DNA from: a virus
Strand: one strand, 5' to 3'
Virus record (IMG/VR): IMGVR_UViG_3300007734_000755
Location: 1-64,000 of that record
Length of the DNA stretch: 64,000 bases
This document shows positions 1-64,000 of this stretch, piece by piece. How positions within the stretch are numbered: the first letter of the stretch is position 1; every line of letters begins with the position of its first letter. The position numbers and the translations under genes were made by a program. Below the pieces are notes generated by a model that searched no databases, was not told the origin of the DNA, and saw only the letters and a program-made list of their open reading frames with translations.

Positions 1-90
1 CTCTAGGAAGTTTCGATACCTATCATCCTGTAGGAGGGTGTCTTGAGACTCATTTAGGTAGTGTTTCCACTCCCGCAATATCTTTTTCAT
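1..90 (-). CDS. 5' end of a tagged phage protein (cut by window edge)
   Basis: An open frame begins with ATG at 90 and runs off the left edge. The visible N-terminus is MKKILREWKHYLNES. It matches the tag shared by neighbouring genes: a short basic amphipathic helix with a Trp, ending in L-x-E followed by S or Q. The rest is outside the window, so no function can be given. It is transcribed away from the plus-strand gene at 157. Confidence 0.6.
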   Translation of the reverse strand, partial: MKKILREWKHYLNESQDTLLQDDRYRNFLE

Positions 91-105
91 ATGATTAACT
101 AGTTG

Positions 106-134
106 TTGACGCAGATCAGACTCCACGGTAGACT
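106..134 (+). promoter_or_regulatory. sigma70-like promoter for the archaemetzincin-like gene
   Basis: TTGACG at 106-111 and TAGACT at 129-134 are separated by 17 bp, pointing right. The expected start near 141 leaves a very short leader holding the AGGAG at 143-147 and the ATG at 157. It is the only promoter I see for a plus-strand protein gene. Confidence 0.5.
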
Positions 135-156
135 CTTGCTATAGGAGAAAAAAGCG

Positions 157-834
157 ATGAGTGTGAAGAAAATAGCAATATTAGTCTTGATTATGTTTGC
201 GTCCCTGTGTGGAACAAGGACTGCGACGGCAGAGGCAAAACAAAAAATATACTTGTTGCCGCTATCATATGTTGGTGACGGTGAAGTACTCTCTACCCTT
301 GCAAGAGAAATTCCAAAAGTTTATACAAACAGCGAAATCATTCTTCTCAATAAGAGAGATATAGATTGTCTCGAATCAAAAAATGACCACCCGCGCCAAA
401 ATACCTATAGCGGTACGTTGCTACTTTCTAAATGTTTAAAAAAATATGATAACGTAGAAAAAAGTGCTAAGTTATTAGCGATAACATCAGAACAGTTTAC
501 GACAGATAAGTGGTGTGGAAATCGATTTGTTAAGTTTAAGAATATAAACGGGATTGGCCTGATGGGTGGTAAATATGGGATAGTGACAGATTATAGAGTC
601 AAATACGTTTATAAATCTAGTCAAGAACTATCAAGATTATTTTTGCTGAGTGTTACATTACACGAAATAGGACATTTATTTGGGTTGGATCATTGTGATG
701 ATACCCCACTGTGGAAGAAGATAAATTGTTTTATGGTAGGGAAAACTGCTAATTGGAAAACATACTTTGCAGCAGTAAAGATGTTATGTCCTTCGTGTAT
801 AAGAAAGTTACGCTACAGCAGATTGTTGTCCTAG
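157..834 (+). CDS. secreted archaemetzincin-like zinc metalloprotease
   Basis: The 225-aa protein starts with a Sec-type signal peptide (basic start, hydrophobic residues 6-17, likely cleavage near residue 25). The catalytic motif HEIGHLFGLDHC is at 169-180. It is followed by CFM at 191-193 and CPSC at 211-214, with exactly 17 residues between the Met and the CxxC. This is the archaemetzincin signature (HExxHxxGxxHC, CxM, x17, CxxC), except that 10 rather than 4 residues separate HC from CxM. Archaemetzincins are usually cytosolic and lack signal peptides. AGGAG precedes the ATG by 9 nt. Its end overlaps the convergent gene by 27 nt. Likely role: periplasmic or secreted peptidase, substrate unknown. 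Confidence 0.8.
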   Translation: MSVKKIAILVLIMFASLCGTRTATAEAKQKIYLLPLSYVGDGEVLSTLAREIPKVYTNSEIILLNKRDIDCLESKNDHPRQNTYSGTLLLSKCLKKYDNVEKSAKLLAITSEQFTTDKWCGNRFVKFKNINGIGLMGGKYGIVTDYRVKYVYKSSQELSRLFLLSVTLHEIGHLFGLDHCDDTPLWKKINCFMVGKTANWKTYFAAVKMLCPSCIRKLRYSRLLS

Positions 835-1975
835 TTTATCATTGGCCATAGATGATGCAACACCAATGACATTATTAGATACGTCTGTTCTCTTAAAGAA
901 CTCCTGAGAGTTATCAACCAAGAACCCTTTGTCCCCGCTGCCAATCACAAACACAAAAGCCCCAATCGCGTATGGCCGAATTTCTTCTAGGAATGTGAGA
1001 GGAACGTTAACACACCCATGAGACATATTGCCTCCCGTAACTTTATTGTAGTTTTTCCGAACAAAATTTAAGTATTCCTTGGAAACGGCCTCTTGCGAAA
1101 CACCAGACTTAATCATCTTTTGGATTCTATCAAAATATTCCCGTCTAACAGGCTCCTGATAAAATCCGTGAATTGCTTGAGCAATGGTTTTATCCCCCAA
1201 CTTCAAATAAAAGACGTTGGCAAGGCTTTTCTTTCCGGCGTAATCTGGATTATAGGTATTTTGAGAAATTGAATAAACTCCCTTGGGTAGGAATCTGGTT
1301 TTGTTCTCGTCGAGATATTTCCAAAAGGTGTCCTCGTCTCTTACTGGGTTTTCATTATTATCATAATAACGACTAACCTTTCTGTGAAAACCAAGCTTTC
1401 TCATTATTTGGTCCGTAGACTGTAGGGCCTTTGCAATCATCTCCTCATTGTTAGATTGCGCGTCCTTTCCGTCTATCATTGGGGACTTGAAGACTTTACC
1501 GTCCTTTGCAAATAAATAAATGAGATTATCTCTAGAATCGAGAATAAAGAAGGATTTGCCGCTATAGGCTGGGCGAGCCTTTATAAAAGCTAATTCTTCT
1601 GCGATCCTGGGAGGGATGTTGTTTGATACCAGCGCTTTTTTTATAGTAGTAGTGGGCGGGAGTTGGAGCTGTGGCGGCTTGTGGTACAACAGGTGTCTTG
1701 GTGGGGACAGAGTTAATCACCTTCTGTGTAGTGTTGTCAATTATTCCGGTGGCCGTAAGCTTTGAGGCTCTCTGAAGATCCGCGATAGCCTTCTTTGTTA
1801 GTGGACCAAACCACCCAGTCGGAGCCCCTATTCTCAGGAACTTCTTGTCAATTAACGCCTTTTGAAGAGCCTTGACTGGCTCACCTCTGTCATTATATTT
1901 GGGAAAGGCGGCGGCCTGCTCGGTCAGGAGGTTCTGCAACTCCTCGAGGATTATTGATTTCAAATTAAGCTTCAT
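808..1975 (-). CDS. peptidoglycan-binding / L,D-transpeptidase (YkuD) protein, frame interrupted
   Basis: The ATG at 1975 has an upstream AGGA. The first part (about 110 aa) has a tag ending LLTEQ and a PG_binding_1 domain (about residues 25-80, with GWFGPLTKKAIADLQ). The second part, in another frame, is a YkuD domain with the catalytic SHGCVN motif and an upstream His. Frame one would run on to a stop at 1562. The frames join if one base is removed from the T7 run (A7 in the mRNA) at 1636-1642. The downstream frame has only a TTG as independent start and no clear RBS. L,D-transpeptidases crosslink or modify peptidoglycan, so a cell-wall role during entry or lysis is plausible. The break may be a sequencing error, slippage or mutation. 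Confidence 0.75.
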
Positions 1976-1985
1976 GTTGGGTTTC

Positions 1986-3042
1986 CTATGCAATAGATTT
2001 GGCTTGCGGCCGGTTAGATTTCACTGTAGATATCATGTCTGGGTAAATAGACTTGTCCCGTAGAGCTTGCTTGAGAACGGACAAGACCCAACCATTTAGA
2101 ACTTTTCCTGATTTGTTGATCTGACTAAGATTATTAAACAAATCATCATAATCCTGTGAGGTGGCATGAGACAGGAGTTTCATAAGATAATCTACGTTTG
2201 AAAGATTGTTTTGCGCTGAGTTGGGAGACAGTCCAATAACATCGCCATATTTCTTTGCTAGAGAGGCATACCAAAATTTAATTGGACGATAATATCTTTG
2301 TTGAGCCTCCTCTCTGGCAAGACAGTAAGCGAAGACCTTGTTTCCTCCACTTCCATATGACAAATTCATTAATATATCATAATCCTTTGGCTCCATTTGT
2401 TTTTTTAGAAGTTTGGCCACAACAATGCCTAGGTCGGAGATCTCCTGATAAATATTCTTGGGGGTCCCAACGGCAAAACTGGGACCAATTTCTCGTCCTC
2501 TCCTCTTGGCAATAAGAGCTTCTGTCTCTGCATTAATTCTAGATTCATTTGGACCATCATTTATCCAATGACCCAATTCGTGGACAATTGTATTTATTGG
2601 GTTAGTTTTTTTTGCGCGGATAAGCCTAAAATCTATAGAGAGTTTATTTTGATAGAACAGCCCATAGTACTTCCCCCTAAGATCAGCACTAAAAATGTTC
2701 AATTTCGTTCCCCCCTTAAGAAGATGGGCCATGGGAGGAAGGACATCCCTTCTTACTAACTGGGCATCTCCGACAACCTTCTTCCACCCACCAGGGAAAT
2801 ATTCTTCTGGATATAATGCATTAAGATAGTCATCCACATCAACCGAGATGGATGAACCAAGAGGCATCAATTCAAGAGACTTAAGCTTGTCCAGTATAGT
2901 CTTGTCGAACGGTATATTAGCGAATAGGCCAAAACTATCCTGCTTTATGTTCTTATTGGGAGCCACAGTGGGAGTTGCATCACCAGGAAGATCAACTTGT
3001 TCTGTAAGGAACCTTTCTCCAACTATTAAGTATGGTATTCAT
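1986..3042 (-). CDS. tagged HExxH metallopeptidase-like protein, frame interrupted near the N-terminus
   Basis: The main frame (1986-2966, GTG start, 326 aa, open upstream to a TGA at 3039-3041) contains HELGHWINDG, a zincin HExxH motif, in its middle. An ATG at 3042 in another frame reads MNTILNSWRK and then stops early. Removing one base around 3008-3020 joins the two as MNTILNSWRRFLTEQ. That matches the tags of the neighbours, so I take 3042 as the original start. The TGA of the upstream 44-aa gene nearly touches this ATG (TGAGATG), suggesting coupling. No wider family is recognised. A proteolytic role is inferred from the motif only. Confidence 0.6.
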
Positions 3043-3043
3043 C

Positions 3044-3178
3044 TCAATAAATAGTCTGTAGTTCTGTTATATCTGGACCTCTATCATCGTATTTAAGCTC
3101 TGTGGAGCCAGAATCATATTGTTCAGCGAGAACCGTTCGTAGTTCCTGGAGAATCATTTCTCTTAGTATATTGTTCAT
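3044..3178 (-). CDS. 44-aa tagged small protein
   Basis: The ATG at 3178 has an AAGGAAA upstream. The first 20 residues end in VLAEQ and match the tag of the flanking proteins (L-x-E before Q). The remaining 24 residues (YDSGSTELKYDD...) are acidic. It could be a complete microprotein or the remnant of a longer gene. Continuation into the next frame was not evident. Confidence 0.5.
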   Translation of the reverse strand: MNNILREMILQELRTVLAEQYDSGSTELKYDDRGPDITELQTIY

Positions 3179-3206
3179 TTATCTTTCCTTTTATATTGGT
3201 GAGTCT

Positions 3207-3605
3207 CTAATCTCGACCCTGAGCATAGGGATCAAATCCACTAGCCTTCAGGAGGGACGCTATATCTCCACCCCTTCCAACTATTGAAAGCATAATACGA
3301 GCATCACCAGCGGTTTCCTTTCCTCCGGCTACTGTCTGTGCTATTCTAGAAACATTATATCTGGTAATCGATGGTATTCTCGACTCGCGAGAATTTTGTA
3401 CATTCTGGAGTAGCTGACGATATAGAGAGGGATCACTCCTTAACTTATCTCCCCAGGCCTTTAGCTCAGCTAGATTTTGTGTATCATCCCTCTCTCGCTG
3501 TGTCGTATTATTTTTGACACCAGGATTATCTCCATCTTCTTGTTCGACTAGAATTTTTTGTAACTCTTCCAATACTAGTTTTCTTATTGCTCTATTATTG
3601 ATCAT
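3207..3605 (-). CDS. 132-aa tagged protein of unknown function
   Basis: The ATG at 3605 is preferred over an upstream TTG because GGAGG lies 10 nt before it. The N-terminus RAIRKLVLEELQKILVEQ is nearly the same as that of the L,D-transpeptidase two genes away. The rest is hydrophilic with no recognised domain. A CTATTTATT motif ends 26 nt upstream of the start. The tag and that motif suggest a late, capsid-associated protein; this is inference. Confidence 0.6.
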   Translation of the reverse strand: MINNRAIRKLVLEELQKILVEQEDGDNPGVKNNTTQRERDDTQNLAELKAWGDKLRSDPSLYRQLLQNVQNSRESRIPSITRYNVSRIAQTVAGGKETAGDARIMLSIVGRGGDIASLLKASGFDPYAQGRD

Positions 3606-3630
3606 GTTCCTATACCCTCCGTTGTGTACC

Positions 3631-3639
3631 AATAAATAG
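3631..3639 (-). promoter_or_regulatory. candidate late-promoter motif CTATTTATT
   Basis: Read on the minus strand this is CTATTTATT, 26 nt upstream of the 3605 start. Near-identical motifs occur upstream of the genes starting at 43161, 50865 and 54448, and another lies at 3046-3054. Confidence 0.4.
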
Positions 3640-4484
3640 GTTATAACTATACAAAAAAACTCAAATCTGTAAAAAATAGCTATCCGTTGAATGAGGACTT
3701 AGTCCATTCCTTCATGCTCATATTATCATACTGTAACATAACTTCCGGGAATTATTACTCGAGGGAGGAGTAGGGGGAGGGGGTATGGTTTCAACGGGTT
3801 GCAAGCGATTGAAACTGTTAGAGAAAAAAGACCTTTGGTTTCGACAGGCATTACTTCGTGCGCCTATTGGTGTATTGTTGTATGGGATAATAACTAATGA
3901 ACCATCGGATTGAATTACTCGTTGTGTGAAGCGGCTGGTATCATTGGAGTATTGATAGTCGTAAACGGCTATACAACTAGCGTGTTGTATTGTGCCCGAC
4001 TATAACCCTATTAGCATAAAGTATCAATCCCTCGCTCTGTATGAGGAGAGAGATATACAATAGCCTATACGCCCAGCCAGGTTACGGGATAGCGTAGTGA
4101 GTACCCATGGTGTACCTGTTGGGGTATTGACCTATGGACATCCAGGTGTTATACTAACCAATCATATCCACTCACAGAGAATATACCTAGCCGTGTATGA
4201 TACTCAGCCCAGCATTGTCGTTGGGTATAGAGTAGTTGCATCAGTAAGTAATGGGGTAGGTATCCAGCGGGTACTGAGTCCACCGGGATGTATTCACTTT
4301 CTCTCTGGTGTCTGATAGAACATTCTTCTACGAATTCCGATAGGTATCATAAAACGCATTGTTCTTCACTATCGGATAGTTGACTCGTTTTCGTCTGGTG
4401 TTAGATAGAACTATACTTGACTGGCTCTATTGAATGACTATATCTATCTGCTAATACTGTGGCATGGTCTTCTTCTCCGCTTAT
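3640..4484 (-). ncRNA. candidate large structured noncoding RNA
   Basis: No convincing gene lies in this stretch on either strand. A strong leftward promoter at 4491-4519 would start a transcript near 4484. Paired segments include ATAGTCG 3955-3961 with CGACTAT 3997-4003, an inner TATACAAC 3970-3977 with GTTGTAT 3984-3990, ATTGATA 3951-3957 with TATCAAT 4022-4028, and CCGATAG 4337-4343 with CTATCGG near 4369-4375. An imperfect direct repeat (TCTGGTGTnnGATAGAAC) occurs near 4309-4327 and 4398-4415. The size is in the range of ornate phage RNAs such as GOLLD, but I cannot assign a family. The 3' end is unknown. Confidence 0.4.
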
Positions 4485-4490
4485 GGTTCA

Positions 4491-4519
4491 ATGATATCAG
4501 GTAGTAGGTTTGTTGTCAA
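4491..4519 (-). promoter_or_regulatory. sigma70-like promoter into the gene-free region
   Basis: On the minus strand TTGACA (4519-4514) and TATCAT (4496-4491) are separated by 17 bp. It fires left into 850 bp without genes, the main reason to suspect an RNA product there. Confidence 0.6.
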
Positions 4520-4760
4520 CCATGCGTTTTATTGCATTTTTTAACGATTTTACAGGTAAAATAATATTGGACTAAGTTGGCTGTTTATCTACCTATTTCC
4601 TCTCCACTATTATGTCCGTTCTACACCGACAATAAAGCAGACAATCAAGGACTTCCCTATTACACCCATACCTCCTCTCGCTAACCTACCGACTGCATTG
4701 TCTTAAGTCGTTTATACCACTGGTATAATACACTCTATTATGACTATATTGGGGTTGGGA

Positions 4761-4910
4761 TTATTCCTCTCCATCCAACCAGTTATACCAACCAATCATA
4801 AGGGAAAGGATTGTTAGGAGTATAAGACTAACCTGATGTTCCACCATAAGGATTGTTAGTGTCCATACCATGTAGATTACAATGGCTAAGCCCAGATGGT
4901 TATGATTCAT
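4761..4910 (-). CDS. 49-aa membrane microprotein
   Basis: ATG at 4910, TAA at 4761. The protein has two hydrophobic stretches (residues about 6-21 and 28-41) and a short acidic end. Its start overlaps the stop of the 27-aa gene upstream (ATGA), so it is probably translationally coupled. It is one of three consecutive small membrane genes. Function unknown. Confidence 0.5.
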   Translation of the reverse strand: MNHNHLGLAIVIYMVWTLTILMVEHQVSLILLTILSLMIGWYNWLDGEE

Positions 4911-4990
4911 TTACGAGTTATTACTTCTAGGAATCCCGTTGTTGCAATGAGGAGTAGATACATAACTCTATTGTCACTGAGATTACCCAT
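4907..4990 (-). CDS. 27-aa membrane microprotein
   Basis: ATG at 4990, TGA overlapping the next ATG by four bases. Residues 10-24 form a single hydrophobic segment. It is very short, so support comes mainly from the coupled overlap and from matching membrane-type neighbours on both sides. Confidence 0.4.
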   Translation of the reverse strand: MGNLSDNRVMYLLLIATTGFLEVITRK

Positions 4991-4993
4991 ACT

Positions 4994-5227
4994 CTATCTT
5001 CTCCCGCCAAATAATACTCCGTGAAACCACCCACCTATTCTATTAATTAGAAAGAATAGATATAGGGGGAATATCATGGGCCATAACATGGCGTCAATAG
5101 TGGCATTTATATTTGCCTGTTCTCTACCGAAGTTATCCCCTGCCGCACGGAGTCTTATCTCATAGGAGATAACATAGGTTATCATGGCCACTATTGGGTA
5201 TGATAGTGTGAGTAGGAAGGATAACAT
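4994..5227 (-). CDS. small protein with two membrane segments
   Basis: The 77-aa protein has hydrophobic segments at about 2-20 and 48-63, separated by a hydrophilic loop. The C-terminus is glycine- and arginine-rich. It heads a run of three small membrane genes. No family is recognised. Confidence 0.6.
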   Translation of the reverse strand: MLSFLLTLSYPIVAMITYVISYEIRLRAAGDNFGREQANINATIDAMLWPMIFPLYLFFLINRIGGWFHGVLFGGRR

Positions 5228-5244
5228 GGAGTCTCTCCTAGTCT

Positions 5245-5478
5245 CTAACTGTCCAGAATGGATAATGCGTTAGAGATATAAATAGGTTCGAGTGCTCCTG
5301 TTTTCCTTAGCTTATTTGCGAATCTACAGGCTGCGACTTCACTGTAGAATATCCCATGGATACCGTCGTTGCCAGCGACATTGATGGGGCCGAATACAAT
5401 ATAGACTTCCCTAGGTTCGTCCTCACCATCAAACCATCTGATTAGATTGGTAAACTTCTCTACAAGGTAATTCCACAT
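5245..5478 (-). CDS. 77-aa protein of unknown function
   Basis: ATG at 5478 (MWNYLVEKF) is preceded by AGAGGAA. The middle (EVYIVFGPIN...GIFYSEVAACRFANKL) resembles the gene at 6302-6511 (GVFSDRDTATRFASML). The two are probably paralogues of a small alpha/beta phage protein. Function unknown. Confidence 0.6.
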   Translation of the reverse strand: MWNYLVEKFTNLIRWFDGEDEPREVYIVFGPINVAGNDGIHGIFYSEVAACRFANKLRKTGALEPIYISNALSILDS

Positions 5479-5480
5479 TA

Positions 5481-5696
5481 TTATTCCTCTACTTCCCATG
5501 GGAAATAGTGAGGGTAATCATTGAACTGATCGCCCTCGGCAATACAAACAGAATCATAGATGTTTGTTCCCTGCATGTAGGTTGCGATATCCACGGCTGT
5601 TTGTCTATCCGTGCAACCACCTGCCCACGTTGTATGACCCTGAATGGTTGCAAGAACTGTCCAGTAATTCTGGACTGTTGTTGAAGACCGCGACAT
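5481..5696 (-). CDS. 71-aa protein of unknown function
   Basis: The start at 5696 (MSRSSTTVQNYW) shares a base with the stop of the upstream gene (TAATG). Residues in the middle (CTDRQTAVDIATYMQG) resemble the pattern of the small paralogues at 5245 and 6302. Function unknown. Confidence 0.55.
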   Translation of the reverse strand: MSRSSTTVQNYWTVLATIQGHTTWAGGCTDRQTAVDIATYMQGTNIYDSVCIAEGDQFNDYPHYFPWEVEE

Positions 5697-6046
5697 TATT
5701 CCACCATTCCTTCCTGTTCGCATTCCGCTCTATCTGCGTCACGAGAACAGCCGCAGGTTTCGCAAGTTCCACCACAGGTGCTAAACTGTTGAGATTCCCC
5801 AGACTCTTCAAATGCGGAGAATTCCGCTCTAATTTGTTCTAGGAGATATGCCTCTAGTTGAGGCTCAAGCCCAAATTCTTGAGCCACAAGCCATACAGCC
5901 TCGGTATCAACGAAGAATTGATCATCAATTCCAAGCTGTTCATCCACGGTAGCATCTACCGATTCATCCATATATCTTTTTGCCAAATCCTTCAAATCTC
6001 TAGCCAGTAATTCTACCCGTTCCTTCGTATCCCGAACTTCTTCCAT
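5696..6046 (-). CDS. acidic protein with a C-terminal cysteine cluster
   Basis: The 116-aa protein is acidic and largely helical. It ends with five cysteines (CGGTCETCGCSRDADRAEC), possibly a metal site. A strong promoter at 6076-6104 lies just upstream. No family is recognised. Confidence 0.6.
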   Translation of the reverse strand: MEEVRDTKERVELLARDLKDLAKRYMDESVDATVDEQLGIDDQFFVDTEAVWLVAQEFGLEPQLEAYLLEQIRAEFSAFEESGESQQFSTCGGTCETCGCSRDADRAECEQEGMVE

Positions 6047-6075
6047 GATTTTCCTCCGTTGTGATTGGTGAGCTA

Positions 6076-6104
6076 ACTATAGCAGTTGCCAGGGTTTATG
6101 TCAA
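6076..6104 (-). promoter_or_regulatory. sigma70-like promoter
   Basis: TTGACA (6104-6099) and TATAGT (6081-6076) are spaced by 17 bp on the minus strand. It shares the TTGACATAAA start and the GCTATAGT end with the promoter at 8292-8320. It drives the genes from 6046 leftward. Confidence 0.7.
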
Positions 6105-6301
6105 GATGGTTTAACAAGCCAATCTTCCAGTGGCTTTTCTGGGTGGAGAAATATATCAATAAATTCCTCCGCTTCCGATTTATCCCTAAAGGGCATAATC
6201 TCTTCATCATCATGTTCCACAAATCCGAAGTGTGCGTAATAGCCACAGAATTCTTCGCTAACCTGTGCGCTGACATAGCCGAACCTCGTTCTTTCCTTCA
6301 T
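6101..6301 (-). CDS. 66-aa protein of unknown function
   Basis: It starts one base after the stop of the next gene upstream. It is acidic, with aromatic-rich stretches (EEFCGYYAHFGFVEH). Its 3' end overlaps the -35 of the 6076 promoter. No family is recognised. Confidence 0.5.
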   Translation of the reverse strand: MKERTRFGYVSAQVSEEFCGYYAHFGFVEHDDEEIMPFRDKSEAEEFIDIFLHPEKPLEDWLVKPS

Positions 6302-6511
6302 CTATTCCTCCGAGGGAATGGTCGGATCCAATTCCGTCTCCGTTACCTCAATAAGGAATGGAGCATATCTGTCCGTATTCCAAGCCCTCTTAAGCATGGA
6401 GGCGAATCTTGTTGCCGTATCCCTATCAGAGAATACACCACGGATTTGCGTGGGATTCAACTCCTCCTGCTTCCATATAACTGTTGAAGTTACCACCCAA
6501 ACAATGTTCAT
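6302..6511 (-). CDS. 69-aa protein, paralogue of the 5245 gene
   Basis: The start abuts the stop of the 50-aa gene upstream. The segment IRGVFSDRDTATRFASMLKR aligns with the matching part of the 5245-5478 protein. Both look like small single-domain phage proteins of unknown role. Confidence 0.55.
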   Translation of the reverse strand: MNIVWVVTSTVIWKQEELNPTQIRGVFSDRDTATRFASMLKRAWNTDRYAPFLIEVTETELDPTIPSEE

Positions 6512-6664
6512 CTATTCCTCGTCCCGATTATGTTGTCTACAGAACTCCCTAGAATCCCTTTTCCTTTGGTCATCATGGCGGCCACCCTTACGGAACCGCA
6601 AACCAGTAACGTAAGGATTTCTTGGCCTTTTAAGTTTTACAATGAGTCTCACTGTACGCGCCAT
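6512..6664 (-). CDS. 50-aa basic protein
   Basis: ATG at 6664, TAG at 6512 directly before the next ATG. It is rich in Arg and Lys (MARTVRLIVKLKRPRNPYVT at the start). It could bind nucleic acid, but nothing more specific is visible. Confidence 0.5.
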   Translation of the reverse strand: MARTVRLIVKLKRPRNPYVTGLRFRKGGRHDDQRKRDSREFCRQHNRDEE

Positions 6665-6690
6665 GATTTATTATCTCCACGAGTTATATA

Positions 6691-7137
6691 TTACTTGCGA
6701 GTAACAGTAATGGATTTAACTAGTTCAATCTTGACCTCAATCTCCTGGAAAACTCTAATGTCTTCCGGCTTAGTTCCATCCGCAACGAGACCCTCAACCT
6801 CAATAACGGCATCCTCAAAGGAATCATAGACTTCCGCTTCGACCATCCATCCCTCGGAAGAAACAATGAATCCGGGCTTAAATTCCCGATTGGGATTATT
6901 AACGCTACCAACTTGACGATGGATTTCCTCGTGTTGGTTTGCACCCTCAACCGTAAGAAACATTTCGTGATTTCTTTGGAGTTCCATTCTCCAATCAAGC
7001 AATTCCTTATCCGTAAAGCGGAATGTTTGATCAAGTGCCCGAACTTGAACGGCTTTTTCTACATAACCAACGACTGTACCAATAACGAAGTTTCCCAACT
7101 TCTGTAATCTAACTGCGACCTTATCTCCCAACTTCAT
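6691..7137 (-). CDS. 148-aa protein with an SH3-like N-terminus
   Basis: The N-terminus (KLGDKVAVRLQ...VIGTVVGYV) has the alternating pattern of a small beta-barrel. The C-terminal half is acidic. No specific family is recognised. Confidence 0.55.
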   Translation of the reverse strand: MKLGDKVAVRLQKLGNFVIGTVVGYVEKAVQVRALDQTFRFTDKELLDWRMELQRNHEMFLTVEGANQHEEIHRQVGSVNNPNREFKPGFIVSSEGWMVEAEVYDSFEDAVIEVEGLVADGTKPEDIRVFQEIEVKIELVKSITVTRK

Positions 7138-7171
7138 TTGTGTCTCCTGTTATATGTTTGATGAGCCTAAC

Positions 7172-7363
7172 TTAGCGAATCCAGCCCTGTTTTTCAAGTT
7201 CTAGAACCATTCTCTTGTATTCTCCCCGATTCCATTTGTCGATTTTCAATCGACATTTGCGCTTCTCCGGGGAAAAGCCAAACAAAGCCTCTGGTATTCT
7301 CTCCTGAGAAATATCAAATAGCTTCTGTTCCTGCGTTGTTTTGTTTCTGAATAGGAATTTCAT
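7172..7363 (-). CDS. 63-aa basic protein of unknown function
   Basis: The ATG at 7363 (MKFLFRNKTTQ) is chosen because the upstream alternative lies deeper inside the neighbouring gene; even so it overlaps that gene by 50 nt. The C-terminus is a charged helix. Function unknown. Confidence 0.45.
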   Translation of the reverse strand: MKFLFRNKTTQEQKLFDISQERIPEALFGFSPEKRKCRLKIDKWNRGEYKRMVLELEKQGWIR

Positions 7364-7544
7364 TGTTGTTCCTCGTACTTGCTGAAAGGGCACCACAAAG
7401 CATGGCGCAAGTCATTGAACAGAATATTCTATTCTCAAAGTTATCATCTACCTCGATTTCTTGGTGATTTCGGTTGGTGTCCTGTTGAGTGAAATGTATT
7501 CTCCTTTCGGAACACCTTGGATTTGCACACAGAATTCGCTTCAT
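7314..7544 (-). CDS. 76-aa protein with a CxxxxC/CxxxC zinc site
   Basis: The open frame extends into the tRNA-Phe gene, but the ATG at 7544 (MKRILCANPRC) is the sensible start. Cysteines at residues 6 and 11 and a later CSMTC suggest a zinc ribbon or treble clef. The C-terminus is polar. Function unknown. Confidence 0.55.
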   Translation of the reverse strand: MKRILCANPRCSERRIHFTQQDTNRNHQEIEVDDNFENRIFCSMTCAMLCGALSASTRNNNEIPIQKQNNAGTEAI

Positions 7545-7567
7545 AGATAGCTCCTTGTTATTCTTAG

Positions 7568-7640
7568 CGCCAAGAGGCGGAGTTGAACCGCCGACGCCGG
7601 GATTTTCAGTCCCGCGCTCTACCAACTGAGCTATCTTGGC
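7568..7640 (-). tRNA. tRNA-Phe (GAA)
   Basis: The acceptor GCCAAGA pairs with TCTTGGC. The D-arm, the anticodon loop CTGAAAA and the T-arm with TTCAACT are all canonical. CCA is not encoded. Confidence 0.9.
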
Positions 7641-7783
7641 ATTATCATTGGAATTTCGCTACACTCGCATACAATACCTCTTCTCTTATCAGTATTTGAA
7701 GCCGCCTGTTTCAGTACCCAACCACAATGATAGCAGACGTAGGGTTTCCCGACAACTAGCCATTTCTTATGGTTTCTGCTCAT
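7631..7783 (-). CDS. 50-aa zinc-ribbon-like protein
   Basis: ATG at 7783, TAG at 7631.  It has CYHC and a later CEC, spaced like a small zinc ribbon (residues 17-41). The last codons overlap the 5' end of tRNA-Phe by 10 nt. Confidence 0.5.
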   Translation of the reverse strand: MSRNHKKWLVVGKPYVCYHCGWVLKQAASNTDKRRGIVCECSEIPMIMPR

Positions 7784-7789
7784 TTATCT

Positions 7790-8092
7790 CTATCGCATGA
7801 TATACCATGCTTGGTTATACGGGCAATCTAGTGAATTACAATCGGTTTGGTCAAACCCGTGACTCTCAACGAGAATGCGACAGGCCATAACTGTTCGCAT
7901 ACCGTGATATGAAACTAGATCACTAGTCCAATAACAACCCTCTGGCAATTCCTCTCCAGAACTAACCTTGTCGAGCCATTCCTTTGTAGTTGGCAATCTA
8001 TAGCCGTCAGGAGCATTATCCCTCGCCGCAAACCAATCAGGCGAGCAATTATCGCTTGGCTTATGCACCCATCTATCGAACTTAACTGACAT
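7790..8092 (-). CDS. small DUF1566-like protein
   Basis: The 100-aa protein contains GYRLPTTKEWLDKV followed by YWTSD. This is the core pattern of DUF1566/Lcl-type domains, distant relatives of formylglycine-generating-enzyme folds. It is much shorter than most members. Function unknown. Confidence 0.55.
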   Translation of the reverse strand: MSVKFDRWVHKPSDNCSPDWFAARDNAPDGYRLPTTKEWLDKVSSGEELPEGCYWTSDLVSYHGMRTVMACRILVESHGFDQTDCNSLDCPYNQAWYIMR

Positions 8093-8120
8093 TTGTAACC
8101 TCTTGTAACTTATTGTTTAG

Positions 8121-8191
8121 CTCTCCCAAGTAGAATCGAACTACTATCATGCGGTTAACAGCCGCGCGCTCTACCATTGAGCTATAGGAGA
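8121..8191 (-). tRNA. tRNA-Asn (GTT)
   Basis: The acceptor TCTCCTA pairs with TGGGAGA. The anticodon arm is GCGG-CTGTTAA-CCGC and the T-loop is TTCGATT. A promoter lies about 100 nt upstream. Confidence 0.9.
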
Positions 8192-8291
8192 AAATACTTG
8201 TCAACAGCAGGACTTACACAGTTCCAGCTAACCATCCGAAACTAGCGCCTAATACCAGTGGGTTCGTGGTTGCTGTTGCTCAAGTTGGATA

Positions 8292-8320
8292 ACTATAGCA
8301 GAGACAAGGATTTATGTCAA
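8292..8320 (-). promoter_or_regulatory. sigma70-like promoter for tRNA-Asn
   Basis: TTGACA (8320-8315) and TATAGT (8297-8292) are spaced by 17 bp on the minus strand, upstream of the tRNA at 8191. Confidence 0.7.
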
Positions 8321-8343
8321 TCATGCCATAGATTATGGATTTG

Positions 8344-8523
8344 TTAGGGTTTAGCTTCCGCAAGCATGGGTACAACTAATGACATTTCCTCAATGTCGAA
8401 GTGATCATAATCGTTAGAAGTGTACAAGTTACCAATTTCATTTTCGGCGTCTATCCGTGAAGTGAAAACCTTGCGACTTGCAAGGTGTCTCCCCCATCTA
8501 TCGACAATAATATAGCAAGTCAT
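8344..8523 (-). CDS. 59-aa protein of unknown function
   Basis: ATG at 8523, next to the stop of the upstream gene; TAA at 8344. It begins MTCYIIVDRWGRHLASRKVF and looks like the same small-protein type as the genes at 5245 and 6302 (a beta strand, then an Arg/Asp/Ala helix). Confidence 0.5.
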   Translation of the reverse strand: MTCYIIVDRWGRHLASRKVFTSRIDAENEIGNLYTSNDYDHFDIEEMSLVVPMLAEAKP

Positions 8524-8742
8524 TTATCTCTCCTCGTCGTTGTTATCGTTGATAATGTGGTAGATTTCGTTCTTAATCACAGTCTCCCAGAGAATATTAA
8601 GAATGAATAGGCAAACGTAGCCTGCGCCGAGATAGCGATAGAAGTCAGGGAACCGCTGATTCATCCATCCGTAGAGAAGAATATTAACAACGCAGCCAAC
8701 AAAGAGACAGCAAACGATATTCACAACTCTTAGAAACTTCAT
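8524..8742 (-). CDS. 72-aa membrane protein
   Basis: Hydrophobic segments lie at about 5-26 and 38-56. The C-terminal tail is acidic. Stop and start sites are packed against both neighbours. Function unknown. Confidence 0.6.
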   Translation of the reverse strand: MKFLRVVNIVCCLFVGCVVNILLYGWMNQRFPDFYRYLGAGYVCLFILNILWETVIKNEIYHIINDNNDEER

Positions 8743-8744
8743 AT

Positions 8745-8969
8745 CTAACCGCCCTCGGCCATACAGGCTCTAAGTCGGGCCATTGCCAAACTAATGGCCT
8801 GACCCTCAGTAAACGTGCTAAGCATTATGTTTCCAGTCGATTCAGTTGGCCCCTCGATAACATACTTGATTTGCCCGAGAAACTTGGTTTCTGTCACCGT
8901 AACCGCGCCCTTATAGGATAAACTCCTGAAAATCTCTCGCCTTTCGCAGGTGCAATCGCGCATACACAT
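8745..8969 (-). CDS. 74-aa protein of unknown function
   Basis: It begins MCMRDCTCERREIFRSL with three N-terminal cysteines and continues as a beta-rich domain with a final helix (GQAISLAMARLRACMAEGG). No family is recognised. Confidence 0.5.
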   Translation of the reverse strand: MCMRDCTCERREIFRSLSYKGAVTVTETKFLGQIKYVIEGPTESTGNIMLSTFTEGQAISLAMARLRACMAEGG

Positions 8970-8987
8970 ATTTCACCTCAGTTATTG

Positions 8988-9077
8988 TCAATTGTATTGG
9001 GCACGCCAAGCACAACCACCTAGAATCTTTCGCTTCTTAGCAGTCAGAACCCACTGTTTCTTGTTCCGCTTAATCAT
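8988..9077 (-). CDS. 29-aa basic microprotein
   Basis: ATG at 9077 after a GGTGA, TGA at 8988. The sequence MIKRNKKQWVLTAKKRKILG is strongly basic. It fills the gap between two real genes, but its length makes the call uncertain. Confidence 0.35.
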   Translation of the reverse strand: MIKRNKKQWVLTAKKRKILGGCAWRAQYN

Positions 9078-9097
9078 ATTTCACCTTATTTGTTGTT

Positions 9098-9418
9098 CTA
9101 TTTCCGCCAGATTTTTTTCCAATGTTCATGCCAAGTTTTACCACGGAAGCCCATTTCGTTTGAGCCATCCTGTTCAAGTGGTTCAACCCAAAGGTGTTTC
9201 CCGTCCTTGGGAAATGTCCAAACGTCGGATGCTTCTCGAAGCAGAGGCAATTCCGCTTGAAGTTCAAGAAGTTCCGATTCATCGCGGGTTTTTGCCATAG
9301 ATTTCAACTGGTTCTTGACCCGTTTTCGCAGAGAACGATTAGCCTTTGTCTTTCCGGGTTTATCCGACATGCTACAGGAATTTCCTGTGATTGGAATCTT
9401 CTTGCGACTTCTGCTCAT
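9098..9418 (-). CDS. 106-aa basic phage protein
   Basis: The start at 9418 (MSRSRKKIPITG) is chosen over an upstream ATG because the SRSRKK start is typical of a widespread small phage family. The first half is basic (KANRSLRKRVKNQL). The second half has many Trp and ends KTWHEHWKKIWRK. It probably binds nucleic acid; function unknown. Confidence 0.6.
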   Translation of the reverse strand: MSRSRKKIPITGNSCSMSDKPGKTKANRSLRKRVKNQLKSMAKTRDESELLELQAELPLLREASDVWTFPKDGKHLWVEPLEQDGSNEMGFRGKTWHEHWKKIWRK

Positions 9419-9443
9419 TTCAACTTCTCCTATACAGTAACTA

Positions 9444-9530
9444 TTACAACCATTTGTGAACCGCAACCGAAAGAGCTGCAATCAAAGGGAGTAAGCATAT
9501 CGAACCAAACATCATGTCGTTTGCAGACAT
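9444..9530 (-). CDS. 28-aa membrane microprotein
   Basis: ATG at 9530 has a good AAGAGG 5 nt upstream. A single hydrophobic stretch spans residues 8-23. It is very short, and the ribosome site is the main support. Confidence 0.4.
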   Translation of the reverse strand: MSANDMMFGSICLLPLIAALSVAVHKWL

Positions 9531-9582
9531 AGGAACCTCTTAATTTTATTGTTGTGTGTTGTTGTGGAAATCTAACTGATTC

Positions 9583-9786
9583 CTATCGGGAAATTCTCAC
9601 CGAGCAAACAGCATCAATGTCAAAGCCAATGGGTTTGCGCGACTGAAGTCTTTTCAACTCCTCGCGTTCTTGTCTCTTTTCCTCAATGGAATTCTTCGCA
9701 TGTTGGCTAATAGCCTGTGACCATTCAGAAACTTCCTTCTTGATAAAACTCGTACCCTTACGGAGGGGATTAAAACCAATAGCCAT
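9583..9786 (-). CDS. 67-aa helical protein
   Basis: It is mostly a charged helix (KNSIEEKRQEREELKRLQSR) and ends VCSVRISR. No family is recognised. Confidence 0.5.
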   Translation of the reverse strand: MAIGFNPLRKGTSFIKKEVSEWSQAISQHAKNSIEEKRQEREELKRLQSRKPIGFDIDAVCSVRISR

Positions 9787-9799
9787 TTGAAACCTCTCG

Positions 9800-10030
9800 T
9801 TAATTCAGTAAGTTAGCCGAGTAGAGAATTTCTCCACAGACACCCTCAGTTAGCTTAACACTACCCTGCGAGACAAGGCTAAGAATGCCAAAGCAAAATT
9901 GTAATTCCTGGGTAGTCTTGGCATTCAATGTTTCCTTGGTCAATCGTGCATACAGTACATCGTGAGCCGAGTACCATAACGTGGGGGACAATTCGTTCTC
10001 GAGCAATGTATCTTCGATTGTATTGGGCAT
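9800..10030 (-). CDS. 76-aa protein of unknown function
   Basis: It is an alpha-helical acidic protein with no recognised domain. It lies between the 9583 gene and tRNA-Met. Confidence 0.5.
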   Translation of the reverse strand: MPNTIEDTLLENELSPTLWYSAHDVLYARLTKETLNAKTTQELQFCFGILSLVSQGSVKLTEGVCGEILYSANLLN

Positions 10031-10055
10031 GACATTCTCCTTTTGTTTCTATTAG

Positions 10056-10130
10056 TTGCGGAAGCAGGATTTGAACCTGCGACCTCTTGGTTATGAGCCA
10101 AGCGAGCTGACCTTACTGCTCTATCCCGCA
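10056..10130 (-). tRNA. tRNA-Met (CAT)
   Basis: The acceptor TGCGGGA pairs with TTCCGCA. The anticodon arm is CTTGG-CTCATAA-CCAAG and the T-loop is TTCAAAT. The D-arm resembles initiator tRNA, but the GGG/CCC anticodon-stem pairs and the C1-A72 mismatch are absent. I call it Met without choosing; a lysidine-modified Ile tRNA is also possible. Confidence 0.85.
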
Positions 10131-10303
10131 ATCGTATCTCTGTGTAACTACTATCGTTAGTGCCTATTTTCCTTAAGTAAATACTTCCACCTACTAAATA
10201 AGCAAACTCGGCTGGCCCCTAGCCTTTCTATTCATTCAACGGACGAGAACCATGAGGATTAGGCTAACAACCCAATGGACGATAACTCGTTGAAACGATT
10301 AGT

Positions 10304-10381
10304 CGCGCCAATCGGATTTGCACCGACATCTTGAAGCTGGTATTGCTTCACGTTTTACTTTGTGTAGTTAAACTATGGCAC
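10304..10381 (-). tRNA. tRNA-like gene, anticodon not assignable
   Basis: The acceptor GTGCCAT pairs mostly with TTGGCGC. A D-arm-like AGTTTAA and a T-arm with loop TGCAAAT are present. The anticodon stem GAAGC/GCTTC encloses AATACCA, which lacks the U33 of normal tRNAs. It may be a degenerate tRNA. Confidence 0.4.
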
Positions 10382-10384
10382 AGG

Positions 10385-10453
10385 TGGAATTTACGGGAAT
10401 CGAACCCGTCCGGTCAGCTATATCAGCTGGAGCCTTTATCCATGAGAATCCCA
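10385..10453 (-). tRNA. tRNA-like gene, abnormal anticodon arm
   Basis: The T-arm ACGGG-TTCGATT-CCCGT and a pairing acceptor (GGGATT with AATTCC) are clear. The anticodon region is the hairpin CAGCT-GATAT-AGCTG with a five-base loop, and the D-arm is poor. GAT would read Ile codons if it serves as anticodon, but this cannot be decided. Confidence 0.45.
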
Positions 10454-10458
10454 TAAGT

Positions 10459-10860
10459 TTATTGTTCTGTAAGTTCGTTAACTTCCTCGAAGGAAACTCC
10501 CTCGGAATAGTAACCGTTGCTTTCACCCTTCCAGCGAATATCAACATAGCCCTTTTGAGTCGCAAACTTGTAGAATGTCCACGTTTGGCTTCGATAATCG
10601 GTTTCGGATTTATTCGTGGAGACCTCTGCGAGACAGATTGGCGAATTCACTAGGAATTCCAATTCACCCTCGATTTCCGTAATGTTTACCGACTCGCAAC
10701 AGTCTTGAATATGACCCATGCGATACGTCTGGCCGGATTCCGTAATGAACTCAATGATATCGTCACCGTCGCTAACACCACGTTGGCAAAAGGCCAGGAC
10801 TTGACCAAGAAGTTCGCCAACATCGGCGTGACGATTAAGGCCATTGTAATTATACTTCAT
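10459..10860 (-). CDS. DUF7448-like phage protein
   Basis: The 133-aa protein has the family pattern YRMGHIQDCCESV, then AEV and SQTWTFYKFATQKGYVDIRW and GESNGYYSEGV. This small domain is common in phages and of unknown function. The 3' end lies next to a tRNA-like gene. Confidence 0.7.
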   Translation of the reverse strand: MKYNYNGLNRHADVGELLGQVLAFCQRGVSDGDDIIEFITESGQTYRMGHIQDCCESVNITEIEGELEFLVNSPICLAEVSTNKSETDYRSQTWTFYKFATQKGYVDIRWKGESNGYYSEGVSFEEVNELTEQ

Positions 10861-11041
10861 TCTTAACTCCTTGTTTCTGTTTGGAAACTGGCGGAGTTAA
10901 CCGCATCAGTATTTTATATTGTTCTCGCTGACTTAGATAACATGGCCCCTTAATAGCTAGGGACGAAAGTGACGCACAAGCCGCGCACTTATATAAGCCA
11001 ATACGACCGTATTGCATCCAGAAGTGCTGTTGAATGTTCAT
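10850..11041 (-). CDS. 63-aa protein with a Cys pair
   Basis: It begins MNIQQHFWMQYGRIGLYKCA and contains CAAC, so it may bind a metal. It overlaps the start of the next gene by 11 nt. Function unknown. Confidence 0.5.
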   Translation of the reverse strand: MNIQQHFWMQYGRIGLYKCAACASLSSLAIKGPCYLSQREQYKILMRLTPPVSKQKQGVKNEV

Positions 11042-11073
11042 CTTTTCCTCAAACGTTATTAATATTGATTTAG

Positions 11074-11158
11074 TGAGGGAAGTTAGATTCGAACTAACTC
11101 CGTTTCATTGTAACGGTTTTACAGACCGCTGCTATTCCACCATCATAGCCGTTCCCTC
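11074..11158 (-). tRNA. tRNA-Tyr (GTA)
   Basis: This 85-nt class II tRNA has acceptor GAGGGAA with TTCCCTC, anticodon arm CGGT-CTGTAAA-ACCG, a long variable arm and T-loop TTCGAAT. Confidence 0.9.
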
Positions 11159-11160
11159 AG

Positions 11161-11690
11161 AATTATGTGTTACTTAGCCTTAAACAACCTACCACTTAGG
11201 TTGCAGATTTTTCACTGTCGCAGCATAATCTGCGGCCCATTCGGGAGCTTGCGCCGGAATTCACTACTATTCCCCGACCTTGTGCCAACATCACTCGGCT
11301 TCTCATCATGCCATTGGGAGCACTATCCGCTAATAACGGAACGTTCATTGATTCTGTGGTTCCGTTTATTCCCGGTCTGGGACATAACGGTTTCCGCAAA
11401 AGGAGCCTAACCATGGGCTACTTCGTGGCGGCTGTGGTATTGTGCTCAAACCCACGAAGCATAGTCGACAATATAATACTGTCGGGTGTGCGCCAATCAC
11501 CACATATTTACCGATGCAACACCACTTGCTAACGCCTCGGAAGTGCGGAGTATTCTAATAAATCCAGTCTACTCTTAGGATAGACCCTTTATCCAAGCAT
11601 CATGTTACACCCAACACGAAAAGCGCCCGCATACCACGGTCTTGGCTTATCGGCCCGATAAGCAAGGGGTTCTAAGCAGTTAAATCTGCT
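11161..11690 (-). ncRNA. candidate structured RNA between tRNA genes
   Basis: There are 530 bp without a convincing gene on either strand, but with many pairing segments. Examples are AACGGAAC with GTTCCGTT near 11334-11366, CTTCGTGG with CCACGAAG near 11420-11458, CGACA with TGTCG near 11467-11484, and a near-perfect GCTTATCGG/CGATAAGC hairpin near 11645-11663. Large ornate phage RNAs (GOLLD, ROOL) are known to sit beside tRNA genes. I cannot assign this one to either. It is probably co-transcribed with the flanking tRNAs from the promoters at 13.1-13.45 kb. Confidence 0.35.
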
Positions 11691-11692
11691 GG

Positions 11693-11765
11693 TTCTACAA
11701 GGGAGAGTTGAACTCCCATTTCCCCGCTACAATGCGAGGGTTCTAACCCATTGAACTATTGTAGA
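11693..11765 (-). tRNA. tRNA-Thr (TGT), six-base anticodon loop
   Basis: The acceptor TCTACAA pairs with TTGTAGA and is followed by A and an encoded CCA. The D-arm and the T-arm (GGGAG-TTCAACT-CTCCC) are normal. The anticodon arm is CCTCGC-ATTGTA-GCGGGG: six pairs and only six loop bases. U33 and TGT fall in their usual places, so one base on the 3' side of the loop is missing. Confidence 0.7.
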
Positions 11766-11906
11766 TTTAACCACTCGGTCTTGTTCACTGGCCGATAAGA
11801 GACTGCACTTACAATGGGTTTGCAACAGACCCGATTAACTCGATTATGCAAACAGCCCACAACCCTTGCAGATTGCAGGCTATTTCCATTCCATCCACGC
11901 TAGGGA

Positions 11907-12731
11907 TTACTCGGCGTCGTCACACACCGGGCAATCCTCAGGAACTTCAGCTGTTTCCGGCTCGGCCTCTTGCGCCTCAACGTCCAGACCATCGGCGGAA
12001 TCCTCAGGCTCATCATTGGCTTTCGCCACACCGACCGCCTCAACCGCAGCGGCAAACGCTTCTGCGAGTTCGGCATTCTCCGCCCGGAGCTTGCGAATCA
12101 AGTCCAGCAGTTCCGCCTTCGTGAGCTTATCCTCACTCTTACCACCGTTTTGGACGAACTCGGCATACGCCTGCTTATTCAGCAGGTTGCCCTCGGCATC
12201 GCATTCACACGCGAGCTTGAGCTTGCTTGGGCGACCAGCGCCGAATTCAGTAACCACACCGTCTTGTAGGAACGTGCGCTTGACCTTGATAACTTTCGCC
12301 TTAGTAACAGTAGCCATTTTATCACCCTTCACTTTGTTATTGTTGTTGTTTTTGATAGTAGCAGCAGAGACTTCCTTAGTCTTTTCAGCGGTCTCTGCCT
12401 TGCGCTGAAATTCATTGCTGACTTCTTGACCGATACCAATGATTTCATTGGCATCCGCCTCGTTCGTAATGCGGAACACGGTAGTTCCGTCAACCAGTTG
12501 CAGTTGACCCACAACCTTGCGGAATCGCAGGTTATGCAACATCGTATTGGCCTTGCCAATCGCCCTCGACATATCGCCATTAACCATCAGGACAATGGCC
12601 TTGCTCGCCGCGACCTTATCTGCCGTCATGCCGTTCTTGGCATCCTTGAGAGTTTCCAGCACCTTACCGTAAGCGACCATATCGCTCCGACCGTAGACCC
12701 ATTTGCCGATTTGCACGTTGTTGCTTGCCAT
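11907..12731 (-). CDS. 274-aa protein of unknown function
   Basis: The N-terminal half (residues 1-110) contains a region like a small regulatory or DNA-associated domain (GRSDMVAYGKVLETLKDAKN). An Asn-rich linker follows near 125-131. The C-terminal part has basic strands, a coiled helix and an acidic tail ending CPVCDDAE. It follows the tandem promoters with only tRNA-Arg between, so it is probably strongly expressed early. No family is recognised. Confidence 0.65.
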   Translation of the reverse strand: MASNNVQIGKWVYGRSDMVAYGKVLETLKDAKNGMTADKVAASKAIVLMVNGDMSRAIGKANTMLHNLRFRKVVGQLQLVDGTTVFRITNEADANEIIGIGQEVSNEFQRKAETAEKTKEVSAATIKNNNNNKVKGDKMATVTKAKVIKVKRTFLQDGVVTEFGAGRPSKLKLACECDAEGNLLNKQAYAEFVQNGGKSEDKLTKAELLDLIRKLRAENAELAEAFAAAVEAVGVAKANDEPEDSADGLDVEAQEAEPETAEVPEDCPVCDDAE

Positions 12732-12789
12732 GTTAGTCTCCGTAGTTCCGTTTGTTGTTTGTTGATACTTGAATTATTCTTTACTTTGG

Positions 12790-12863
12790 CCTGCTTGGCA
12801 GGACTTGAACCTGCAACCCTCGGCTTAGAAGGCCGATGCTCTATCCAGTTGAGCTACAAGCAG
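12790..12863 (-). tRNA. tRNA-Arg (TCT)
   Basis: The acceptor CTGCTTG pairs with CAAGCAG. The anticodon arm is TCGGC-CTTCTAA-GCCGA. The discriminator G is followed by an encoded CCA at 12787-12789. It is the first RNA gene after the tandem promoters. Confidence 0.92.
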
Positions 12864-13076
12864 ATTTCCTTATTCACACTGTACTAATAGTCTCTCATTA
12901 TGCCACCTCGTTCGGTTTCCCGACTTCGACTTCACTTGAGGTATTAGTACCTTGATTGCATGATGGTTCGTTTCTAGCCCCTTGCGGCGGTAGGCAACCA
13001 TTCATTCTTGCAGAGAACGCAGTTCTCACAATCGTATTCAATTATCAAAGTTCTTGTGGCTCTCGACCACTTCGGT

Positions 13077-13105
13077 AGCTTACCACCGTTTTTTCTGCTT
13101 GTCAA
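13077..13105 (-). promoter_or_regulatory. leftward promoter a of the tandem set
   Basis: TTGACA (13105-13100) and TAAGCT (13082-13077), 17-bp spacer on the minus strand. The spacer shares AAAAAACGGTGG with promoters b and d. It has the weakest -10 of the four. Confidence 0.55.
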
Positions 13106-13155
13106 CCCCTCATTTCATTCAGCTTCTTGAGAAGCCGTTTTCATTGAGAGATTTC

Positions 13156-13224
13156 AGGGACTTTGCAGAACCGCTTGAGTTCTGCTGACTGCCCCAGTGT
13201 ACCACCGTTTTTTACCCTTGTCAA
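13156..13224 (-). repeat. promoter-hairpin repeat, copy b
   Basis: TTGACA (13224-13219) and TACACT (13201-13196) with a 17-bp spacer. The transcript would begin almost at the hairpin GCAGAAC (13165-13171) with GTTCTGC (13179-13185). The core CTTTGCAGAACCGCTTGAG is shared with copies c and d. Confidence 0.7.
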
Positions 13225-13272
13225 CCCCTCATTTCATTGAGTTTCTTGACTTTGTTGGTTTTTTCCGGGAGA

Positions 13273-13336
13273 CCTTGCAGAACCGCTTGAGTTCTGCTGA
13301 CTGCCCCAGTGTAACCTACTTTGGGTCGAGTGTCAA
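13273..13336 (-). repeat. promoter-hairpin repeat, copy c
   Basis: TTGACA (13336-13331) and TACACT (13313-13308), 17-bp spacer. The spacer differs completely from copies b and d, while the -10, start region and hairpin are kept. Selection therefore acts on the promoter boxes and the 5' hairpin. Confidence 0.7.
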
Positions 13337-13388
13337 GAGCTGTTTTTATTGGCTTCTTGATAATCATTCGGCTTCTTTTTTTTCTTGG

Positions 13389-13453
13389 ACTTTGCAGAAC
13401 CGCTTAAGTTCTGCTGACTGCCCCAGTGTACCACCGTTTTTTACCCTTGTCAA
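13389..13453 (-). repeat. promoter-hairpin repeat, copy d
   Basis: TTGACA (13453-13448) and TACACT (13430-13425), 17-bp spacer nearly the same as in copy b. The hairpin is kept, with one change in its loop (CGCTTAA). Confidence 0.7.
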
Positions 13454-13784
13454 CAGCTGATTTTATTGGCCTTTGACAAGTAGCAGGAACGGCTAAAGAA
13501 TTCTAAAAGCGGAATTAGACTGGCGCGAAGCCTGTCTCGATTTCCAAGAGCATCTTAGCACGTTCAGCAGAGAAGTCAAGTTGGTTGAAATCATTGAGGA
13601 AGGGTGAGAACTCCAACCTGTTGAATCTATTGGGAAAACTCTCAACTGGCTGATAGTTCGTTCCGAGGGCAAACTCCCAACGGATTCAGTCACTTCCAAA
13701 TGCGACTTTCATATCCACTATGAATGCAACTCTGGAGGCAAGTCGTGTAATTTATTGGGCTTCTCGATGAGAGTCGGCAGACCC

Positions 13785-13814
13785 TTGACAAGGAATCTAC
13801 CTGTGTGCTATAAT
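13785..13814 (+). promoter_or_regulatory. perfect-consensus rightward promoter
   Basis: TTGACA (13785-13790), an 18-bp spacer, and TATAAT (13809-13814) preceded by TGC, an extended -10. It points against all nearby genes, so its product should be an RNA rather than a protein. Confidence 0.75.
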
Positions 13815-13820
13815 CAAAGG

Positions 13821-13895
13821 TAAGTCGAAACGAGATTCGTCTAAGTCCATGATTTCATTGAGGATTGCAACTCTTGATTATTGAAGAGTTTCTTG
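13821..13895 (+). ncRNA. candidate small RNA
   Basis: The transcript from the 13785 promoter would reach a hairpin ACTCTT/AAGAGT (13870-13890) followed by TTTCTTGC, a weak intrinsic-terminator shape. No reading frame with a ribosome site is seen. The length would be about 75 nt. Read-through would run antisense to the gene at 13990. Confidence 0.5.
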
Positions 13896-13989
13896 CGGCC
13901 CGCTGATTTTGTGAGGTATTTCTAACTCGTTGAAAACACTGGTCTCTTCTAAGTCGCTGATTTTTCTATCATTCTAAATCATTGAGCTT

Positions 13990-14352
13990 TTAGAAGTCCT
14001 TAATATAATAAGAACAAATATTCTTTAACTGTAAACTGAGATCTGTGGATTCCAGTTCGTATACGATTCTATCGTTAGATACGACCATATAAGTTCCTGT
14101 TTCGATATCATATTTCTGCGCAGGATATCTATAACTTGCTTGTGTACTTGTCTCTGCTTCCTTAGCTATAACAACGAATACCTTATCAGAGTAATCTCTT
14201 TCCATATCTATGTCACATAGATCATCTGCTCGAAAAATATATGGAAACAGCATCTTTCTCTTTGAGAAGAGTTTCTTCAGAACTACAACATCGTTTATGT
14301 TATATTCCTTAAGATCTCTGTATATAATACCATTCCCCGTCTTTTCAATCAT
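13990..14352 (-). CDS. 120-aa protein of unknown function
   Basis: It is a mixed alpha/beta soluble protein with no recognised motif. Its leader contains a GGGTA/TACCC hairpin (14375-14403) sharing 16 identical bases with the leader of the gene at 42763. Confidence 0.55.
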   Translation of the reverse strand: MIEKTGNGIIYRDLKEYNINDVVVLKKLFSKRKMLFPYIFRADDLCDIDMERDYSDKVFVVIAKEAETSTQASYRYPAQKYDIETGTYMVVSNDRIVYELESTDLSLQLKNICSYYIKDF

Positions 14353-14402
14353 ACTCTCCCCTCTCCCCTACCGGGGGTATAGTAGTGGTGTGGGCACATA
14401 CC

Positions 14403-14606
14403 CTACCAGTTAGACATAGATTCTCTAAGTTCATTATAGTAACTTAGGTCTTCTGCTGCTTCCTCTCCGGATAATTCAATTATTTCCTCGTCGGGATCAT
14501 AAATTAGAGACTTCTTAACAGCCTTCCCATTCTTAGCCTTGCGTAGTTTCTTTACCTTAATCTCATAAGATTCATCCCTAACCGAGATATTTTTGGACAC
14601 CTTCAT
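14403..14606 (-). CDS. 67-aa charged protein
   Basis: A basic first half (YEIKVKKLRKAKNGKAVKK) is followed by an acidic second half. Its ATG overlaps the stop of the 30-aa gene upstream (ATGA). Function unknown. Confidence 0.5.
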   Translation of the reverse strand: MKVSKNISVRDESYEIKVKKLRKAKNGKAVKKSLIYDPDEEIIELSGEEAAEDLSYYNELRESMSNW

Positions 14607-14695
14607 TTATCTTCCTTATCTTTTGCGATAATAGCTGCTCCAACACTGAGCAGAAATATTACTGACATTATAGCAACCAATTCCACAGTTTCCAT
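14603..14695 (-). CDS. 30-aa membrane microprotein
   Basis: METVELVAIMSVIFLLSVGA is followed by a charged tail. The ATG at 14695 shares a base with the upstream TAA, and its own TGA overlaps the next ATG. Both ends are therefore coupled, which supports a real gene. Confidence 0.5.
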   Translation of the reverse strand: METVELVAIMSVIFLLSVGAAIIAKDKEDK

Positions 14696-15108
14696 TACTT
14701 TTGCTCCATTATAGTTAATACCCGAAATTCTTGCAATCCATGAATTACTTTATCCAGGTTGTTTCCCGCCTCTCCCAAGACTCTATCTCTCTTTTGATTT
14801 ACAGTCAAGGACGTACTCTTTAATGAAATAAGATTCTGCCTAACAATGTTTAGCTTACCAAGAAGCTCCTCAGACTGACATTTTAATCCCTTGGCTACTT
14901 GCCAATGACAACACCAATCATGAGATTTTACTTGTGGGAACTCGCTATTAAGTTGGTGTGTTATATCAGAAATTTCTCTTAATTGACTCGTCGTTCTGGT
15001 AGAAACATTTGTGGAGGTTCTTGCGTGAACAGTCGGAGGAGAACTTCTACATTCTCCCGAATCCTCTAATATTTTATTATAGGCTATACAATCCTTACAC
15101 GTATTCAT
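14695..15108 (-). CDS. 137-aa Cys-containing protein with a coiled-coil end
   Basis: The start at 15108 (MNTCKDCIAYNKI) is chosen because it overlaps the upstream gene by only 14 nt. CKDC, GECRSSPPT and DWCCHW match a common small phage and bacterial zinc-binding pattern (CxxC, GECRxxPP, DWCxxW). Residues 70-137 form a long helix. Function unknown. Confidence 0.6.
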   Translation of the reverse strand: MNTCKDCIAYNKILEDSGECRSSPPTVHARTSTNVSTRTTSQLREISDITHQLNSEFPQVKSHDWCCHWQVAKGLKCQSEELLGKLNIVRQNLISLKSTSLTVNQKRDRVLGEAGNNLDKVIHGLQEFRVLTIMEQK

Positions 15109-15532
15109 CATCCTCTTCCTCGTCCTCACTAACCTCATGTATAATTTTACATTCTTCACATAAAGTTTGCATCCAACCCTTTTTGTTAGACATTTTGCCA
15201 GGTGAACCACAAGACTCACAGGTCTTTAGTGACGTAAGGCAAGCAAAATCGATAAGTGCTCCGACATATTCGTCACAACCACAAGCATAAATTCTAAGCT
15301 CTCCAAATTTTTCCTTTATTTGAGCAAATTCAACTTGTTGGTAGTCGTGGTTCTCGATTTTTTTTCGATTAACTCTGTGCTGAATTAGGCTACAAAGAGT
15401 GTCCATAATCTCATACCAGCCATCACCACAAGCAATCCCCCAAAACATACACGACTGACTCTCTGGGAGAGATGCCTGTCTAAATAATTCAGGATACTTT
15501 TCATAAAGGGCCTTCTCTAGCTTCTCATTCAT
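15095..15532 (-). CDS. conserved phage protein with a C-terminal zinc ribbon
   Basis: The 145-aa protein has CMFWGIACGDGWY near the start, IKEKFGELRIYA in the middle and CESCGSPGK...CEEC near the end, plus an acidic tail. This order is typical of a widespread phage family of unknown function. Confidence 0.65.
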   Translation of the reverse strand: MNEKLEKALYEKYPELFRQASLPESQSCMFWGIACGDGWYEIMDTLCSLIQHRVNRKKIENHDYQQVEFAQIKEKFGELRIYACGCDEYVGALIDFACLTSLKTCESCGSPGKMSNKKGWMQTLCEECKIIHEVSEDEEEDDEYV

Positions 15533-16277
15533 ATACTTTGTTCTCCCCTAGGAACTTAAACTTGTAGGTCTTACAATTTTCCATACCATCAATCACTTCT
15601 CGGGGGTCTAACGAATCTTCTAGAAGATAGTCGTTCAATTGTTCTTCCTTTTCCTCAAAGGAAAGAACTCTATCGTCTTCATCCTTACTTTTGGTTAGAA
15701 TACTATTCAAAAATTCATTGTCGAATAGTTTTTCTTTTAGAATTTCTCTGACAAGATCGTATCCTGTTGATACTGTAATATTCTTACAAAAGAATATATC
15801 TCCGTTGTCAAAAATTTCTTTATACCACCCATCATGACTCTCTCTGTCATCTGTTTCGACGGAAACGTATACCTTAAATTCCTTTACAAAAGAATAACAT
15901 TCTCCATTGTCCCAAGTATAGTCACCAGTATAATCTTCATCCGAAAAACAACAGATAACATCTGTTCCCATATCATTAATGAACTTAAGAAACTTATCTG
16001 GATATGACCAGGCTGTTTGGCCAGAAATTCTAACTTCCTTTTCAGAAATAATTTCTCCTTCAAAATTATCAATGTCCCATTTGGTGCCCCAATTAGCGCA
16101 GAAACAGTCATACCAATTCTTTTCTTCTTCTGGAGGTATCGGCCTTATTAACCCCATAAAGCCTAAATTGGAGCTGCTCCTGTTGGCAGAAATAGTGGCA
16201 TTAAGAATTACTTCCCAAACATCATCAGGACACCTTCCTTTCTTTATATTAATATTTATTCGCGTCCAGTTTGGCAT
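15525..16277 (-). CDS. YubB/DUF1281-like ferredoxin-fold protein
   Basis: MPNWTRININI at the start and NWGTKWDI at about 62-69 are hallmarks of the YubB ferredoxin-like family found on plasmids and phages. The C-terminal 90 residues are acidic and specific to this protein. Function unknown. Confidence 0.65.
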   Translation of the reverse strand: MPNWTRININIKKGRCPDDVWEVILNATISANRSSSNLGFMGLIRPIPPEEEKNWYDCFCANWGTKWDIDNFEGEIISEKEVRISGQTAWSYPDKFLKFINDMGTDVICCFSDEDYTGDYTWDNGECYSFVKEFKVYVSVETDDRESHDGWYKEIFDNGDIFFCKNITVSTGYDLVREILKEKLFDNEFLNSILTKSKDEDDRVLSFEEKEEQLNDYLLEDSLDPREVIDGMENCKTYKFKFLGENKVYE

Positions 16278-16281
16278 GTTA

Positions 16282-16542
16282 TTATCCTAGAGTCCACCAC
16301 TTAGCTAATTCAACATAAAAACCGCAGAGGGTAAGGCACCATCCATCAATGAAGAACTCGTCTTCGTTTCTAACGAAAGACTCTAAAGTTGGCCAAGGAC
16401 GCAAAGGAGTTCCCTCTGTTACCTTCCAACCAAATCTTGCTAATTTTCCTAGTACCTTACTAGAGTTTACCCAAACAAATGCGACTCTATAATCTAGATC
16501 TCCATTATACCTGCGGCTATTATTCTGTAAGCTCATTTCCAT
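16282..16542 (-). CDS. 86-aa protein of unknown function
   Basis: It is rich in Trp and aromatic residues. The start at 16542 (or MSL two codons later) overlaps the upstream gene by 23 nt. No family is recognised. Confidence 0.5.
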   Translation of the reverse strand: MEMSLQNNSRRYNGDLDYRVAFVWVNSSKVLGKLARFGWKVTEGTPLRPWPTLESFVRNEDEFFIDGWCLTLCGFYVELAKWWTLG

Positions 16543-16846
16543 TTGTTATCTCCCATCTATAGCTCAGTCTGCTGAACTTGGTGTCAATTATAAACCCATC
16601 CTCGGTTCCTGTCAACTCCGTTGACTTAGGCCAGTTCATATATGAAGTGTCATTCTCCTTTATGCCATCACCCTTAAATTGAATATAGGTAGTGGAAACA
16701 GAATGAACAACTCTGGCCTTGTCTACAGTAGAACCGCAGAACTCAAACATTCTTAGTCTTGTTCCTGGAGTTAGTCTTCGTTTAAGCTCTGCTACTGTTA
16801 GTTTCTTAACCGCTACTTTCTTTGTCTTCTTAACTGTCGCTTCCAT
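16520..16846 (-). CDS. 108-aa protein with a basic N-terminus
   Basis: Residues 1-30 are strongly basic (KKTKKVAVKKLTVAELKRRL), followed by a beta-rich domain. It may bind nucleic acid. Function unknown. Confidence 0.5.
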   Translation of the reverse strand: MEATVKKTKKVAVKKLTVAELKRRLTPGTRLRMFEFCGSTVDKARVVHSVSTTYIQFKGDGIKENDTSYMNWPKSTELTGTEDGFIIDTKFSRLSYRWEITNGNELTE

Positions 16847-16849
16847 TTT

Positions 16850-17089
16850 TTATCTCCCTATTGCTGCAATATATTTTCCATGTTTCCAAATTTGAGTTGA
16901 ATGTGCAAAAATTGCTGCTGGACCTTTATCTCTGTGGACCTTGTTCATAAAGAAGTAAAAACACTCCTCTCCTCTTACTACTGCCGGAAGATCGTTATCT
17001 CTATGCGTAAGAGAATTAAGAAGCCATCTAGTTTCACCATCATCTATCACGAGATTAATAATTTTCACAGTGGCTTTCCTTTTTCCCAA
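16850..17089 (-). CDS. HRDNDLPA-family small protein
   Basis: Of 79 aa. A beta strand near the start is followed by LTHRDNDLPAVV and a second half-repeat KVHRDKGPAAIF, then W.HG. The repeats resemble short beta-hairpin (MORN-like) units of the form W..G..HR..GPA. About 14 relatives lie in this window. Function unknown. Confidence 0.6.
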   Translation of the reverse strand: MGKRKATVKIINLVIDDGETRWLLNSLTHRDNDLPAVVRGEECFYFFMNKVHRDKGPAAIFAHSTQIWKHGKYIAAIGR

Positions 17090-17301
17090 TACTCACAGTA
17101 TCCATCTGGGGCTGTATAAGCTGGCATTTTTTCTCCCCTATGGCGGAATCCTTCATCCCACCAACCCATTGAACCATCCTCGAGAATTTCTGCTGGCAAG
17201 TCATAATCTCTATGACGGTTTCCGTTCTTATACCACCATACATCTCTCTGAGCTAGAGAAATTAGTTCAACCACCTTACGAGATTTCTCAGAATCGGTCA
17301 T
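17065..17301 (-). CDS. HRDNDLPA-family small protein
   Basis: VWWYKNGNRHRDYDLPAEI is followed by a degenerate second unit (GFRHRGEKMPAY) and YCEYWEKG, so three W..G units are visible in 78 aa. It overlaps the start of the 16850 gene by 25 nt and the ligase stop by four. Confidence 0.6.
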   Translation of the reverse strand: MTDSEKSRKVVELISLAQRDVWWYKNGNRHRDYDLPAEILEDGSMGWWDEGFRHRGEKMPAYTAPDGYCEYWEKGKPL

Positions 17302-18446
17302 CCCAACTCCATATCTCTAATTCCAAGACATACCGGGAATCTTGGAATTCCGTCATCGGTAAGCTCCTGAAATTTAATCGTTGCAATTTTCCCAACAAAT
17401 TCTTCTTGATTATCCCAAATATGTTGTCTTTCTTCCTCGGTCATAGCCGGTCTTGCAGAAAAGGTTACCGAGGTATTACAACCAAGAGCTAATCTAATTG
17501 CTCCTGCTGTCTCCGCAAGTTCTTCCCTATCAATACCTACAATTGTATATTCCTCTTGAAGGAATTTCTTATATTTGACTAGCTGGTGTGTCCTCTTTGT
17601 CTCATACCCGCAATTATCTCTGCGGATCATCATTCCCTCGTATCCGTTTCCAGCATATGAATCATGTTGCAACTCTGCATCAACATCCTTAAAAGATTGG
17701 GGGCCGATTGTTGGAGATTTGATTAGAGAAGACTCTTTAAATTTCTGTTCTAGGTCAGAACTCCCAACAATTGAGCACAAATGATTCCATCTTTCACCAA
17801 ACGTCTTATCGGGATCGACAATATCATAGATTACGTATTGAATCTTTTTTGCGTTCTTTGCATCAAAATTAACAGACTTCGACACAATTGAAGATATTCC
17901 CTGAAATGTCATATCGTGTGAATATAGTTCTCCATCAAGAAACCTAAATTTTCTTGCTGAGTTCTTAAGCAAGCCGAGAATGTCCTTGTTAATATGCGGC
18001 AGGCAAGCTATCTTTTTTCCTTGTCTGGAAAAGAGTTCGCCTGTTTCGCAATCTGCGATGCATCTAATACCATCGAACTTCGGTTGATAAAAAACATTAA
18101 CCCTATCGAGGGATTTTGTATCCTCAAAGGCATATGCAAGCATTGGTTTAATAGATGTTCTTTCATCATTTAGCCCACTAGAGAACGACCCGGTAGACGA
18201 GATTAGTTTATATCCAGAATCAATCTTCTTATTCGCCTTAGTTCTTGCCTCACCATCAGCTTGTTCCGAGGGGGTTGTTTCATTTGCTCTACCGATATTC
18301 TTCCCGACTAGTATTGTTTGACATAGAATTTGTGAGTTTCCTCCAACCTGGCCCCATTCATACTCAATATCATTATTGTGAATTCTCGCTTCCCAAAAGC
18401 AAGTTTTCTTACCGGATAATTTCTCTAATCTTATTGATGATTCCAT
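17298..18446 (-). CDS. ATP-dependent DNA ligase
   Basis: The 382-aa enzyme has an N-terminal WGR-like region (YEWGQVGGNSQ, residues 29-39). The adenylation motif KFDGIR at 123-128 has K123 as the likely AMP acceptor. FLDGELYS, EGMMIRRD and LVKYKKF (motifs III to V) follow, and a short OB fold ends the protein. It seals nicks in replicating phage DNA. It lies among accessory small genes and overlaps the next gene by ATGA. Confidence 0.88.
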   Translation of the reverse strand: MESSIRLEKLSGKKTCFWEARIHNNDIEYEWGQVGGNSQILCQTILVGKNIGRANETTPSEQADGEARTKANKKIDSGYKLISSTGSFSSGLNDERTSIKPMLAYAFEDTKSLDRVNVFYQPKFDGIRCIADCETGELFSRQGKKIACLPHINKDILGLLKNSARKFRFLDGELYSHDMTFQGISSIVSKSVNFDAKNAKKIQYVIYDIVDPDKTFGERWNHLCSIVGSSDLEQKFKESSLIKSPTIGPQSFKDVDAELQHDSYAGNGYEGMMIRRDNCGYETKRTHQLVKYKKFLQEEYTIVGIDREELAETAGAIRLALGCNTSVTFSARPAMTEEERQHIWDNQEEFVGKIATIKFQELTDDGIPRFPVCLGIRDMELG

Positions 18447-18455
18447 TTTTTTTTC

Positions 18456-18692
18456 CTATTTTTTATAATTTTCCGAAATGCGTTCTCCATTAGTATACCA
18501 AAATTCCGCCACCGTAGTTATGATTGCTGGGCCATCATCTCTGTGGAGCTTACCATATTGATACCAATATTCTGCACCACCGCCTATATGGGCCGGTAGA
18601 TCATTATCTCTGTGAAGATCTCCGTTCTTATCCCAACTAACTATTTTTTTTCCAGTATTACTAAATGAGATAATAAGGATTATTTGCTTCAT
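18456..18692 (-). CDS. HRDNDLPA-family small protein
   Basis: Two clear units, VSWDKNGDLHRDNDLPAHI and YWYQYGKLHRDDGPAII, and a third half unit FWYTNG make this one of the best-preserved members. It is coupled to the deaminase gene by an ATGA overlap. Confidence 0.65.
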   Translation of the reverse strand: MKQIILIISFSNTGKKIVSWDKNGDLHRDNDLPAHIGGGAEYWYQYGKLHRDDGPAIITTVAEFWYTNGERISENYKK

Positions 18693-19102
18693 AACTTCAT
18701 CATTTCAAATTGATTATGACCAGATGAATAAAAGACTCTCTTAACTCCCACAAATTTCATTGCTTCCTGGCACATGAGGCAGGGACGAGAATTACGAAAC
18801 TCACCAAAGATATTGGTTCTTACAACATAAACGTCGGAGTTAGCTGTATTTTCTCTGCCCATATTAAGAATAGCTCCCAACTCAGCGTGCAAGGTTGCCA
18901 ACCCAATGTTTCTTTCTCTGAATCTTTCACCGAACGAGCAGGACTTATTCTTGTTACAACTCGCATTTAATACGGAGCCATGTCTTACAAGAACAGCGCC
19001 GTGATTAAACTTCCCATAATCCGAAATTCTTGCCATTCTAGATGCGAACTCAAAAAACCGCATATTCCTTCCGACTGGTGCTATCTCAATGGCATTTCTC
19101 AT
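18689..19102 (-). CDS. dCMP/cytidine deaminase-family protein
   Basis: The 137-aa protein carries the zinc motifs HAELGAIL and RPCLMC (HxE and PCxxC) with the usual spacing. This fits deoxycytidylate deaminase, which makes dUMP for ThyX. Other deaminases of the fold (for example nucleic-acid editing ones) cannot be excluded. Confidence 0.8.
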   Translation of the reverse strand: MRNAIEIAPVGRNMRFFEFASRMARISDYGKFNHGAVLVRHGSVLNASCNKNKSCSFGERFRERNIGLATLHAELGAILNMGRENTANSDVYVVRTNIFGEFRNSRPCLMCQEAMKFVGVKRVFYSSGHNQFEMMKL

Positions 19103-19362
19103 TAGTCCTCTATAGATTCAAAACGATCACTTTCAATAAGCTCAATAAGTTCCCCAATCTCCTTTACAACCTTAATCATTTTAAAGTAATGAGGAGGCAT
19201 TGAGACTGTATTTTCTGAAGACATTTCTATCTCCATTCTCTTGACTGCTAATTCTGTTTCCTGAAACAGGACTTCTGAGCAGGTTTCAAAAGCCTCTCTC
19301 ATTCTCCTAATAGAATCCTTCTTGTTTAGATAATAAACATATCTGGTGCTTTTGTTACTCAT
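19102..19362 (-). CDS. 86-aa helical protein
   Basis: It is mostly charged helices (IRRMREAFETCSEVLFQETE). TAATG-style junctions on both sides suggest coupled translation. Function unknown. Confidence 0.5.
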   Translation of the reverse strand: MSNKSTRYVYYLNKKDSIRRMREAFETCSEVLFQETELAVKRMEIEMSSENTVSMPPHYFKMIKVVKEIGELIELIESDRFESIED

Positions 19363-19510
19363 CTTCTACTCCGCTCTCGCTATAACATGAAATATCTGGT
19401 TGATAAATATCCTCGATATCCGTCTTGAATTCGCACCAAAGACAAACTTTATCATGGTTAACATCTTTTTCGTCGTGTTCAATTTTACATTTCTTACAAA
19501 GAACTAACAT
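19355..19510 (-). CDS. 51-aa zinc-ribbon protein
   Basis: ATG at 19510 has an AGGATCC-rich upstream and the TAA is at 19355. CKKC at 5-8 and CLWC later form a zinc ribbon, with an acidic tail. It overlaps the next start by 8 nt. Confidence 0.5.
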   Translation of the reverse strand: MLVLCKKCKIEHDEKDVNHDKVCLWCEFKTDIEDIYQPDISCYSESGVEDE

Positions 19511-19556
19511 GGAGGATCCTTCTATACAGAGACTATATCAGGAGACATCATTTAGG

Positions 19557-19817
19557 TCAAGCAGCGAAATTAACAAATCTTCCATAAGTATAGAACATAC
19601 CTCTCCCATCTGGAGATATAATCGCAGGGCCGCCACTCCTATGTATATTTGAGTTATATCTCCAAATATACACTTCATCATAAAAAACTTGGGCTGGTAA
19701 ATCGTTATCCCTGTGTAATTGATAATTGTATCCTGCCTTTCTAAACCATGACCATTTACCATCTGCTCCATGATGGCTAACTGGATAAATGATTTTTTGT
19801 ATTAATTTTGTTTTCAT
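19557..19817 (-). CDS. HRDNDLPA-family small protein
   Basis: YQLHRDNDLPAQVF and a second unit NSNIHRSGGPAII, followed by MFYTYG, in 86 aa. The start MKTKLIQKII follows the family habit of a basic strand at the N-terminus. Confidence 0.6.
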   Translation of the reverse strand: MKTKLIQKIIYPVSHHGADGKWSWFRKAGYNYQLHRDNDLPAQVFYDEVYIWRYNSNIHRSGGPAIISPDGRGMFYTYGRFVNFAA

Positions 19818-19866
19818 CTGTCCTGTGTTATGAGCGGAAAAGTCACTTAATAAACCTCTCCTGCCA

Positions 19867-19939
19867 TCGAATATATTGGACTCGAACCAACATACAGGAA
19901 ATAACGTTCCTGCTCTTTATCCCTTTGAGCTAATACCTT
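19867..19939 (-). tRNA. tRNA-like gene, six-base anticodon loop
   Basis: The D-arm GCTC/GAGC and a T-arm with TTCGAGT are present. The acceptor pairs for five positions only. The anticodon arm is CAGGAA-CGTTAT-TTCCTG, six pairs with a six-base loop, so the anticodon is not assignable with confidence. Confidence 0.5.
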
Positions 19940-19942
19940 TGA

Positions 19943-20247
19943 CTATTTCATAACACGGATTTTTTTCATTAGAATCAGAATAATAATTTAATATTAATCC
20001 ACGCTTTGCCGTAATATATAATTATTAATTTTGATCGGTCAAAACTCACCTAATAAAAAATGTGATATCTAGGATTTCGAAAGAATAAGGAAATTTCTTT
20101 ACTTACATTATGTTTCGAGACTATTATTCTTCTGGCTTTGATGGTAGGGATTTATACTACGCTCCGTGACTTCACAATATAACCATTTTAGTTATAATTC
20201 ATCCAACGAGCTTCATTTTGATACACCATTGCCTATTTCTAGATATT
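19943..20247. other. AT-rich spacer without a gene
   Basis: About 300 bp between two tRNA genes. I see no frame with a ribosome site, no consensus promoter and no strong hairpin. Confidence 0.5.
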
Positions 20248-20249
20248 GG

Positions 20250-20321
20250 AGGTCCGTCACGGAATTGAACCGTGTTCTCCGGGTTACAAATCCGGTGCAT
20301 CGCCAGCAATGCTTACAGACC
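20250..20321 (-). tRNA. tRNA-Thr (TGT)
   Basis: The acceptor GGTCTGT pairs with ACGGACC, followed by T and an encoded CCA. The anticodon arm is CCGGA-TTTGTAA-CCCGG with an A-C mismatch at 31-39. It is the second TGT tRNA in the window. Confidence 0.85.
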
Positions 20322-20492
20322 AAATTCTTCTCTGTACATATTATACGACTGCGACATTATGCTGTCAAGGATCGTTCTGTCTCTAACAACATAGAAGTCT
20401 CCATGCGAGGTTCCGATATAAAAACCGTTTTCAAACCAATTCTTCGTATTGGAGCGCCCTATAGAAAGATTAATTATTCTCTTATTCTTCAT
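20313..20492 (-). CDS. 59-aa protein related to the HRDNDLPA genes
   Basis: The start MKNKRIINLSI (20492) matches the N-terminal strand of the family, but the HRDNDLPA core is absent. Its 3' end overlaps the tRNA-Thr 5' end by 9 nt. Probably a diverged relative. Confidence 0.45.
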   Translation of the reverse strand: MKNKRIINLSIGRSNTKNWFENGFYIGTSHGDFYVVRDRTILDSIMSQSYNMYREEFGL

Positions 20493-20610
20493 TATAAATC
20501 TCATCGAGGTATTCTTTCCAGGATATTCCTGGAAAGAATTTATCAACCCATATGCAATAATATCTTCTATTATCATAAAATGAGATTTCTATTGTTTTCT
20601 TATTTTTCAT
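20482..20610 (-). CDS. 42-aa protein related to the HRDNDLPA genes
   Basis: The start MKNKKTIEISFYD (20610) has the same N-terminal pattern. The remainder ends WKEYLDEIYNEE. It overlaps the 20313 gene by 11 nt. Core motif absent. Confidence 0.4.
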   Translation of the reverse strand: MKNKKTIEISFYDNRRYYCIWVDKFFPGISWKEYLDEIYNEE

Positions 20611-20729
20611 TAGAGTGCCTATTAAAATATGTAGCCCACGAGAACCCCACGAAAACATTGTTCTCAAAGATTAAATAACGTTGGTAGTTCTTAAAAAAAC
20701 AAAGTTCTATTTTCTTAAGCTCTATTTTC

Positions 20730-20855
20730 TTAACATTCATTTAATTTTCCATAGAAGTAGTGTTTATATCCCCAATAAACGTACCGCTTATCCGATATTT
20801 CTACACAATAAGTCTCGGCCCTTAAAATAAATATATTAACATATAGTTTTTTCAT
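20730..20855 (-). CDS. 41-aa protein, probable family relative
   Basis: ATG at 20855 shares a base with the upstream stop (TAATG). MKKLYVNIFIL and YVYWGYKHYFYG follow the strand-then-aromatic pattern of the family, without the core motif. Confidence 0.4.
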   Translation of the reverse strand: MKKLYVNIFILRAETYCVEISDKRYVYWGYKHYFYGKLNEC

Positions 20856-21061
20856 TACCATCCCCAATCATCGCCAAAACTATAATGAATATAGGGTTCA
20901 TATTCAGGGAACCTTCTAATCTCGGAAGCAACAACTATCTTATTATTAAAGTCATAAAGAGATGGGCGATAGTCTGAATATGCCACTGTGTCTCCATCAC
21001 GCCGGATCGACCATATTCTACCAGAGTAATCAATAATTAACAATATTTGTTTAGTTTTCAT
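20855..21061 (-). CDS. 68-aa protein, probable family relative
   Basis: The start at 21061 (MKTKQILLIID) is chosen because it overlaps an upstream TGA as ATGA. GRIWSIRRDGD resembles the W..R.DGD part of the repeat. Confidence 0.45.
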   Translation of the reverse strand: MKTKQILLIIDYSGRIWSIRRDGDTVAYSDYRPSLYDFNNKIVVASEIRRFPEYEPYIHYSFGDDWGW

Positions 21062-21233
21062 TTTAGCCATTCCGAATAATCAATGTCACTTCCGTCAAGA
21101 TGCGTGTGTCGGTACGGGGTTCTAGGCAGTTGATAGGGGCAACCCTCCCTATACTTGGAGAGAGAATAGTCGTACCAATATCTTGCATAAATTATATCTC
21201 TAGGATAAACAACGTTATTTTTTTACTTATCAT
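21058..21233 (-). pseudogene. small frameshifted gene of the same family
   Basis: From the ATG at 21233 the frame reads MISKKITLF and stops early. Another frame reads YPRDIIYARYWYDYS on to SEWLK and ends in TGA at 21058, coupled to the next ATG. Adding one base to the A7 run just after the start joins them. It is either a broken gene or an error in a homopolymer. Confidence 0.4.
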
Positions 21234-21381
21234 TGGTTTCTCCACGAATCAACCTTCCGTCGCTCTCTGTTATTTTATAAAGCAGCAGGCCCATATTAAC
21301 CCTCGGTACAGCTATACAATGATACCAGAACCTTCTGGGTGAAAAATTCCTTGGTAAGATAAGAACAACTTTTTTATTCAT
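21223..21381 (-). CDS. 52-aa protein, probable family relative
   Basis: ATG at 21381, TAA at 21223, overlapping the next start. MNKKVVLILPRNFSPRRFWY begins with the family-type strand. No core motif. Confidence 0.4.
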   Translation of the reverse strand: MNKKVVLILPRNFSPRRFWYHCIAVPRVNMGLLLYKITESDGRLIRGETNDK

Positions 21382-21423
21382 GTTTTTTGATAAATTTTTG
21401 AATCTATCGTCTCTGTTGTTGGG

Positions 21424-21636
21424 CTATAAATCCCTAACTGGCCTAAGATTAAAACCATCAAGCCATTCGTGCCTAACATATACGCCGTTTATGTAAAAAT
21501 AATTAGCAATAGTTTCCCTCATAGCTGGTAAATCGTTATCCCTGTGAAGGTATCCGTGTTTAGACCATCTATAAACACAATCTCCGCAGTTCTTGCTCAT
21601 TATAGTTAATCTTATTGTTTTACAATTACGAAGCAT
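21424..21636 (-). CDS. HRDNDLPA-family small protein
   Basis: YRWSKHGYLHRDNDLPAMR is followed by YFYINGVYVRHEW in 70 aa. It overlaps the upstream gene by 11 nt. Confidence 0.6.
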   Translation of the reverse strand: MLRNCKTIRLTIMSKNCGDCVYRWSKHGYLHRDNDLPAMRETIANYFYINGVYVRHEWLDGFNLRPVRDL

Positions 21637-22258
21637 TCTCGTCCACCGCTGTCCTAATTGAGATAACTTCCATCATTCTGCGCTCCGAACCTAGAATAAA
21701 ATTCCTTGCTCTATTCTCTAGAATAGATAGAACTTCTGATGGGATATCATTGTCAAATTTAATAGTAATGCTTTGTTCAATTCCATGACGGACAGGCCCG
21801 TTGGACAAATCTTCTCTTAACCGATCCTCAACCAGAGAAATTTCATGTTCCAAAGAGGAAATAGATCTTGTAGAAAAAAACCCTTCTCTGATTTTACAAT
21901 TGATAGAATCAATTCTCTCTTCTGCTCTAGCTATGGCTGTTTTTTCATAAGTCTTTAATATTTCATTAGGATCATCATTTTCTTTCCAAACATTTCCAAG
22001 ACAATCATGGAAAAATCCAGGAGTTTCAGAAACAGAAAACGGACTATCATAGTCATTATAACTATCATCATTAGATAAAGCCAAATTCCATGCAAGATGC
22101 GTTCTTATCCATTCAAGAATTTCTGGCGGCATTTCTATTCTAGCTAGATACCCAACGTGCATTGAGTCCCCATATTCATCCCAATGGCCAGTCATATATG
22201 CCGATAATTTTCTGAGAGAACCCATATCACTGGTATTTGTATCTACGATAAAAATCAT
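21626..22258 (-). CDS. 210-aa protein of unknown function
   Basis: It has an alpha/beta start and a long helical region (residues about 105-170). The central sequence SETPGFFHDCLGN is distinctive, but I do not recognise a family. It follows tRNA-His and its promoter. Confidence 0.6.
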   Translation of the reverse strand: MIFIVDTNTSDMGSLRKLSAYMTGHWDEYGDSMHVGYLARIEMPPEILEWIRTHLAWNLALSNDDSYNDYDSPFSVSETPGFFHDCLGNVWKENDDPNEILKTYEKTAIARAEERIDSINCKIREGFFSTRSISSLEHEISLVEDRLREDLSNGPVRHGIEQSITIKFDNDIPSEVLSILENRARNFILGSERRMMEVISIRTAVDENAS

Positions 22259-22289
22259 AATTTTCTCTAATAGATTGTTATTGTTATAG

Positions 22290-22362
22290 TGTGTTGGAAG
22301 GGATTCGAACCCTCAATTACGAGATCCACAATCTCGCGTTCTACCAATTGAACTACCAACAC
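22290..22362 (-). tRNA. tRNA-His (GTG)
   Basis: The acceptor GTGTTGG pairs with CCAACAC, and the base before it (22363) would supply G-1. The anticodon arm is CGAGA-TTGTGGA-TCTCG. Confidence 0.92.
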
Positions 22363-22381
22363 CATCGTGTTATCTAAACGC

Positions 22382-22441
22382 AAGCTCCCTGTTGACAACA
22401 CCATCCTATCAGGGATGTGGGTACTTGTCAACAGGGAGCTT
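22382..22441 (-). promoter_or_regulatory. promoter framed by a perfect 17-bp inverted repeat
   Basis: The arms 22382-22398 and 22425-22441 are exact reverse complements (AAGCTCCCTGTTGACAA). The right arm contains the -35 TTGACA (22431-22426). TAGGAT (22408-22403) is the -10, after 17 bp. The left arm lies at the start point. It drives tRNA-His and the 21626 gene. An operator or a folded leader is possible. Confidence 0.6.
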
Positions 22442-22446
22442 AATTG

Positions 22447-22515
22447 TGGACCGCCTGAGAGTCGAACTCAGCGCGGATTCCGTGCAAGGGATTCCTCCAC
22501 CCCGGTGGGCAGCCC
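22447..22515 (-). tRNA. tRNA-Ala (TGC)
   Basis: The acceptor GGGCTGC pairs with GCGGTCC and the T-arm is CTGAG-TTCGACT-CTCAG. The anticodon loop is CTTGCAC. The D-arm is short, with only four loop bases (CCAC-CGGG-GTGG), and the anticodon stem has one mismatch. Confidence 0.75.
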
Positions 22516-22527
22516 ATATTAAATTGC

Positions 22528-22601
22528 GTCTGCTAGACAGGGATTGAACCTGTGACTTTTCCGCCCCAAACGGAATGTGCTACCGCTGCACTACTAGCAG
22601 A
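22528..22601 (-). tRNA. tRNA-Pro (TGG)
   Basis: The acceptor TCTGCTA pairs with TAGCAGA. The anticodon arm is TTCCG-TTTGGGG-CGGAA. Confidence 0.9.
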
Positions 22602-22799
22602 TATGACCAAGTTGCGTATTGGTCTCGCCTGTTTCTCTTACAAGAAGAAACATTTTGTGCCGTCTACTCAGCTGAAGGTAACTATACCCTTGTAAAATAT
22701 ATACCTTACCCCTTTCAACAGTTTACACGCCAGTTTATTGTGACCCAGTCCGGTGTACAACCGAAAGGCCATGCAACAACTTGGATAAATTCTTTGTTA
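22602..22799. other. gene-free spacer with a hairpin
   Basis: It holds the hairpin GACCAA/TTGGTC (22605-22624) and a stretch with tRNA-like pairing (22625-22675) that I could not resolve into a tRNA. No gene seen. Confidence 0.4.
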
Positions 22800-23255
22800 T
22801 TAAACTTCCCAGGGTTTCGGCTCAAAGGAGCCGGAATCCATCATATGGATAATTTGCTCCAGTCGTTCTCTTTCCCGTACCAGAGATCTCATAACCAACT
22901 TCTTTTGTTTCGAAAGCTTCATCCACCACTCAGGTTGATGTTCCTCAACAAGAGTCTTAATTGCGTTCTGTTGGATATCCTCAATCACCTGACGATAAAC
23001 TCCCTTCTCTGCCGAGTTCCGCTCAACAGAGCGAAGAAACGTCCGCTTATTCATTCTACCCTCAGAAATAAGTCTGCCGGTCTTCTTAACAAACCGCTCC
23101 TGAGGAGCCGAGAATGCCCCGCCAAACTCATAGGAAATCTTATCCTCATCGCTCTTTACCACTCGAAACGCTACGGTGATATGGGCATTTGAGCCCGGCC
23201 AAAAGGCATCTCTAACATAATAAAACTTTGTACCTGAATCCCAACTCTTAGTCAT
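22800..23255 (-). CDS. 151-aa basic protein of unknown function
   Basis: The start at 23255 (MTKSWDSGTKFYY) has an AAGG 9 nt upstream. A beta-rich first half (ITVAFRVVKSDEDKISYEF) precedes helical basic segments. No family is recognised. Confidence 0.6.
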   Translation of the reverse strand: MTKSWDSGTKFYYVRDAFWPGSNAHITVAFRVVKSDEDKISYEFGGAFSAPQERFVKKTGRLISEGRMNKRTFLRSVERNSAEKGVYRQVIEDIQQNAIKTLVEEHQPEWWMKLSKQKKLVMRSLVRERERLEQIIHMMDSGSFEPKPWEV

Positions 23256-23380
23256 CTTTACCATCCTTCTTATGTGCCGTAGCACGTTGTTTATTTTATC
23301 ATACACACTAAGTCATTATACTTGATAATCTTCTCGCACATGAAAGATTTCCTAATTCTGTTAGGAATTTTTAATTCTTT

Positions 23381-23707
23381 TCACAACTCCACCCAAAAGC
23401 GTAAATCAGCAGCATGTTCTGTTAAGATTTGCTTGATTTCATCATCAGATTTATCAGCAAGTTCTATCGTATCCTCGTCGGTTAGCCAAAATTCTTTGAA
23501 TAACAGAAGCTCTTCTTTAGAAGAGACTTCTTCTTCTTCTGGCCAATAAACAAACACCACATTATAGTCAAGACAATTGTGTTTTCTAATAGCTTTCCAC
23601 AACCTATCTCTATTAAACTCCTGAGGATATTTCTCCTCAAGAAATTCAACACAGCTCCTATAATCATAGGTGTTATTTAACACAACAGTATATTCCGGCT
23701 TATTCAT
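23381..23707 (-). CDS. 108-aa acidic protein
   Basis: It is acidic, with helical segments and VVFVYWPEEEE in the middle. No family is recognised. Confidence 0.55.
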   Translation of the reverse strand: MNKPEYTVVLNNTYDYRSCVEFLEEKYPQEFNRDRLWKAIRKHNCLDYNVVFVYWPEEEEVSSKEELLLFKEFWLTDEDTIELADKSDDEIKQILTEHAADLRFWVEL

Positions 23708-23761
23708 TTTATTCCTTATATTCCTTATATTCCTTATTTATTTTTCTTTTACTTCACGCAG

Positions 23762-23833
23762 AGCGGATAACAGGAATTGAACCTGCGTATAAGAGGTTGG
23801 AAACCTCCCGCGTTACCACTACGCTATATCCGC
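23762..23833 (-). tRNA. tRNA-Gly (TCC)
   Basis: The acceptor GCGGATA pairs with TATCCGC in antiparallel fashion with one wobble (TTATCCGC side). The anticodon arm is GGAGG-TTTCCAA-CCTCT and the T-loop is TTCAATT. Confidence 0.9.
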
Positions 23834-23855
23834 CTATCTACTTGGCTACCTCTCT

Positions 23856-23884
23856 AGTATAGGTCACTAGGTCATTTGTGTCAA
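23856..23884 (-). promoter_or_regulatory. sigma70-like promoter for tRNA-Gly
   Basis: TTGACA (23884-23879) and TATACT (23861-23856), 17-bp spacer, 23 bp upstream of the tRNA. Confidence 0.7.
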
Positions 23885-23893
23885 CTTCGATTG

Positions 23894-24391
23894 TTATCTT
23901 TTCCCACCCTGGATTACTCTAAAATTTCTTCGTCGAGCTTCCGGAGTCAAATTCTTCTTTGGCTGTTCGGTTTCTTTTAGCTCACCTTGATCTGTGACGA
24001 TTTGATTCTTGGCATCTCCAATTGCATAGACCGCACTCCAAGGGATAACACACCGGAAAGGCCTTCCTCTAAAGGAGAGGGTTGCGACTACCTGCTTATC
24101 ATCGAATTCGAAATCGGCTATATTGTATCGATAAGAGAAAGATAACACAAGAGATTGTTGATTCTTACAATCGTCGGGAACACAAACTCCGTCAACTCTA
24201 GCATCGAAATGCAGATGCGCTATTCCTTCTCTTAGGAAGAACTCAAAAAGCTTTCGCTTCTCAAGGTTGGTTGCATCTGTATCTTCCACTGAGTGGGTTT
24301 CCATCCCCGCTAAAATAGCGTTAAGCCTCGAGTAAGTAACAAGACCTAGAAAATTTGCTAATTTCTCAAATATTTCCTTAAGATTTCTCAT
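23894..24391 (-). CDS. SspB-like ClpXP adaptor
   Basis: The 165-aa protein matches the SspB pattern over residues about 48-130: a helix LFEFFLREGIAHLHFDARVD, VCVPDD, LVLSFSYRY, VATLSFRGRPFRCVIPWSAV and YAIGD. It ends NFRVIQGGKR after a flexible linker, like the ClpX-binding tail (LRVVK) of SspB. SspB tethers ssrA-tagged proteins to ClpXP. A phage copy could redirect or block host proteolysis. The family call is by pattern; the role is inference. Confidence 0.7.
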   Translation of the reverse strand: MRNLKEIFEKLANFLGLVTYSRLNAILAGMETHSVEDTDATNLEKRKLFEFFLREGIAHLHFDARVDGVCVPDDCKNQQSLVLSFSYRYNIADFEFDDKQVVATLSFRGRPFRCVIPWSAVYAIGDAKNQIVTDQGELKETEQPKKNLTPEARRRNFRVIQGGKR

Positions 24392-24950
24392 TTTTCTCTC
24401 CGAGAGAAGCGATTAATTCCTCAAAAGTTCTTGGCCTAAAATCTCTTACATCAACTCCAACATTGATAAACCTTTTTCTAGCACAAAAGGCATCGTGTTT
24501 TTCCTTGTGGTCACTTCTATCGTCTGCCGGGATAACATCCCCGACATTCTTTTCCGCCCAGGCATCGTGAACGTGGCCACAAAACACAAAATCAGTTTCG
24601 CTATTAGCGTGTGATGGATTGTGGACAAGTTCAATACTTTTTCCACCAATCTCTAAAATCTTGTTGGGCAATACAGTTTCAAACGATTCAAGACACTTCT
24701 TGTGGTCGTGATTTCCTCTAATAAGGATTAGAGTCCCGTTAAGCCTAGATAGGATTCCCGAAATCTTTGTTCTATCTCCCATAGCAAAATCACCAAGGTG
24801 ATAAACTGTATCCTCTGGCGAGACAATTTCATTCCAATTCTTAATTAGAATCTCGTTCATGTGACTGATTGAGTCAAAGGGACGCTTACAATATACAATG
24901 ATATTGTCGTGGTTGAAGTGGGTATCGCTTGTGAAGAATGTCTTGCTCAT
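24378..24950 (-). CDS. calcineurin-like metallophosphoesterase
   Basis: The 190-aa enzyme has all core metal motifs: SDTHFNHDNI, GDFAMGD, GNHDH, HNPSH and CGHVHD. It resembles the short phage/YfcE-type phosphoesterases. The substrate is unknown; nucleotide or RNA phosphoester cleavage is possible. It overlaps the SspB-like gene by 14 nt. Confidence 0.8.
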   Translation of the reverse strand: MSKTFFTSDTHFNHDNIIVYCKRPFDSISHMNEILIKNWNEIVSPEDTVYHLGDFAMGDRTKISGILSRLNGTLILIRGNHDHKKCLESFETVLPNKILEIGGKSIELVHNPSHANSETDFVFCGHVHDAWAEKNVGDVIPADDRSDHKEKHDAFCARKRFINVGVDVRDFRPRTFEELIASLGEKNEKS

Positions 24951-25111
24951 CTATTGCAACTCGTTGAGTAAATTATTTGTTCCATCATTCTGTTCTGCCT
25001 CTCCAGAGACTTGATTCTACTAGTGTGATCGATTCCTGTCAAGAAGAGCGATGTCAGCAGAAACATTAAAGACAGGAACAAAAATACAATTAAGGCTCTG
25101 TCGCGTTTCAT
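24947..25111 (-). CDS. 54-aa single-span membrane protein
   Basis: The start MKRDRALIVFLFL (25111) is followed by one hydrophobic segment to about residue 25, then a polar helix (SLERQNRMMEQII). It is ATGA-coupled to the phosphoesterase. The spanin-like layout is noted but not enough for a call. Confidence 0.55.
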   Translation of the reverse strand: MKRDRALIVFLFLSLMFLLTSLFLTGIDHTSRIKSLERQNRMMEQIIYSTSCNR

Positions 25112-25118
25112 AATAACA

Positions 25119-25475
25119 CTATTTCCTGGCGCTGTCAACCAGCACAATAAGTCTGTTTTTTAGATCCTGAAGCTCCTTCAACCCAAAGGTTCCTGGGTTT
25201 CCCTCGCTACCCTCTGCTCTGTCTAGAATTTCATTAAGAGCCTTTACTGTTGAAAGGACTCCGGCATCATTTCCTCTCCACCAAGCCGCATGAGCAAAAT
25301 CGGTTCCATCGTAAAAAGGATCGTCATCAAGACGGGCGCAACTGCGCTCCGCGCATAGCTTTTTGCTGCTCCACGAATCGCAATGATGACAGAAAAAATC
25401 ACTGCTTCTAAGTTCAGTATCACGAGTTTCCTTCCCACAGACATCACACACACAAATATTTATTGAATCTTTCAT
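25119..25475 (-). CDS. 118-aa zinc-finger phage protein
   Basis: CVCDVCGKET and CHHC near the N-terminus form a zinc site. The C-terminal part AWWRGNDAGVLSTVKALNE...FGLKELQDLKNRL is a recurring phage motif of unknown function. Confidence 0.6.
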   Translation of the reverse strand: MKDSINICVCDVCGKETRDTELRSSDFFCHHCDSWSSKKLCAERSCARLDDDPFYDGTDFAHAAWWRGNDAGVLSTVKALNEILDRAEGSEGNPGTFGLKELQDLKNRLIVLVDSARK

Positions 25476-25795
25476 TTTTTTTCCCGTTCATTATTAATAA
25501 GAGAGAAACATTGTGCTGTTACGCCAAAATGTCGGGTAGCCTTCGGTCACAAGTGACTTTCTCTGACACGGCAAGCCCTGGTTAATTCCCGGGTTCTTAC
25601 TGCCTCTCAGCGGATAATATCCGTCGTCTCGACCCGTCAAGTCTGTCCATTAACTAATGGAGTTAGCAAACAAATAAGGTCTTTCATACAGCCTCAAGAA
25701 ACACTTGTTATCCAACTGTATTACTATTCAAAACGGATTCTGGAACATACTCATTATAGGATGGCTGCCTCTAAGCCCACCTCTTGGTTCTCTCG
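25476..25795 (-). ncRNA. gene-free stretch with 23S-rRNA-like hairpin
   Basis: No gene is visible in 320 bp. The minus strand of 25759-25778 reads GGGCTTAGAGGCAGCCATCC, which matches 17 of 18 bases of the L11-binding hairpin of 23S rRNA (GGCUUAGAAGCAGCCAUC). Further small hairpins occur: GTCAC/GTGAC near 25546, CGGATA/TATCCG near 25612 and CCATTA/TAATGG near 25648. A structured RNA is possible. Confidence 0.35.
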
Positions 25796-26253
25796 TTAAT
25801 TTAAAGAAACCACCAGTTGTTGCTGTCGTCTGGATTCTTCATGGTTAACCTTGTCCTGCTCCGCCGCCCACGCGGCGAGCACTGCTTGTTGCAGTTCGCG
25901 CAGAAGTGCCCTATCGCGTGGTGGGTACGGGATACGCCCGACATCAACACCCCAAAAGTCGTGCAACTCCATCATTTCGCGACTGTACCAATGCCACCGC
26001 AGACCAGCCGCTCTAGCCCTCTGCTCCAGTGACACCGTGCAGTCGCAGGGGTTGTGCCAGCAGACGCCGCAGACCGTGCCGCCGCCAGTCGATCCAGCAG
26101 GGCAAGCACCGTCGCGGGTGAGGCCACACCCAGATACCTACAGTCGGTGATGTGATCATCACCACCCTGAATTAAGCGGCGAAAGTCGCGCCACGGCAAA
26201 CGGTTGGCGTTCGCCGCCTGCGCCAAGCGGCGCAGTTCTTCAGTATTAACCAT
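25796..26253 (-). pseudogene. GC-rich Ead/Ea22-like gene with a frame break
   Basis: The first frame (26253-25972) reads MVNTEELRRLAQAANANRLP...TVLALLDRLAAA, typical of Ead/Ea22-like phage proteins. A second frame (ending 25796) reads CGVCWHNPCDCTVSLEQRAR and on through RLRWH-type sequence to QDKVNHEESRRQQQ. Its GTG at 26035 could start a separate 79-aa protein. The zinc-type CxxC...CxC just before that start argues for one gene with a -1 shift near GGCGGCGGCACGG. Base composition is far more GC-rich than anything around, which suggests recent transfer. Confidence 0.55.
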
Positions 26254-26291
26254 GTTCTCCTCACATAAAAAATGTTAATCTATATTCTTGG

Positions 26292-26376
26292 TGCGCCCTG
26301 GAGGAATTGAACCTCAACGACACCACCAACCTAGTTTAGTCAAAGGCTTATAAGACCCCCGGTTGGAGCAAGGCGC
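26292..26376 (-). tRNA. tRNA-like gene with long variable part, anticodon unclear
   Basis: The acceptor GCGCCTT pairs with AGGGCGC, then A and an encoded CCA. The T-arm is GAGG-TTCAATT-CCTC. The middle is 85-nt class length, with either CTTATAA or GACTAAAC as anticodon loop, and neither gives a good arm. A promoter lies just upstream. Confidence 0.6.
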
Positions 26377-26397
26377 ATTCTCTCTTTCAACAACTTC

Positions 26398-26426
26398 ATC
26401 ATAGCAGGCTCTGGGTTGGGAGTCAA
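26398..26426 (-). promoter_or_regulatory. sigma70-like promoter
   Basis: TTGACT (26426-26421) and TATGAT (26403-26398), 17-bp spacer, 22 bp upstream of the tRNA-like gene. Confidence 0.65.
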
Positions 26427-26434
26427 CCAGTGGC

Positions 26435-26587
26435 TTAACATATATAAGACCTATACAATCCGTTCTCTCGTACAAAACTTCCATTAATAAACCAACAAAA
26501 TACTCGCTTTCCACGCCCAAGATATATTGGCTTTATATCTAGGCTAACCTTCTTTACCCTCTTGTACAGATTGTTTTCCTGCTTCAT
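26435..26587 (-). CDS. 50-aa protein, HRDNDLPA-family relative
   Basis: The frame from 26587 reads MKQENNLYKRVKKVSLDI and then VFCWFINGSFVRENGLYR, matching the W..NG...R.N core of the family. It overlaps the upstream gene by 44 nt, so the true start may be a later non-ATG codon. Confidence 0.4.
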   Translation of the reverse strand: MKQENNLYKRVKKVSLDIKPIYLGRGKRVFCWFINGSFVRENGLYRSYIC

Positions 26588-26912
26588 AGCCTTCCTCGTA
26601 GCCTCGATCAAATTCATCGGGGTCTTTATCCCGATACCCACTGTCGTATCCATTATCGTATCCACTTTCGGAACCTCTTTCGTATTGGTCATCGGCATGT
26701 TCGGATATTGCATCCGAAAGAGTCTTTATCGTGTACCTCTTATGCAACGATACAATCTCACCTACGATAGTTGGATATTCTCTGTCGTCCACTGTCTGGT
26801 TTGAATTTAGAATAACTATTTCATCTAAAGCATCTTCCTCTTCAAGAAATATCTTATCGAATCTTGGATGTGAATAAGAAAGTATAACCCATAGGTTTTC
26901 CGAATTAATCAT
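26544..26912 (-). CDS. 122-aa protein with GYxxGY repeats
   Basis: The C-terminal third is a run of GY-rich short repeats (SGYDNGYDSGYRD, DRGYEEGYEAGK), like Yae1-type helices. The N-terminus (ENLWVILSYSHPRFDKIFLE) is similar to the next gene. The two are tandem paralogues. Function unknown. Confidence 0.55.
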   Translation of the reverse strand: MINSENLWVILSYSHPRFDKIFLEEEDALDEIVILNSNQTVDDREYPTIVGEIVSLHKRYTIKTLSDAISEHADDQYERGSESGYDNGYDSGYRDKDPDEFDRGYEEGYEAGKQSVQEGKEG

Positions 26913-26923
26913 TGAGTGCTCCT

Positions 26924-27211
26924 TTATTTTTCCTCGTCCCTTCCACTGTCATATCCATCACTATATCCACTGTCATAGGCCCGCTCTCTTGCGGTATCTT
27001 CACACCTTTCGATTTCGTAGTCTATTGCGAGTTTTAGTATCATTGGAACAAATTTATTTTGCTCCTTAAAGATATCTTCTCTTAGAGAGGATCTCCACTT
27101 ATTATTCAACTCTGTTGCTTCTTCAATGGCATCGTTTTCATCGAAAAAAACTTTATCATCCATTATTTCGCCACGATCCAATATCGTCCACAACTCATTA
27201 AGGTTTAGCAT
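26924..27211 (-). CDS. 95-aa paralogue with GYxxGY repeats
   Basis: The start MLNLNELWTILDRG (27211) is parallel to the neighbour, and the end is YDSGYSDGYDSGRDEEK. It is a tandem duplicate of the 26544 gene with a shorter repeat. Confidence 0.55.
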   Translation of the reverse strand: MLNLNELWTILDRGEIMDDKVFFDENDAIEEATELNNKWRSSLREDIFKEQNKFVPMILKLAIDYEIERCEDTARERAYDSGYSDGYDSGRDEEK

Positions 27212-27518
27212 CGTATTCCTCAACCCATATTTCGTTATGACCATCCCAAAGATAAGTCTGGTTCTTACATAAGATTTCGTCCCAAGAAGTGCGCTTATAA
27301 ATTTGATTAAATTTATAATACTCTGATTCCTTTCCTAGGAAAGAAATGTAGGCTGGCCCGATATCTCGGTGAAGATCACCGTTCCGATACCACGATAGGT
27401 CCCCGTCAAGATAAATAAAGGCCGGAAGATCGTTGTCTCTATGGAGACAGCCGTTTTTTTTCCAGAAACGAAGAGAATCAAAATTCTGAGTGAACTCTAT
27501 TTTCTTTAAGGTTCCCAT
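27198..27518 (-). CDS. HRDNDLPA-family protein with C-terminal extension
   Basis: Two full units, FWKKNGCLHRDNDLPAFIY and SWYRNGDLHRDIGPAYI, in a 106-aa protein. The last 35 residues (YLWDGHNEIWVEEYDAKP) are specific to this member. Confidence 0.65.
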   Translation of the reverse strand: MGTLKKIEFTQNFDSLRFWKKNGCLHRDNDLPAFIYLDGDLSWYRNGDLHRDIGPAYISFLGKESEYYKFNQIYKRTSWDEILCKNQTYLWDGHNEIWVEEYDAKP

Positions 27519-27528
27519 CTGTCCCTAC

Positions 27529-28257
27529 CTAAATCTCGATAATTAAATTATCCTCAAATTCTTTATTCAAGATATAATTTTGATAACCATATGGATTACA
27601 GACAATTCTTGTATTTCCAAGAAGATAATCTCTGCTAGAGTGGGTATGTCCGTGACACCACAGAGAGGGTTTCTTTTCAAGAATTGTCTTCTCCATGTTA
27701 CAAACATAATAACAGTTTAACGCGCTCTTAATGAATTCTTGAGGCATATGTCTGTCTGATGGGAGATGGTGGGAGATAACAATATCTCCATCTTGAATAT
27801 CCTTCTTAAAGAAGGAAATGGCCATTCTGTTCCACCTGTAGACTTCATCCTTAAAGTTCCCCTCGATAACAGTGAAATCATTTAACAGCCTTCTTAAGAC
27901 TCTACTTTCTGCCGTATCTCTAAACCACATTGTGGAACCAAGGAATCTCTTACCGCCTATCTCGGCAATACTATTGTGAAGCCAGTGCAGGTTTGGAAGT
28001 TCTCTAGAAATATCGTCTCGAATCTTTGATAGAGATAAGAAATCTATACCGTACAGTTCATGATTCCCATGAACATAAACCACATCTCGAAATTTCTTAC
28101 ACAGAATTCTTAATACCGAGCTAAGATATGGCGAGGTTCCTAGGTCTCCTGGAATAACAAGAACATCAATCCCCGCGGGGTCTTGACTTTCAGCCCATTT
28201 TTTTCCATGGTCTTTGTGAAATTCAACATGAATATCACTAACAACTTTAATTTTCAT
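27529..28257 (-). CDS. metallophosphoesterase
   Basis: The 242-aa enzyme has VSDIHVEFH, IPGDLG, VHGNHELYG, SHHLPS and CHGHTHSS, the complete calcineurin-like metal set. It is longer than, and distinct from, the 24378 enzyme. Substrate unknown. Confidence 0.8.
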   Translation of the reverse strand: MKIKVVSDIHVEFHKDHGKKWAESQDPAGIDVLVIPGDLGTSPYLSSVLRILCKKFRDVVYVHGNHELYGIDFLSLSKIRDDISRELPNLHWLHNSIAEIGGKRFLGSTMWFRDTAESRVLRRLLNDFTVIEGNFKDEVYRWNRMAISFFKKDIQDGDIVISHHLPSDRHMPQEFIKSALNCYYVCNMEKTILEKKPSLWCHGHTHSSRDYLLGNTRIVCNPYGYQNYILNKEFEDNLIIEI

Positions 28258-28297
28258 TTTCTTAACGACCTGCGCGCCTCTCTACTAGGGCATAGGT

Positions 28298-28326
28298 AGT
28301 GTACCTTGGTCGTGAGTAGTGGTCAA
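28298..28326 (-). promoter_or_regulatory. sigma70-like promoter for the phosphoesterase
   Basis: TTGACC (28326-28321) and TACACT (28303-28298), 17-bp spacer, 40 bp before the 28257 start. It overlaps the end of the upstream gene by four bases. Confidence 0.6.
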
Positions 28327-28523
28327 GTAGGGTTGTTTTCTTTCTTAACTGCTTCGCTTAATGCCTCAATAAACCAGGCATCAAACTTTTCCTTAGAAAA
28401 TTCAGTCAAGCCTTCTAATTCACAAAATAACTCAATAAATTCATCGCTCAGCTCCAAATTAACATTGGCTGAACCATCTTCATTATCTACAACATCAATA
28501 ACCTTAATCGTTGGCAATTCCAT
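28323..28523 (-). CDS. 66-aa acidic protein
   Basis: The start MELPTIKVIDVVDN (28523) is followed by DGSANVNLELSDEF and an acidic helix. It is a common small phage protein type with no known role. Confidence 0.55.
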   Translation of the reverse strand: MELPTIKVIDVVDNEDGSANVNLELSDEFIELFCELEGLTEFSKEKFDAWFIEALSEAVKKENNPT

Positions 28524-28534
28524 TTTCTCTCTCC

Positions 28535-28927
28535 TTAACAATATGTTGGGAATATAACCCAACCCGGATTATACTCTTCTAGACCAAACAACTTACAAAA
28601 ATCTAGCATTGCAGCTTCATATTTATTTTCTTTTTCTGCACACTCCTGGATGTTTACTCCATCCAGGATGGAGCAACACTGAGAAGATTCGAGAACCGCA
28701 ATAACATATGGGTCGTCGTCATCTCCGTATGCCGTATTCATACAAATCATTTCCATGATACAGTTGTCTCTTAATATTCCTTCCTGACTATTAAGCCAAT
28801 CATGGATTCCTAATTCTTCTTCCTCATCTTCAATAAGACAACTTTCCCAAGGAAAACGCTCTTCTCGTTTATGATAAGGATGCACCGTGATCCCGTATGC
28901 AATAGTGCAATCTAATGATCGACCCAT
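28535..28927 (-). CDS. 130-aa acidic protein of unknown function
   Basis: It begins MGRSLDCTIAYGITVHPYHK and has an acidic centre and several Cys. It belongs to a type often seen in large phages, function unknown. Confidence 0.55.
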   Translation of the reverse strand: MGRSLDCTIAYGITVHPYHKREERFPWESCLIEDEEEELGIHDWLNSQEGILRDNCIMEMICMNTAYGDDDDPYVIAVLESSQCCSILDGVNIQECAEKENKYEAAMLDFCKLFGLEEYNPGWVIFPTYC

Positions 28928-28936
28928 TTTTATTTC

Positions 28937-29116
28937 CTACTGAGCTAAGTTAATATTATACATTAGTGACCCATTCCACCACCATTCCTTGGCAGCTATA
29001 GAATCATAGGCTGGCAAATGATTATCTCTATGGAGGCGACCATTCAATCTCCATATTTTATATGAGTGTATCTGATTTATAACCAACTCTATTTTCTTTG
29101 GGCTACCGGGGTTCAT
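28937..29116 (-). CDS. HRDNDLPA-family small protein (59 aa)
   Basis: ATG at 29116, TAG at 28937. IWRLNGRLHRDNHLPAYDS is followed by EWWWNGSLMYN. The motif has His for Asp at the fifth position. Confidence 0.6.
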   Translation of the reverse strand: MNPGSPKKIELVINQIHSYKIWRLNGRLHRDNHLPAYDSIAAKEWWWNGSLMYNINLAQ

Positions 29117-29118
29117 TA

Positions 29119-30414
29119 TTAGTGAGACTCCTCTAAATCTACGTAATCCGCATTATCCTTGGCCATTCCTTCCATAACCTTAAAAGCAAAGCTCTTTGAT
29201 TTTAGAACATATGGACCAGGATATCCCTCTCCTCTAATACAAACACCCTCTCTGATGTGGCGTTGGTCAATGGTAGATGACCCGTCAGTTACAGATTCAA
29301 CAAGCTCTCTCAACTTATCTTCGTCACCATCATAAATGAATGAATCGTAAACCTCAGGAACATGCTTAATTCCAAGTTCCGAACAACGCTTCTTAACGCC
29401 TTCCCAAGAAAGGTCAACGCAGAATCCGTCCTCATTTAGGTGAGCAATTCTGTAGACAAAAACATCTGACTGTCCGTCGCTGCAACCATAGGAATAGTTC
29501 ATCTTATTCCCGTAGGCTCGCTGAAACTGCTTGTCCTTCATCGACTTTGGATCGCCGGGTGGCATAACAGGAGTTCCATCCTTAACCCAGCCAACTACCT
29601 CAAAGAACAGCATTTCATACTTATGAAGTTTCCCCTCTAAGTCTTTGACGGCCTTGAACCTAAACGTTTCATCTCCGTAATAACTTTGACGGCTATCCTC
29701 AATAGAGCGAAGAGTAATATTTCTGGTTCCTACAATATGTCCCCACTTCTTTTCTGGTCTTAGACCAATCTTCTGGCTAAACCATCCCCAACTCCACTTG
29801 GGGTAAGTGTATTTTTCCTCAACAAAGGCAAATCTTTGAGAAGTACCATGTAATTTCTCAGTAATAGAGACCAACGAACCCTTCTTCAGCTTCCAGACAC
29901 TATTTCTAAAGATGTCTGTATCAAAGTGCTTAGGAAATGCGAGAATTTCTCTCTTCATAAGTTCATTTTGCTTCTTCTTATTTTCTTTTCCTGCGGCTCT
30001 TTGGGTCGCCTGCGTTACATACTTATTACAAATTGCAATGCCGTTTAGAACCTCAAACTTATCGTGCTCCTTCAGCTTAGAAAGATCCGCTCCGGTAAAT
30101 TCAAGATTTGATAGTGGACACCAAAACCCATCAGATTTAACTCCTCGGAATTTCTGGGCACGGACTCTACGATTCTCCTCAAAGAAGCCGCCCTTAGTTT
30201 CCCCGGTTAGGGGATCCTTATATCGAACAAGATCGTTTGCTGTTGCAAACTCCACGCTTAGCTGACCATCAGTTTCAAAGAAAACTCCGAGGTCTCCCTC
30301 AAGGATTTTTCTCGAAACAACAACGGTGTTACCAACAACATTTCCCGAGGAAATATGATCCGACTTGGGAATAGCTTCAACGCTCTTGATTCTTGCTACG
30401 ATTGCACTATACAT
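29119..30414 (-). CDS. RNA ligase (Rnl5/DraRnl-like)
   Basis: The 431-aa protein has an N-terminal domain (residues 1-140) like the OB module of Deinococcus-type ligases. The nucleotidyltransferase motif EKLHGTS lies at 186-192, with K187 as the AMP acceptor. Later motifs include EGVCIRGE and LKSKSFAFK. It would reseal nicked RNA, fitting a phage with many tRNAs that may face anticodon nucleases. That role is inference. Confidence 0.8.
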   Translation of the reverse strand: MYSAIVARIKSVEAIPKSDHISSGNVVGNTVVVSRKILEGDLGVFFETDGQLSVEFATANDLVRYKDPLTGETKGGFFEENRRVRAQKFRGVKSDGFWCPLSNLEFTGADLSKLKEHDKFEVLNGIAICNKYVTQATQRAAGKENKKKQNELMKREILAFPKHFDTDIFRNSVWKLKKGSLVSITEKLHGTSQRFAFVEEKYTYPKWSWGWFSQKIGLRPEKKWGHIVGTRNITLRSIEDSRQSYYGDETFRFKAVKDLEGKLHKYEMLFFEVVGWVKDGTPVMPPGDPKSMKDKQFQRAYGNKMNYSYGCSDGQSDVFVYRIAHLNEDGFCVDLSWEGVKKRCSELGIKHVPEVYDSFIYDGDEDKLRELVESVTDGSSTIDQRHIREGVCIRGEGYPGPYVLKSKSFAFKVMEGMAKDNADYVDLEESH

Positions 30415-30422
30415 TGTATCTC

Positions 30423-30710
30423 CTAATCTTCTTCTGGCGTTAGCCCATAATGGGTTAACAGTTCATTATTTTGAATTGCTCCAGCCTTCAGAAGAACATC
30501 CTTTGCTTCCTCAAGCCCAAAATCAAAACTGTCGTATTCGAACACGCTTTCCATAAGGCAAGTAAAACCAAGGGCTTCTGCTTCCTCATCTAAATCATGA
30601 GAATCGTCATAACACTTTTCCGCATCCCAAAGTTCTCTTTGTGTAATAGTAACACATGCGCCCTCATCAGGGTCGTTCGAGAAGGCGAAGTAACAATCTT
30701 TAATCAACAT
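30423..30710 (-). CDS. 95-aa acidic protein
   Basis: Strongly acidic and helical (DDSHDLDEEAEALGF). It sits between the RNA ligase and an HRDNDLPA gene. Function unknown. Confidence 0.5.
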   Translation of the reverse strand: MLIKDCYFAFSNDPDEGACVTITQRELWDAEKCYDDSHDLDEEAEALGFTCLMESVFEYDSFDFGLEEAKDVLLKAGAIQNNELLTHYGLTPEED

Positions 30711-30711
30711 T

Positions 30712-30915
30712 CTATTTTCCTTTAAGTTTGTTTTTTTCTACACAAGAACCGTTATTATACCACAATCCAATTCTTTCAAAATTCCCAAACGGGAACTGTA
30801 TAACTTGAGCAGGGAGATCGTTATCTCGATGTAAATCGTTTGTTTGGTTGTACCACGAAACAACCAGTTGATTGAAACTAACTACTAGTTTAATCTTTTT
30901 CGTCTTCATTTTCAT
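30712..30915 (-). CDS. HRDNDLPA-family small protein
   Basis: VSWYNQTNDLHRDNDLPAQV followed by LWYNNGS in 67 aa. It overlaps the upstream stop by one base. Confidence 0.6.
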   Translation of the reverse strand: MKMKTKKIKLVVSFNQLVVSWYNQTNDLHRDNDLPAQVIQFPFGNFERIGLWYNNGSCVEKNKLKGK

Positions 30916-31190
30916 TAATCCAAAATCTTGCTAACTTGGAATTGCGCAACTTCCTCAATCTTAAGGCTGGTCGTGCTGCCAACATAAAACAGGGTAAAAT
31001 CCGGATATTTCTTAATCTCCACAACAATTCCCGTTCTGGCGCATTGAAAGTCATATTCAATAAACTGGTGGAGTTTTACCTGCTCTGGCGGGACTGGGTT
31101 AATTAGCTCCCCATTAAGCTTCACGCTGTAGATTTCGCTATTATCCTCAGCCATTTCAATTTCATAGTTGAGTTGGAGATTGTCTTCCAT
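30915..31190 (-). CDS. 91-aa beta-rich protein
   Basis: It is acidic at the start, then beta-rich (GIVVEIKKYPDFTLFYVG). No family is recognised. Confidence 0.5.
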   Translation of the reverse strand: MEDNLQLNYEIEMAEDNSEIYSVKLNGELINPVPPEQVKLHQFIEYDFQCARTGIVVEIKKYPDFTLFYVGSTTSLKIEEVAQFQVSKILD

Positions 31191-31240
31191 CTTGTTACCT
31201 GTCTTATTACTGTTTGAGTTGCTATTAATTATGACTTCGG

Positions 31241-31312
31241 TCGGCGGAGAAAGAATTGAACTTCCATCTTGCGCGTATCAGACGCAGGCCCGAACCGTTA
31301 GACGATCCGCCG
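31241..31312 (-). tRNA. tRNA-Ile (GAT)
   Basis: The acceptor CGGCGGA pairs with TCCGCCG. The anticodon arm is TGCGT-CTGATAC-GCGCA and the T-loop is TTCAATT. A consensus promoter lies 18 bp upstream. Confidence 0.88.
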
Positions 31313-31330
31313 TTTCTTGTCTATGTCCAC

Positions 31331-31359
31331 ATTATAGCTGTCGGAAGGAATCTTGTCAA
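31331..31359 (-). promoter_or_regulatory. perfect-consensus sigma70 promoter for tRNA-Ile
   Basis: TTGACA (31359-31354) and TATAAT (31336-31331), 17-bp spacer. Confidence 0.8.
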
Positions 31360-31366
31360 GCGGCCA

Positions 31367-31480
31367 TTATTCAAAGACAACCCTTATAAGATTATTTTCT
31401 CTATCAATTTTATTGTTCTTAAACCAAACCTTCTTGTTTCTATCCATAGAACGATATATTATAAGCTTTATTTTCTTCAT
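31367..31480 (-). CDS. 37-aa degenerate HRDNDLPA-family protein
   Basis: ATG at 31480 overlaps the upstream TGA. MKKIKLIIYRS and VWFKNNKIDRENNLIRVVF keep the family layout, with DRENNLI in place of HRDNDLPA and no second unit. Confidence 0.45.
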   Translation of the reverse strand: MKKIKLIIYRSMDRNKKVWFKNNKIDRENNLIRVVFE

Positions 31481-32220
31481 CTCTTACTCATTTCTTGGAT
31501 ATATGAGAAAATTCTTGTTCTAATCTTATTCAGAACTCTCGGATTGCTTACATTAATGAGCGGAGCGAACTGTGCCAATTCCGAGGATATGTCCTCATTG
31601 GACAATGATAGGCTCAATTGTTTCAATGCTCCACCATTCCCAAATAACTTTAACATCCTTTCAGCTATCTGATGTGCGAAGGCATCAACTTCAGTTGGTA
31701 ACGAGAAATACTTCTCTGCATCCTTACCGCCATATACCTGTCTCTTATCCTTCCGTCTGTCTCTCTCTGCTCGTCCCAATGATACCACCTTGTTGGTAGC
31801 CTGTCTATGGAGCTGATAAGAATGAATAAGTTCATGACGAATAACCTCTGCCAGTTGTTGGTTAGCAACCTTTGGATTATAATTCTCTATTTCAGAGATG
31901 TCGCCAGAGTAAAGGAATAGAAGGATCGTCTCCCTTCCAGCATAATCTCCATTGTGTTCCGCATACGCCAATATAATTTCGGTATCCTCTGGTATGGGAG
32001 AATCCTTGAGGACTCTAACTCTAATAGCAATATCCAGCCCAGATTGTTCAAGCGCCCCTCTTATGGCTCCCTCTAGGGAGCTAGATAGTGGGGTCTTCCC
32101 CCTATTCAGAGAGTAATCGTCATTCTGTAACTTCCAGAATTCAGAATCGTCTAAGCTGTGTTCTAGGGTTTTATATATTGATTTTGGTAGATGCGAGAGT
32201 TCTTTTAGGAGAGTGTTCAT
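31477..32220 (-). CDS. zincin-type metallopeptidase-like protein
   Basis: The 247-aa protein contains VIRHELIHSYQLH (HExxH) and, after about 45 residues, LPTEVDAFAHQIAERM, whose Glu can serve as third zinc ligand. This is a gluzincin-like layout seen in several phage proteins. The substrate is unknown. There is no signal peptide. Confidence 0.65.
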   Translation of the reverse strand: MNTLLKELSHLPKSIYKTLEHSLDDSEFWKLQNDDYSLNRGKTPLSSSLEGAIRGALEQSGLDIAIRVRVLKDSPIPEDTEIILAYAEHNGDYAGRETILLFLYSGDISEIENYNPKVANQQLAEVIRHELIHSYQLHRQATNKVVSLGRAERDRRKDKRQVYGGKDAEKYFSLPTEVDAFAHQIAERMLKLFGNGGALKQLSLSLSNEDISSELAQFAPLINVSNPRVLNKIRTRIFSYIQEMSKR

Positions 32221-32228
32221 ATAAATAA

Positions 32229-32519
32229 TTAGTTTTGAATAATCAAAGGCGCGTCCCAGTCTGAATCGAATTCATAATCTTCTGAGGAAGATTTCACCTT
32301 TGGAGCAGGTATCCTGTGCCCTTCTCTATACCAGGCTTCATAACCTGAATTATTGACTCTCGCTGGGCCGTTGATTCTATGAATTTTTCCTTCCTTATAC
32401 CACAAACCTTCACCATCTGAATGCATGACAGCGGGAAGATCATTATCTCTGTGTAGAGTATCATCCTTATACCAAATAGTCACGCTTTTAAGGAGCTTTT
32501 TTCCTATTTTCTTAATCAT
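32229..32519 (-). CDS. HRDNDLPA-family protein
   Basis: Two full units, IWYKDDTLHRDNDLPAVMH and LWYKEGKIHRINGPARV, then AWYREGHRIPAP and an acidic tail, 96 aa. It shows best that the units are W-Y-x2-G-x-HR-x3-PA repeats. Confidence 0.65.
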   Translation of the reverse strand: MIKKIGKKLLKSVTIWYKDDTLHRDNDLPAVMHSDGEGLWYKEGKIHRINGPARVNNSGYEAWYREGHRIPAPKVKSSSEDYEFDSDWDAPLIIQN

Positions 32520-32528
32520 TCGATTTAC

Positions 32529-32711
32529 TCAGTAAAAGTTTTTTTTACGATATTGCGCCCCATCCTTATAATATAATTGGACACCAACAAAATCTATATA
32601 GGCAGGAAGGTCGTTATCTCTGTGTAGGCAATTGTTTTTAAACCAAAAGTTGCTAATAGTACCGTCATAGTAAACGTTTATTTCTTTCGATATTATTTTT
32701 TTATTCTTCAT
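32529..32711 (-). CDS. HRDNDLPA-family small protein
   Basis: The start MKNKKIISKEI (32711) shares a base with the upstream TAA. FWFKNNCLHRDNDLPAYID is followed by LYYKDGAQYR. Confidence 0.6.
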   Translation of the reverse strand: MKNKKIISKEINVYYDGTISNFWFKNNCLHRDNDLPAYIDFVGVQLYYKDGAQYRKKNFY

Positions 32712-32854
32712 TACCAAAGTCTTACCGCCCTTAATCCGTTTGCCTTATAAAAACAATAATCACAATTTTCCTGATCTAGAACCCACCAAATTACTTGGCA
32801 TGTTGTTTCATCTTGATTTCTAAAGATTTGAACTTCTATTTTCTTAATCTTCAT
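32711..32854 (-). CDS. 47-aa protein, probable family relative
   Basis: ATG at 32854. MKIKKIEVQIF has the family start and VIWWVLDQENCDYCFYKANG the aromatic pattern, without the core motif. Confidence 0.45.
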   Translation of the reverse strand: MKIKKIEVQIFRNQDETTCQVIWWVLDQENCDYCFYKANGLRAVRLW

Positions 32855-32866
32855 CTTATTCCTTGG

Positions 32867-32952
32867 CGGAAACTAAGGGATTCGAACCCTTGGAGGCTAT
32901 AAACCCCGCTAGTTTTCTAGACTAGTGCCGTAAACCACTTGGCTAAATTTCC
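32867..32952 (-). tRNA. tRNA-Ser (anticodon reads AGA)
   Basis: Class II with acceptor GGAAATT/AGTTTCC, G and an encoded CCA. The anticodon arm is CTAGT-CTAGAAA-ACTAG, giving AGA, which is unusual for a bacterial or phage Ser tRNA. The variable and T-arms are normal. Confidence 0.82.
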
Positions 32953-33036
32953 CAATGGGACTTCCACCCGATGTTTGGCATACTCGTTAAATGAGTACAA
33001 TGCCAATCTGCAACACTTTTGGCTGTTACTACCTAG

Positions 33037-33109
33037 CGGGCTGGGCGGGACTCGAACCCACGTCTCAAGGTTTTGGAGGCCCGTATCTTAGCCGCTGGAA
33101 CACCAACCC
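33037..33109 (-). tRNA. tRNA-Trp (CCA), irregular arms
   Basis: The acceptor GGGTTGG pairs with CCAGCCC and the T-arm is normal. CTCCAAA can serve as anticodon loop. The anticodon stem pairs poorly, and the D-stem GTTC/GATAC seems to have an extra T. Confidence 0.65.
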
Positions 33110-33131
33110 ATCTATATTTAGTCCTCTGTGG

Positions 33132-33217
33132 CGGAAACGGCGGGTAACGATCCCACTCGAGCTATTAACCCCTAGAAGTTTAGCAAACTTCCCTCTTATC
33201 CTATTGAGTACGTTCCC
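33132..33217 (-). tRNA. tRNA-Ser (GCT)
   Basis: Class II with acceptor GGGAACG/CGTTTCC, G and an encoded CCA. The anticodon arm is GAAGT-TTGCTAA-ACTTC. The T-loop ATCGTTA departs from the usual TTCRANY. Confidence 0.85.
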
Positions 33218-33232
33218 GACGCTTCAAGTTAT

Positions 33233-33493
33233 CTAGTATGGAGGAATATCCTCGGCATCCCAGGTGTGAGAATAAACGCCTCTCTCGAGTATGTGGCATA
33301 AAAAAGCTGGTAGGTCGATTTCTCTTTCTCCGTTGACTTCAGAGAAACTCTTGATTTCTCCGTCCTCGTTCGAGGGAAAGACAAGAACTTCTACCGGAGC
33401 TATTCTTTCTACACTTTGACTCACAATAAAATATTGTTCGTTTTCCTTTACAAGAACCTGTCTTTCGTTTATAGCTCTAATCAGTTCAGTCAT
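33233..33493 (-). CDS. 86-aa protein of unknown function
   Basis: A beta-rich protein, with VEVLVFPSNEDGEIKSFSEV in the middle and EIDLPAFLCHI later. No family is recognised. Confidence 0.5.
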   Translation of the reverse strand: MTELIRAINERQVLVKENEQYFIVSQSVERIAPVEVLVFPSNEDGEIKSFSEVNGEREIDLPAFLCHILERGVYSHTWDAEDIPPY

Positions 33494-33501
33494 TGTATCT
33501 C

Positions 33502-33702
33502 CTAACTACAGGGATAAAACCCTGGACCAGTAAAGGTATCTACTTCCCAACTCTTGGGGTCAGTAAAATACTCCAAAGTCCCCATCTCGTGAGGAGTGCC
33601 AACTCCGCTATTGGCAAGAACCATAGCTTCCCATTCATTCTCTGCCTCTACAACCGTAGGAGTAATTCTCATCTTCTCTACATTAACAATATATTTCTTC
33701 AT
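33502..33702 (-). CDS. 66-aa protein of unknown function
   Basis: It begins MKKYIVNVEKMRITPTVVEA, then an AENEWEAMVLA helix, a layout common in small phage proteins (a strand, then an EAxxxA helix). Confidence 0.5.
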   Translation of the reverse strand: MKKYIVNVEKMRITPTVVEAENEWEAMVLANSGVGTPHEMGTLEYFTDPKSWEVDTFTGPGFYPCS

Positions 33703-33714
33703 TGTAATTCCTTT

Positions 33715-33981
33715 TTAATTATCATATTGTTCAAGCTGTTCGCCTGAGAAATTAAACATCTTAGTATCCAGGTCGTTCTCTGTTAGAACCTCATAAAGGT
33801 ATTCGTTGCTTTTCTTGAGAAAGATAATCTCCGAAACAATAAGGCATTCGTCACCCACTAGAATAACCTCGTCGATATCAAGATTTTCTCTTTCCTGATT
33901 TGGCTTGATATTAATCCCCATAGTCGGAGAAGCCACTCGTACCAAATCTCCAACCTTAAAAATCGCTTCCTTCTGTTTCAT
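33715..33981 (-). CDS. 88-aa SH3-like protein
   Basis: FKVGDLVRVASPTMG and a following strand-rich stretch suggest a KOW/SH3-type barrel. It overlaps the next gene by four bases. Function unknown. Confidence 0.5.
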   Translation of the reverse strand: MKQKEAIFKVGDLVRVASPTMGINIKPNQERENLDIDEVILVGDECLIVSEIIFLKKSNEYLYEVLTENDLDTKMFNFSGEQLEQYDN

Positions 33982-34313
33982 TCTCCCCTCGTTTCAAGAT
34001 AATGCTTGTGAACCGAAAATTCCCTTCCAAAGGATTGATCACCAAACGGTGAGATAACATTTGTATCTGGATATTTTCCAGAGTTAATAACCAGGAACGG
34101 CAGATCTATAAACTCTTCCATTCTCCAGTTGACATCTAGGATTTCTTTCCTTAGAAAGACAACATCTCCAATCTTCAACTCAACATCTTTCTTCAACATC
34201 TTCTTAATCTTTGCCAGCAAAGAAATTCTTGCTGGTCTGTCCATATATGTTGTTGCAAATTCTTCGTTCACTGCACAAACAGCCTTTACAAAATCATTTG
34301 TGTCAAATGGCAT
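33978..34313 (-). CDS. 111-aa protein of unknown function
   Basis: The helical N-terminal half is followed by ELKIGDVVFLRKE, again a barrel-like strand pattern. ATGA-coupled to the 33715 gene. Confidence 0.5.
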   Translation of the reverse strand: MPFDTNDFVKAVCAVNEEFATTYMDRPARISLLAKIKKMLKKDVELKIGDVVFLRKEILDVNWRMEEFIDLPFLVINSGKYPDTNVISPFGDQSFGREFSVHKHYLETRGE

Positions 34314-34322
34314 GTTAAATTC

Positions 34323-34970
34323 CTAGCGATTATACTTCTTGCTTTTTTTTGGAAGCAGTGCTGAAGAACGAATCTCGAAAGTTTTTTGGTCTTCCATTAA
34401 GTTTGGGTTGATTAGTTCATAGTGAAGAACAAAATCCTTCTCTGGCAGAGAGGAAACATTGAGAACCAAATAGGCTGTTTCCTTTTCAAACCAATTTTTA
34501 CTTCTATTTTGTGTAGTATCTCTGGCGTAAACAAGGTCACCGCAAGAATGTTCTGGTTGTTCATTGAAATTACTAATAATCTTTTGTGCCCACGCAGACT
34601 CTACGCTCTTTTCATAAATGTTTTGTGGACAGACCCATTCCGGATTTGTATAATTCTTAGCGAGGATAGAAGAGTTATAATGAGCCGCATAATACCGGCC
34701 CATAATATTCACGTTGCGTTTGCGCTCATCATCCATAGATGATTCCCACAGTTTTTCCTGTTCTAGAACTTCCTGTGGAGGAAAACATTCCGCCCAAAAC
34801 TTATCTACCCAAACAACCTGTTTTTCACTAAGTTCTTTCTTCTCTGCTTGAGCTTTAATTGATTCAACAAATGAGCGGCTAGACACCCTCAACCGAGGGT
34901 TGATTAGAATTTTCTCTAGCTTTTCAATATTAGTTAGGTCTGACATATATACCAACATTCTTGTATTCAA
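34323..34970 (-). CDS. 215-aa protein of unknown function
   Basis: The start may be ATG 34970 or the internal MSDLTNIEK about nine codons later. It is helical at first, with a GDLVYARDTTQNR-type strand region in the second half. A promoter lies at 35014-35042. No family is recognised. Confidence 0.55.
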   Translation of the reverse strand: MNTRMLVYMSDLTNIEKLEKILINPRLRVSSRSFVESIKAQAEKKELSEKQVVWVDKFWAECFPPQEVLEQEKLWESSMDDERKRNVNIMGRYYAAHYNSSILAKNYTNPEWVCPQNIYEKSVESAWAQKIISNFNEQPEHSCGDLVYARDTTQNRSKNWFEKETAYLVLNVSSLPEKDFVLHYELINPNLMEDQKTFEIRSSALLPKKSKKYNR

Positions 34971-34997
34971 TAGGTTTGTTCTGGTGGCTGCGTCGAG

Positions 34998-35042
34998 CTA
35001 ACCACTCCCCACAAGTATAGTGTAGGAGTGGTTAGTCGTCAA
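34998..35042 (-). promoter_or_regulatory. promoter with an 11-bp inverted repeat
   Basis: TTGACG (35042-35037) and TATACT (35019-35014), 17-bp spacer. CTAACCACTCC (34998-35008) is the exact complement of GGAGTGGTTAG (35025-35035), so one arm fills the spacer and the other the start region. This could be an operator or a combined terminator and promoter for the 35051 and 34970 genes. Confidence 0.6.
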
Positions 35043-35050
35043 GCCCGGTA

Positions 35051-36286
35051 TTAAGCAGCCTTCTTTCTTTCAATGACAATCATCATCTCATTTGGCCGAG
35101 GGTCGAAATATGGGCGACCAGCACAATCCTTAGTCGTCATCCACATTCTTTGGCACTTAGAGGCCACCGGCTTTTCTGCACACATATCAGTTAGAATGAT
35201 ATGTCCGTCGAACTTCTTGCTATTCACATAGATGGTCGGAGAAGAAAAGTTGGTGCCGCCACAGAGAACTCGTTCGCGCTTACGATGTTCGCCCTTTTTC
35301 CAGGTATAGATTTTATCCTCAAACACCCTATCATCAAAGGGGACAACCACGAATGTTGCCAGCTTAGAAAGAGAGTTAAGCTCCTCAAAGAACATGGAAA
35401 GCATTTCATCACTTACAGAACCAGATTGGTCGATCGAAATTGCAATGTTGGCAACTCTGTTGACTTTTCTGCCGGGGTTGACCGACATGACCCCAATATT
35501 GGATGAATACTCGTGAGTTCTCTTATCAATTTTTCTGCGAGAGTTGGACTTGTCTGCTCGCTGCGCTCTACCAATAAAGAGCTTGAGAACTCGCTTCCAG
35601 TCGATATACGACTCCAGCATTCTCTTAATCTCTTCTCTAACCTTATTGGACATCGTACCCCAGCCCTTAGCGTTAGCTTTTTCGGCTGCGTCCTTTACAT
35701 ATTCCTTGATTCTTTCATTTGCAGTTTCAGCTTCAATGCCGTCGCCAGAACCATTTGCCCAACCATCGTGGTTATCAAATTGCCCCTCACCCATGCCTTC
35801 GCCCTCACCGCCGCCACCCTCTCCATTCTTGTCAAGCTTTACCTTGTCCAGAATCTTGCGGAAATAGAATTCGGCACCTTCCATACTCGGAAAGTCCTCA
35901 AAGCCCTTTCCACCAGGAATACAGCAATTCTCCGGAAGATTTTGCGCACCAATCAAGCAGTTAATTGAAAGGTCAGTGGCAATGTTCCAGAACTTAAAGA
36001 AACGCTCTGGGTCCTGAATAACAAGAGCAGGTCTGCGATTTGAAACATGGCGAAAGACAAGGTGATAGAATTCGTGAACAATAACACCTCGACGTTGACA
36101 ATCACTAAGATTGTCAAAGAAGGATGGATTATAGAGAAACTCGTATTGCATAGCTTCTCGGTTAAGACCAACAGCAGCTGTTGGAATGGCGTTTGTCGCA
36201 ATCTTCTCAACTCTGCGAGAGAGTGCAGCAAAAAACGGCTCTTCCTTGAGAAGGCGCGCAATATCAATATTCAAATCGTAAGCCAT
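35051..36286 (-). CDS. DUF2201-type HExxH/VWA-like protein
   Basis: The start at 36286 (MAYDLNIDIARLL) is supported by a promoter just upstream; a longer frame from 36361 is not. The 411-aa protein has VIVHEFYHLVFRH (residues 68-80) in a metallopeptidase-like domain, a Gly-rich linker, and a VWA-like domain with the metal site DQSGSVSD. DUF2201 proteins pair with MoxR AAA+ ATPases in bacteria. The MoxR-type gene at 38634 fits as partner. The likely role is a chaperone-like assembly or remodelling machine. Confidence 0.75.
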   Translation of the reverse strand: MAYDLNIDIARLLKEEPFFAALSRRVEKIATNAIPTAAVGLNREAMQYEFLYNPSFFDNLSDCQRRGVIVHEFYHLVFRHVSNRRPALVIQDPERFFKFWNIATDLSINCLIGAQNLPENCCIPGGKGFEDFPSMEGAEFYFRKILDKVKLDKNGEGGGGEGEGMGEGQFDNHDGWANGSGDGIEAETANERIKEYVKDAAEKANAKGWGTMSNKVREEIKRMLESYIDWKRVLKLFIGRAQRADKSNSRRKIDKRTHEYSSNIGVMSVNPGRKVNRVANIAISIDQSGSVSDEMLSMFFEELNSLSKLATFVVVPFDDRVFEDKIYTWKKGEHRKRERVLCGGTNFSSPTIYVNSKKFDGHIILTDMCAEKPVASKCQRMWMTTKDCAGRPYFDPRPNEMMIVIERKKAA

Positions 36287-36322
36287 GATGTGTACCTGTC
36301 GGTCTTGATTGACCATGAGTAG

Positions 36323-36351
36323 AGTGTAGCCCACCTGACCATTTGCGTCAA
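36323..36351 (-). promoter_or_regulatory. sigma70-like promoter for the VWA-like gene
   Basis: TTGACG (36351-36346) and TACACT (36328-36323), 17-bp spacer. It lies inside the longer frame from 36361, which argues for the internal start at 36286. Confidence 0.6.
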
Positions 36352-36390
36352 ACCGGGCCATATAGAGCTAATTCTCCACCGGGAGAATCG

Positions 36391-37152
36391 TTATAGATAT
36401 TTATTCTTAAAATCGTGCCAATAAGAAGTCATCTTCTTAATTGAGGTTAGAAATTCGTCTAGACTTACATCGTCAGGGTGTGGAATACCCGAGTGGGTTC
36501 CCCAAAAATGATCTTGGGCCTCTACTCTTACTACTCCAGCCTGGTCCAATAATTGTTCCCGCGCACCATTTATCCAAAGATCTACCAGGGTTTTATATTC
36601 TGGAATATTTGAATACATACACTTATATTGATCCAGACACCCAAAATAGCCCTTCTTATCTTCTTCAACTTCCGCCGGAGTTGGGTTTCTACTTCCGGCT
36701 ATCAACTGGTAGCGTTGCTTCTTAACATCCAACCACCATTGAATTTCCTCGTCGCTATAGCGTCTTTCTTTGACTGGGATTCCGCATCCGCAAAAGAAAC
36801 AAGCATCATCCTTTGTGATACTTACTTGGGACACTACCCGATACTTTCCAAACTGTCGCCAACGAACATCCATTTTACAAATTCTGTGAGCAAAACCGCC
36901 GCAGGGATCATACCAGATTTCTCCTAATTTATGAGGTTGTAACTCCCAGCCTTCAAAATTGCCAGCTCCATCCCAGCCGCCAGACCATTTCTTGTATTGT
37001 CGCTTCTTAAGTCTGCCTCGATATGGTCTGTTTGGCGTAGATGTAAGCTCCGCTACCCAAGTGGCATAGGGCTTATTATAATTAAGATCCTTGTATGGTT
37101 TGTGACCGGGAGGCTCATATCCATCTGGTCGAAGGATGTGTTTTTTAGACAT
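36391..37152 (-). CDS. 253-aa protein with Cys motifs
   Basis: It contains CFFCGCGIP in the middle and CGGFAHRIC earlier, with many Trp and Tyr. A metal-binding role is possible. No family is recognised. Confidence 0.55.
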   Translation of the reverse strand: MSKKHILRPDGYEPPGHKPYKDLNYNKPYATWVAELTSTPNRPYRGRLKKRQYKKWSGGWDGAGNFEGWELQPHKLGEIWYDPCGGFAHRICKMDVRWRQFGKYRVVSQVSITKDDACFFCGCGIPVKERRYSDEEIQWWLDVKKQRYQLIAGSRNPTPAEVEEDKKGYFGCLDQYKCMYSNIPEYKTLVDLWINGAREQLLDQAGVVRVEAQDHFWGTHSGIPHPDDVSLDEFLTSIKKMTSYWHDFKNKYL

Positions 37153-37531
37153 CGGAAAGCTTTTCCTCTAATTCCTTTAGTTCTGCACCAATTTCTAAGA
37201 TCTCGGATTCAAGGAAATTAGATCTGACAAGGCAATTTTCATGCTCTACTTGAGTGGATGCAAGATCTCGTTTTAGAGAGGAGATTTTATATCGGAGATG
37301 TTCCTTAGTATCTTGTTTGTTGTACAACTCTACACAGGTTTCGGGATCGAGTTCAACAATCTCAATCTTGTAAACTTTTTCGATTTTTGCTTCATCTTCT
37401 AGAAGATGACGAACGTCCTCACCAGACGTTAGGGCATCCTTAACCGAGGTTGAAACTTCTTCTATTGTATCAAATATTTGACTAGTTTCGATTTCCAGCG
37501 ATGGAAACGTTGTTCTTTTAACTACCCACAT
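37145..37531 (-). CDS. 128-aa coiled-coil protein
   Basis: A beta-type start (WVVKRTTFPSLEIE) precedes acidic helices. Residues 80-128 form a long coiled coil (SLKRDLASTQVEHENCLV). Overlaps both neighbours slightly. Function unknown. Confidence 0.5.
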   Translation of the reverse strand: MWVVKRTTFPSLEIETSQIFDTIEEVSTSVKDALTSGEDVRHLLEDEAKIEKVYKIEIVELDPETCVELYNKQDTKEHLRYKISSLKRDLASTQVEHENCLVRSNFLESEILEIGAELKELEEKLSDV

Positions 37532-37706
37532 TTTGGCCTCTCAATTTTTCTTTTAACTCAGCGACCCGAGCCTCTCTCTCTGCAATCCTTGTTTTTAGGA
37601 TAGACAAGCAACAACGATGATATCGCTCTTCTTCTCTACTTTCGTCCAAGTAACTTTCCGCGTCATCCAAGGCTTCTTTAATCTCTTCTCTTTCGTCGTC
37701 AGTCAT
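37518..37706 (-). CDS. 62-aa coiled-coil protein
   Basis: Almost entirely charged helix (DDEREEIKEALDDAESYLDE). Probably a structural or partner peptide of the adjacent coiled-coil gene. Confidence 0.5.
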   Translation of the reverse strand: MTDDEREEIKEALDDAESYLDESREEERYHRCCLSILKTRIAEREARVAELKEKLRGQNVGS

Positions 37707-37738
37707 TTTACAATTTCATCCTTATAATTTTTTCCATT

Positions 37739-37972
37739 TTAGAAACTCTCCAGATGAATCTTAAGAATATGAACACGGTGTTCATATTCTTCTATTTGTC
37801 GTTCATCATATTTAATGATTGCAATTGATCTGTTGTTATATTGATCATCAAGCAGGGTTTTTTTCCATTGTTCAAGAATCTTTTCCGCTTCATCGAGCTG
37901 TTCTTGATATTTCTTCTTTAAGAGAGCTTCTTCGAACTTATACTTCTTTGGAATTTTAACTTTACTCACCAT
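37739..37972 (-). CDS. 77-aa coiled-coil protein
   Basis: ATG 37972 has a GAGG close upstream; ATG 37984 is an alternative. The protein is charged helix throughout (LDEAEKILEQWKKTLLDD). Third coiled-coil gene in a row. Confidence 0.5.
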   Translation of the reverse strand: MVSKVKIPKKYKFEEALLKKKYQEQLDEAEKILEQWKKTLLDDQYNNRSIAIIKYDERQIEEYEHRVHILKIHLESF

Positions 37973-38373
37973 ACCCTCGTCCATAAATTAGTTGACTTGT
38001 AGTGTAGGGCGAAACCATCCCAACCATCCACTGCGAAGTAAACCTCATATTGAGACAAACCCCATCTATCATCTAACTCCCAATCAACTATAATTCCCTG
38101 GTCTGGTCTATCAATATTCCAATTTGGATTATTTGACCATTGTTCCATGGGATGTAGCACTCGACGACCAACCCAGGTCTGTTGTGGAAGGGAATTCAAC
38201 TGTACCAACCCGCAGGTTATATGAGCATAAACCTTTCTTGTAAAGTTCTTATCGTGTTTTTCGTATCGAGCAATTGTCCCGCCGCAGAAAATACATCCAC
38301 GGCGAATCTGGCTTCCAGATACCTGCCTACGCCATTTATTTCCAATCAGTCTGCTGTCCGTTGTCGTTATCAT
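37966..38373 (-). CDS. 135-aa zinc-site protein
   Basis: GCIFCGGTIARY and a later HITCG form a likely zinc site. The second half is Trp-rich (WNIDRPDQGIIVDWELDDRW). Function unknown. Confidence 0.55.
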   Translation of the reverse strand: MITTTDSRLIGNKWRRQVSGSQIRRGCIFCGGTIARYEKHDKNFTRKVYAHITCGLVQLNSLPQQTWVGRRVLHPMEQWSNNPNWNIDRPDQGIIVDWELDDRWGLSQYEVYFAVDGWDGFALHYKSTNLWTRVW

Positions 38374-38573
38374 AGAGATAATCCCAGTTCAAATGCTGCG
38401 AATAGACAGCCCACAAGCATAGTGAGAGCAGAAAGGATTAGTTCGTTCCGCTGCGAGGAAAGCCATTCAATTTCTGAATCAATTTGAACTAATCTGATAT
38501 CGCGAGATAAATCTTCCAGCAACTGATTAATTTCTTCTTCTAACTCTAGCGAATCCATTTTTTTGTTCTCCAA
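38370..38573 (-). CDS. 67-aa tail-anchored membrane protein
   Basis: An acidic helix is followed by a single hydrophobic segment at about 47-65 (LILSALTMLVGCLFAAF). ATGA-coupled to the previous gene. Confidence 0.55.
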   Translation of the reverse strand: MENKKMDSLELEEEINQLLEDLSRDIRLVQIDSEIEWLSSQRNELILSALTMLVGCLFAAFELGLSL

Positions 38574-38577
38574 GCAG

Positions 38578-38619
38578 GCAAGGGTTATCGTGGAGAACCT
38601 ACTCCACGATAACCCTTGC
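38578..38619 (-). terminator. 18-bp perfect hairpin between genes
   Basis: Positions 38578-38595 pair fully with 38602-38619 around a six-base loop. There is no T-run on either side, so it is not a classic intrinsic terminator. It lies 15 bp after the MoxR stop and may protect an mRNA end or stop transcription with a factor. Confidence 0.5.
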
Positions 38620-38633
38620 TGATTCCCTATCTC

Positions 38634-39704
38634 TTAGACAACCTTGCCAGTAAGAATCCGGACAGCGTGAAGGCTGGCCTTGCCCTTGCTGGTTTCCTGC
38701 TTCATGATAAGCTGGTTGTTCAGCTTACCAAAGACGCCCGCAATCTTGGTCGCGGCTTCCGAGGGAAGGTTGACGTAGTATTCTGCCACGTTCTTTGCCT
38801 CTTCTTCCTTAAGCTGGCGGTCAAACACCTTGCTCGCGCCCATCTTTTCGATTAGGGCCAGATGCTCATTAAGCGAGAACTTCTTGGTCATCTTTTGAGC
38901 CTTGCCATTCAGAACATCCTCAACCTTAACCTGACGGTCATAGTTACGGATAAAGTCCGCGAAGCTGGTTGCAGCCTCAAACCCAACGAAACCCTGAACC
39001 AGAGCCTGCATTTCAGGAGTGCAACCCTTTTCTAGGAGCTTAGAACGGGTCAGGGTGTCACTAACTCTGGCCCACGAACGGCGCGAGGGATAAACCTTAT
39101 TCGGTTCGAACGTATCCGAGTGCTCAAGATGATTGCGATTGTTATTGATAAAGTCCCAGACTTCAACGGCAATCTTCTCCTTGCCCCAAGTTAGCCAATC
39201 CTCAACAGTCGGCTCCAAGTCGAAGCAGGTATAACGATCCAACTCTGCAATATCCATGTCAGAAACCTGATAGTTGCTGCCGTGGATGCCACCGTTGACC
39301 GCCGAGAAAATCAGAGTATCGGGGTGAAGAGTATTGCCAGCCAGCTTACGGCTATCGGTCAACTCAAATAGGCCCTGACGAACTTCCTGCGTACCACGAT
39401 CTACTTCGTCGAAGAACAGAACAACCGCTTCGCGGCAGGCGCGAGCCAACCAGTCGGGCGATGCCCAGCGAGTAAAGATCTTGCCCGTTTCGTCCTTATC
39501 CATGACCGGGAGACCAATCAGGTCGCCCTCAGTCATTTGAGACGCTCTACGTTCAACTACCGGAAGGTGGACGACATCATTTGCAAACTGGTATACCAGT
39601 TGCGATTTGCCAATGCCGTGACGGCCACGCATAAGGACTGGAAAACGAGCATCAGTGACCGACTTGACGATAGACATGAAGGTCGAAAAAGAAATTGTAG
39701 CCAT
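38634..39704 (-). CDS. MoxR-type AAA+ ATPase
   Basis: The start at 39704 (MATISFSTF) is chosen because no support exists for the longer frame. RGRHGIGKSQLV is the Walker A region and VVLFFDEVDRG the Walker B, followed by SAVNGG as sensor 1. The 356-aa protein fits MoxR ATPases, which work with VWA or DUF2201 partners such as the 35051 protein. The pair probably remodels or inserts metal into a target complex. Confidence 0.8.
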   Translation of the reverse strand: MATISFSTFMSIVKSVTDARFPVLMRGRHGIGKSQLVYQFANDVVHLPVVERRASQMTEGDLIGLPVMDKDETGKIFTRWASPDWLARACREAVVLFFDEVDRGTQEVRQGLFELTDSRKLAGNTLHPDTLIFSAVNGGIHGSNYQVSDMDIAELDRYTCFDLEPTVEDWLTWGKEKIAVEVWDFINNNRNHLEHSDTFEPNKVYPSRRSWARVSDTLTRSKLLEKGCTPEMQALVQGFVGFEAATSFADFIRNYDRQVKVEDVLNGKAQKMTKKFSLNEHLALIEKMGASKVFDRQLKEEEAKNVAEYYVNLPSEAATKIAGVFGKLNNQLIMKQETSKGKASLHAVRILTGKVV

Positions 39705-39858
39705 TATAAAACCTCTAATTAATAAAAGAAACCAAGGAACTGTGGGACTTGAACCGCTCAAGACACCCTCATCTTATAGCACCCTGTCATTCTCGTCAAG
39801 GACGCTTGTGAAAGCCCGTTTCCGGGCATCGACTAGCATCTCTGCTCATCGTGTCCCC
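39705..39858 (-). promoter_or_regulatory. leader of the MoxR gene with a GC-rich hairpin
   Basis: The transcript from 39859 would carry GCCCG-GAAA-CGGGC (39814-39827) followed by TTT, a short terminator-like hairpin, and a T-arm-like segment near 39740-39760. Attenuation is possible but unproven. Confidence 0.4.
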
Positions 39859-39887
39859 ATCTTAGCAAGGTGACACATTTCTGTCAA
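39859..39887 (-). promoter_or_regulatory. sigma70-like promoter for the MoxR gene
   Basis: TTGACA (39887-39882) and TAAGAT (39864-39859), 17-bp spacer. Confidence 0.65.
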
Positions 39888-39895
39888 GGATGACA

Positions 39896-40567
39896 CTAAT
39901 TCATCCTGTGTCCCGCCTTTAGGTAGGACTCTAATGTCCCGTGCGAAAGAATAGGATCTGTATAGGCATCAACAAAACCCTTTAGCTTTTCAAGCTCTTC
40001 TGGTTTTGCCTTATGAACAACTTCAACCTTCTTTGATGTTGGGGTTGGAGCGTAATACTTGTGATAAGGAAGATAAATTCTGCTCACAGTTTCGTTTGTT
40101 GTATCTACGGCCTTAACCATATACCAATTCTTGGGGCCAGTTCCAATCATTTCGTCCAGAAACTTGTTGAAGACTCCACTCGAGAAGTCTTCAATTACGA
40201 CCATTTTTTCTCCCTTTGGAGTACTTGCCCATCTCCAATCCTTTGCCATACCATTTAGCATACACCCTGGGCCAAATCCAATTTCATGGAGCCAGATAAA
40301 AGCAGCGTCCAAATTAGCTCGCTTTTCCAAGATATATTTTCGCTTAGCAGCAAATTTTACCGGACACTGGGTGGAGAAATGTCCTGCGTCTCCACACCCC
40401 CCACAAATCTTCTTAAGACCCTTGGCCTTATTAAGGACCTTCTTGGCATAAATATCCCCTGCTGAGGCACACTCCAAGAGTCTTTTACATTCAAGGGGGG
40501 TATGCGGTGGAGTAGTACCGCAGTAGGCGCATCTTGTGTTGTTGCGTGTCGTATACATTGGTCTCAT
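39896..40567 (-). CDS. zinc-knuckle protein
   Basis: The 223-aa protein has two Cys motifs near the N-terminus: CAYCGTTPPHTPLEC and a perfect CCHC knuckle CGGCGDAGHFSTQC (Cx2Cx4Hx4C). CCHC knuckles bind single-stranded RNA or DNA. The C-terminal domain (about 90-220) is related in layout to the next protein. It starts at the stop of its neighbour and is probably co-translated. Confidence 0.7.
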   Translation of the reverse strand: MRPMYTTRNNTRCAYCGTTPPHTPLECKRLLECASAGDIYAKKVLNKAKGLKKICGGCGDAGHFSTQCPVKFAAKRKYILEKRANLDAAFIWLHEIGFGPGCMLNGMAKDWRWASTPKGEKMVVIEDFSSGVFNKFLDEMIGTGPKNWYMVKAVDTTNETVSRIYLPYHKYYAPTPTSKKVEVVHKAKPEELEKLKGFVDAYTDPILSHGTLESYLKAGHRMN

Positions 40568-41340
40568 TAAACCTCTACTTTTGTTTTTAATTCTTTCTTG
40601 GCAGCCCGATTGGCCTTCCAGTAAGATTCAGCGTCTGAATACTTAAGGATTAGTGGCTTAAGATCCATAAACTTAGAAACGGTGTTATGGACTTCTTCCT
40701 CGGTCGCCTCTGAAATTACGTCGTACCCCGATACGGACAAATCTCTCATTTCCTTATCTGTAGGATGTTCTCTGCCACCATCAATTTTTCTTATCCAAGT
40801 TTTAGCTCCTTCTTGGAGAGGCCCTGTTGCTGTAAGAGACAATTCTAGTACCTTGCGGTATAGACCGGGAATTGACATTTCTGTTGTGAATCTCTGATTC
40901 ACTTTTTCTGGCTCGGCCAAAGTATCAATCTTAAGATAACCAGTACTTTCTGTTCTAACGCCCTGAACATTGACTCTGGAAATTATAAAATTTGCGTACT
41001 CATAACTATGAGTACCATCTCTATTGGTTTGTGGAGTTGAATAATACCGGTATGGTAATGGCCCGTAAAGGAATGCTCCTGTCGCGATTTTCTTCTCCTT
41101 AATAATGGAGATCGCCGCACAGGTTCCTGCCCAGTCGGATTTTGCTTCTAGCAAATCTTGGTTATATCTTTCTAGACATCTAGCGAGATTATGATCTTCA
41201 CTCTTGCAGAAGGAGCATTTTCTAGCCTTTACTCTTTCTAGTTGTCCCTTAGCCCAATCATCTCCATTTGCGGCGGAGGCAATCATTGTTGGACACTTTA
41301 GTCTATTGTGCCCCATCGTATAGCAATAACTACATCTCAT
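40567..41340 (-). CDS. double zinc-knuckle protein
   Basis: The 257-aa protein has two perfect CCHC knuckles, CSYCYTMGHNRLKC and CSFCKSEDHNLARC, in its first 60 residues, and a folded C-terminal domain. It is a paralogue of the 39896 protein. Such knuckles are typical of retroviral Gag and eukaryotic RNA-binding proteins and are unusual in phages. Likely nucleic-acid binding. Confidence 0.72.
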   Translation of the reverse strand: MRCSYCYTMGHNRLKCPTMIASAANGDDWAKGQLERVKARKCSFCKSEDHNLARCLERYNQDLLEAKSDWAGTCAAISIIKEKKIATGAFLYGPLPYRYYSTPQTNRDGTHSYEYANFIISRVNVQGVRTESTGYLKIDTLAEPEKVNQRFTTEMSIPGLYRKVLELSLTATGPLQEGAKTWIRKIDGGREHPTDKEMRDLSVSGYDVISEATEEEVHNTVSKFMDLKPLILKYSDAESYWKANRAAKKELKTKVEV

Positions 41341-41656
41341 CTTTTGTTTCTCCTTCAGAATCTTCGTAAAACATATCTTCGATAACGCTGCTTATTTCAT
41401 CTGCCCCCATCGCAGATAGCTCCTCTAGAGTTTTTCCTCTTAGAATGGAGACAACATCATAAACATATGGGGCGAACTCGCTTCTTAGTATAAGGACTGT
41501 GTCTTTTTCTGTCAACTCTAGGAGAAAGTATCCATCCTCATAAATCCATCTCGATTTAGTGAGATTAGAAATGCCGGCGTTCAACGCCTCTAGCATTGTT
41601 TCTCTTACTTCGTTTCTGAATTGATTTCTTCTATTATAAAAGCTCTCAAGCACCAT
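41330..41656 (-). CDS. 108-aa protein of unknown function
   Basis: The start at 41656 (MVLESFYNRRN) is chosen because the promoter at 41684-41712 would start transcription downstream of the longer start at 41683. It is acidic, alpha/beta. No family is recognised. Confidence 0.5.
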   Translation of the reverse strand: MVLESFYNRRNQFRNEVRETMLEALNAGISNLTKSRWIYEDGYFLLELTEKDTVLILRSEFAPYVYDVVSILRGKTLEELSAMGADEISSVIEDMFYEDSEGETKDEM

Positions 41657-41683
41657 GCTCAACCTCGTCTTTGGTGAGAACAC

Positions 41684-41712
41684 AGTGTAGCAGGAGGGGA
41701 CTTTGCCGTCAA
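41684..41712 (-). promoter_or_regulatory. sigma70-like promoter
   Basis: TTGACG (41712-41707) and TACACT (41689-41684), 17-bp spacer. It drives the 41656 gene and the zinc-knuckle genes. Confidence 0.65.
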
Positions 41713-41722
41713 TCTCGAGCTA

Positions 41723-42760
41723 TTAATCTATATCTGAGGGCTTCTTATCTGGTTCGTTCTTATTTCTTGGTTTGGGATCTGGCGAGGGCGGAAGAGAACT
41801 TATATCTTCTCTTCCGCTAATAAAGTCAATAACCGCTCCCATCACATCCAACAACATTGTAACATCAGCTAGGGCATCATGCCAACCCTTGTTTTCTACA
41901 TCGAAAGCCTTTATGAGCTTTCCCAGAGATACTGTTAACTTTCCCTTGTCACTGGTTAGGGCTCTTAGAAGCCGACTATCCTCTGGAGATAGTTCTACCC
42001 CTGCCGCAGAATCCTGTTGAAACTTCTTTAGACCAGGGACCAAAAACTTTCTGAATAGATTAACCGTATCAAATACGATATCATGAGGAGGTTGCATACC
42101 AGCTCTCGTATAGAAGTTATTAACATAGCCGACATCGAACGGAGCATTTTGTGCAACCAATACTCTTCTTGGATATTTATCCAGAAATTCAATAAATTGA
42201 CGAGCAGCATCCACTGGGGAAACAAACTTAACGCTGGCGGGAACATCGCCAAGTTTTGTACCCTCTGGCGCATTAAGGAAGGCAGATCTCTTAGCCTTTT
42301 CTTTATTGGGAGAAACTCCATATCCTGTCATTCTAAATATATCTGGAATGGTTTTGAATGGTAATTTTCCCTGTCTAACTCTCTTAACTCCCGGAGCGGC
42401 ATCAACTGCGGCAGCTCTTGCGTCCCTTACTCTTTCCTGACCCTTCTCTTTTTCCCACCCCATGAATCCCTTGGTTCTATCAGCAAGCTTTACCTTGATA
42501 TTAAACTTTTCTAGAATCTCCGGCTTATCCTTAAACCCATTTACGTTAACTGCTATGGCAGCAATCTGCGTTATTTGGTTATAATCTTTTTCTGAGGCTA
42601 ATCCGGTTGTTTCCGTATCAAAGAATATCCACGTCTTATTGGAGGATTTTTCAATCTTTTCAAGGAACTCTGCAAAACTACTCCCATAATCTTCGGACCT
42701 TAAGACATCTTCTTTCAACGTCTTAAATTTTCTCCAACTTTCAAATAGTTTTATCATCAT
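41723..42760 (-). CDS. DEDDh 3'-5' exonuclease with N-terminal tag
   Basis: The 345-aa protein starts MMIKLFESWRKFKTLKED, the tag seen in other genes here. The exonuclease core has FFDTETTG (residues 47-54), QNAPFDVGYV and HDALADV, i.e. the DEDDh residues. It belongs to the DnaQ superfamily. A proofreading role with the DnaE polymerase is possible, but the tag suggests packaging in the virion instead. Confidence 0.75.
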   Translation of the reverse strand: MMIKLFESWRKFKTLKEDVLRSEDYGSSFAEFLEKIEKSSNKTWIFFDTETTGLASEKDYNQITQIAAIAVNVNGFKDKPEILEKFNIKVKLADRTKGFMGWEKEKGQERVRDARAAAVDAAPGVKRVRQGKLPFKTIPDIFRMTGYGVSPNKEKAKRSAFLNAPEGTKLGDVPASVKFVSPVDAARQFIEFLDKYPRRVLVAQNAPFDVGYVNNFYTRAGMQPPHDIVFDTVNLFRKFLVPGLKKFQQDSAAGVELSPEDSRLLRALTSDKGKLTVSLGKLIKAFDVENKGWHDALADVTMLLDVMGAVIDFISGREDISSLPPSPDPKPRNKNEPDKKPSDID

Positions 42761-42762
42761 TC

Positions 42763-43161
42763 TTAATCTTCCTTCTTATGCCTGTACTGTTGTTTCTTAA
42801 CCTTCTTTTCTTTCTTTGGTTCTTGTTTGGGCTTTTCCTTGGCCACAAATGGCTTGATAGCTCCATCTAATTCCTTGACCGAAATCCAGTCATGACCCTT
42901 AACATAATCCTTGCTGTCATTTTCATATATTTTTACCAAGGCATATTTTTCTTCTGTTTCCTCATCCGTTTGAAACTTAGTAATCTCAAACGGAGAATTA
43001 CCTCCAACTGTTATAGCAAGAGTTCTTCTGCAATATGGAATCTTATCTAACAAATCTGCTTTGGTACAAAAAGAATAAAGAGGACCTGTTTCTATTTCTA
43101 GGTTCTTTTCGAGGTCTTCTTCCTCTGTAAATCTCCTAAAATTTTCTAATAGTTCCCTCAT
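42763..43161 (-). CDS. tagged 132-aa protein with a basic tail
   Basis: It starts MRELLENFRRFTEEED, a tag-like helix, and ends with a Lys-rich tail (EKKVKKQQYRHKKED). The middle is beta-rich. The leader holds a hairpin shared with the 13990 gene and a CTATTTATA motif. Probably virion-associated; inference. Confidence 0.55.
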   Translation of the reverse strand: MRELLENFRRFTEEEDLEKNLEIETGPLYSFCTKADLLDKIPYCRRTLAITVGGNSPFEITKFQTDEETEEKYALVKIYENDSKDYVKGHDWISVKELDGAIKPFVAKEKPKQEPKKEKKVKKQQYRHKKED

Positions 43162-43198
43162 ATGTATGCCCCAGGGGTATAGTAGTGGTCTAGTACCC

Positions 43199-43207
43199 TA
43201 TAAATAG
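43199..43207 (-). promoter_or_regulatory. candidate late-promoter motif CTATTTATA
   Basis: The minus strand reads CTATTTATA, 38 nt upstream of the 43161 start. It is one member of the recurring motif set. Confidence 0.4.
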
Positions 43208-43238
43208 TATAGAAAAACATAAGACACAAATACTCGTG

Positions 43239-43448
43239 TCAAAGTATCTCCCAACAAACTTCTTCCTTCGAAAGCCAAACGGATTGCGTGTTTTCCGACA
43301 AATCAATATAACATATTTCGAATGCATTATCGAAAAGTTGATCAGAAACGATTCCCTCTAGCTCCCAAGGGTGATCTCTGTTAAACGGAGGAAGAAACCT
43401 TACTTTTACTAGGTCTCCTGTTTGTGGAAGCGGTTTTTGATAGATCAT
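43239..43448 (-). CDS. 69-aa protein, SH3-like
   Basis: The start MIYQKPLPQTGDLVKV (43448) is chosen over an upstream codon lying deeper in the neighbour. GDLVKVRFLPPF and the rest suggest a small barrel. It overlaps the next gene by 68 nt. Confidence 0.45.
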   Translation of the reverse strand: MIYQKPLPQTGDLVKVRFLPPFNRDHPWELEGIVSDQLFDNAFEICYIDLSENTQSVWLSKEEVCWEIL

Positions 43449-43746
43449 TTTTTCCTTCTTTATCCTCAACAAGAACCTTTATTGTATTCCTAGCGTTTGA
43501 ATAAACTGCGGAGAACGGAACATGGGTCTTAACCCAAGTAATCATTTCGTCATCTGACCCAAACGGTCTAGAGTATACTGTTAGTTCTGTTTTGTTTTTG
43601 TAATTAAATCCTGACGCCACTTCTTTCCAATCCTTAAAGGTTGGATCAAGGATCTTGGTATATGCGCCTTTCTTGATACCGTCTATTTGAATACGGTAAT
43701 CGGTTTTATCCTTCATTTTTATATAGGCCCAAACTGTTGCTTTCAT
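43381..43746 (-). CDS. 121-aa protein with a basic tail
   Basis: The start MKATVWAYIKMKDK (43746) is followed by a beta-rich body and a tail of Lys, Ser and Arg. Function unknown. Confidence 0.5.
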   Translation of the reverse strand: MKATVWAYIKMKDKTDYRIQIDGIKKGAYTKILDPTFKDWKEVASGFNYKNKTELTVYSRPFGSDDEMITWVKTHVPFSAVYSNARNTIKVLVEDKEGKNDLSKTASTNRRPSKSKVSSSV

Positions 43747-43806
43747 TGTTTTTTGTGAGAACAAAATCGTTCTCTCCCTTGTTAATTATTGTTGATGTTT
43801 TCTATC

Positions 43807-44226
43807 TTACTGAACTTCAAAATCTTTTTGGAGCGGTACTTTTTTTGGTACTGATGGAATCGTTATTGTTAATACTCCATTTTCCAGAGTTGATGTCAGT
43901 TTCTCCCAATTTAATTGGGAAACATTATGCGACACCTTAAACGATGGAATAAATCTACTATTTGTGCAGGTAAGGGTCAATTCCTTGCCGTCTGTAACTC
44001 TTATCTTAATATCATCTTTCTTTGCTCCAGGTAGTGGGATAAAAATTTTCTGTCCTTCTACGCTAGTTTCGTACGCTGCCTCTTTGTAGCAGAAGCTACT
44101 AGTCATCAATAAGTCTCGTTTAGTAGTTTTGCCACCTGTCTGGACTGGTGTAGGACCAAACATTTCTTCGAGAACAGAGTTTACGTCCGTTAAAACAGTA
44201 GACCAATCATTTACGTTGCTATTCAT
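43807..44226 (-). CDS. small heat-shock protein (Hsp20)
   Basis: The start at 44226 (MNSNVNDWSTVL) fits the consensus promoter just upstream. The 139-aa protein has the alpha-crystallin pattern: FIPLPGAKKDDIKI, KELTLTC and LENGVLTITIP. Hsp20 holdases keep unfolded proteins soluble. It lies near the GroEL-like gene. Confidence 0.8.
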   Translation of the reverse strand: MNSNVNDWSTVLTDVNSVLEEMFGPTPVQTGGKTTKRDLLMTSSFCYKEAAYETSVEGQKIFIPLPGAKKDDIKIRVTDGKELTLTCTNSRFIPSFKVSHNVSQLNWEKLTSTLENGVLTITIPSVPKKVPLQKDFEVQ

Positions 44227-44266
44227 TATTTTTTTCTCCTTGTTAATGGTTGTTGCCAACCGGCTC

Positions 44267-44295
44267 ATTATAATCTGAGTGTTGTTATCTGTCAA
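44267..44295 (-). promoter_or_regulatory. perfect-consensus sigma70 promoter for Hsp20
   Basis: TTGACA (44295-44290) and TATAAT (44272-44267), 17-bp spacer. Confidence 0.8.
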
Positions 44296-45034
44296 GCTCG
44301 TCCGGAAATTTAGATGAATACCCAATTGATCGATACATCATCTTCAAAAGGTTTATCTTTAACAAGATCTTAGGATATCTGTTTCCCAGCTTAGAAAGGG
44401 AGTGTACGTCTGTAAACATCTTCTCTGCATAAACGTTAAAATCGTTTTCGTCGTTTGTTAAAGAATAATTCTTTAAGAACCCATCAGATAACAAATCTTC
44501 TGTAACACCCTCAGAGAAACTCTGGCTTCTTAAACATTTATTTAGATAATCCTTGGTGTAATAATATCTATTCTTCACCATCTTCCATTCTAAGATCTGA
44601 ATATAGCTTAATTTCTTATAAATGTTGCTAGAGAACTCATGATTCAATGTATTAATATAAATTTTGTTTTCAAGATCGCGATTGCCGTAATCATCTAGAC
44701 ATACAAAAATAGTTTTTCCATTACTTAGCCCACCAACATCGACCCCATTAAGTTTGAGATCTCTCAGGAGGTCTATCTCTTCAATGTTCTTCTGGAGAAA
44801 TTTGTAATCGTATGTGTTTAAAAAGATAGAAAGTGGTCTATAAACACTAACAAGTTGTTGATCTGTCCCAGCGACTCCAGAAATAGAGGATGACGGGAAT
44901 GTCATGGACGCCACCCTGCAATTTATCTTAATATTGTATGCCTTAGATAGAGCATCTATCTGCTGGTTACATTCAAGACCATGAGCGTTTGTTGCAAGAA
45001 ATAAACAAAGAAACAAGAGGTATCTTAGATACAC
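44285..45034 (-). CDS. secreted peptidase-like protein with HEFSS motif
   Basis: The 249-aa protein starts with a signal peptide (MYLRYLLFLCLFLATNAHG). It contains TLNHEFSSNIY and later GFLKNYSLTNDENDFNVYAE, the layout of putative zinc-binding metallopeptidases, but the second His of HExxH is Ser. It may be a divergent or inactive enzyme acting in the periplasm. The relation is by pattern only. Confidence 0.5.
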   Translation of the reverse strand: MYLRYLLFLCLFLATNAHGLECNQQIDALSKAYNIKINCRVASMTFPSSSISGVAGTDQQLVSVYRPLSIFLNTYDYKFLQKNIEEIDLLRDLKLNGVDVGGLSNGKTIFVCLDDYGNRDLENKIYINTLNHEFSSNIYKKLSYIQILEWKMVKNRYYYTKDYLNKCLRSQSFSEGVTEDLLSDGFLKNYSLTNDENDFNVYAEKMFTDVHSLSKLGNRYPKILLKINLLKMMYRSIGYSSKFPDELDR

Positions 45035-45046
45035 GACTTAGCCTGG

Positions 45047-45373
45047 CTAATGAACTCTAATACTGTACCCTGTTATTCTGGCAAACGATGTTTCAATTTC
45101 CTCAAGAATTTTTTTGTTCTGAGAAAAAGTTTCTATGGTGTTCTTAGCAACTAGAAATTCTTTTCCGCTTTGTTCTAAAAGTTCTTTTGCTTCCGCCGAA
45201 AATTTATCAATTGTATTGATATACAAATTAGCGAGCCTAAAACTTCGATCATCAGATGGGCAGTTGTTCAACAGCTCTGTAAGGACTAGCTTACCTCTCA
45301 TTCGCATAGAGGTCAACAGCTTGTCTACTTCTTCGAGTTTGTTTCTCTCAATCTTAAATTTTTGAGTCTTCAT
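45047..45373 (-). CDS. 108-aa helical protein
   Basis: It consists of charged helices with coiled-coil character (FKIERNKLEEVDKLL). ATGA-coupled to the upstream gene. Function unknown. Confidence 0.5.
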   Translation of the reverse strand: MKTQKFKIERNKLEEVDKLLTSMRMRGKLVLTELLNNCPSDDRSFRLANLYINTIDKFSAEAKELLEQSGKEFLVAKNTIETFSQNKKILEEIETSFARITGYSIRVH

Positions 45374-45753
45374 TTACCAGCTGATCCAAGTTCCTTAAGA
45401 GTCTTGATCGCATCAACCAATTCAGATAAACCTTTTGGGTCCGCTGATTTTTCGACTTCCGGCTGTGGAGGAATTGGGGCTGGAGGCTGTTCTTTTTTTG
45501 GAGCTAAATGTTCTGCATATGCCCCAATGTTGTTCTTGAGGCTTTCTAACATAATACTAACAACCCCAATGTTTTCTTGAGCTTGAGTTATGGCTTCAAT
45601 AGACCCCTCTAGATCTCTCTCTAAACAGTGAGCTGCAAAAGACTTAAGGTTGCAAACCATTTCATTCGCAGACTCTGCGGCATCTTCGGCATCATTTGCC
45701 ATTTTTCGTAGCCACTCTTCCTTCTTAGTAACTGATGTATAATATACTAACAC
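45370..45753 (-). CDS. 127-aa helical protein with a Pro-rich linker
   Basis: The GTG at 45753 has a GGAGG 6 nt upstream, inside the end of the chaperonin gene. That decides the start. A helical N-terminal domain is followed by a KKEQPPAPIPPQPEVEK linker and a final helix. Function unknown. Confidence 0.55.
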   Translation of the reverse strand: MLVYYTSVTKKEEWLRKMANDAEDAAESANEMVCNLKSFAAHCLERDLEGSIEAITQAQENIGVVSIMLESLKNNIGAYAEHLAPKKEQPPAPIPPQPEVEKSADPKGLSELVDAIKTLKELGSAGK

Positions 45754-45754
45754 T

Positions 45755-47323
45755 CTATACCTCCACTATTGCATTACTCGTCGTAATGAGGGTTGATACT
45801 ACCGATATTGAATTTCTGACGGCAGCCGTGGTTACTCTAACAGGATCCACGATTCCTGCTTTATATAAGTCTATAATAACTTTCTTCTTAACGTCTAGCC
45901 CAAACCCATATTTTGACTTAAGCACTTTTGACGCAAGTACCTGAGATTCTAGGTCAAGATTGTCGCAAATCTTCTCGAATGGGGCAACTAGGGATCTCTT
46001 AACTATGTCGTATCCTATGGCCTGTTCCTCGGCTAGGGAAGGGGTTTTAAGGGCCTTAGCTGCCTTCAGGAGCGTTGTTCCGCCACCAGGGTGAATACCG
46101 CCTAGCTGTGCTGACTTAACCGCTTCTAGGGCATCCTCAATACGGTGTTTCTTTTCTATAATTTCTACCTCACTCGACCCACCAACTCGTATGGTAACAA
46201 CCCCGCTGGAGAGTCTCGTTATTCGCTCCTGGATTCTCTTACATTCCTCGAGATCATCTGTCTCCTTAATAAGATCTCTAAGCGATTCAGTACGCTTTTC
46301 AACCTCTACCATTGATCCCTTTCCGCCTATAATTGCAGACTGTTGCTTGCCAATTTCTACAGACTTACATCTGCCAAAATCAGAGAGAGTAAACTGGGAA
46401 AAATCCTCCCCCGACTCGCGAGTAAAGAACTTTCCGCCGGTTGCTATTGCAAGATCAGATAAGACGTTTCTTCTTTCCTCTCCATAATATGGGGCCTTGA
46501 CAGCAACAACCTTCATGGAATTTTTTATCGTATTCATGATAAGAGAAGCAAGCAACTGTCCCTCAATATCATCCGTCACGATTATCAACGGCTTCTTTTC
46601 TCTTGCTGCTAATTCCAATACTGGGAGTATTGGTTCGACATATTCAAGTTTCCAATCAGTAATGAAAAGGAGACAATCATTGTGTTTCGCAACCTTTCTC
46701 ATCTCATCAGTTATAAACCTTGACGATAAAAATCCAGATTCAAAGATGAATCCTTCTGTTAGGTCTAATTCTGTTTCATATGACTTAGAATCGTCGATTG
46801 TTATTGCTCCATTCTTACCGGCAAGATCAACTGCCTTAGTTATTAACTTCCCAATAACAGCGTCATTATTAGATGATATGGTGGCAATATTTTCTATATC
46901 AGCAAGGCTGGTTATATCCTTGGAGTTTTCCACAATAAACTTAATAGCATCTTCGCAGGCTAAATCCATACCGCGCTTCATTTCTGTTGGAGAAACTCCG
47001 GATGATAAATATTTCTGAGCCTCACATAACATGCGGTACGCCAGTAGGGTACTAGTAGTGGTCCCATCTCCGGCTTCGTTTGCGGTCTGTAGAGCAGCTT
47101 GCTTTAGAATTTGTGCTCCAACATTCTCAAATGGGTCATCAAAATCAACAAACCGAGCTACAGTTACTCCGTCTTTTGTTATTATTGGTCTTCTTTCTTT
47201 CTGTTGTAGTATTACGTTTCTCCCTCCAGGCCCAAGAGTAGAAGAAACGATATTAGATAGCTTTTCTACTCCGGATAGTATCTTTTCTTGAAGGAGTTTG
47301 TTCCCCTCGTACACCTTTGACAT
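45755..47323 (-). CDS. GroEL-like group I chaperonin
   Basis: The 522-aa protein has the chaperonin signatures LGPGGRNV, TKDGVTVARF, AGDGTTTSTLL and QLGGIHPGGGTTLL. The order matches equatorial, intermediate and apical domains. It lacks the GGM-rich C-terminal tail and is slightly shorter than bacterial GroEL. No GroES is visible in the window. Phage chaperonins of this type are known in other large phages (for example EL and OBP) and probably fold virion proteins. Confidence 0.92.
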   Translation of the reverse strand: MSKVYEGNKLLQEKILSGVEKLSNIVSSTLGPGGRNVILQQKERRPIITKDGVTVARFVDFDDPFENVGAQILKQAALQTANEAGDGTTTSTLLAYRMLCEAQKYLSSGVSPTEMKRGMDLACEDAIKFIVENSKDITSLADIENIATISSNNDAVIGKLITKAVDLAGKNGAITIDDSKSYETELDLTEGFIFESGFLSSRFITDEMRKVAKHNDCLLFITDWKLEYVEPILPVLELAAREKKPLIIVTDDIEGQLLASLIMNTIKNSMKVVAVKAPYYGEERRNVLSDLAIATGGKFFTRESGEDFSQFTLSDFGRCKSVEIGKQQSAIIGGKGSMVEVEKRTESLRDLIKETDDLEECKRIQERITRLSSGVVTIRVGGSSEVEIIEKKHRIEDALEAVKSAQLGGIHPGGGTTLLKAAKALKTPSLAEEQAIGYDIVKRSLVAPFEKICDNLDLESQVLASKVLKSKYGFGLDVKKKVIIDLYKAGIVDPVRVTTAAVRNSISVVSTLITTSNAIVEV

Positions 47324-47783
47324 TAACAGCCTCTTTTAAATATTGTATTAGCGATTCAGTTATATTTCTCTTATCCCTATAAGTGATAGCCTCTTCGAGT
47401 GTATCAAAGAACTTACTTCTTATTAAGGAGCCCTCCTTGATATTCCCGGCCAAATCGTTTCCGGGAACTTCAAGGACAAACTTGCACTTAGCCTTTGGAC
47501 TATATGGCCCGTCTGTTAGAGGTTGTACATTAGGAATGTAATCAACAATGTTGCCATATTTCCCTATAAAAACCATATCCAGCGGAATATAAGTTTCCTT
47601 CATTTGGAAGGTGTGTACTTCTTCATTTGGCATATCAAAGAACATGCCAAAACCATCCTCTAGTTTTGTTTTTCTTGATAAACCGCTTTTTCTCTTCTCG
47701 TCGTCACTCGCAATCTCGACTGCATAATGCTTGTTGCCTAGTTTAATATATCCAAATGGTTTTGTCAAGATTTTCTTTTTCAT
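47253..47783 (-). CDS. DUF192 family protein
   Basis: The 176-aa protein has SGLSRKTKLEDGFGMFFDM, FQMKETYIPLDMVFIG and VLEVPGN, the standard DUF192 pattern. Most DUF192 proteins carry signal peptides, and this one does not. The 60-residue C-terminal extension is specific. It overlaps the chaperonin start by 71 nt. Function unknown. Confidence 0.8.
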   Translation of the reverse strand: MKKKILTKPFGYIKLGNKHYAVEIASDDEKRKSGLSRKTKLEDGFGMFFDMPNEEVHTFQMKETYIPLDMVFIGKYGNIVDYIPNVQPLTDGPYSPKAKCKFVLEVPGNDLAGNIKEGSLIRSKFFDTLEEAITYRDKRNITESLIQYLKEAVNVKGVRGEQTPSRKDTIRSRKAI

Positions 47784-48718
47784 TGTTTCTTTTTCTCTGT
47801 TAAATGAGATGGGATAGCGCCAGTGGTCGTTCCTATTTCATAATCATATTCCATGGCTGGATTTATTGTCATTCTTACTGATGTGATAGGGGTGTTTGTA
47901 AAGGACAATCTTACAAACTTACGAAATACCAGCCTTGATGATTTCGTTGCAGTGTGAACATGGTAAGCATTCATTAGATATACTTTATTAGCTTGCAGAT
48001 AATAACATAGATTTTCATCGACTTGTTTTCCTACCCATTTAAAAATATTATGTTTTGCTTCATTAGCTCCTTCCATATTAAAGGTCATTGTACAAAATTT
48101 TGTTGGGGTTTGATCCGCCCATATAAATTGAAAATCTACATTCTTTTTATATGGGACTTCTGTTCCTTGCATACCGTCAATGTGCCACCCAGTTTCTCTT
48201 TGGGATTTATCGGCTTTTACTTCCATTTGGTCTATTGTTATATAACCATATCTATTATTTGTATCTAACCCCATGTCGTTTGCATAATCATAACATTCGC
48301 TTATGAATTTTTTTATTTCTGGATATTTTTCTAATCCTCCTAGAATAAATTCGCTAGAGTTAGCCGTTTTTACCATAAAATGGTTAACTCTTGTATCACC
48401 TAGATCTCCAAAATTAAAAGATCTCAGCTCTATTGGCTCTCTTGTAAATCTTAAATGTTTGAGATCAAATGGAGTTTGTGTTTCTTTAACGAAGGTAAAC
48501 TTATTTAAATCATCTGTTAGTTGTTCGTTTTGATAATCCCAAATTAGATGATTTTCATCATTCATATAATCTTTATCTTTCTGATACTTCTGAAGCATGT
48601 TTATGATTCCAGGATAAAATCCAGTTTCTAAATATCCAAGAGTGTGAACTTCTTTGAGAAACTTACTCTCATTTATGACTTCAACATACCTTCTCCACGA
48701 TTCAAAAAGTTGCTTCAT
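47780..48718 (-). CDS. putative 2OG-Fe(II) oxygenase with N-terminal tag
   Basis: The 312-aa protein starts MKQLFESWRRYVEVINES, a tag like that of the exonuclease. GWHIDG (H179, D181) and AYHVHTATKSSRLVFRKFV (H253 or H255, distal Arg) fit the HxD...H...R facial triad of 2-oxoglutarate dioxygenases. The substrate is unknown; protein or nucleic-acid hydroxylation is possible. ATGA-coupled to the DUF192 gene. Confidence 0.6.
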   Translation of the reverse strand: MKQLFESWRRYVEVINESKFLKEVHTLGYLETGFYPGIINMLQKYQKDKDYMNDENHLIWDYQNEQLTDDLNKFTFVKETQTPFDLKHLRFTREPIELRSFNFGDLGDTRVNHFMVKTANSSEFILGGLEKYPEIKKFISECYDYANDMGLDTNNRYGYITIDQMEVKADKSQRETGWHIDGMQGTEVPYKKNVDFQFIWADQTPTKFCTMTFNMEGANEAKHNIFKWVGKQVDENLCYYLQANKVYLMNAYHVHTATKSSRLVFRKFVRLSFTNTPITSVRMTINPAMEYDYEIGTTTGAIPSHLTEKKKQ

Positions 48719-48778
48719 TCTGCCGTTTCCTTATTCTTTAAAAAACAATCATTAAACTTTCTCGATGTCGTATTTAAA

Positions 48779-49867
48779 TTATTGTGTTATTTCTTTAAAG
48801 CTGTCTTCGATGTTATCAATGGTGCCTATTATGCTCATTTTGTTCTCAGAACTGCTATTCACGGCGAAGAAGTTTAACATTTGTTTGTTTAGAGCGTTTA
48901 CTTCTTCTAACAGCTTTCCTATTCTTCCTAGTTCATGGTCTCTATACTTTAGCTTAGCTTCATATATAATTTTAGCACTAATGCTTATATCTCCCTCATA
49001 GCTGCACTTGGTATTAGAAAAGTTAGCAAGTGTGGCATTAAGCTGAGTTAGATTGTAGACCTCGCTCAGAAAATTCTGATCAAAAAGTTCTGTTGTTGTT
49101 TCGGCTCTGGCTGGTCCAAACTTTTTCTTCATGTGTTCCAACATAAGGGCTGCAAGTTCCTGCCCTCCAATTTGTTCGGGACGCTGAAAGTCAGAAAAAT
49201 ATCTGCCATACATTTCTGTTGATTTCTTTATTATTGAGTAGAAGTTTTCTGGTTCTACAAGGAATGAATAGAATTTAAAATTCGGTGGGCTCTTTAGGCA
49301 AATAAAATAAACGACATCCTTACCCTCAGCCATCATTCTCAGCAGATTATGCATAGACCCATCAAGTCTATATCTTCTTTGAGCAGAATAGAACTTATAA
49401 CTAAACCTAGCAAGAACTCTTGGTTCTACTATCTCAGCATCAGTAATGTCTGACCCGTTAAGTTGAACTCCTCTAAATAATACAGTAAAGAGAGTTTCAA
49501 ACTTGAAGCCCGCCTGTCTCGGATCTTCATTCTCGTATTCTCTTAGGATTTTATCAAACTCCTGTAGGAAAATAAAGGTTGCAACAAACTCATCCGTTCT
49601 TAGATCAGTGTGTCCTCTTGGATCCAAATATTTCTTTATCGTTTCTAGTCTATTAAAGAAATATTTATCGCTGATTATTGAATGATATATTGGAGTTGTG
49701 AGAAGTTCGTCAAATTCTCTTCGGAATTCCGATCTCCCCGACCCTACGCCGAGGGTTAACTCATCAACACCGAAAGACTCGCTTAATCTTGCCTCAATTA
49801 ATCTGACAAGGAGTTCGTTTCCCTTCTTGGGAGCATAATACTCATCTACCAACTTCTCTAATTCCAT
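48779..49867 (-). CDS. 362-aa protein, possible PD-(D/E)XK-like fold
   Basis: GFKFETLFTVLFRGVQ followed by NGSDITDAEIV and RFSYKFYSA resembles the FE...D...KFY layout of nuclease-like phage proteins. The catalytic set is not complete to my eye. The rest is helical. It is followed downstream by the DUF192 and oxygenase cluster. Function unknown. Confidence 0.5.
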   Translation of the reverse strand: MELEKLVDEYYAPKKGNELLVRLIEARLSESFGVDELTLGVGSGRSEFRREFDELLTTPIYHSIISDKYFFNRLETIKKYLDPRGHTDLRTDEFVATFIFLQEFDKILREYENEDPRQAGFKFETLFTVLFRGVQLNGSDITDAEIVEPRVLARFSYKFYSAQRRYRLDGSMHNLLRMMAEGKDVVYFICLKSPPNFKFYSFLVEPENFYSIIKKSTEMYGRYFSDFQRPEQIGGQELAALMLEHMKKKFGPARAETTTELFDQNFLSEVYNLTQLNATLANFSNTKCSYEGDISISAKIIYEAKLKYRDHELGRIGKLLEEVNALNKQMLNFFAVNSSSENKMSIIGTIDNIEDSFKEITQ

Positions 49868-49900
49868 ATTTTGCCTCGTAGTAATTAGGCTTCAACAAAC

Positions 49901-49931
49901 AAAGAAGCCTGGAATTACCCAGGCTTCTTTT
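49901..49931 (-). terminator. intrinsic terminator
   Basis: AAAGAAGCCTGG (49901-49912) pairs fully with CCAGGCTTCTTT (49919-49930). The minus strand continues TTCTTTGTTTG. It ends transcription of the 49951 gene, separating a likely late unit. Confidence 0.75.
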
Positions 49932-49950
49932 GATTCTTAGGAATGAATCG

Positions 49951-50865
49951 TTACTTCTTCTTTGCAGGGAAACCTTTCTTCTTTTCTGTCTCTTTCTTGT
50001 CGGCTTCCTTCTTCTTCATTTCCAATTTCTTCTTCTTGTCAGCTTCTTTCTTCTTGTCTGTTGCCTGCTTTTCCTTGATCATTGAGGTCTTTCCGGCTGG
50101 AGCTTTCTTCTTTGCTTCAATCAATCTACGCTTTACTCTTGATGTAATCTTGTTGACCAATCTATTAATTGCCTCTTCCATTGGTGAGGGGGCCGGAGGC
50201 ATTTCTTCTTCATCTTCTGTTGGAGGCATTTCTTCTTCGGTCTCTGGGGCTTTCTCGCCATCTTCTACTGTAACCTCAACGCCAAGTGTTTCCTGAACCA
50301 ACTCTCCCAGCTTCTTTACAAAGTCCTTGATCTTAGTCTCGGTCTCGTCGCCATCTGGCTCTTCGTGCATTTCCGGAGCTGGTTCAACTTCTTCCTCGTC
50401 ACCCTTTGGGTCTAATTCGGCCTGTTCAAGAAGTTTCTTGAGCTTCTTCATTGATCTGCGCAGATTTTCTTGAAAAGACATTTGTGGAACTGCTTCGTCT
50501 AGTTCCTCCTCGTCTTCCATTTCCTCATCCTCGTGGCCCTCGTCCACATCACACTCACAATCCTTAAACGGAGCACCACATTCTGGGCATTCTTCGTTTC
50601 CTAGATCAAATTCGCTATCTAGATTTTCACCCTCATCGCCAAATTCTCCACCCGATTCATCGGAAGGGAACTCATCATCGGTATATGTAGAGTGGAATCC
50701 TTCATCTCCCAACGAAGCATCAAAGGCGTTCCCTTTTGGATCATCTGGGTTAAAATTCTTATGTCCTTCTCTTAGGAATGGATTTGTTAATGCTCCAATC
50801 CCAGCCAATCCCATCATTCGTCTTGTGACTGACTCATTTAGCAGTAAATCTTTTCTCTTTGACAT
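49951..50865 (-). CDS. virion- or scaffold-like acidic/Lys-rich protein
   Basis: The 304-aa protein starts with LLLNESVTRRMMGLAGIGAL, an N-terminus seen in other large phages and ending a possible cleavage site L-N-E before S. A long acidic centre includes a CPEC...CEC zinc-like site, and the Lys-rich C-terminus is (KKKEADKKKKLEMKKK). It has its own late-type motif upstream and a terminator downstream, so it is a single unit. Scaffold or internal head protein is my guess. Confidence 0.55.
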   Translation of the reverse strand: MSKRKDLLLNESVTRRMMGLAGIGALTNPFLREGHKNFNPDDPKGNAFDASLGDEGFHSTYTDDEFPSDESGGEFGDEGENLDSEFDLGNEECPECGAPFKDCECDVDEGHEDEEMEDEEELDEAVPQMSFQENLRRSMKKLKKLLEQAELDPKGDEEEVEPAPEMHEEPDGDETETKIKDFVKKLGELVQETLGVEVTVEDGEKAPETEEEMPPTEDEEEMPPAPSPMEEAINRLVNKITSRVKRRLIEAKKKAPAGKTSMIKEKQATDKKKEADKKKKLEMKKKEADKKETEKKKGFPAKKK

Positions 50866-50890
50866 GTTCTATTTCTCCTAAGAAATCACA

Positions 50891-50899
50891 AATAAATAG
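50891..50899 (-). promoter_or_regulatory. candidate late-promoter motif CTATTTATT
   Basis: The minus strand reads CTATTTATT, 26 nt upstream of the 50865 start. AGGAG lies between it and the ATG. Confidence 0.4.
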
Positions 50900-50910
50900 T
50901 AGTGAGAATT

Positions 50911-51162
50911 CTAAAAAGCCCAATCTTCGTTCTTTGCGGCCTGTTTAATTTTCTCGATTGCCTTATCTTCGATCTGTTTAATTCTAACGTAGGAAACCCC
51001 CATTCTTTTTGAAGCCTCTTCCAGAGTTAGAGATCCGTGTTTTCTTGTGCAGATTAACACACAATTTAAATCATCTGGATATTCTATATAGTTTCTACAT
51101 TCTGTTTTTAGACAGGGCGTATTTGTCTTCTGGCAAATTTCATCACAATACATTATGATCAT
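50911..51162 (-). CDS. small sigma-region-4-like protein
   Basis: The 83-aa protein has five Cys in its first 38 residues. They are followed by GSLTLEEASKRMGVSYVRIK and QIEDKAIEKIK, the helix-turn-helix of sigma70 region 4. No region 2 is present, so it is not a full sigma factor. It could bind the flap of RNA polymerase or -35-like DNA, and is a candidate for the late transcription switch. Confidence 0.65.
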   Translation of the reverse strand: MIIMYCDEICQKTNTPCLKTECRNYIEYPDDLNCVLICTRKHGSLTLEEASKRMGVSYVRIKQIEDKAIEKIKQAAKNEDWAF

Positions 51163-51485
51163 CCTGGGAGAGTTTCGTCGAGGATATCATAGATATCTTC
51201 TATCTCCTCGTGGTTTAGATCATACAGTACCTTTGATTTCTTGGCAAGAACCTCTTGCTTTTCAATGTAGGGCTTCTTTAATCTTCCGGAAATCTTATTC
51301 CTTTGCTTATAATTTTCCACAATAGTTCTCGCATTCTCATCCCCAGCTAGATAACTTTCAATAAAGAACTTTATAATTCTAGATGGGTGAGGAAGGTTTT
51401 CGAACTTAAGTGAGGAAAGAAACTCTCCATATTCATATTCACCTAGATTGCATATAATTCTCTTTTGGTAGACTGCCGATTTCAT
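51159..51485 (-). CDS. 108-aa protein of unknown function
   Basis: A helical protein, ATGA-coupled to the sigma-like gene and abutting the IMPDH stop. No motif recognised. Confidence 0.5.
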   Translation of the reverse strand: MKSAVYQKRIICNLGEYEYGEFLSSLKFENLPHPSRIIKFFIESYLAGDENARTIVENYKQRNKISGRLKKPYIEKQEVLAKKSKVLYDLNHEEIEDIYDILDETLPG

Positions 51486-52543
51486 TATTTATTCCTTAGA
51501 AGGATGTGGGTTTCGCTTTCAATGATAGAAGAGTTAGACTGAAGGGTTATTTTTGCCTTCTTGTGCATATCCTTTATGTTTGACACTCCTGAATATGACA
51601 GCCCACTTCTGATTCCTTTTTCAAGATCACTCAAAATATCTATAACTGTTCCCTTGTACGGGACTGTTGTCGAAATACCCTCTAGTGACCCTATAGAGCC
51701 TCTCCATTTTTGTTGTGCTTCTGGGGATGCCATGCCCTGGTAGATTTTATACTTTCGACCATCTCTTTCCAGAACAACACCGGGGGATTCGTCTGTACCA
51801 GCTAAGAGCGAGCCAAGCATAACAAGGTCAGCTCCAGCAGCGATTGCCTTAACAATATCTCCAGAGTTTCTTATGCCACCATCAGCAATTAATAAGGTCT
51901 TAGTTCCCTTCTTTGCCTTTGCGCAGTCCATTATGGCAGTTATGCTAGGAACTCCGTGTCCAGTCTTTATTCTAGTTTCACAAATGCTCCCATTCCCAAT
52001 CCCAACCTTAATTGAATCTGCACCCCAATTACTTAGGTCTCGGAAGCCTTCTCCTGTGGCAACATTTCCAACCATAAGATGGCAATCGTAGAGATATTTC
52101 TTCAACACCCTCATTGCGTCCTTAACGAGTATGTGGTGACCATGTGCAACATCTATGCAAAAGATACGACAACCATTTCTTACTAGCTCCTGGGCTCTCT
52201 CCAAATAGTCTCCGGTGATTCCAATTGCACATCCGGCGTATGGAGCCTTATTAAATAACTCTACTTGTTGAGCAACAGAATTATATCTGTGTATAATTCC
52301 TAATCCACCGCACCCAATTATAGCGTTAGCCATCTGGTCCTCTGTTACTGTATCCATCGGACTAGAAATTATGGGAAGTTCAAGTACTCTGCAATCTTCT
52401 GTTAGAAACGGATCATCGTAATCCGTGTTCTTCTCCTTCTTTCTGATTGGAAATTTTGTTGTTAGGATAATATCCTTCCTCGTCTTTACTTCACTAAACT
52501 GTGGCACTAAAAGACAATCATCAAACGTATATGTTTTTTTCAT
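51485..52543 (-). CDS. IMP dehydrogenase / GMP reductase family enzyme
   Basis: The 352-aa protein is a TIM-barrel enzyme with YTFDDCLLVPQFSEV, GVGLGI-type GGLGIIHRY, VGIGNGSICETRIKTGHG (catalytic Cys) and LIADGGIRNSGDI. CBS domains are absent, as in GMP reductases and some minimal IMPDHs. QGMASPEAQ resembles the IMPDH flap. It supplies or converts guanine nucleotides. I lean to IMPDH but cannot decide. Confidence 0.82.
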   Translation of the reverse strand: MKKTYTFDDCLLVPQFSEVKTRKDIILTTKFPIRKKEKNTDYDDPFLTEDCRVLELPIISSPMDTVTEDQMANAIIGCGGLGIIHRYNSVAQQVELFNKAPYAGCAIGITGDYLERAQELVRNGCRIFCIDVAHGHHILVKDAMRVLKKYLYDCHLMVGNVATGEGFRDLSNWGADSIKVGIGNGSICETRIKTGHGVPSITAIMDCAKAKKGTKTLLIADGGIRNSGDIVKAIAAGADLVMLGSLLAGTDESPGVVLERDGRKYKIYQGMASPEAQQKWRGSIGSLEGISTTVPYKGTVIDILSDLEKGIRSGLSYSGVSNIKDMHKKAKITLQSNSSIIESETHILLRNK

Positions 52544-52870
52544 TTATTTACCTTGAATCCTTTTTATTTCTTCTGTTAGAGATGCTTCATCAAACCCAGA
52601 TTCTGGGTAAACTAACTCATGGAACTTTTGTCCCTTAATATAGTATATTGTTGGGACTCCCTCTTCAACAAACAATTCTGCCAACTCTTCCTCTTCATCA
52701 ATATCAACCTCACAAAAGTCTAGCTCCTTGAATTTAAGGGATACGTCTTCGTATAGTTGCTCTATATCCGTACACACTGGGCAGTCGTCACTCTTAAACT
52801 TTACCAGGAAGGGTTTCCCCGCGTCAACCATCTTTTTAAATTTAAACAAATCAAGATCTTTCGGCTTCAT
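52544..52870 (-). CDS. thioredoxin-like protein
   Basis: The 108-aa protein has DDCPVCTDIE (CxxC) at about residues 29-38 and GVPTIYYIKG (cis-Pro loop), the thioredoxin fold signature. It could reduce phage ribonucleotide reductase or help folding. Confidence 0.78.
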   Translation of the reverse strand: MKPKDLDLFKFKKMVDAGKPFLVKFKSDDCPVCTDIEQLYEDVSLKFKELDFCEVDIDEEEELAELFVEEGVPTIYYIKGQKFHELVYPESGFDEASLTEEIKRIQGK

Positions 52871-53120
52871 TTGGTACGGCCTCCTTTGCTTTGTCTATAC
52901 ATTGTGGGCAAAAAAGTCTCACGACGGACTCCTCATACTTAACCACTACCACCCAGGTATTGGCCATTTCCCTAGATTTCTTGTCAAATTGGGCAGAACA
53001 CACGTCACACTTGTCAGGAAGTCTACTAAACATTCCAACCTTTTCGGATAGGTCCTTTTCGACTTCCTTTCTTTTCTCCAGTGTTTGGCTTCTTTCTATT
53101 TTTTTTAGAAGATTTGACAT
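52851..53120 (-). CDS. 89-aa zinc-ribbon phage protein
   Basis: MFSRLPDKCDVC...FDKKSREMANTWVVVV...RLFCPQC is a recognisable conserved phage family with a four-Cys zinc site. Function unknown. It overlaps the thioredoxin gene by 20 nt. Confidence 0.65.
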   Translation of the reverse strand: MSNLLKKIERSQTLEKRKEVEKDLSEKVGMFSRLPDKCDVCSAQFDKKSREMANTWVVVVKYEESVVRLFCPQCIDKAKEAVPNEAERS

Positions 53121-53584
53121 TATACTCCAGTAGAACCAAAGCCGCCATCCTGTCTATTGGATAGGGTAAGAGTCCTAAAATAGAGATCTTCGTTTTCTGG
53201 AACCTCAACAAACTCTGGTAGCTTGATTGGGTAGACTATAATCTGCGCAATCTTCTCTCCCGGATTTATTTGTTGAGATCCAGAACCAACATTGTGTATG
53301 TTAACCATTACTTCTCCAGTGTATCCCGAATCAATAATACAGGCTCCGACCAACAATTGTTTTTTGCTTGCTATACCTGACTTATTCTTAACTTCACATA
53401 CGTGTCCAGACGGGACAGCAATTTTGATTCCTGTTGATAACAGTCGTGATTCCCCGGCCCAAATAAGCACGGGCTCTGTCCCGTGATAGAATACGTCAGC
53501 TCCCGCATCCGATTTATTTGCCCGATTGGGCAGCTTTGAATCCTCATAAATTTTCTTAACGTCTATAAACAAATTAACCTCCAT
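53120..53584 (-). CDS. dut: dUTP diphosphatase (dUTPase)
   Basis: The 154-aa protein carries the five trimeric dUTPase motifs: SDAGADV, KNKSGIASK, GACIIDSGYTGEV, PGEKIAQIIV and RQDGGFGSTG. It hydrolyses dUTP to dUMP, preventing uracil in DNA and feeding ThyX. The start shares a base with the upstream region, which has an AAGGAGG. Confidence 0.92.
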   Translation of the reverse strand: MEVNLFIDVKKIYEDSKLPNRANKSDAGADVFYHGTEPVLIWAGESRLLSTGIKIAVPSGHVCEVKNKSGIASKKQLLVGACIIDSGYTGEVMVNIHNVGSGSQQINPGEKIAQIIVYPIKLPEFVEVPENEDLYFRTLTLSNRQDGGFGSTGV

Positions 53585-53632
53585 TGGTGTTGTCCAAGGA
53601 GGTTAACATGGTCTTACTTGTCTGTCAATCGC

Positions 53633-54448
53633 TTAGACGTAAGATCCTGAGGATAGAACGACAAATACCCCAGCGACCGGAGTATGTGATTCCTTGGCAG
53701 ACGATGAAAATTCGACAATTATTCCACCAGCAGTGTTTATTGTTCCCGTGGCAATCAAGAAGGCTTTTCTGTATAAGGCCGAAGATAGATCCGTTGCTGA
53801 CGCAGTAGCCACGCTCCCTGTTGGACCGAACGAGGTGTTAGACCCGGTCGCAACCTTGGAAGCAAATACCGAAGCGTCTGACGGCTTTATTAATCTGATC
53901 TGATCTCCAGAGGTCATTTGACCCGCAACATAGACCACTAGGTGTGATGGGGTTCCAGCTCCAGTGATTGCTGCGCCAAACTTGATTGAGGCAGTAGCTG
54001 TGGTTCCGCCCAAATAGTAGGGGACGTATGCTGATTGTGGGCCATCGTTACTGTAGATGATGACCGGAGAAACAGGGGCATTAGACTTAGAACAATCCGT
54101 TTGAACTGCGCCGACAAGTGGGAAATAGTAATGCTTTGCTGCCGAACTTAGACCAACCGCGCCGCTTAGTGAGGATGAAAGAAACGCACCAACATTGGTA
54201 ACTTCTCCAGAGAGTCCGGCATAAGTCCACGCACCATCGGCATTTGACACGGCATCACTCAATTGCGTAGCTGATGCCGCAGTAAAGGTTGGAGAGGTTC
54301 CTGCCTTACCATATAGAGCAGTGTTTACAAGGGCCGCTTGGTTGGCAGCAACGCCTCTATCCACTTCTGAAACGTTGGTATACCCAGCCGGGTGCAATAC
54401 GTTATTATATACTGCCGCAGCCTTTCTTTTTCTGTGTCCACTTGCCAT
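53633..54448 (-). CDS. Ser/Ala/Gly-rich virion structural protein
   Basis: The 271-aa protein begins MASGHRKRKAAAVYNNVLHP and is rich in Ala, Ser, Thr and Gly with beta-strand patterns and only one Cys. This composition fits capsid decoration or fibre proteins. It has its own CTATTTACT motif and an AGGAG upstream. No family recognised. Confidence 0.55.
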   Translation of the reverse strand: MASGHRKRKAAAVYNNVLHPAGYTNVSEVDRGVAANQAALVNTALYGKAGTSPTFTAASATQLSDAVSNADGAWTYAGLSGEVTNVGAFLSSSLSGAVGLSSAAKHYYFPLVGAVQTDCSKSNAPVSPVIIYSNDGPQSAYVPYYLGGTTATASIKFGAAITGAGTPSHLVVYVAGQMTSGDQIRLIKPSDASVFASKVATGSNTSFGPTGSVATASATDLSSALYRKAFLIATGTINTAGGIIVEFSSSAKESHTPVAGVFVVLSSGSYV

Positions 54449-54470
54449 TCTTCGATCTCCTAAGTTCAGT

Positions 54471-54479
54471 AGTAAATAG
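54471..54479 (-). promoter_or_regulatory. candidate late-promoter motif CTATTTACT
   Basis: The minus strand reads CTATTTACT, 23 nt upstream of the 54448 start. It is a member of the recurring set. Confidence 0.4.
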
Positions 54480-54498
54480 TATTATAAAACGCGAAATA

Positions 54499-57400
54499 CT
54501 ATCCGACCATCTTCCAATTCTTAGAAATGCCCATACAAGAATAGCTCTTATAGTTCTCATCATAATCTAGTTTGGCAACATATGGTCTGTTTAAATAGAT
54601 TAAATCCTTTTCAAGATCTACTCCCCAGCACTTTATTTCAAACGTCTTTGAGGAATCATCCGCTACCTGCACTGCATAATAGTTCTTGCTATTTTTTGAC
54701 TTCTTTACCTCAAAGGACATTGGGATAAACCAACAAACTCCAAGTTCTGCATCAAACTTGGAGATCGGATAAATCATCTTATCGTCCAATCTCTTATAAA
54801 GTTTAGGATCCATAACCAACTCTATGGGGAAGAATCCCAACAACTCCTTACAATTCTGTATTACCTCGGCCTTTGAGAAGTCTCCCTCTGACTTATAGAG
54901 CTCAATATATTCATCAAACTTCTTCTTTGTCTTTGGTCTTTCTGCGCTAAACGACATCCAAAAATGCTTTGTTCCTGTAAATCGATTGTCTATCAAACAA
55001 TCCAGCGCTCCGCATCTGGCAAGAGCATCAAACCCTCTCTTGTTGAGCTTGGAATAAACAATGTCCTCGTTGAAAAGCATTTCATCAATCGTCTTGAATG
55101 GCCGATTATTTAGGACTTGTTCGACAGCCTTATCTCCCAATCCCTTGATTGAGTTTAAAGGTTGATAATAAGTCTTACCATCGGTTGAAACACGCCATTT
55201 ATCTCCAGAATTATTGATATTTGGGGACTCAATTTTATAACCCAGAGACTTAATAGTAGAAATGGCCTTAGCCTTTCCATCATCATCCTTGGTTTCTTCA
55301 TCTAGGTACGACGCAATCCATTCAGATGGATGATAAGTAAGAAGGTATGCACACTGATAGGAAAGGATGCTATAACAAACGGCATGAGATTTATTAAAGC
55401 CGTAACCAGAGAAGAACTCAAAGGTTTGCCATAGCCTCTCCGCATCATCAACTTGAATATTCTTTTCAGCACATCCTTCCATAAACTTAACATAAATCCC
55501 GTCCTTTACTTCATGACCCTTTCCGGTGCCCTTCTTGGTAAGTAGTTTTCTAAGTAGATTGCCCTCGTCAAGAGACAAGTCCTTTCCTAGCTTGTGGGCA
55601 ATCAACGCAATCTGTTCCTGAAAGATGAGAAATCCAAAGGTCTCCCTTGTTATTTCTTCTACAATTGGATGCAGGTATGAAATACTTTCCGGAGATTCCT
55701 TGGCCTTAACATAGTTCTCGTCAACCTTAGCCGATAACGGGCCTGGTCTAAAGATCGAGGTTACTGCCGATAGGTCAATGATACTCGTTGGCTTTGCCTT
55801 CTTACAAAACTCCTGCGCGCCTCTTTCTGCAAATTGAAAGACTCCAACCCAGCTTCCGTCATGAAATACGTTTTTATAAACTTTTTGGTCATCAAAGTTT
55901 ATGACTGACGGGTGTAGTTTTTTATCATAGAAATCTCTTATCTCCTTAAATGTTGGAGATGGATTTCCGTTCTTGACGAGGATCCTAGAAATAGTATTTT
56001 CTATTAGTCGAAGGGTTGTTAATCCAAGAATGTCGAACTTGATAAACCCTAGAGGCTCCAAGTGTCTTACATTCTGGCCCTCACTCCATGGGGTTTGTGT
56101 AACACCGCCAGAATTTATCAGCGGCATATATCTTGAGATATTTTCAGATACAATTACGCCACCAGCGTGCCTACTCGCACTTCTCACTTGTCCCTGTAAG
56201 ACACCAATGCTCGTCTTTATATCTGGATATTTCGTAAGAAAGCCTTGCAGGCTTTCTGAATATTCCATCAACTCCTCAAAGGTTGGCACGTACTTACCAG
56301 CAGTTAGCCCGTGTTTTTCCTTTGCGGCAACCATCGCTTCCTTTTCCATCACTGATGTTACATCATTTACTTCCTGATATGGAACGCTATAAAGTTTTGA
56401 GAGATCCTTGATAAGAGAACGAAGTTGTAGAGTGTTCCAGTTTGAAATTGGAACAACGCTGTCATTTCCCCATTCATCAATAAGCATCTGTTTCAATGCC
56501 ATTGGATCAGAGGTATCAAAGTCGATATCTGGATAATCCTTTGCGTTTTTTTGTAGGAACCGGCTAAACAACAGACCGTATTTAATTGGATCTAGTTGAG
56601 TGATATTCAGCAAATATGATACCAAGGAACCTGCTGCCGATCCTCTACCTGCTCCGACTAGCTGATTCTCCACTGCCTTATCGGCAATAGCCTTCATTGT
56701 CAGAAAGTACTTAGAGAATCCGCGATCCTTAATAATCGATAATTCTTCTCTTATTCTTTCAATATATTGCTTATTGGTTCCAAAGCCAAATTTCTTCATT
56801 GATTCAGAACACATTTCAACAAGGGCCTGAAAGTCAGTCTTGCCCTCTGGCACAACAAAGCTTGGAAGTCTCACCGATGAGTCTGGCAGAAAGGATTCAA
56901 TATGAGCGTGAGCAATTTCATAGGAGTTTTCGATTGATTCAAGTACTACTTGATCGTCATAATCACAACCTACCTGTTCCGAATACTTCTTGTATGCATC
57001 CCACATTTGTTGCCCGTTCTTGGGGTACAGCTCACACTTAAGATCTTCACGGCTCTTGGGAAGAGTTTCTAGAGAGAGATTCTTTGATCCAAGCCAACCA
57101 AGCATCTTATAAATTTCTCTTTCCTTCCACAACTCTGGTCTTGGATAATGGCTATCGCAGGTTGATACGAGCTTAACCCCGTTCTCTTTTGCAACGGAGA
57201 TGATAAGGTTGTTGATGCTGTGTTGTTCTGAGTAGGCATTCCATTGTAATTCGCAATAGAATCTGTCTGAAAAGATTTCCTTAAAACTCTTAACAGTTTT
57301 ATTCATCTCCTCGAATACTTTTTCTTCTCCCTGCTCCTTGTAGGCCCAAAACGATTTGGATAAAATCCCACCCATGCAGGCAGAAAGAACTATTACCCCC

Positions 57401-57912
57401 TCGTTATGTTCCTTCAACATTTCGTAGTCGATTCTTGGAAATCTGTAAAAATTTCCTGGTCTGTAAGATTTTGATACTAGTTGATAGATATTAGACAGAC
57501 CTACTGGGTTTTGTGCCAGCAGTACAAGATGCGCTCTGAAATTTAGAGAATTCTTTTCCAGTTGCTTGGATTCCTCTTCGTCTTCTACTACTACACCGCT
57601 CTCCTCATTGTCATCCTTCTTTGTCTTCTTATCTGCCTTGCTTTTATCATAGGCGACTTTCCAATCTGATATAGATGGGACAAAATAAGCCTCAACTCCG
57701 AAGATTGGCTTGAAGGTCTTTCCCTCGGCCGCTAATTTCTTTGAGTGCAAAACTTGATATGACAGGCCGTTCATGTTACCGTGATCTGTTAGTGCTAGGG
57801 CATCTGCTCCATTCTCCATGGCATAATCAATATGCTGGGAGGGGTAGCCTAGGCCATCAAAAACACTGAAGGTTGAGTGTCCGTGCAGGTTGGTGAATTT
57901 AATATTTGGCAT
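54499..57912 (-). CDS. dnaE: DNA polymerase III alpha subunit (DnaE-like)
   Basis: The 1137-aa polymerase starts with an intact PHP domain (LHGHSTFS, LTDHGNMNG). VGAGRGSAAGSLVSYLL and YPDIDFDTSD (catalytic Asp pair) mark the family C palm. SGYGFNKSHAVCYS lies in the fingers, and OB-type strands lie near the C-terminus. It is the likely replicative polymerase of this phage. No beta clamp, helicase or primase is in the window. Confidence 0.93.
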   Translation of the reverse strand: MPNIKFTNLHGHSTFSVFDGLGYPSQHIDYAMENGADALALTDHGNMNGLSYQVLHSKKLAAEGKTFKPIFGVEAYFVPSISDWKVAYDKSKADKKTKKDDNEESGVVVEDEEESKQLEKNSLNFRAHLVLLAQNPVGLSNIYQLVSKSYRPGNFYRFPRIDYEMLKEHNEGVIVLSACMGGILSKSFWAYKEQGEEKVFEEMNKTVKSFKEIFSDRFYCELQWNAYSEQHSINNLIISVAKENGVKLVSTCDSHYPRPELWKEREIYKMLGWLGSKNLSLETLPKSREDLKCELYPKNGQQMWDAYKKYSEQVGCDYDDQVVLESIENSYEIAHAHIESFLPDSSVRLPSFVVPEGKTDFQALVEMCSESMKKFGFGTNKQYIERIREELSIIKDRGFSKYFLTMKAIADKAVENQLVGAGRGSAAGSLVSYLLNITQLDPIKYGLLFSRFLQKNAKDYPDIDFDTSDPMALKQMLIDEWGNDSVVPISNWNTLQLRSLIKDLSKLYSVPYQEVNDVTSVMEKEAMVAAKEKHGLTAGKYVPTFEELMEYSESLQGFLTKYPDIKTSIGVLQGQVRSASRHAGGVIVSENISRYMPLINSGGVTQTPWSEGQNVRHLEPLGFIKFDILGLTTLRLIENTISRILVKNGNPSPTFKEIRDFYDKKLHPSVINFDDQKVYKNVFHDGSWVGVFQFAERGAQEFCKKAKPTSIIDLSAVTSIFRPGPLSAKVDENYVKAKESPESISYLHPIVEEITRETFGFLIFQEQIALIAHKLGKDLSLDEGNLLRKLLTKKGTGKGHEVKDGIYVKFMEGCAEKNIQVDDAERLWQTFEFFSGYGFNKSHAVCYSILSYQCAYLLTYHPSEWIASYLDEETKDDDGKAKAISTIKSLGYKIESPNINNSGDKWRVSTDGKTYYQPLNSIKGLGDKAVEQVLNNRPFKTIDEMLFNEDIVYSKLNKRGFDALARCGALDCLIDNRFTGTKHFWMSFSAERPKTKKKFDEYIELYKSEGDFSKAEVIQNCKELLGFFPIELVMDPKLYKRLDDKMIYPISKFDAELGVCWFIPMSFEVKKSKNSKNYYAVQVADDSSKTFEIKCWGVDLEKDLIYLNRPYVAKLDYDENYKSYSCMGISKNWKMVG

Positions 57913-58231
57913 TTTGTCCTGTGTTGCTTGGGTTGTCTAATTGTTCGCTAAGAGCGAAAATTTGATTCGATAAAATCTTCTCTTTATTTCTTAACTCACA
58001 CTCCATCATATAAAATCTTTGGGCTTGTTGCACATGTCTCTTTTTTTCTTCTTGAAGTTCTTCGTAAAGCTTTCCATAGAGAGTATTTTCTGGTTCTACC
58101 AGACAAAGGACCGAATTTATGTTGTTCATCAACTCATAAGCTTCTTCAAATGTCATAGTAACGGGACGCCCGTTTATTGGAACTGTGAGACGTTTGTATT
58201 CTTCATGCTGAGAAAGCCCGTTATACATCAA
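57899..58231 (-). CDS. 110-aa coiled-coil protein
   Basis: The N-terminal part resembles a small regulatory segment (TVPINGRPVTMTFEEAYELM), then a coiled coil to the end. It overlaps both the polymerase start and the ATPase end. It may be a partner of one of them. Confidence 0.55.
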   Translation of the reverse strand: MMYNGLSQHEEYKRLTVPINGRPVTMTFEEAYELMNNINSVLCLVEPENTLYGKLYEELQEEKKRHVQQAQRFYMMECELRNKEKILSNQIFALSEQLDNPSNTGQNAKY

Positions 58232-59402
58232 CCGCTCCTCTTACTTCTGAATTATAGGCAAAAATTTCTGCTATCGTTGCCGACTCTCTTTCTCCTAATT
58301 CCTTTGGAAGCTCTTTTCCGCCCGATAGGCGATTCCAGGCCAATCTTAACTCATCTCTATTAAGAGAGCCAACGTGGCATATAGAGGATAATCTACCTGG
58401 TCTTTTCATAGCATCATCTATCTGAACTATCGGCTGATTTGTCGTGATTAACAATCTTATGTTGCAAACGTCTCCGAGGATGCCATCTCCCATGTTTAGA
58501 GCTGCTGAAATGGCATCGATGGAATCCTTCATTCTCTCCTTTACCAAGATATCTGCGTCCTCAAGAATAAGAACCATTGGACGATTTTCCTTCTTGTGTG
58601 ATAGCAACGCAGGTAACATATCCGGCTCTCCAAGTTTCGCAACGAGAGAGGGAGGAACGATAACAAACGAACAATGCTTCCCAAGCTCGGCAATTATAGA
58701 ACGAATCAGATAGGTCTTCCCTGTTCCCGGAGGGCCACTGAGAATACTAATCTTCCCCGTTGGGAATTCTTTCTTTAATTCATCAGATAAAAAGATTTTT
58801 TGTTTTTGAAGCTCAGCTGAATAATACTCTGGCGTAAATGCACACCCTACCTTGCCAGTTTTTTGGATCGAAATCCCCTCTATAGAGGACAACATCATAC
58901 CGACTGAACTCTTATTCTTGTCCTCTGCCGGCGGCTTCTTAAACGGGAGAAAAACTCTCTTGAGAGAGTCGAACATATCTTTGTTTGTTGTACGAAGTGA
59001 TATGTATTGATACTTCCCGGAATAATTCGATCCCTTTTGATAGACAACGTTTGTATCCCCACTCTCGTTCACGAAGATGGCACACTCTACAGGATCCTCA
59101 TCAGAATCCACAATTTCATCGTATTCAGATACTAGGTCTTGCTCTTCCGAGGAATACAACTCAGCCATATTGAATTTGTATTCTGCCAGTGCTTCCTCGA
59201 CCTTAGAGTGGGAAAGAGTGGTCGATACCATAAACGTTCTTAGAGTCTTTTTTTCATTAACTGCCTTTTGCAGGAAGGCATCATCAAATATCCCAGCACC
59301 GCGCTCGGTTCTCCCGGCAAATCCATATTGAAACCACGGAAGGTTTGTAACCTTTTTTGAAGAAAGTTTATTAAACTGATTCTCTGTCGTATTCATATTC
59401 AC
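58221..59402 (-). CDS. AAA+ ATPase
   Basis: The 393-aa protein has GPPGTGKTYLIRS (Walker A), VLILEDADILV (Walker B) and LLITTNQPI (sensor 1) in its second half. An N-terminal domain of about 200 residues is unassigned. It resembles single-ring AAA proteins seen in large phages. Position next to the polymerase is consistent with replication or remodelling; neither is proven. Confidence 0.78.
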   Translation of the reverse strand: MNMNTTENQFNKLSSKKVTNLPWFQYGFAGRTERGAGIFDDAFLQKAVNEKKTLRTFMVSTTLSHSKVEEALAEYKFNMAELYSSEEQDLVSEYDEIVDSDEDPVECAIFVNESGDTNVVYQKGSNYSGKYQYISLRTTNKDMFDSLKRVFLPFKKPPAEDKNKSSVGMMLSSIEGISIQKTGKVGCAFTPEYYSAELQKQKIFLSDELKKEFPTGKISILSGPPGTGKTYLIRSIIAELGKHCSFVIVPPSLVAKLGEPDMLPALLSHKKENRPMVLILEDADILVKERMKDSIDAISAALNMGDGILGDVCNIRLLITTNQPIVQIDDAMKRPGRLSSICHVGSLNRDELRLAWNRLSGGKELPKELGERESATIAEIFAYNSEVRGAVDV

Positions 59403-59613
59403 ATTCCTTAAGCTCTTCGTAGTAATTGTTTAATTCGTTTTCAAATGAGAGTGAACATTCCTCGATTATGGCAGACACTAGATCTCTATACTCAAATGGA
59501 AGAGAATAAAAATCCTTCTTGAGTGCATCTGGCACCTGGTTTTTTAACATTATTGAACTCCAAATCCATTCTGGTCTAATCTTCGGGTTGGAGATCCCCG
59601 GTAATTCTGTCAT
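59371..59613 (-). CDS. 80-aa protein of unknown function
   Basis: The start MTELPGISNPKIRPEW (59613) is followed by helical segments and an acidic C-terminus. It overlaps the ATPase by 32 nt and the next gene by 38. Confidence 0.5.
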   Translation of the reverse strand: MTELPGISNPKIRPEWIWSSIMLKNQVPDALKKDFYSLPFEYRDLVSAIIEECSLSFENELNNYYEELKECEYEYDRESV

Positions 59614-60541
59614 AATCATCAAATACTCCACAGTCTATTAATCTTTCTTCAAGATCTTTTATTTTGTTATAGCGAAAGTATTTAATCTTCCTTTGCATCT
59701 TATAGTGATAATTGGAAGAAATATACTTGACATACCCATCCCAAGTCGAAATATCATGTATTCTATACCCAGGAAGGATGGTCGCTCCCTCTAGTGTAGC
59801 ACAGCTGAACACCTCGTCAAGCCGGATATCTTTGTTAGAAACTCTCTCGCTCGGATTCCTTCTCTTTAAAAGCTTCAAATCTATTTGTTCACTGGAAATT
59901 CCAGTGTATTTCCATTCCCCAATAACCAGAGAATCAAGATTCTTCTTAAACTGAGGCAACTCTTCTCTAAAAAACGTAAACCCAATAGGAACCCCGTCTC
60001 TGATAGACTTGCCTTCTAGGGTAAAATAGAAATTATTTTTTGAACTTTTAATTCTTTTTCTAAATCTCTGCAATTTCCAGGGTGAATAAACTGTGTGTGG
60101 GAATGAAACATAAAACTTATCTGGCTTTATGAAACCAGATAGTTTCCCAGAGATTTTTAGAGCATAGTCCGCTCCAATTAGAATAGATGATGCGTAGCAA
60201 TCCTTCTTACCCACATCTCTTACTGGTACTGAGGCATACCAGATTGGTATCCTCATCTTGAAATTGTTCTTAAATTCTACTGGAAGCTGAGCAAGTATGG
60301 GATCTTCTACCCATTCGCCCACGACTGTTTTCATGAGAGGAACATACCTCTTGTCCACTATTACCCAAATAGAGTTACATCCTGCTATGGCACACTCCAA
60401 GACACTTCTGTGGAGGGCCGTATAATTCTTATTCAGAGGAGAGAGAGAACTCGGCCACGGGAGTCCATCATTTGATGGACCATTCTGTATTGGAATGATC
60501 CCAACCAAGTGGTTTGCGTAAATTCCCGGCAATCTTTCCAT
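59576..60541 (-). CDS. nucleotidyltransferase-like (GT-A type) protein
   Basis: The 321-aa N-terminus VGIIPIQNGPSNDGLPWPSS followed by LNKNYTALHRSVLECAIAGC and IWVIVDKRY resembles the first half of a GT-A NTP-transferase fold. The rest has no recognised motif. It overlaps the neighbour by 109 nt. Likely sugar or nucleotide transfer, not assigned. Confidence 0.5.
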   Translation of the reverse strand: MERLPGIYANHLVGIIPIQNGPSNDGLPWPSSLSPLNKNYTALHRSVLECAIAGCNSIWVIVDKRYVPLMKTVVGEWVEDPILAQLPVEFKNNFKMRIPIWYASVPVRDVGKKDCYASSILIGADYALKISGKLSGFIKPDKFYVSFPHTVYSPWKLQRFRKRIKSSKNNFYFTLEGKSIRDGVPIGFTFFREELPQFKKNLDSLVIGEWKYTGISSEQIDLKLLKRRNPSERVSNKDIRLDEVFSCATLEGATILPGYRIHDISTWDGYVKYISSNYHYKMQRKIKYFRYNKIKDLEERLIDCGVFDDYDRITGDLQPED

Positions 60542-61314
60542 ACTTCGTCCTCTGTTCTTTTATCAATTATTATTGATGACGAGGTTTCATACTCGTTCAG
60601 ATCTTTATCTTGTATGTGTCTCTTAACCCACTCTAGTTTTATTCTTAGTTTATTTTCTAGCAGAATCTTATTAACCTGCTTTCCTATATAAAACGAAGAA
60701 TATTCTGGATTTCTCAATTCTTCCATTGTCAATTCTGAGTGGGACATCAGTCTTTTCTTATCAGTTGATAGATAAATGTTCCTAGGAAATAACCCTTCAG
60801 CTGGAATTATATGATAAAATTTATTATCAATAAACTTAGTATTGAATTCATCCAAAACATATAGGTGTTCTTTTCTTTCTCCTGTTGGAGTTAGAAATTT
60901 TATCTCTCTAGTATCAAAGATTCTTAGTTTATTAAACTTAAATTTATAAATTCTTTGATTCTTAGATACAACCTTCAATATTTGACTTTCTTCATCTAAG
61001 TAAAACTCTGTTACATTCTCAGCCAAAGGAATCTTTCCACTTAGAGATTGAATATAATATAGATGATTATATACACTCTTTTTTGAATAGGGCTTTACAA
61101 ATTTTCCCTTTGGGAAATTAAGTTGTTTGTTTTCCTTATCCATACCAATTCTACTCAGGTTCATAGAATAGTCTATGAACTCAAAAAACCGAGGTTTTGA
61201 GTTAATCTTGTAGAGAATTGGATTTCCAGTAAAATATGAATGTATTAATGAAGAGATATTAAGGCCTATGTTAATCTCATCGTATTCATATATATGAGTT
61301 TTTAAATCATTCAT
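60433..61314 (-). CDS. 293-aa protein of unknown function
   Basis: It is an alpha/beta protein with an Asp- and Tyr-rich N-terminus (THIYEYDEINIGLNISSLIH). It is probably a partner of the 59576 protein, given the unusually long overlap of 109 nt. No family recognised. Confidence 0.55.
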   Translation of the reverse strand: MNDLKTHIYEYDEINIGLNISSLIHSYFTGNPILYKINSKPRFFEFIDYSMNLSRIGMDKENKQLNFPKGKFVKPYSKKSVYNHLYYIQSLSGKIPLAENVTEFYLDEESQILKVVSKNQRIYKFKFNKLRIFDTREIKFLTPTGERKEHLYVLDEFNTKFIDNKFYHIIPAEGLFPRNIYLSTDKKRLMSHSELTMEELRNPEYSSFYIGKQVNKILLENKLRIKLEWVKRHIQDKDLNEYETSSSIIIDKRTEDEVWKDCREFTQTTWLGSFQYRMVHQMMDSRGRVLSLL

Positions 61315-61501
61315 TTATCCTTGTTGTCTCGTATGCTATAAATCTATAGCCTACTATATCAGATATGCCATATTCTGGGGTCACCATAAATACGGGAATC
61401 AGTGATACCTCGGACCATTCTACATCCTCTGGCATATCATTTAAGACTTCCATTAATTTTATGGGTTTTGAAAAAACCCTACTTTCATATTTTCTCTTCA
61501 T
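61307..61501 (-). CDS. 64-aa protein of unknown function
   Basis: It begins MKRKYESRVFSKPIKLM and is ATGA-coupled to the HRDNDLPA gene upstream. No motif recognised. Confidence 0.5.
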   Translation of the reverse strand: MKRKYESRVFSKPIKLMEVLNDMPEDVEWSEVSLIPVFMVTPEYGISDIVGYRFIAYETTRINE

Positions 61502-61767
61502 TTTAATCCTGCCTCCGGATAATAAAACACCAACAATTTCTCGGCAAGTGTGTTTTGACTCATATCTCGATCGTTACCCATGTTCATCATCCGACCCATA
61601 TGGAACCAATAAAAGGTTCCATATTCTTCTACAGCCGGTAGGTCGTTGTCTCGGTGCTCACGCCACAGGTCGAGATCGTCCTTTCTTTTCCAGCAAAATG
61701 TTCGATATATTACTTCAGGGCTGTTATATCTTGATGTAATCGTGAGTCTAATTTTTTTCATATACAT
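61498..61767 (-). CDS. HRDNDLPA-family protein (tandem block)
   Basis: MYMKKIRLTITSRYNS and LWREHRDNDLPAVEEYGTFY in 89 aa. The second unit has decayed. First of four consecutive members, each overlapping the next by 4-10 nt. Confidence 0.6.
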   Translation of the reverse strand: MYMKKIRLTITSRYNSPEVIYRTFCWKRKDDLDLWREHRDNDLPAVEEYGTFYWFHMGRMMNMGNDRDMSQNTLAEKLLVFYYPEAGLK

Positions 61768-62024
61768 CCTTTAATCAGGGGTAGGTCTTTAAGAGTCTTG
61801 TCATAGAAATGAGGGTAGTCTTCTCCTGTTCTCCAGGTGGCAAATAATCTATCCTTGTAATAATAGTCACAATGAGTAGACAGACAAACAGCTGGAAGGT
61901 TGTTTTCTCTATAATAATATGTGCTGTACTCATAAATATCAAAAAATACTCGGCACCACTCTTTATATGAGTCGTGCTTGTCCCTACCTTGACTTGTACG
62001 TAACAATATTTTCTTACGTCTCAT
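61758..62024 (-). CDS. HRDNDLPA-family protein (tandem block)
   Basis: MRRKKILLRTS and TYYYRENNLPAVCL, then YYYKDRLFATW, in 88 aa. The motif is YRENNLPA. Confidence 0.6.
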   Translation of the reverse strand: MRRKKILLRTSQGRDKHDSYKEWCRVFFDIYEYSTYYYRENNLPAVCLSTHCDYYYKDRLFATWRTGEDYPHFYDKTLKDLPLIKGCI

Positions 62025-62305
62025 ATTTTAATATCTTCAAATTGAATTTCTGGAGTGAAGGTACATTCTTCTTCTGTTTCGTGTCTGCTCTTTATTATCA
62101 AAGCATTTTCGTACCAATAAAGATATCCAAATTCATATGCAGCTGGTAAATCATTTTCTCTATATGAATAGAAAACGTTATCAGATTCACCTCGGAACCA
62201 CTCCACGGAAAAATACCCTCTATCCCACGAGTGGTTAGTTTGGTGGTATGATAAATTTCTTTTAATTGAACTGGAGTTCAATACCAACCTAATTTTTTTC
62301 ATCAT
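62021..62305 (-). CDS. HRDNDLPA-family protein (tandem block)
   Basis: MKKIRLVLNSSS and FYSYRENDLPAAYEFGYLYW in 94 aa. The motif is YRENDLPA. The tail is acidic. Confidence 0.6.
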   Translation of the reverse strand: MMKKIRLVLNSSSIKRNLSYHQTNHSWDRGYFSVEWFRGESDNVFYSYRENDLPAAYEFGYLYWYENALIIKSRHETEEECTFTPEIQFEDIKI

Positions 62306-62559
62306 AGATATTTCTCTCGAAAGTATGGACGAACCAATTGTAGTGGTCCTGGGCCTCTGACGTATCGTGGGCCAGGACTGTCACGATTCCAAGTGGCATA
62401 AAAACGCCCTTTTTCGTCATAATATACTCCCACTATAGAATCGTACTGGGCGGGTAGAGAGTGGTCTCTGTGTATTCCGTCGTAAACTTCACCTCCCTCC
62501 CAAAAATCCTTAGACCATGTGATGTAATCTCTTCTTATTGTTAGCCTCACAGTCTTCAT
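62302..62559 (-). CDS. HRDNDLPA-family protein (tandem block)
   Basis: MKTVRLTIRRDYITW and GIHRDHSLPAQYDS, then VYYDEKGRFYATW, in 85 aa. It ends next to the ThyX stop, so the block is probably co-expressed with ThyX. Confidence 0.6.
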   Translation of the reverse strand: MKTVRLTIRRDYITWSKDFWEGGEVYDGIHRDHSLPAQYDSIVGVYYDEKGRFYATWNRDSPGPRYVRGPGPLQLVRPYFREKYL

Positions 62560-62567
62560 TTCTAATC

Positions 62568-63221
62568 CTAGGACAGTTGAAATATTTTTGATAAAGCCTC
62601 AGCGATAGCGTTCGCAACTTCTCTGTGTTCCTTCTGTGTTGCCACATCCTGCCGAACTTCAAGATAGTGGATCCACGATCTAATTGATCCCTTCATATAC
62701 ATTCTAGTCTTGGTTAAGCCCTCTGGGAGAACCTTACGAGCAACTTCCTTTGCAATCCCCTTATCTATGGCCCACTCATAGGCTTCCTTGGATGACTTCA
62801 ACACGCTCTCTTGATAGATCTTCCATTGAAGTTTTAGAGAATCATCCTCAATTTCTATTGAATTTTGACGATTTTTATCGTCTTGCAGTCTCGCATCTGA
62901 AAGCTCAAAAGTATCATCGAGATCTCTAATGTCTGAATATCGTTGCGAAAATTCTTGGAACGAAAAGCTCCGGTGTCGTAGGATTTGTCTCGCTATATCT
63001 CTCGTTGTTTCTATTTCGAATGTTGCATCAACCATTTCTAGTGGTGACCAGTGGTGATTCTTTATAAGATATTTGATAAGGCGATCTGACGTTTGTGTGT
63101 TCATCTGGTTAGATGGATTTGATACTCTTGCGCAATAGGAAACGAGATCCTTGATATCTTCTATATCTGTTTCCTCTAACTTTCCCGCTGGCTTTGTATG
63201 TGATATTAAGCTAACCTTCAT
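62568..63221 (-). CDS. thyX: flavin-dependent thymidylate synthase
   Basis: The 217-aa protein has the ThyX signature RHRSFSFQEFSQRY (RHRxxSxQExSxR) and the conserved C-terminal region TRMYMKGSIRSWIHYLEVR. It makes dTMP from dUMP using FAD and folate, linking it with dUTPase and the deaminase. Confidence 0.94.
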   Translation of the reverse strand: MKVSLISHTKPAGKLEETDIEDIKDLVSYCARVSNPSNQMNTQTSDRLIKYLIKNHHWSPLEMVDATFEIETTRDIARQILRHRSFSFQEFSQRYSDIRDLDDTFELSDARLQDDKNRQNSIEIEDDSLKLQWKIYQESVLKSSKEAYEWAIDKGIAKEVARKVLPEGLTKTRMYMKGSIRSWIHYLEVRQDVATQKEHREVANAIAEALSKIFQLS

Positions 63222-63242
63222 TTCTTCTCCTAGTAGGAGGTT

Positions 63243-63271
63243 AGTGTCTCATCTAGGGAGTTAGTTGTCAA
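63243..63271 (-). promoter_or_regulatory. sigma70-like promoter for thyX
   Basis: TTGACA (63271-63266) and GACACT (63248-63243), 17-bp spacer, 22 bp before the ThyX start. Confidence 0.55.
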
Positions 63272-64000
63272 CTGTCTTTTTCTATTCTAGATAGAAGTTG
63301 GTTTCTCTTCCAATGAAGTCCGATTGGATTTTCAACTTCTTTATTGACAAAATTATTTACTAACGAAGTTGCTTTTTTTATCGAGACAAAATTAATCCCG
63401 GCATCGGGAAGCTCCTTGGCATCATTGTTGATAACAATGAAATTATCTTCTCCAAAATCACTCTTATATTTGTCCATGTTAGCGACACACATATGCCACA
63501 GATTTGAGGTGAGATCCGCAGGAAGAACACGATCTCTTTTTTCGTTCCTGTCAAGAGCCGTCTCCAGACTCGTATAGACAAAGATCATTGAGCAGTCATA
63601 TCCTTGTCTTACTAGCTCCTTTCTTATTCCGTTGGTAATTTTATAATCACCGCCCGTTCCATCAATAACAATTCCAATTCTTTCCTTGGAATATGAGTTA
63701 AGCAATCTATTCGTCTTATCCTTTGCTACAATTCTAGGTGAATTTGGCCCACGATTAAGCTTATGAAATTCATCTGGTGGGAGATCCGCAAGCTTAGAAG
63801 GGTCTACTCCGGCTTGTTTTAATAACATTGTATAAACAGTATCGGAATTGGACATCTTTAATCCAAACCCGGTTAGGGTGTTCATGTTTCCCGACTTGTA
63901 TCCAAATATTTTATTTGTAACATAGGACTTTCCAGATCCAGGTCCCCCGGCCAAGAAAACAGCCTTGAGAGCCCCCTTATCATAAAGCCCCTCGGAAAGA
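63268..64000 (-). CDS. P-loop kinase-like protein (cut by window edge)
   Basis: The frame continues past the right edge; the visible part begins with EGLYDKGALKAVFLAGGPGS. GGPGSGKSYV is the Walker A. IGIVIDGTGGDYK and later MIFVYTSLETALDRN resemble zeta-toxin or polynucleotide-kinase-like P-loop proteins. The start lies outside the window. Confidence 0.7.
   Translation of the reverse strand, partial: LSEGLYDKGALKAVFLAGGPGSGKSYVTNKIFGYKSGNMNTLTGFGLKMSNSDTVYTMLLKQAGVDPSKLADLPPDEFHKLNRGPNSPRIVAKDKTNRLLNSYSKERIGIVIDGTGGDYKITNGIRKELVRQGYDCSMIFVYTSLETALDRNEKRDRVLPADLTSNLWHMCVANMDKYKSDFGEDNFIVINNDAKELPDAGINFVSIKKATSLVNNFVNKEVENPIGLHWKRNQLLSRIEKDS

Follow-up and report, generated by a model that had tools for sequence, protein, structure and literature searches.

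The gene-free region and its surroundings

The window analysed in this work is a stretch of 64,000 nucleotides, which comprises the first 64 kb of a tailed phage record of 114,837 bp whose gene content includes a DnaE-type DNA polymerase, GroEL, RNA ligase, terminase and portal. The minus strand is the coding strand for almost all genes of this record, and a peptidase M54-like gene at 157-834 (PF07998, E 1.7e-6) is among its very few genes on the plus strand. Fifteen tRNAs are distributed across 7567-33217, and the one nearest to the region described below, a tRNA-Phe at 7567, is located about 3 kb from it. No tmRNA gene was found within the 64-kb window, and genes of this kind are present in three relatives (viz. 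G002, L072 7969-8327; G006, L073 13847-14209; and G007, L078 19205-19563).

A gene-free gap, whose features are summarized in Table 1, lies between the early small-gene/tRNA region on one side and the first late cargo gene on the other. On the late side of this gap (1562-3632, minus strand), otherwise unrelated genes have in common a short N-terminal motif, e.g. MKQILTEWRKYVNE or LKSIILEELQNLLTEQ, which is reminiscent of the capsid-targeting sequences of internal virion proteins, and gene clusters with the same motif are seen in G007 (22934-25524), G013 (from 9370) and G014 (8191-11912).

Table 1. Features of the proposed early-late junction and its flanking genes in the window.
Positions	Strand	Feature	Remarks
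3207..3632	-	First late gene; N-terminus resembles those of the virion cargo genes nearby	ATG at ~3606
3631..3640	-	Late-promoter-like CTATTTAT	Upstream of first late gene
3633..4993	-	Gene-free junction, from early small-gene/tRNA region to first late cargo gene	Longest non-coding gap of the 114.8-kb record
3652..3669	-	Conserved T-rich block CAGATTTGAGTTTTTTTG	Just upstream of late promoter; CAGATTTGGG also in G013
3735..3748	-	Conserved block CCGGAAGTTATGTT	
3761..3838	-	C-rich, G-poor 78-nt tract, rut-like	C 32, G 7 (C/G 4.6)
3772..3783	-	CCCCCTCCCCCT tract	Identical in G007; followed in both by 30 nt and then TTATGTT
4304..4321	-	Direct repeat copy 2, 18 nt, GTTCTATCAGACACCAGA	
4349..4670	-	Promoter-proximal segment, weakly colinear with G007 26266-25870	nhmmer, local alignment
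4394..4411	-	Direct repeat copy 1, 18 nt, GTTCTATCTAACACCAGA	90 nt from copy 2
4491..4519	-	Sigma70-type promoter, TTGACA-N17-TATCAT, extended TG	11/12 consensus positions
4994..5227	-	Plausible 77-aa, membrane-like gene, last on the upstream (early) side	AGGAG site

Relatives of this phage were recruited via its DNA polymerase, and of the 33 records obtained one showed 94% identity, six were near 77% and the others were in the 40-60% range. The junction is covered in only two of these 33 records, viz. G007, whose DNA polymerase is 77% identical, and, more distantly, G013, while G002, G005 and G006 stop short of it. Queries with the immediate neighbour genes of the gap revealed no new relatives, and two scans of GTDB genomes also found none.

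An earlier note on this DNA, made from the sequence alone, described the stretch 3640-4484 as free of genes. This description holds, and the gap is in fact longer. When all ORFs of the record were scored based on codon usage, none with a positive coding score was found in 3633-4760, the ORFs inside the gap scoring -2 to -9, and the ORF at 4761-4910(-) showed a weak score of +2.3 and lacked a Shine-Dalgarno sequence. Conserved open frames in relatives, which would have contradicted the earlier note, were likewise not seen, as no ORF of the gap is conserved in the syntenic gap of G007 (25525-26335), which is also located between the early small-gene/tRNA region and the virion cargo gene cluster. 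Direct blastn of the gap stretch against 50,697 phages gave a single 30-nt chance match, and except at the junction of G007 no sequence common to this gap and other large gaps was found. Small or decayed genes could still be hidden here, as there are a few ORFs of 31-72 aa in the gap and an open minus frame of 114 codons in G007. However, the coding scores are negative, the ORFs of the two gaps are dissimilar except over a conserved DNA element (see below), and the largest ORF of the gap (4097-4315 +, 72 aa) has no match in tblastn searches against the 50,697 phages, so we regard this explanation as highly improbable.

The sigma70-type promoter and the 5' part of the gap

The promoter that the earlier note placed at 4491-4519 is also borne out, and the start of RNA predicted from it is near 4484. 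Genome-wide, the exact pattern TTGACA-N16-18-TATNAT occurs six times on the coding strand versus 0.2 times in shuffles, and once on the other strand, which indicates that the promoter at 4519-4491 is part of a real promoter set. In the gap of G007, the coding strand carries TTGACA-N17-TATTAT at 26152-26124, which is followed by 600 nt of gene-free sequence. Because a credible promoter here fires into about 0.85 kb of untranslated DNA, it is likely that an untranslated RNA is made from it, and the gap is probably transcribed. Promoters on the opposite strand were also observed: a weaker one in this record (window 4127-4155) and, in G007, a strong TTGACA-N17/18-TATAAT-like promoter at 25848-25876 (L078 5848-5876, +), which is convergent with the coding-strand promoter of that gap.

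The segment around the promoter (4349-4670) shows weak similarity to the syntenic place in G007, which was its sole non-self match by nhmmer (E 0.037) and which in local alignment gave a score of 29 versus 17.1 +/- 2.3 for shuffles (0/300). This similarity spans the promoter and the first repeat module, whereas most of the middle of the gap is not conserved. Two pairs of direct repeats (4304-4321/4394-4411 and 4148-4166/4782-4800), which the earlier note does not mention, are above the level expected by chance in shuffles, and the copy at 4394-4411 has a weak match at the syntenic place in G007. The repeat TCTGGTGTTAGATAG also matches G007 at 26321; this match is inverted and was considered fortuitous. 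In addition, a unique perfect 17-bp palindrome, TTATACCACTGGTATAA, is present at 4712-4728, and this palindrome and the pairs of direct repeats are possible operator sites.

A conserved block that ends at a putative late promoter

The ~170 bp that directly precede the late genes have a homologous counterpart at the same place in G007 (local score 44 versus 10.6 +/- 1.8; 0/300 shuffles), with strong conservation of both sequence and spacing. Within this region, conserved elements follow each other in the order CCCCCTCCCCCT-N30-TTATGTT-N65-CAGATTTGANYTTTTTTG-N12-CTATTTA, with spacings in the window and G007 of 30, then 65/64, and then 12 nt, and the last of these elements corresponds to the late-promoter-like motif ACTATTTAT. 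This motif recurs in the gaps of G000 (this record), G001, G002, G006, G007 and G013, where it stands 24-33 nt ahead of many start codons; a further example in this record is at 3046-3053. Such a distance would be expected if a -10-like element were followed by a ribosome-binding site. Based on the fixed distance of this motif from the starts, the conserved 3' block appears to end in the first late promoter.

The pattern CAGATTT-N14-44-CTATTTA occurs at five sites in 30 related records, versus none for a reversed-pattern control, and three of these five sites are the junctions of G000, G007 and G013. A profile of the 3' block searched by nhmmer against 1.29 Mb of DNA revealed no other clear site; its remaining matches had E values of 3.9-9.1, and one of them (E 7.5) is the junction of G013. 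Degenerate scans of a viral collection for the 3' element recovered G007 only, other matches being without context, and blastn did not find the block in the phage collection; neither the block nor the late motif was found described in a limited search of the literature. Three elements precede the first cargo gene of G013 (9370), viz. CTATTTAT, CAGATTTGGG and a terminator of the intrinsic type (GCCAGC..GCTGGCTTTTTT). G014 has a hairpin resembling a terminator just before the late promoter of a cargo gene. As a separate observation, the CCCCCTCCCCCT tract is also present upstream of genes in the unrelated phages L131, L133, L135, L137 and L138, and in L133 and L137 it is ~80 nt before a gene that reads like terminase; this tract may be a wider signal.

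Is the gap a large structured RNA?

The earlier note proposed a candidate large non-coding RNA with many complementary segments, of a size like that of GOLLD and ROOL. Such segments do exist, but their number does not exceed what is expected by chance. The 845-nt predicted transcript has a fold z of -1.0, with 12 of 60 shuffles folding equally well, and length-matched coding controls gave values from +0.4 to -5.4; in sliding 120-nt windows the mean fold z is -0.25 versus -0.51 for the coding controls; and 12-nt long inverted repeats number 3 versus 1.8 expected. A nested closing stem built from long-range inverted repeats was dropped, as it is at the shuffle level. The stem at 3951-4028 is locally good (z -3.1; 2/500), yet it is the best among many windows, and the stem at 4337-4375 has a z of -2.0. 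However, this fold test has low sensitivity, the tmRNA genes of relatives scoring just -1.4 to -3.7, and due to this its results should be read as giving no support for structure and not as proof against it. For the conserved 3' part, the alignment of G007 with the window folds worse than shuffled columns (alifold z +1.1; two sequences), which indicates that this part is conserved as sequence, and no covariation was seen in it, the only conserved part, again with two sequences.

The Infernal search with the GOLLD, ROOL and HEARO models suggested by the earlier note was carried out by cmscan with the Rfam 15 library, for the window at the gathering score and for 3400-5300 at E<=10, and none of these three RNAs was matched. 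The sole Rfam matches were chance ones to a CRISPR-repeat and a miRNA model, far under the cut-offs, and tRNA and tmRNA were detected by the same program. Searches for GOLLD RNA (RF02032) and ROOL RNA (RF03087) in six related records gave no match, and the control genomes gave none either. A giant structured RNA of the GOLLD/ROOL type is not supported by these results.

A different possibility is that the promoter at 4519-4491 gives rise to a large non-coding RNA of a new family, which has a conserved 3' end and a 5' domain that evolves rapidly, and which acts as RNA. This would agree with the presence in two relatives of an own promoter with a perfect -35 box and a 17-bp spacer, with the lack of any ORF in the stretch, with the tRNA genes nearby (tRNA-Phe at 7567), as for GOLLD/ROOL, and with the two repeat modules 90 nt apart, one of which is weakly recognisable in G007; GOLLD likewise has a conserved 3' and a less conserved 5' region (PMC12286853). 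However, with no excess structure, no consensus structure in the conserved 3' part, no Rfam match and most of the middle not conserved, we consider such a family unlikely.

The C-rich tract and a possible role of Rho

The tract at 3761-3838 is the top 78-nt window of the entire record for C minus G on the transcribed strand, and in 200-nt windows the junction again ranks first. The junction of G007 holds the top 400-nt C-over-G window of that record, and in G013 the highest-ranking C-over-G windows fall in the 1 kb preceding the first late cargo gene, partly inside a gene. A Rho utilisation site has been described as a ribosome-free stretch of 78 nt with C/G > 1, i.e. 70-80 nt of C-rich, G-poor untranslated RNA (PMC6407284), and the tract at 3761-3838 answers this description in its length, C/G ratio, paucity of G and lack of translation. 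As C/G > 1 is a permissive threshold, which 22-23% of windows pass, the argument here is based on the rank of the tract and not on the threshold. A hairpin, GAATGGACTAAGTCCTCATTC (near 3690-3712), and T-runs are present within 150 nt downstream of the tract (read by eye) and are candidate pause sites. Terminator prediction gave no intrinsic terminator for the minus strand.

The G/C tract of G013 that lies closest before the late promoter is reversed, reading GGGGAGGGGAGGG on the coding strand, which would be a better fit to a DNA element than to an RNA rut site, and a role at the DNA level should therefore be considered. The gap could be a replication origin or a packaging or recombination site, in which a polypurine/polypyrimidine tract and the spaced blocks act as duplex or as G-rich single strand and the promoter opens or primes the DNA. 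The conservation of sequence with fixed spacing, and not of structure, is consistent with this explanation, as are the GGGGGAGGGGG tract and a comparable G-rich tract that G013 carries on the opposite strand, the convergent promoter in G007 (25848-25876), and the palindrome and repeats in G000. However, none of five records shows a switch in GC skew at the junction, the large terminase gene is distant (109658-111241 of the record, the contig being incomplete), and the blocks end exactly at the late promoter, which an origin or packaging site would not need. An element of this kind is thus improbable in our view.

The gap as a possible early-to-late transcription junction

At its 3' end, the gap passes through a conserved, C-rich tract to a late promoter, and this points to a boundary of transcription. 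We think that there is about an even chance that the gap represents the early-to-late transcription junction of this tailed phage; the transcription, termination, involvement of Rho and timing that this entails are inferred from features of the sequence. A host-type (sigma70) RNA polymerase would arrive from the early operon or start at the promoter within the gap (4519-4491), and would make an untranslated minus-strand RNA of roughly 0.7-0.85 kb. Rho would then load on the C tract (3761-3838) and stop transcription within ~150 nt, so that the C-rich, G-poor tract and the T-rich blocks would halt early transcription, most likely through Rho. This stop would keep early transcription out of the virion genes, and the late genes would start afresh from the putative late promoter CTATTTAT (3631-3640). 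Strong similarity at the junction is seen in one relative only (G007). Further, as a terminator does not need 850 bp, the 5' 650 nt and their own promoter are left outside this account, together with the repeats (4304/4394, 4148/4782) and the 17-bp palindrome (4712-4728).

Another account would be that a new phage non-coding RNA marks the early/late switch, in which a fast-evolving 5' domain with duplicated, 90-nt-spaced modules is followed by a C-rich 3' domain of conserved sequence. Through this 3' domain, Rho or another host factor would be recruited and early transcription shut off as late transcription begins; we hold this to be rather doubtful. Alternatively, the gap could be a leader controlled by antitermination, similar to the lambda pR'-6S RNA, where the late genes are transcribed from a sigma70 promoter only if a phage factor enables the polymerase to pass a terminator. 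The constitutive-looking promoter, the untranslated leader and the stop-like element directly upstream of the late genes would all fit with this. However, both the late genes at the junction and those further downstream possess a late-promoter-like motif of their own, and this alternative appears quite improbable.

Further upstream, a second conserved gene-free segment (12732-13989, minus strand) resembles the leader of a ribosomal RNA operon and is also found in G007 (31046-32183) and G006 (4787-6060). In the window it contains four tandem promoters (TTGACA from 13453, 13336, 13224 and 13105), which are followed by copies of the hairpin GCAGAAC-N7-GTTCTGC and then by a boxA-like CTTTGATAATTGAATA at 13050-13035, before a tRNA-Arg; the similarity between relatives persists when the tRNA is masked (z 10-19). 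By analogy, this segment resembles a phage rrn-like antitermination leader.

If the early-to-late junction is correctly interpreted, the candidate giant RNA is replaced by a testable regulatory element, i.e. a conserved ~170-bp block which would mark where early and late genes meet in an uncultivated group of phages, together with the late motif ACTATTTAT. If Rho indeed acts as supposed, then the host Rho would be the wall between the early and late genes in these phages, and the upstream rRNA-like leader with its boxA-like site may let early transcription resist Rho until this wall is reached.

Comparison with known systems

The gap resembles GOLLD and ROOL in its size, its phage origin and its tRNA-gene neighbourhood, which is a loose feature, and it also resembles GOLLD in having a conserved 3' and a variable 5' part (PMC12286853). 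However, it differs from them in showing no model match, no excess structure and, in the two sequences aligned, no covariation, and in that the late promoter abuts the conserved 3' part; as this part adjoins a promoter and has no detectable structure, we do not assign the gap to GOLLD, ROOL or HEARO. With the lambda pR' leader/6S RNA it has in common a promoter, an untranslated leader and a (here predicted) terminator before the late genes, but the late genes in this phage appear to have their own promoters and the leader is ~4 times longer. The likeness to Rho-dependent terminators (rut sites) lies in the 78-nt C-rich, G-poor, untranslated tract with a hairpin and T-rich sites, as putative pause sites, within 150 nt downstream, whereas the nearly invariant CCCCCTCCCCCT and its fixed spacing to the downstream blocks make this candidate more rigid than an ordinary rut site.

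Early/late junctions as such are ordinary in kind, and it is this particular conserved block that was not found in the phage collection searched. The T4-type early/late boundary of tailed phages is formed by terminators and phage late promoters, the late motif of T4 being TATAAATA. Similar to this arrangement, the phage described here combines promoters of the host type on its early side with a late motif that is short, AT-rich and close to the late starts, and with putative stop signals in between. However, its late motif is ACTATTTAT in place of that of T4, and its boundary includes 0.8-1.4 kb of gene-free DNA and an unusual, C-rich conserved block.

Follow-up and report, generated by a model that had tools for sequence, protein, structure and literature searches.

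A lineage-specific set of small MORN-like repeat proteins in the accessory region of a T4-type phage

The DNA analysed here (the window) comprises positions 1 to 64,000 of IMG/VR record IMGVR_UViG_3300007734_000755, a contig derived from a T4-type myovirus. A frame scan of the window for the motif [HY]R[DE]xxLPA identified 14 minus-strand frames of 59-106 aa, nine of which carry the exact octapeptide HRDNDLPA. These members, their shortened or degenerate relatives and the genes referred to below are as follows (window coordinates, except for the last).

16850-17068, minus: member, 72 aa, HRDNDLPA and HRDKGPA; GTG start overlaps the stop of the 17065 gene (GTGA)
17065-17301, minus: member, 78 aa, HRDYDLPA and HRGEKMPA; ATG overlaps the DNA ligase stop (ATGA)
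17298-18446, minus: ATP-dependent DNA ligase; members on both flanks, one overlapping
18456-18692, minus: member, 78 aa, HRDNDLPA and HRDDGPA; ATG overlaps the deaminase gene stop
18689-19102, minus: dCMP deaminase-like protein; overlap with the start of the 18456 member
19557-19817, minus: member, 86 aa, HRDNDLPA and HRSGGPA (motif, HMM)
20313-20492, minus: degenerate relative, 59 aa from an internal ATG, start and W-x2-NG, no HRD or LPA (start pattern)
20855-21070, minus: degenerate relative, 71 aa, start and W only (start pattern)
21223-21381, minus: degenerate relative, 52 aa, start and W only (start pattern)
21424-21636, minus: member, 70 aa, HRDNDLPA (motif, HMM)
26435-26665, minus: possible degenerate relative, C-terminal KKVSLDI...CWFINGSFVRENGL (weak, HMM E 0.16)
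27198-27518, minus: member, 106 aa, HRDNDLPA and HRDIGPA (motif, HMM, AlphaFold2 model)
28937-29116, minus: member, 59 aa, HRDNHLPA (motif, HMM)
29119-30414: RNA ligase gene; one member directly downstream
30712-30915, minus: member, 67 aa, HRDNDLPA (motif, HMM)
31367-31480, minus: truncated member, 37 aa, KKIKLII..W..NNKIDRENNL; DRENNL replaces the motif (HMM E 5e-5)
32229-32519, minus: member, 96 aa, HRDNDLPA and HRINGPA (motif, HMM)
32529-32717, minus: member, 62 aa, HRDNDLPA (motif, HMM)
32711-32854, minus: degenerate relative, 47 aa, start and WW (start pattern)
61498-61761, minus: member, 87 aa, HRDNDLPA; one of a tandem cluster of four, inserted between core genes
61758-62024, minus: member, 88 aa, YRENNLPA; ATGA overlap with neighbours
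62021-62305, minus: member, 94 aa, YRENDLPA; ATGA overlap
62302-62559, minus: member, 85 aa, HRDHSLPA (motif, HMM)
91107-92327 (record position): PcfJ-like protein, two units (family HMM E = 4e-9)

The motif occurs 15 times in the window, compared to a mean of 0.005 in 200 base shuffles, and a reversed control pattern has no matches; one of the 15, in a plus-strand frame of 10 codons at 38498, is attributed to chance. The first-pass annotation had described at least 14 small HRDNDLPA proteins in which W-x3-G precedes the motif and a second GPA unit frequently follows, together with extra small genes sharing only the start, and the data bear this description out. In addition to the 14 minus-strand genes there is a truncated 37-aa member; W-x3-G stands ahead of the motif; and six members (16850, 17065 (as HRGEKMPA), 18456, 19557, 27198 and 32229) contain the second unit, W-x3-G-x2-HR-x3-GPA. 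The start pattern (KKIxLxI type) matches 15 times on the minus strand and not once on the plus strand, with about five further small genes retaining the start only; those at 20313, 20855, 21223 and 32711 all have a W after it. The family also reaches past 16850-62559, to the PcfJ-like protein of ~410 aa.

Copies of the octapeptide are written with differing synonymous codons (about five of 24 nucleotides differ among copies), and several members share ATGA or GTGA overlaps with neighbouring genes. From these two features of the sequence we conclude that the small genes are real, translated paralogues; the contrary possibility, that all are untranslated, was dropped on the same grounds.

A hypervariable region (~5-45 kb) houses ten of the 14 members, at 16.8-32.8 kb; it is mostly without counterpart in relatives, the core of which is colinear with this phage, and 15 tRNA genes stand alongside the members. 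Sigma-70-type promoters, counted as consensus matches rather than mapped start sites, total 16 over the two strands of the record, against 3.5 expected. Eleven of the 12 on the minus strand fall in the ~5-45 kb region, and none was found near the four-gene cluster at 61.5-62.6 kb. None of 20 relatives' contigs carries the family; the same query returned 14 matches in the phage's own record. The many paralogues remarked upon earlier in this single phage are upheld as a translated set, and the data support the conclusion that the scattered mini-genes are lineage-specific and situated in the phage accessory region.

The motif represents a single unit of a repeat 23-24 residues long, DGtkeW-x3-G-x2-HRdndLPAve, which recurs in tandem arrays with a period of 24 or 23. 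Comparison of the window members (in an alignment that also took in eight locus proteins) to a tandem-array profile gave an hhalign probability of 99.9% (E 3.5e-31, 74 columns), and on the basis of this match we assign the mini-proteins to an unnamed HR-x-LPA/GPA repeat family. The repeat occurs in phages, giant viruses and some bacteria, and long tandem arrays are found in virus contigs, plasmids and bacterial genomes; a Neisseriaceae MAG has 121 matches, and in the LigA of an Azospira plasmid the repeat is fused at the N terminus. Pfam, NCBIfam and PHROGs contain no description of it. Scans of the members returned chance matches only, and those to OCRE, AP2 and Cas8b were dismissed as single weak stretches. 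Searches of IMG/VR with single members or the neighbouring ligases yielded no close relative, a sequence search of solved structures no relative of the members, and a literature search for the motif letters nothing; a search of 13 virus records for an NCLDV capsid, run without a positive control, found none.

Structure prediction had been suggested as a check in the first-pass annotation. AlphaFold2 modelled one tandem array with confidence (pLDDT 91.5, pTM 0.80), every unit repeating one strand pattern; the model of the window's own 27198 member is less sure (pLDDT 74 overall, 90-93 over residues 21-60) and has no PDB match under E 0.001. The models support one predicted beta-hairpin per repeat unit. 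Choline-binding repeats, the weak top match of the short model (E 0.95), were dropped once the longer model pointed to MORN: in Foldseek the array model matches the MORN domain of junctophilin-2 (E 5e-5, prob 1.00), as well as proteins of Powai lake megavirus, mimivirus (R871) and Harvfovirus (a 'MORN repeat-containing protein'). Measured against solved MORN structures, the TM-scores are modest at 0.33-0.39, and long arrays bending differently may be the reason. MORN proteins consist of 23-residue beta-hairpin repeats, and TbMORN1 dimerises, lipid or membrane binding not having been found (PMC7725318). By sequence, there is no Pfam match to MORN (PF02493), and hhalign against MORN1 proteins gave a probability of <1% (with few sequences and no positive control). 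MORN_2 (PF07661) scored 10.2 and 8.3 bits against a gathering cut-off of 29.6, and its profile found nothing in 12 HR-LPA-rich records, in a search without a positive control in which control genomes were silent too. Since sequence does not establish membership of MORN, we term the repeat MORN-like.

These data suggest how the proteins may be built and act. Each would comprise an N-terminal strand (KKIxLxI) followed by the core hairpin, W-x3-G-x2-HRDNDLPA, often with the second hairpin and part of a third behind it; the constant scaffold would consist of W, HRD and LPA, the remaining positions being free to vary. Net charge ranges from -4 to +6 among paralogues (+7 including the truncated copy), with the motif kept. 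No signal peptide is evident, by eye, at the start of any member, and the proteins are probably made in the cytosol, early in infection. Each paralogue may bring a surface of its own to a protein partner, most likely through non-catalytic binding, and the partner may be a host protein that is blocked, tethered or redirected. That the family is a lineage-specific set of MORN-like mini-proteins acting as cytosolic, probably early, non-catalytic binders, perhaps of host proteins, we consider an even call. A bolder version, which we think unlikely, sees a modular binder library: some 20 early proteins with one hairpin core and differing surfaces, each capturing another host protein, the scaffold having been expanded independently by large phages, giant viruses and some bacteria for inter-genomic conflict.

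The family might instead be, as the first-pass annotation suggested, a counter-defence kit of inhibitors, decoys or adaptors: each would disarm a different defence system or takeover target of the host, and an arms race would have kept and diversified the set. Its lineage-specificity, its many paralogues with variable surfaces and its place in a hypervariable accessory region with an RNA ligase and 15 tRNA genes would fit. The diversifying selection proposed in the first-pass annotation, however, finds no support. Virus contigs G005 and G013 represent one and the same virus over their shared part, so paralogues were compared instead. For whole genes, as opposed to single sites, window paralogues with computable dS have dN of 0.40 and 0.50 versus dS of 3.0 and 1.4; close paralogues in an analogous virus mostly have dN/dS of 0.3-0.65, and for most orthologous repeat genes shared by two sister viruses it is 0.35-0.55. 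In the window paralogues the ratio stays below 1. This lack of excess amino-acid change in whole genes argues against counter-defence, as does the occurrence of related repeats on plasmids, on bacterial chromosomes and in enzyme fusions, which is not specific to such a function. A PADLOC scan gave no lead, its single match (Cas8b, E 0.03) being at chance level and its library one of defence, not counter-defence. We regard a counter-defence kit as possible, though doubtful.

Quite unlikely is a mostly non-adaptive process of birth and death, in which a duplicable small gene multiplies in a tolerant region and the scaffold is conserved only where copies fold. Truncated and start-only copies are indeed common, the four genes in tandem and the pairs of adjacent members point to local duplication, and elsewhere tandem expansion can be massive, as in the Neisseriaceae MAG. 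The paralogue tree (71 columns) is likewise unresolved, with long end branches, although window members cluster on it (1 of 500 shuffles was as low). Against this process stands the octapeptide, identical in nine copies despite the nucleotide differences, and the persistence of the motifs while dS is saturated. At least those copies were therefore kept by protein-level selection, and purifying selection on the motif is strong.

Two members flank the DNA ligase gene, one overlapping it, and another lies directly downstream of the RNA ligase gene; considered with the Azospira LigA fusion, this might suggest that the mini-proteins serve the phage's own nucleic-acid enzymes as accessory subunits, clamping or targeting its DNA ligase, RNA ligase or tRNA processing factors. 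Gene adjacency is nevertheless weak evidence where a genome is packed, and most members adjoin unrelated small genes, making such a role improbable. Very improbable is a role for the hairpins as structural connectors in the virion or an assembly scaffold: the two-unit PcfJ-like gene does lie between the tail sheath and head-tail adaptor genes, but it is an insertion by comparison with G038, a relative of the phage, and the small members are outside the structural module, mostly in the region with host-type promoters.

A repeat common in phages, giant viruses and some bacteria, and absent from Pfam, PHROGs and NCBIfam, is now named and delimited, and its expansion as scattered mini-genes is shown for at least two distinct virus contigs. 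Minimal proteins of one to three hairpins provide a concrete test set for finding partners, and the isolated phages Celeribacter P12053L and Agrobacterium Atu_ph07 carry tractable relatives. If the mini-proteins are host-directed binders, then they would constitute a natural case of a phage repeatedly retargeting a single small scaffold.

Among known systems, canonical MORN proteins (junctophilin-2, TbMORN1; PF02493) share the beta-hairpin unit of ~23 residues, its W and G placed at the hairpin, and the elongated array, and among solved structures junctophilin-2 best matches the array model; however, the published MORN unit reads YxGEW-x2-G-x3-GxG, whereas the phage family has W-x3-G-x2-HR-x(3-4)-PA with constant HR and PA. 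MORN_2 has a 22-residue unit and aligns weakly around a W-Y-x-N-G stretch, but the family's best score (10.2 bits) is below the cut-off (29.6). Unnamed HRxxGPA/HRxxLPA proteins of mimiviruses (R871, Powai lake megavirus), Harvfovirus, uncultured Caudovirales, Agrobacterium phage Atu_ph07 (with several dispersed copies) and Celeribacter phage P12053L (gp09) have the repeat unit and modelled fold in common with the window family; many, though, are longer tandem arrays, and no named isolate compared has ~15 mini-genes whose first unit is a constant HRDNDLPA. Bacillus phage G likewise has a small domain in many paralogues, but a different one: a lineage-specific expansion of zinc ribbons (~35 copies), proposed to be transcription factors or DNA-binding structural proteins (PMC7824862). 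Closest in layout is the dispersed family of G005 (IMGVR_UViG_3300042330_000875), a different virus. Its 39 matches are scattered over genes of ~105 aa, almost all of which have a single HRLTGPA unit, but the flanks differ: SSPDENTPA before the unit and DHPNPD after it.

The octapeptide HRDNDLPA marks a family of small proteins encoded on the minus strand. The window covers the opening 64 kb of an IMG/VR contig that is 114,837 bases long. A motif scan of it found [HY]R[DE]xxLPA in 14 minus-strand frames, nine of them with the exact HRDNDLPA; the 15 matches compare with a mean of 0.005 in base-shuffled sequence. The fifteenth lies in a 10-codon plus-strand frame and was put down to chance. A profile built from 10 members recovered the remaining four, a truncated copy and a PcfJ-like protein. 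The start pattern KKIxLxI, with 15 minus-strand matches and none on the plus strand, added four start-only relatives; a fifth is weaker. The first-pass annotation had proposed at least 14 members and extra small genes sharing only the start, and both proposals hold. The outlying features are:

31367-31480, minus strand: truncated member, 37 aa, matched by the profile
26435-26665: fifth start-only relative, weaker
record 91107-92327 (L010:8210-9448, a locus in the same record): PcfJ-like protein, ~410 aa, with two C-terminal MORN-like units and a GKGTRWCTA motif

Between the nine identical octapeptides, 4.9 of the 24 coding nucleotides differ on average, and as the peptide is unchanged every difference is synonymous. 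Stop/start overlaps of the ATGA or GTGA type join members 16850, 17065, 18456, 61758, 62021 and others to adjacent genes, which include a DNA ligase gene and a dCMP deaminase-like gene. Accordingly, the members are genes.

Judging from its genes for tail sheath, major head protein, portal, DnaB helicase, ribonucleotide reductase and an SbcC-like protein, the phage is a T4-type myovirus. Relatives with 50-70% identity in head protein or GroEL are colinear with it at 45-115 kb; 5-45 kb, with 10 members inside, is nearly without counterpart (the only exceptions are 35051 and 38634). The four-gene member cluster at 61498-62559 is flanked by conserved core genes, and the PcfJ-like gene lies in the structural module, between neighbours that are adjacent in the relative G038. 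The family was found in none of 20 contigs of relatives, most of which are fragments (four exceed 100 kb); the identical query gave 14 matches in its own record. Interspersed among the accessory genes at 7567-33217 are 15 minus-strand tRNA genes; the anticodon called for one of them is unusual. The record has 16 sigma-70-type consensus matches of at least 11/12 where 3.5 would be expected, and most fall in the accessory region, which suggests early transcription by host polymerase. Three of the predicted promoters (31359, 23884 and 20368) immediately precede tRNA genes.

45755-47323: phage-encoded GroEL, ~50% identity conserved in relatives
29119-30414: RNA ligase, amid tRNA and accessory genes
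4491-44295 and record 71351: predicted near-perfect TTGACA-17-TATAAT promoters

When 2.9 million virus contigs were scanned, 22 stretches encoding the octapeptide were found; bar a few chance frames, they code for tandem copies of a repeat of 23-24 residues, DGtkeW-x3-G-x2-HRdndLPAve. Profile-profile comparison of window members with arrays gave a match at 99.9% probability. Tandem-repeat proteins reach 904 aa, and are longer still in one multi-domain frame. A 2083-aa open frame, L023:6177-12425, combines NUDIX, PBECR5 nuclease-like, PI3/4-kinase-like and MORN-like stretches. G009, a contig of 57 kb, yields 54 profile matches, and a pair of 174-kb contigs 41 and 43. The unit also occurs on Curtobacterium, Miltoncostaea, Frigidibacter and Azospira plasmids, the last carrying it N-terminally in an NAD-dependent DNA ligase (L041:3953-6430), and within bacterial genomes, most strikingly the Neisseriaceae MAG AWTP1-37 (G017; 121 matches, many as tandem genes on one contig, loci L044, L045, L047 and L049). 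Some AWTP1-37 proteins begin with apparent Tat signal peptides (MNRRNIIKGILGF).

The first-pass annotation took the many paralogues to suggest diversifying selection, which whole-gene rates do not support: where computable, window paralogues give dN 0.40 with dS 3.0 and dN 0.50 with dS 1.4, the remaining comparisons being saturated. Ratios (dN/dS) are mostly 0.3-0.65 among the closest repeat paralogues of the virus contig G005 (IMGVR_UViG_3300042330_000875), and mostly 0.35-0.55 for repeat genes shared as orthologues by two sister viruses, G001 and G002, somewhat higher than for most other genes compared. Units have been gained or lost in the 904/853-aa array of this pair. What emerges is relaxed purifying selection, accompanied by birth and death.

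A model of a 223-aa array (pLDDT 91.5, pTM 0.80) shows a repeated strand pattern; its best solved-structure matches are junctophilin-2 MORN domains (E 5e-5, probability 1.00), and its best viral matches include proteins of Powai lake megavirus, mimivirus (R871) and Harvfovirus, the last named MORN repeat-containing. Member 27198 is modelled at pLDDT 74, with 90-93 across residues 21-60. Because the model resembles MORN folds but sequence tests against MORN and MORN_2 were negative, the repeat is best described as MORN-like rather than MORN; distant common ancestry may nevertheless hold, since the hhalign part of those tests used few sequences and no positive control.

A constant hairpin core with variable surface and charge, no apparent catalytic motif in the members, and the expression context together point to small cytosolic binding proteins, which would act on putative host targets. 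Counter-defence is one of several candidate uses, and unproven.

TbMORN1, the best-studied MORN-only protein, dimerises, and the lipid binding formerly assumed was not found (PMC7725318). In the databases searched, the repeat is known only from uncharacterised or 'MORN repeat' viral proteins; its dispersed mini-gene form in a T4-type phage, where the first unit is fixed as HRDNDLPA, is new. The closest parallel in layout is the 146-kb G005, whose 39 repeat matches are likewise scattered through small genes (~105 aa; loci L055-L060 and L170-L174) with ISSPDENTPA, HRLTGPA and DHPNPD motifs in common.
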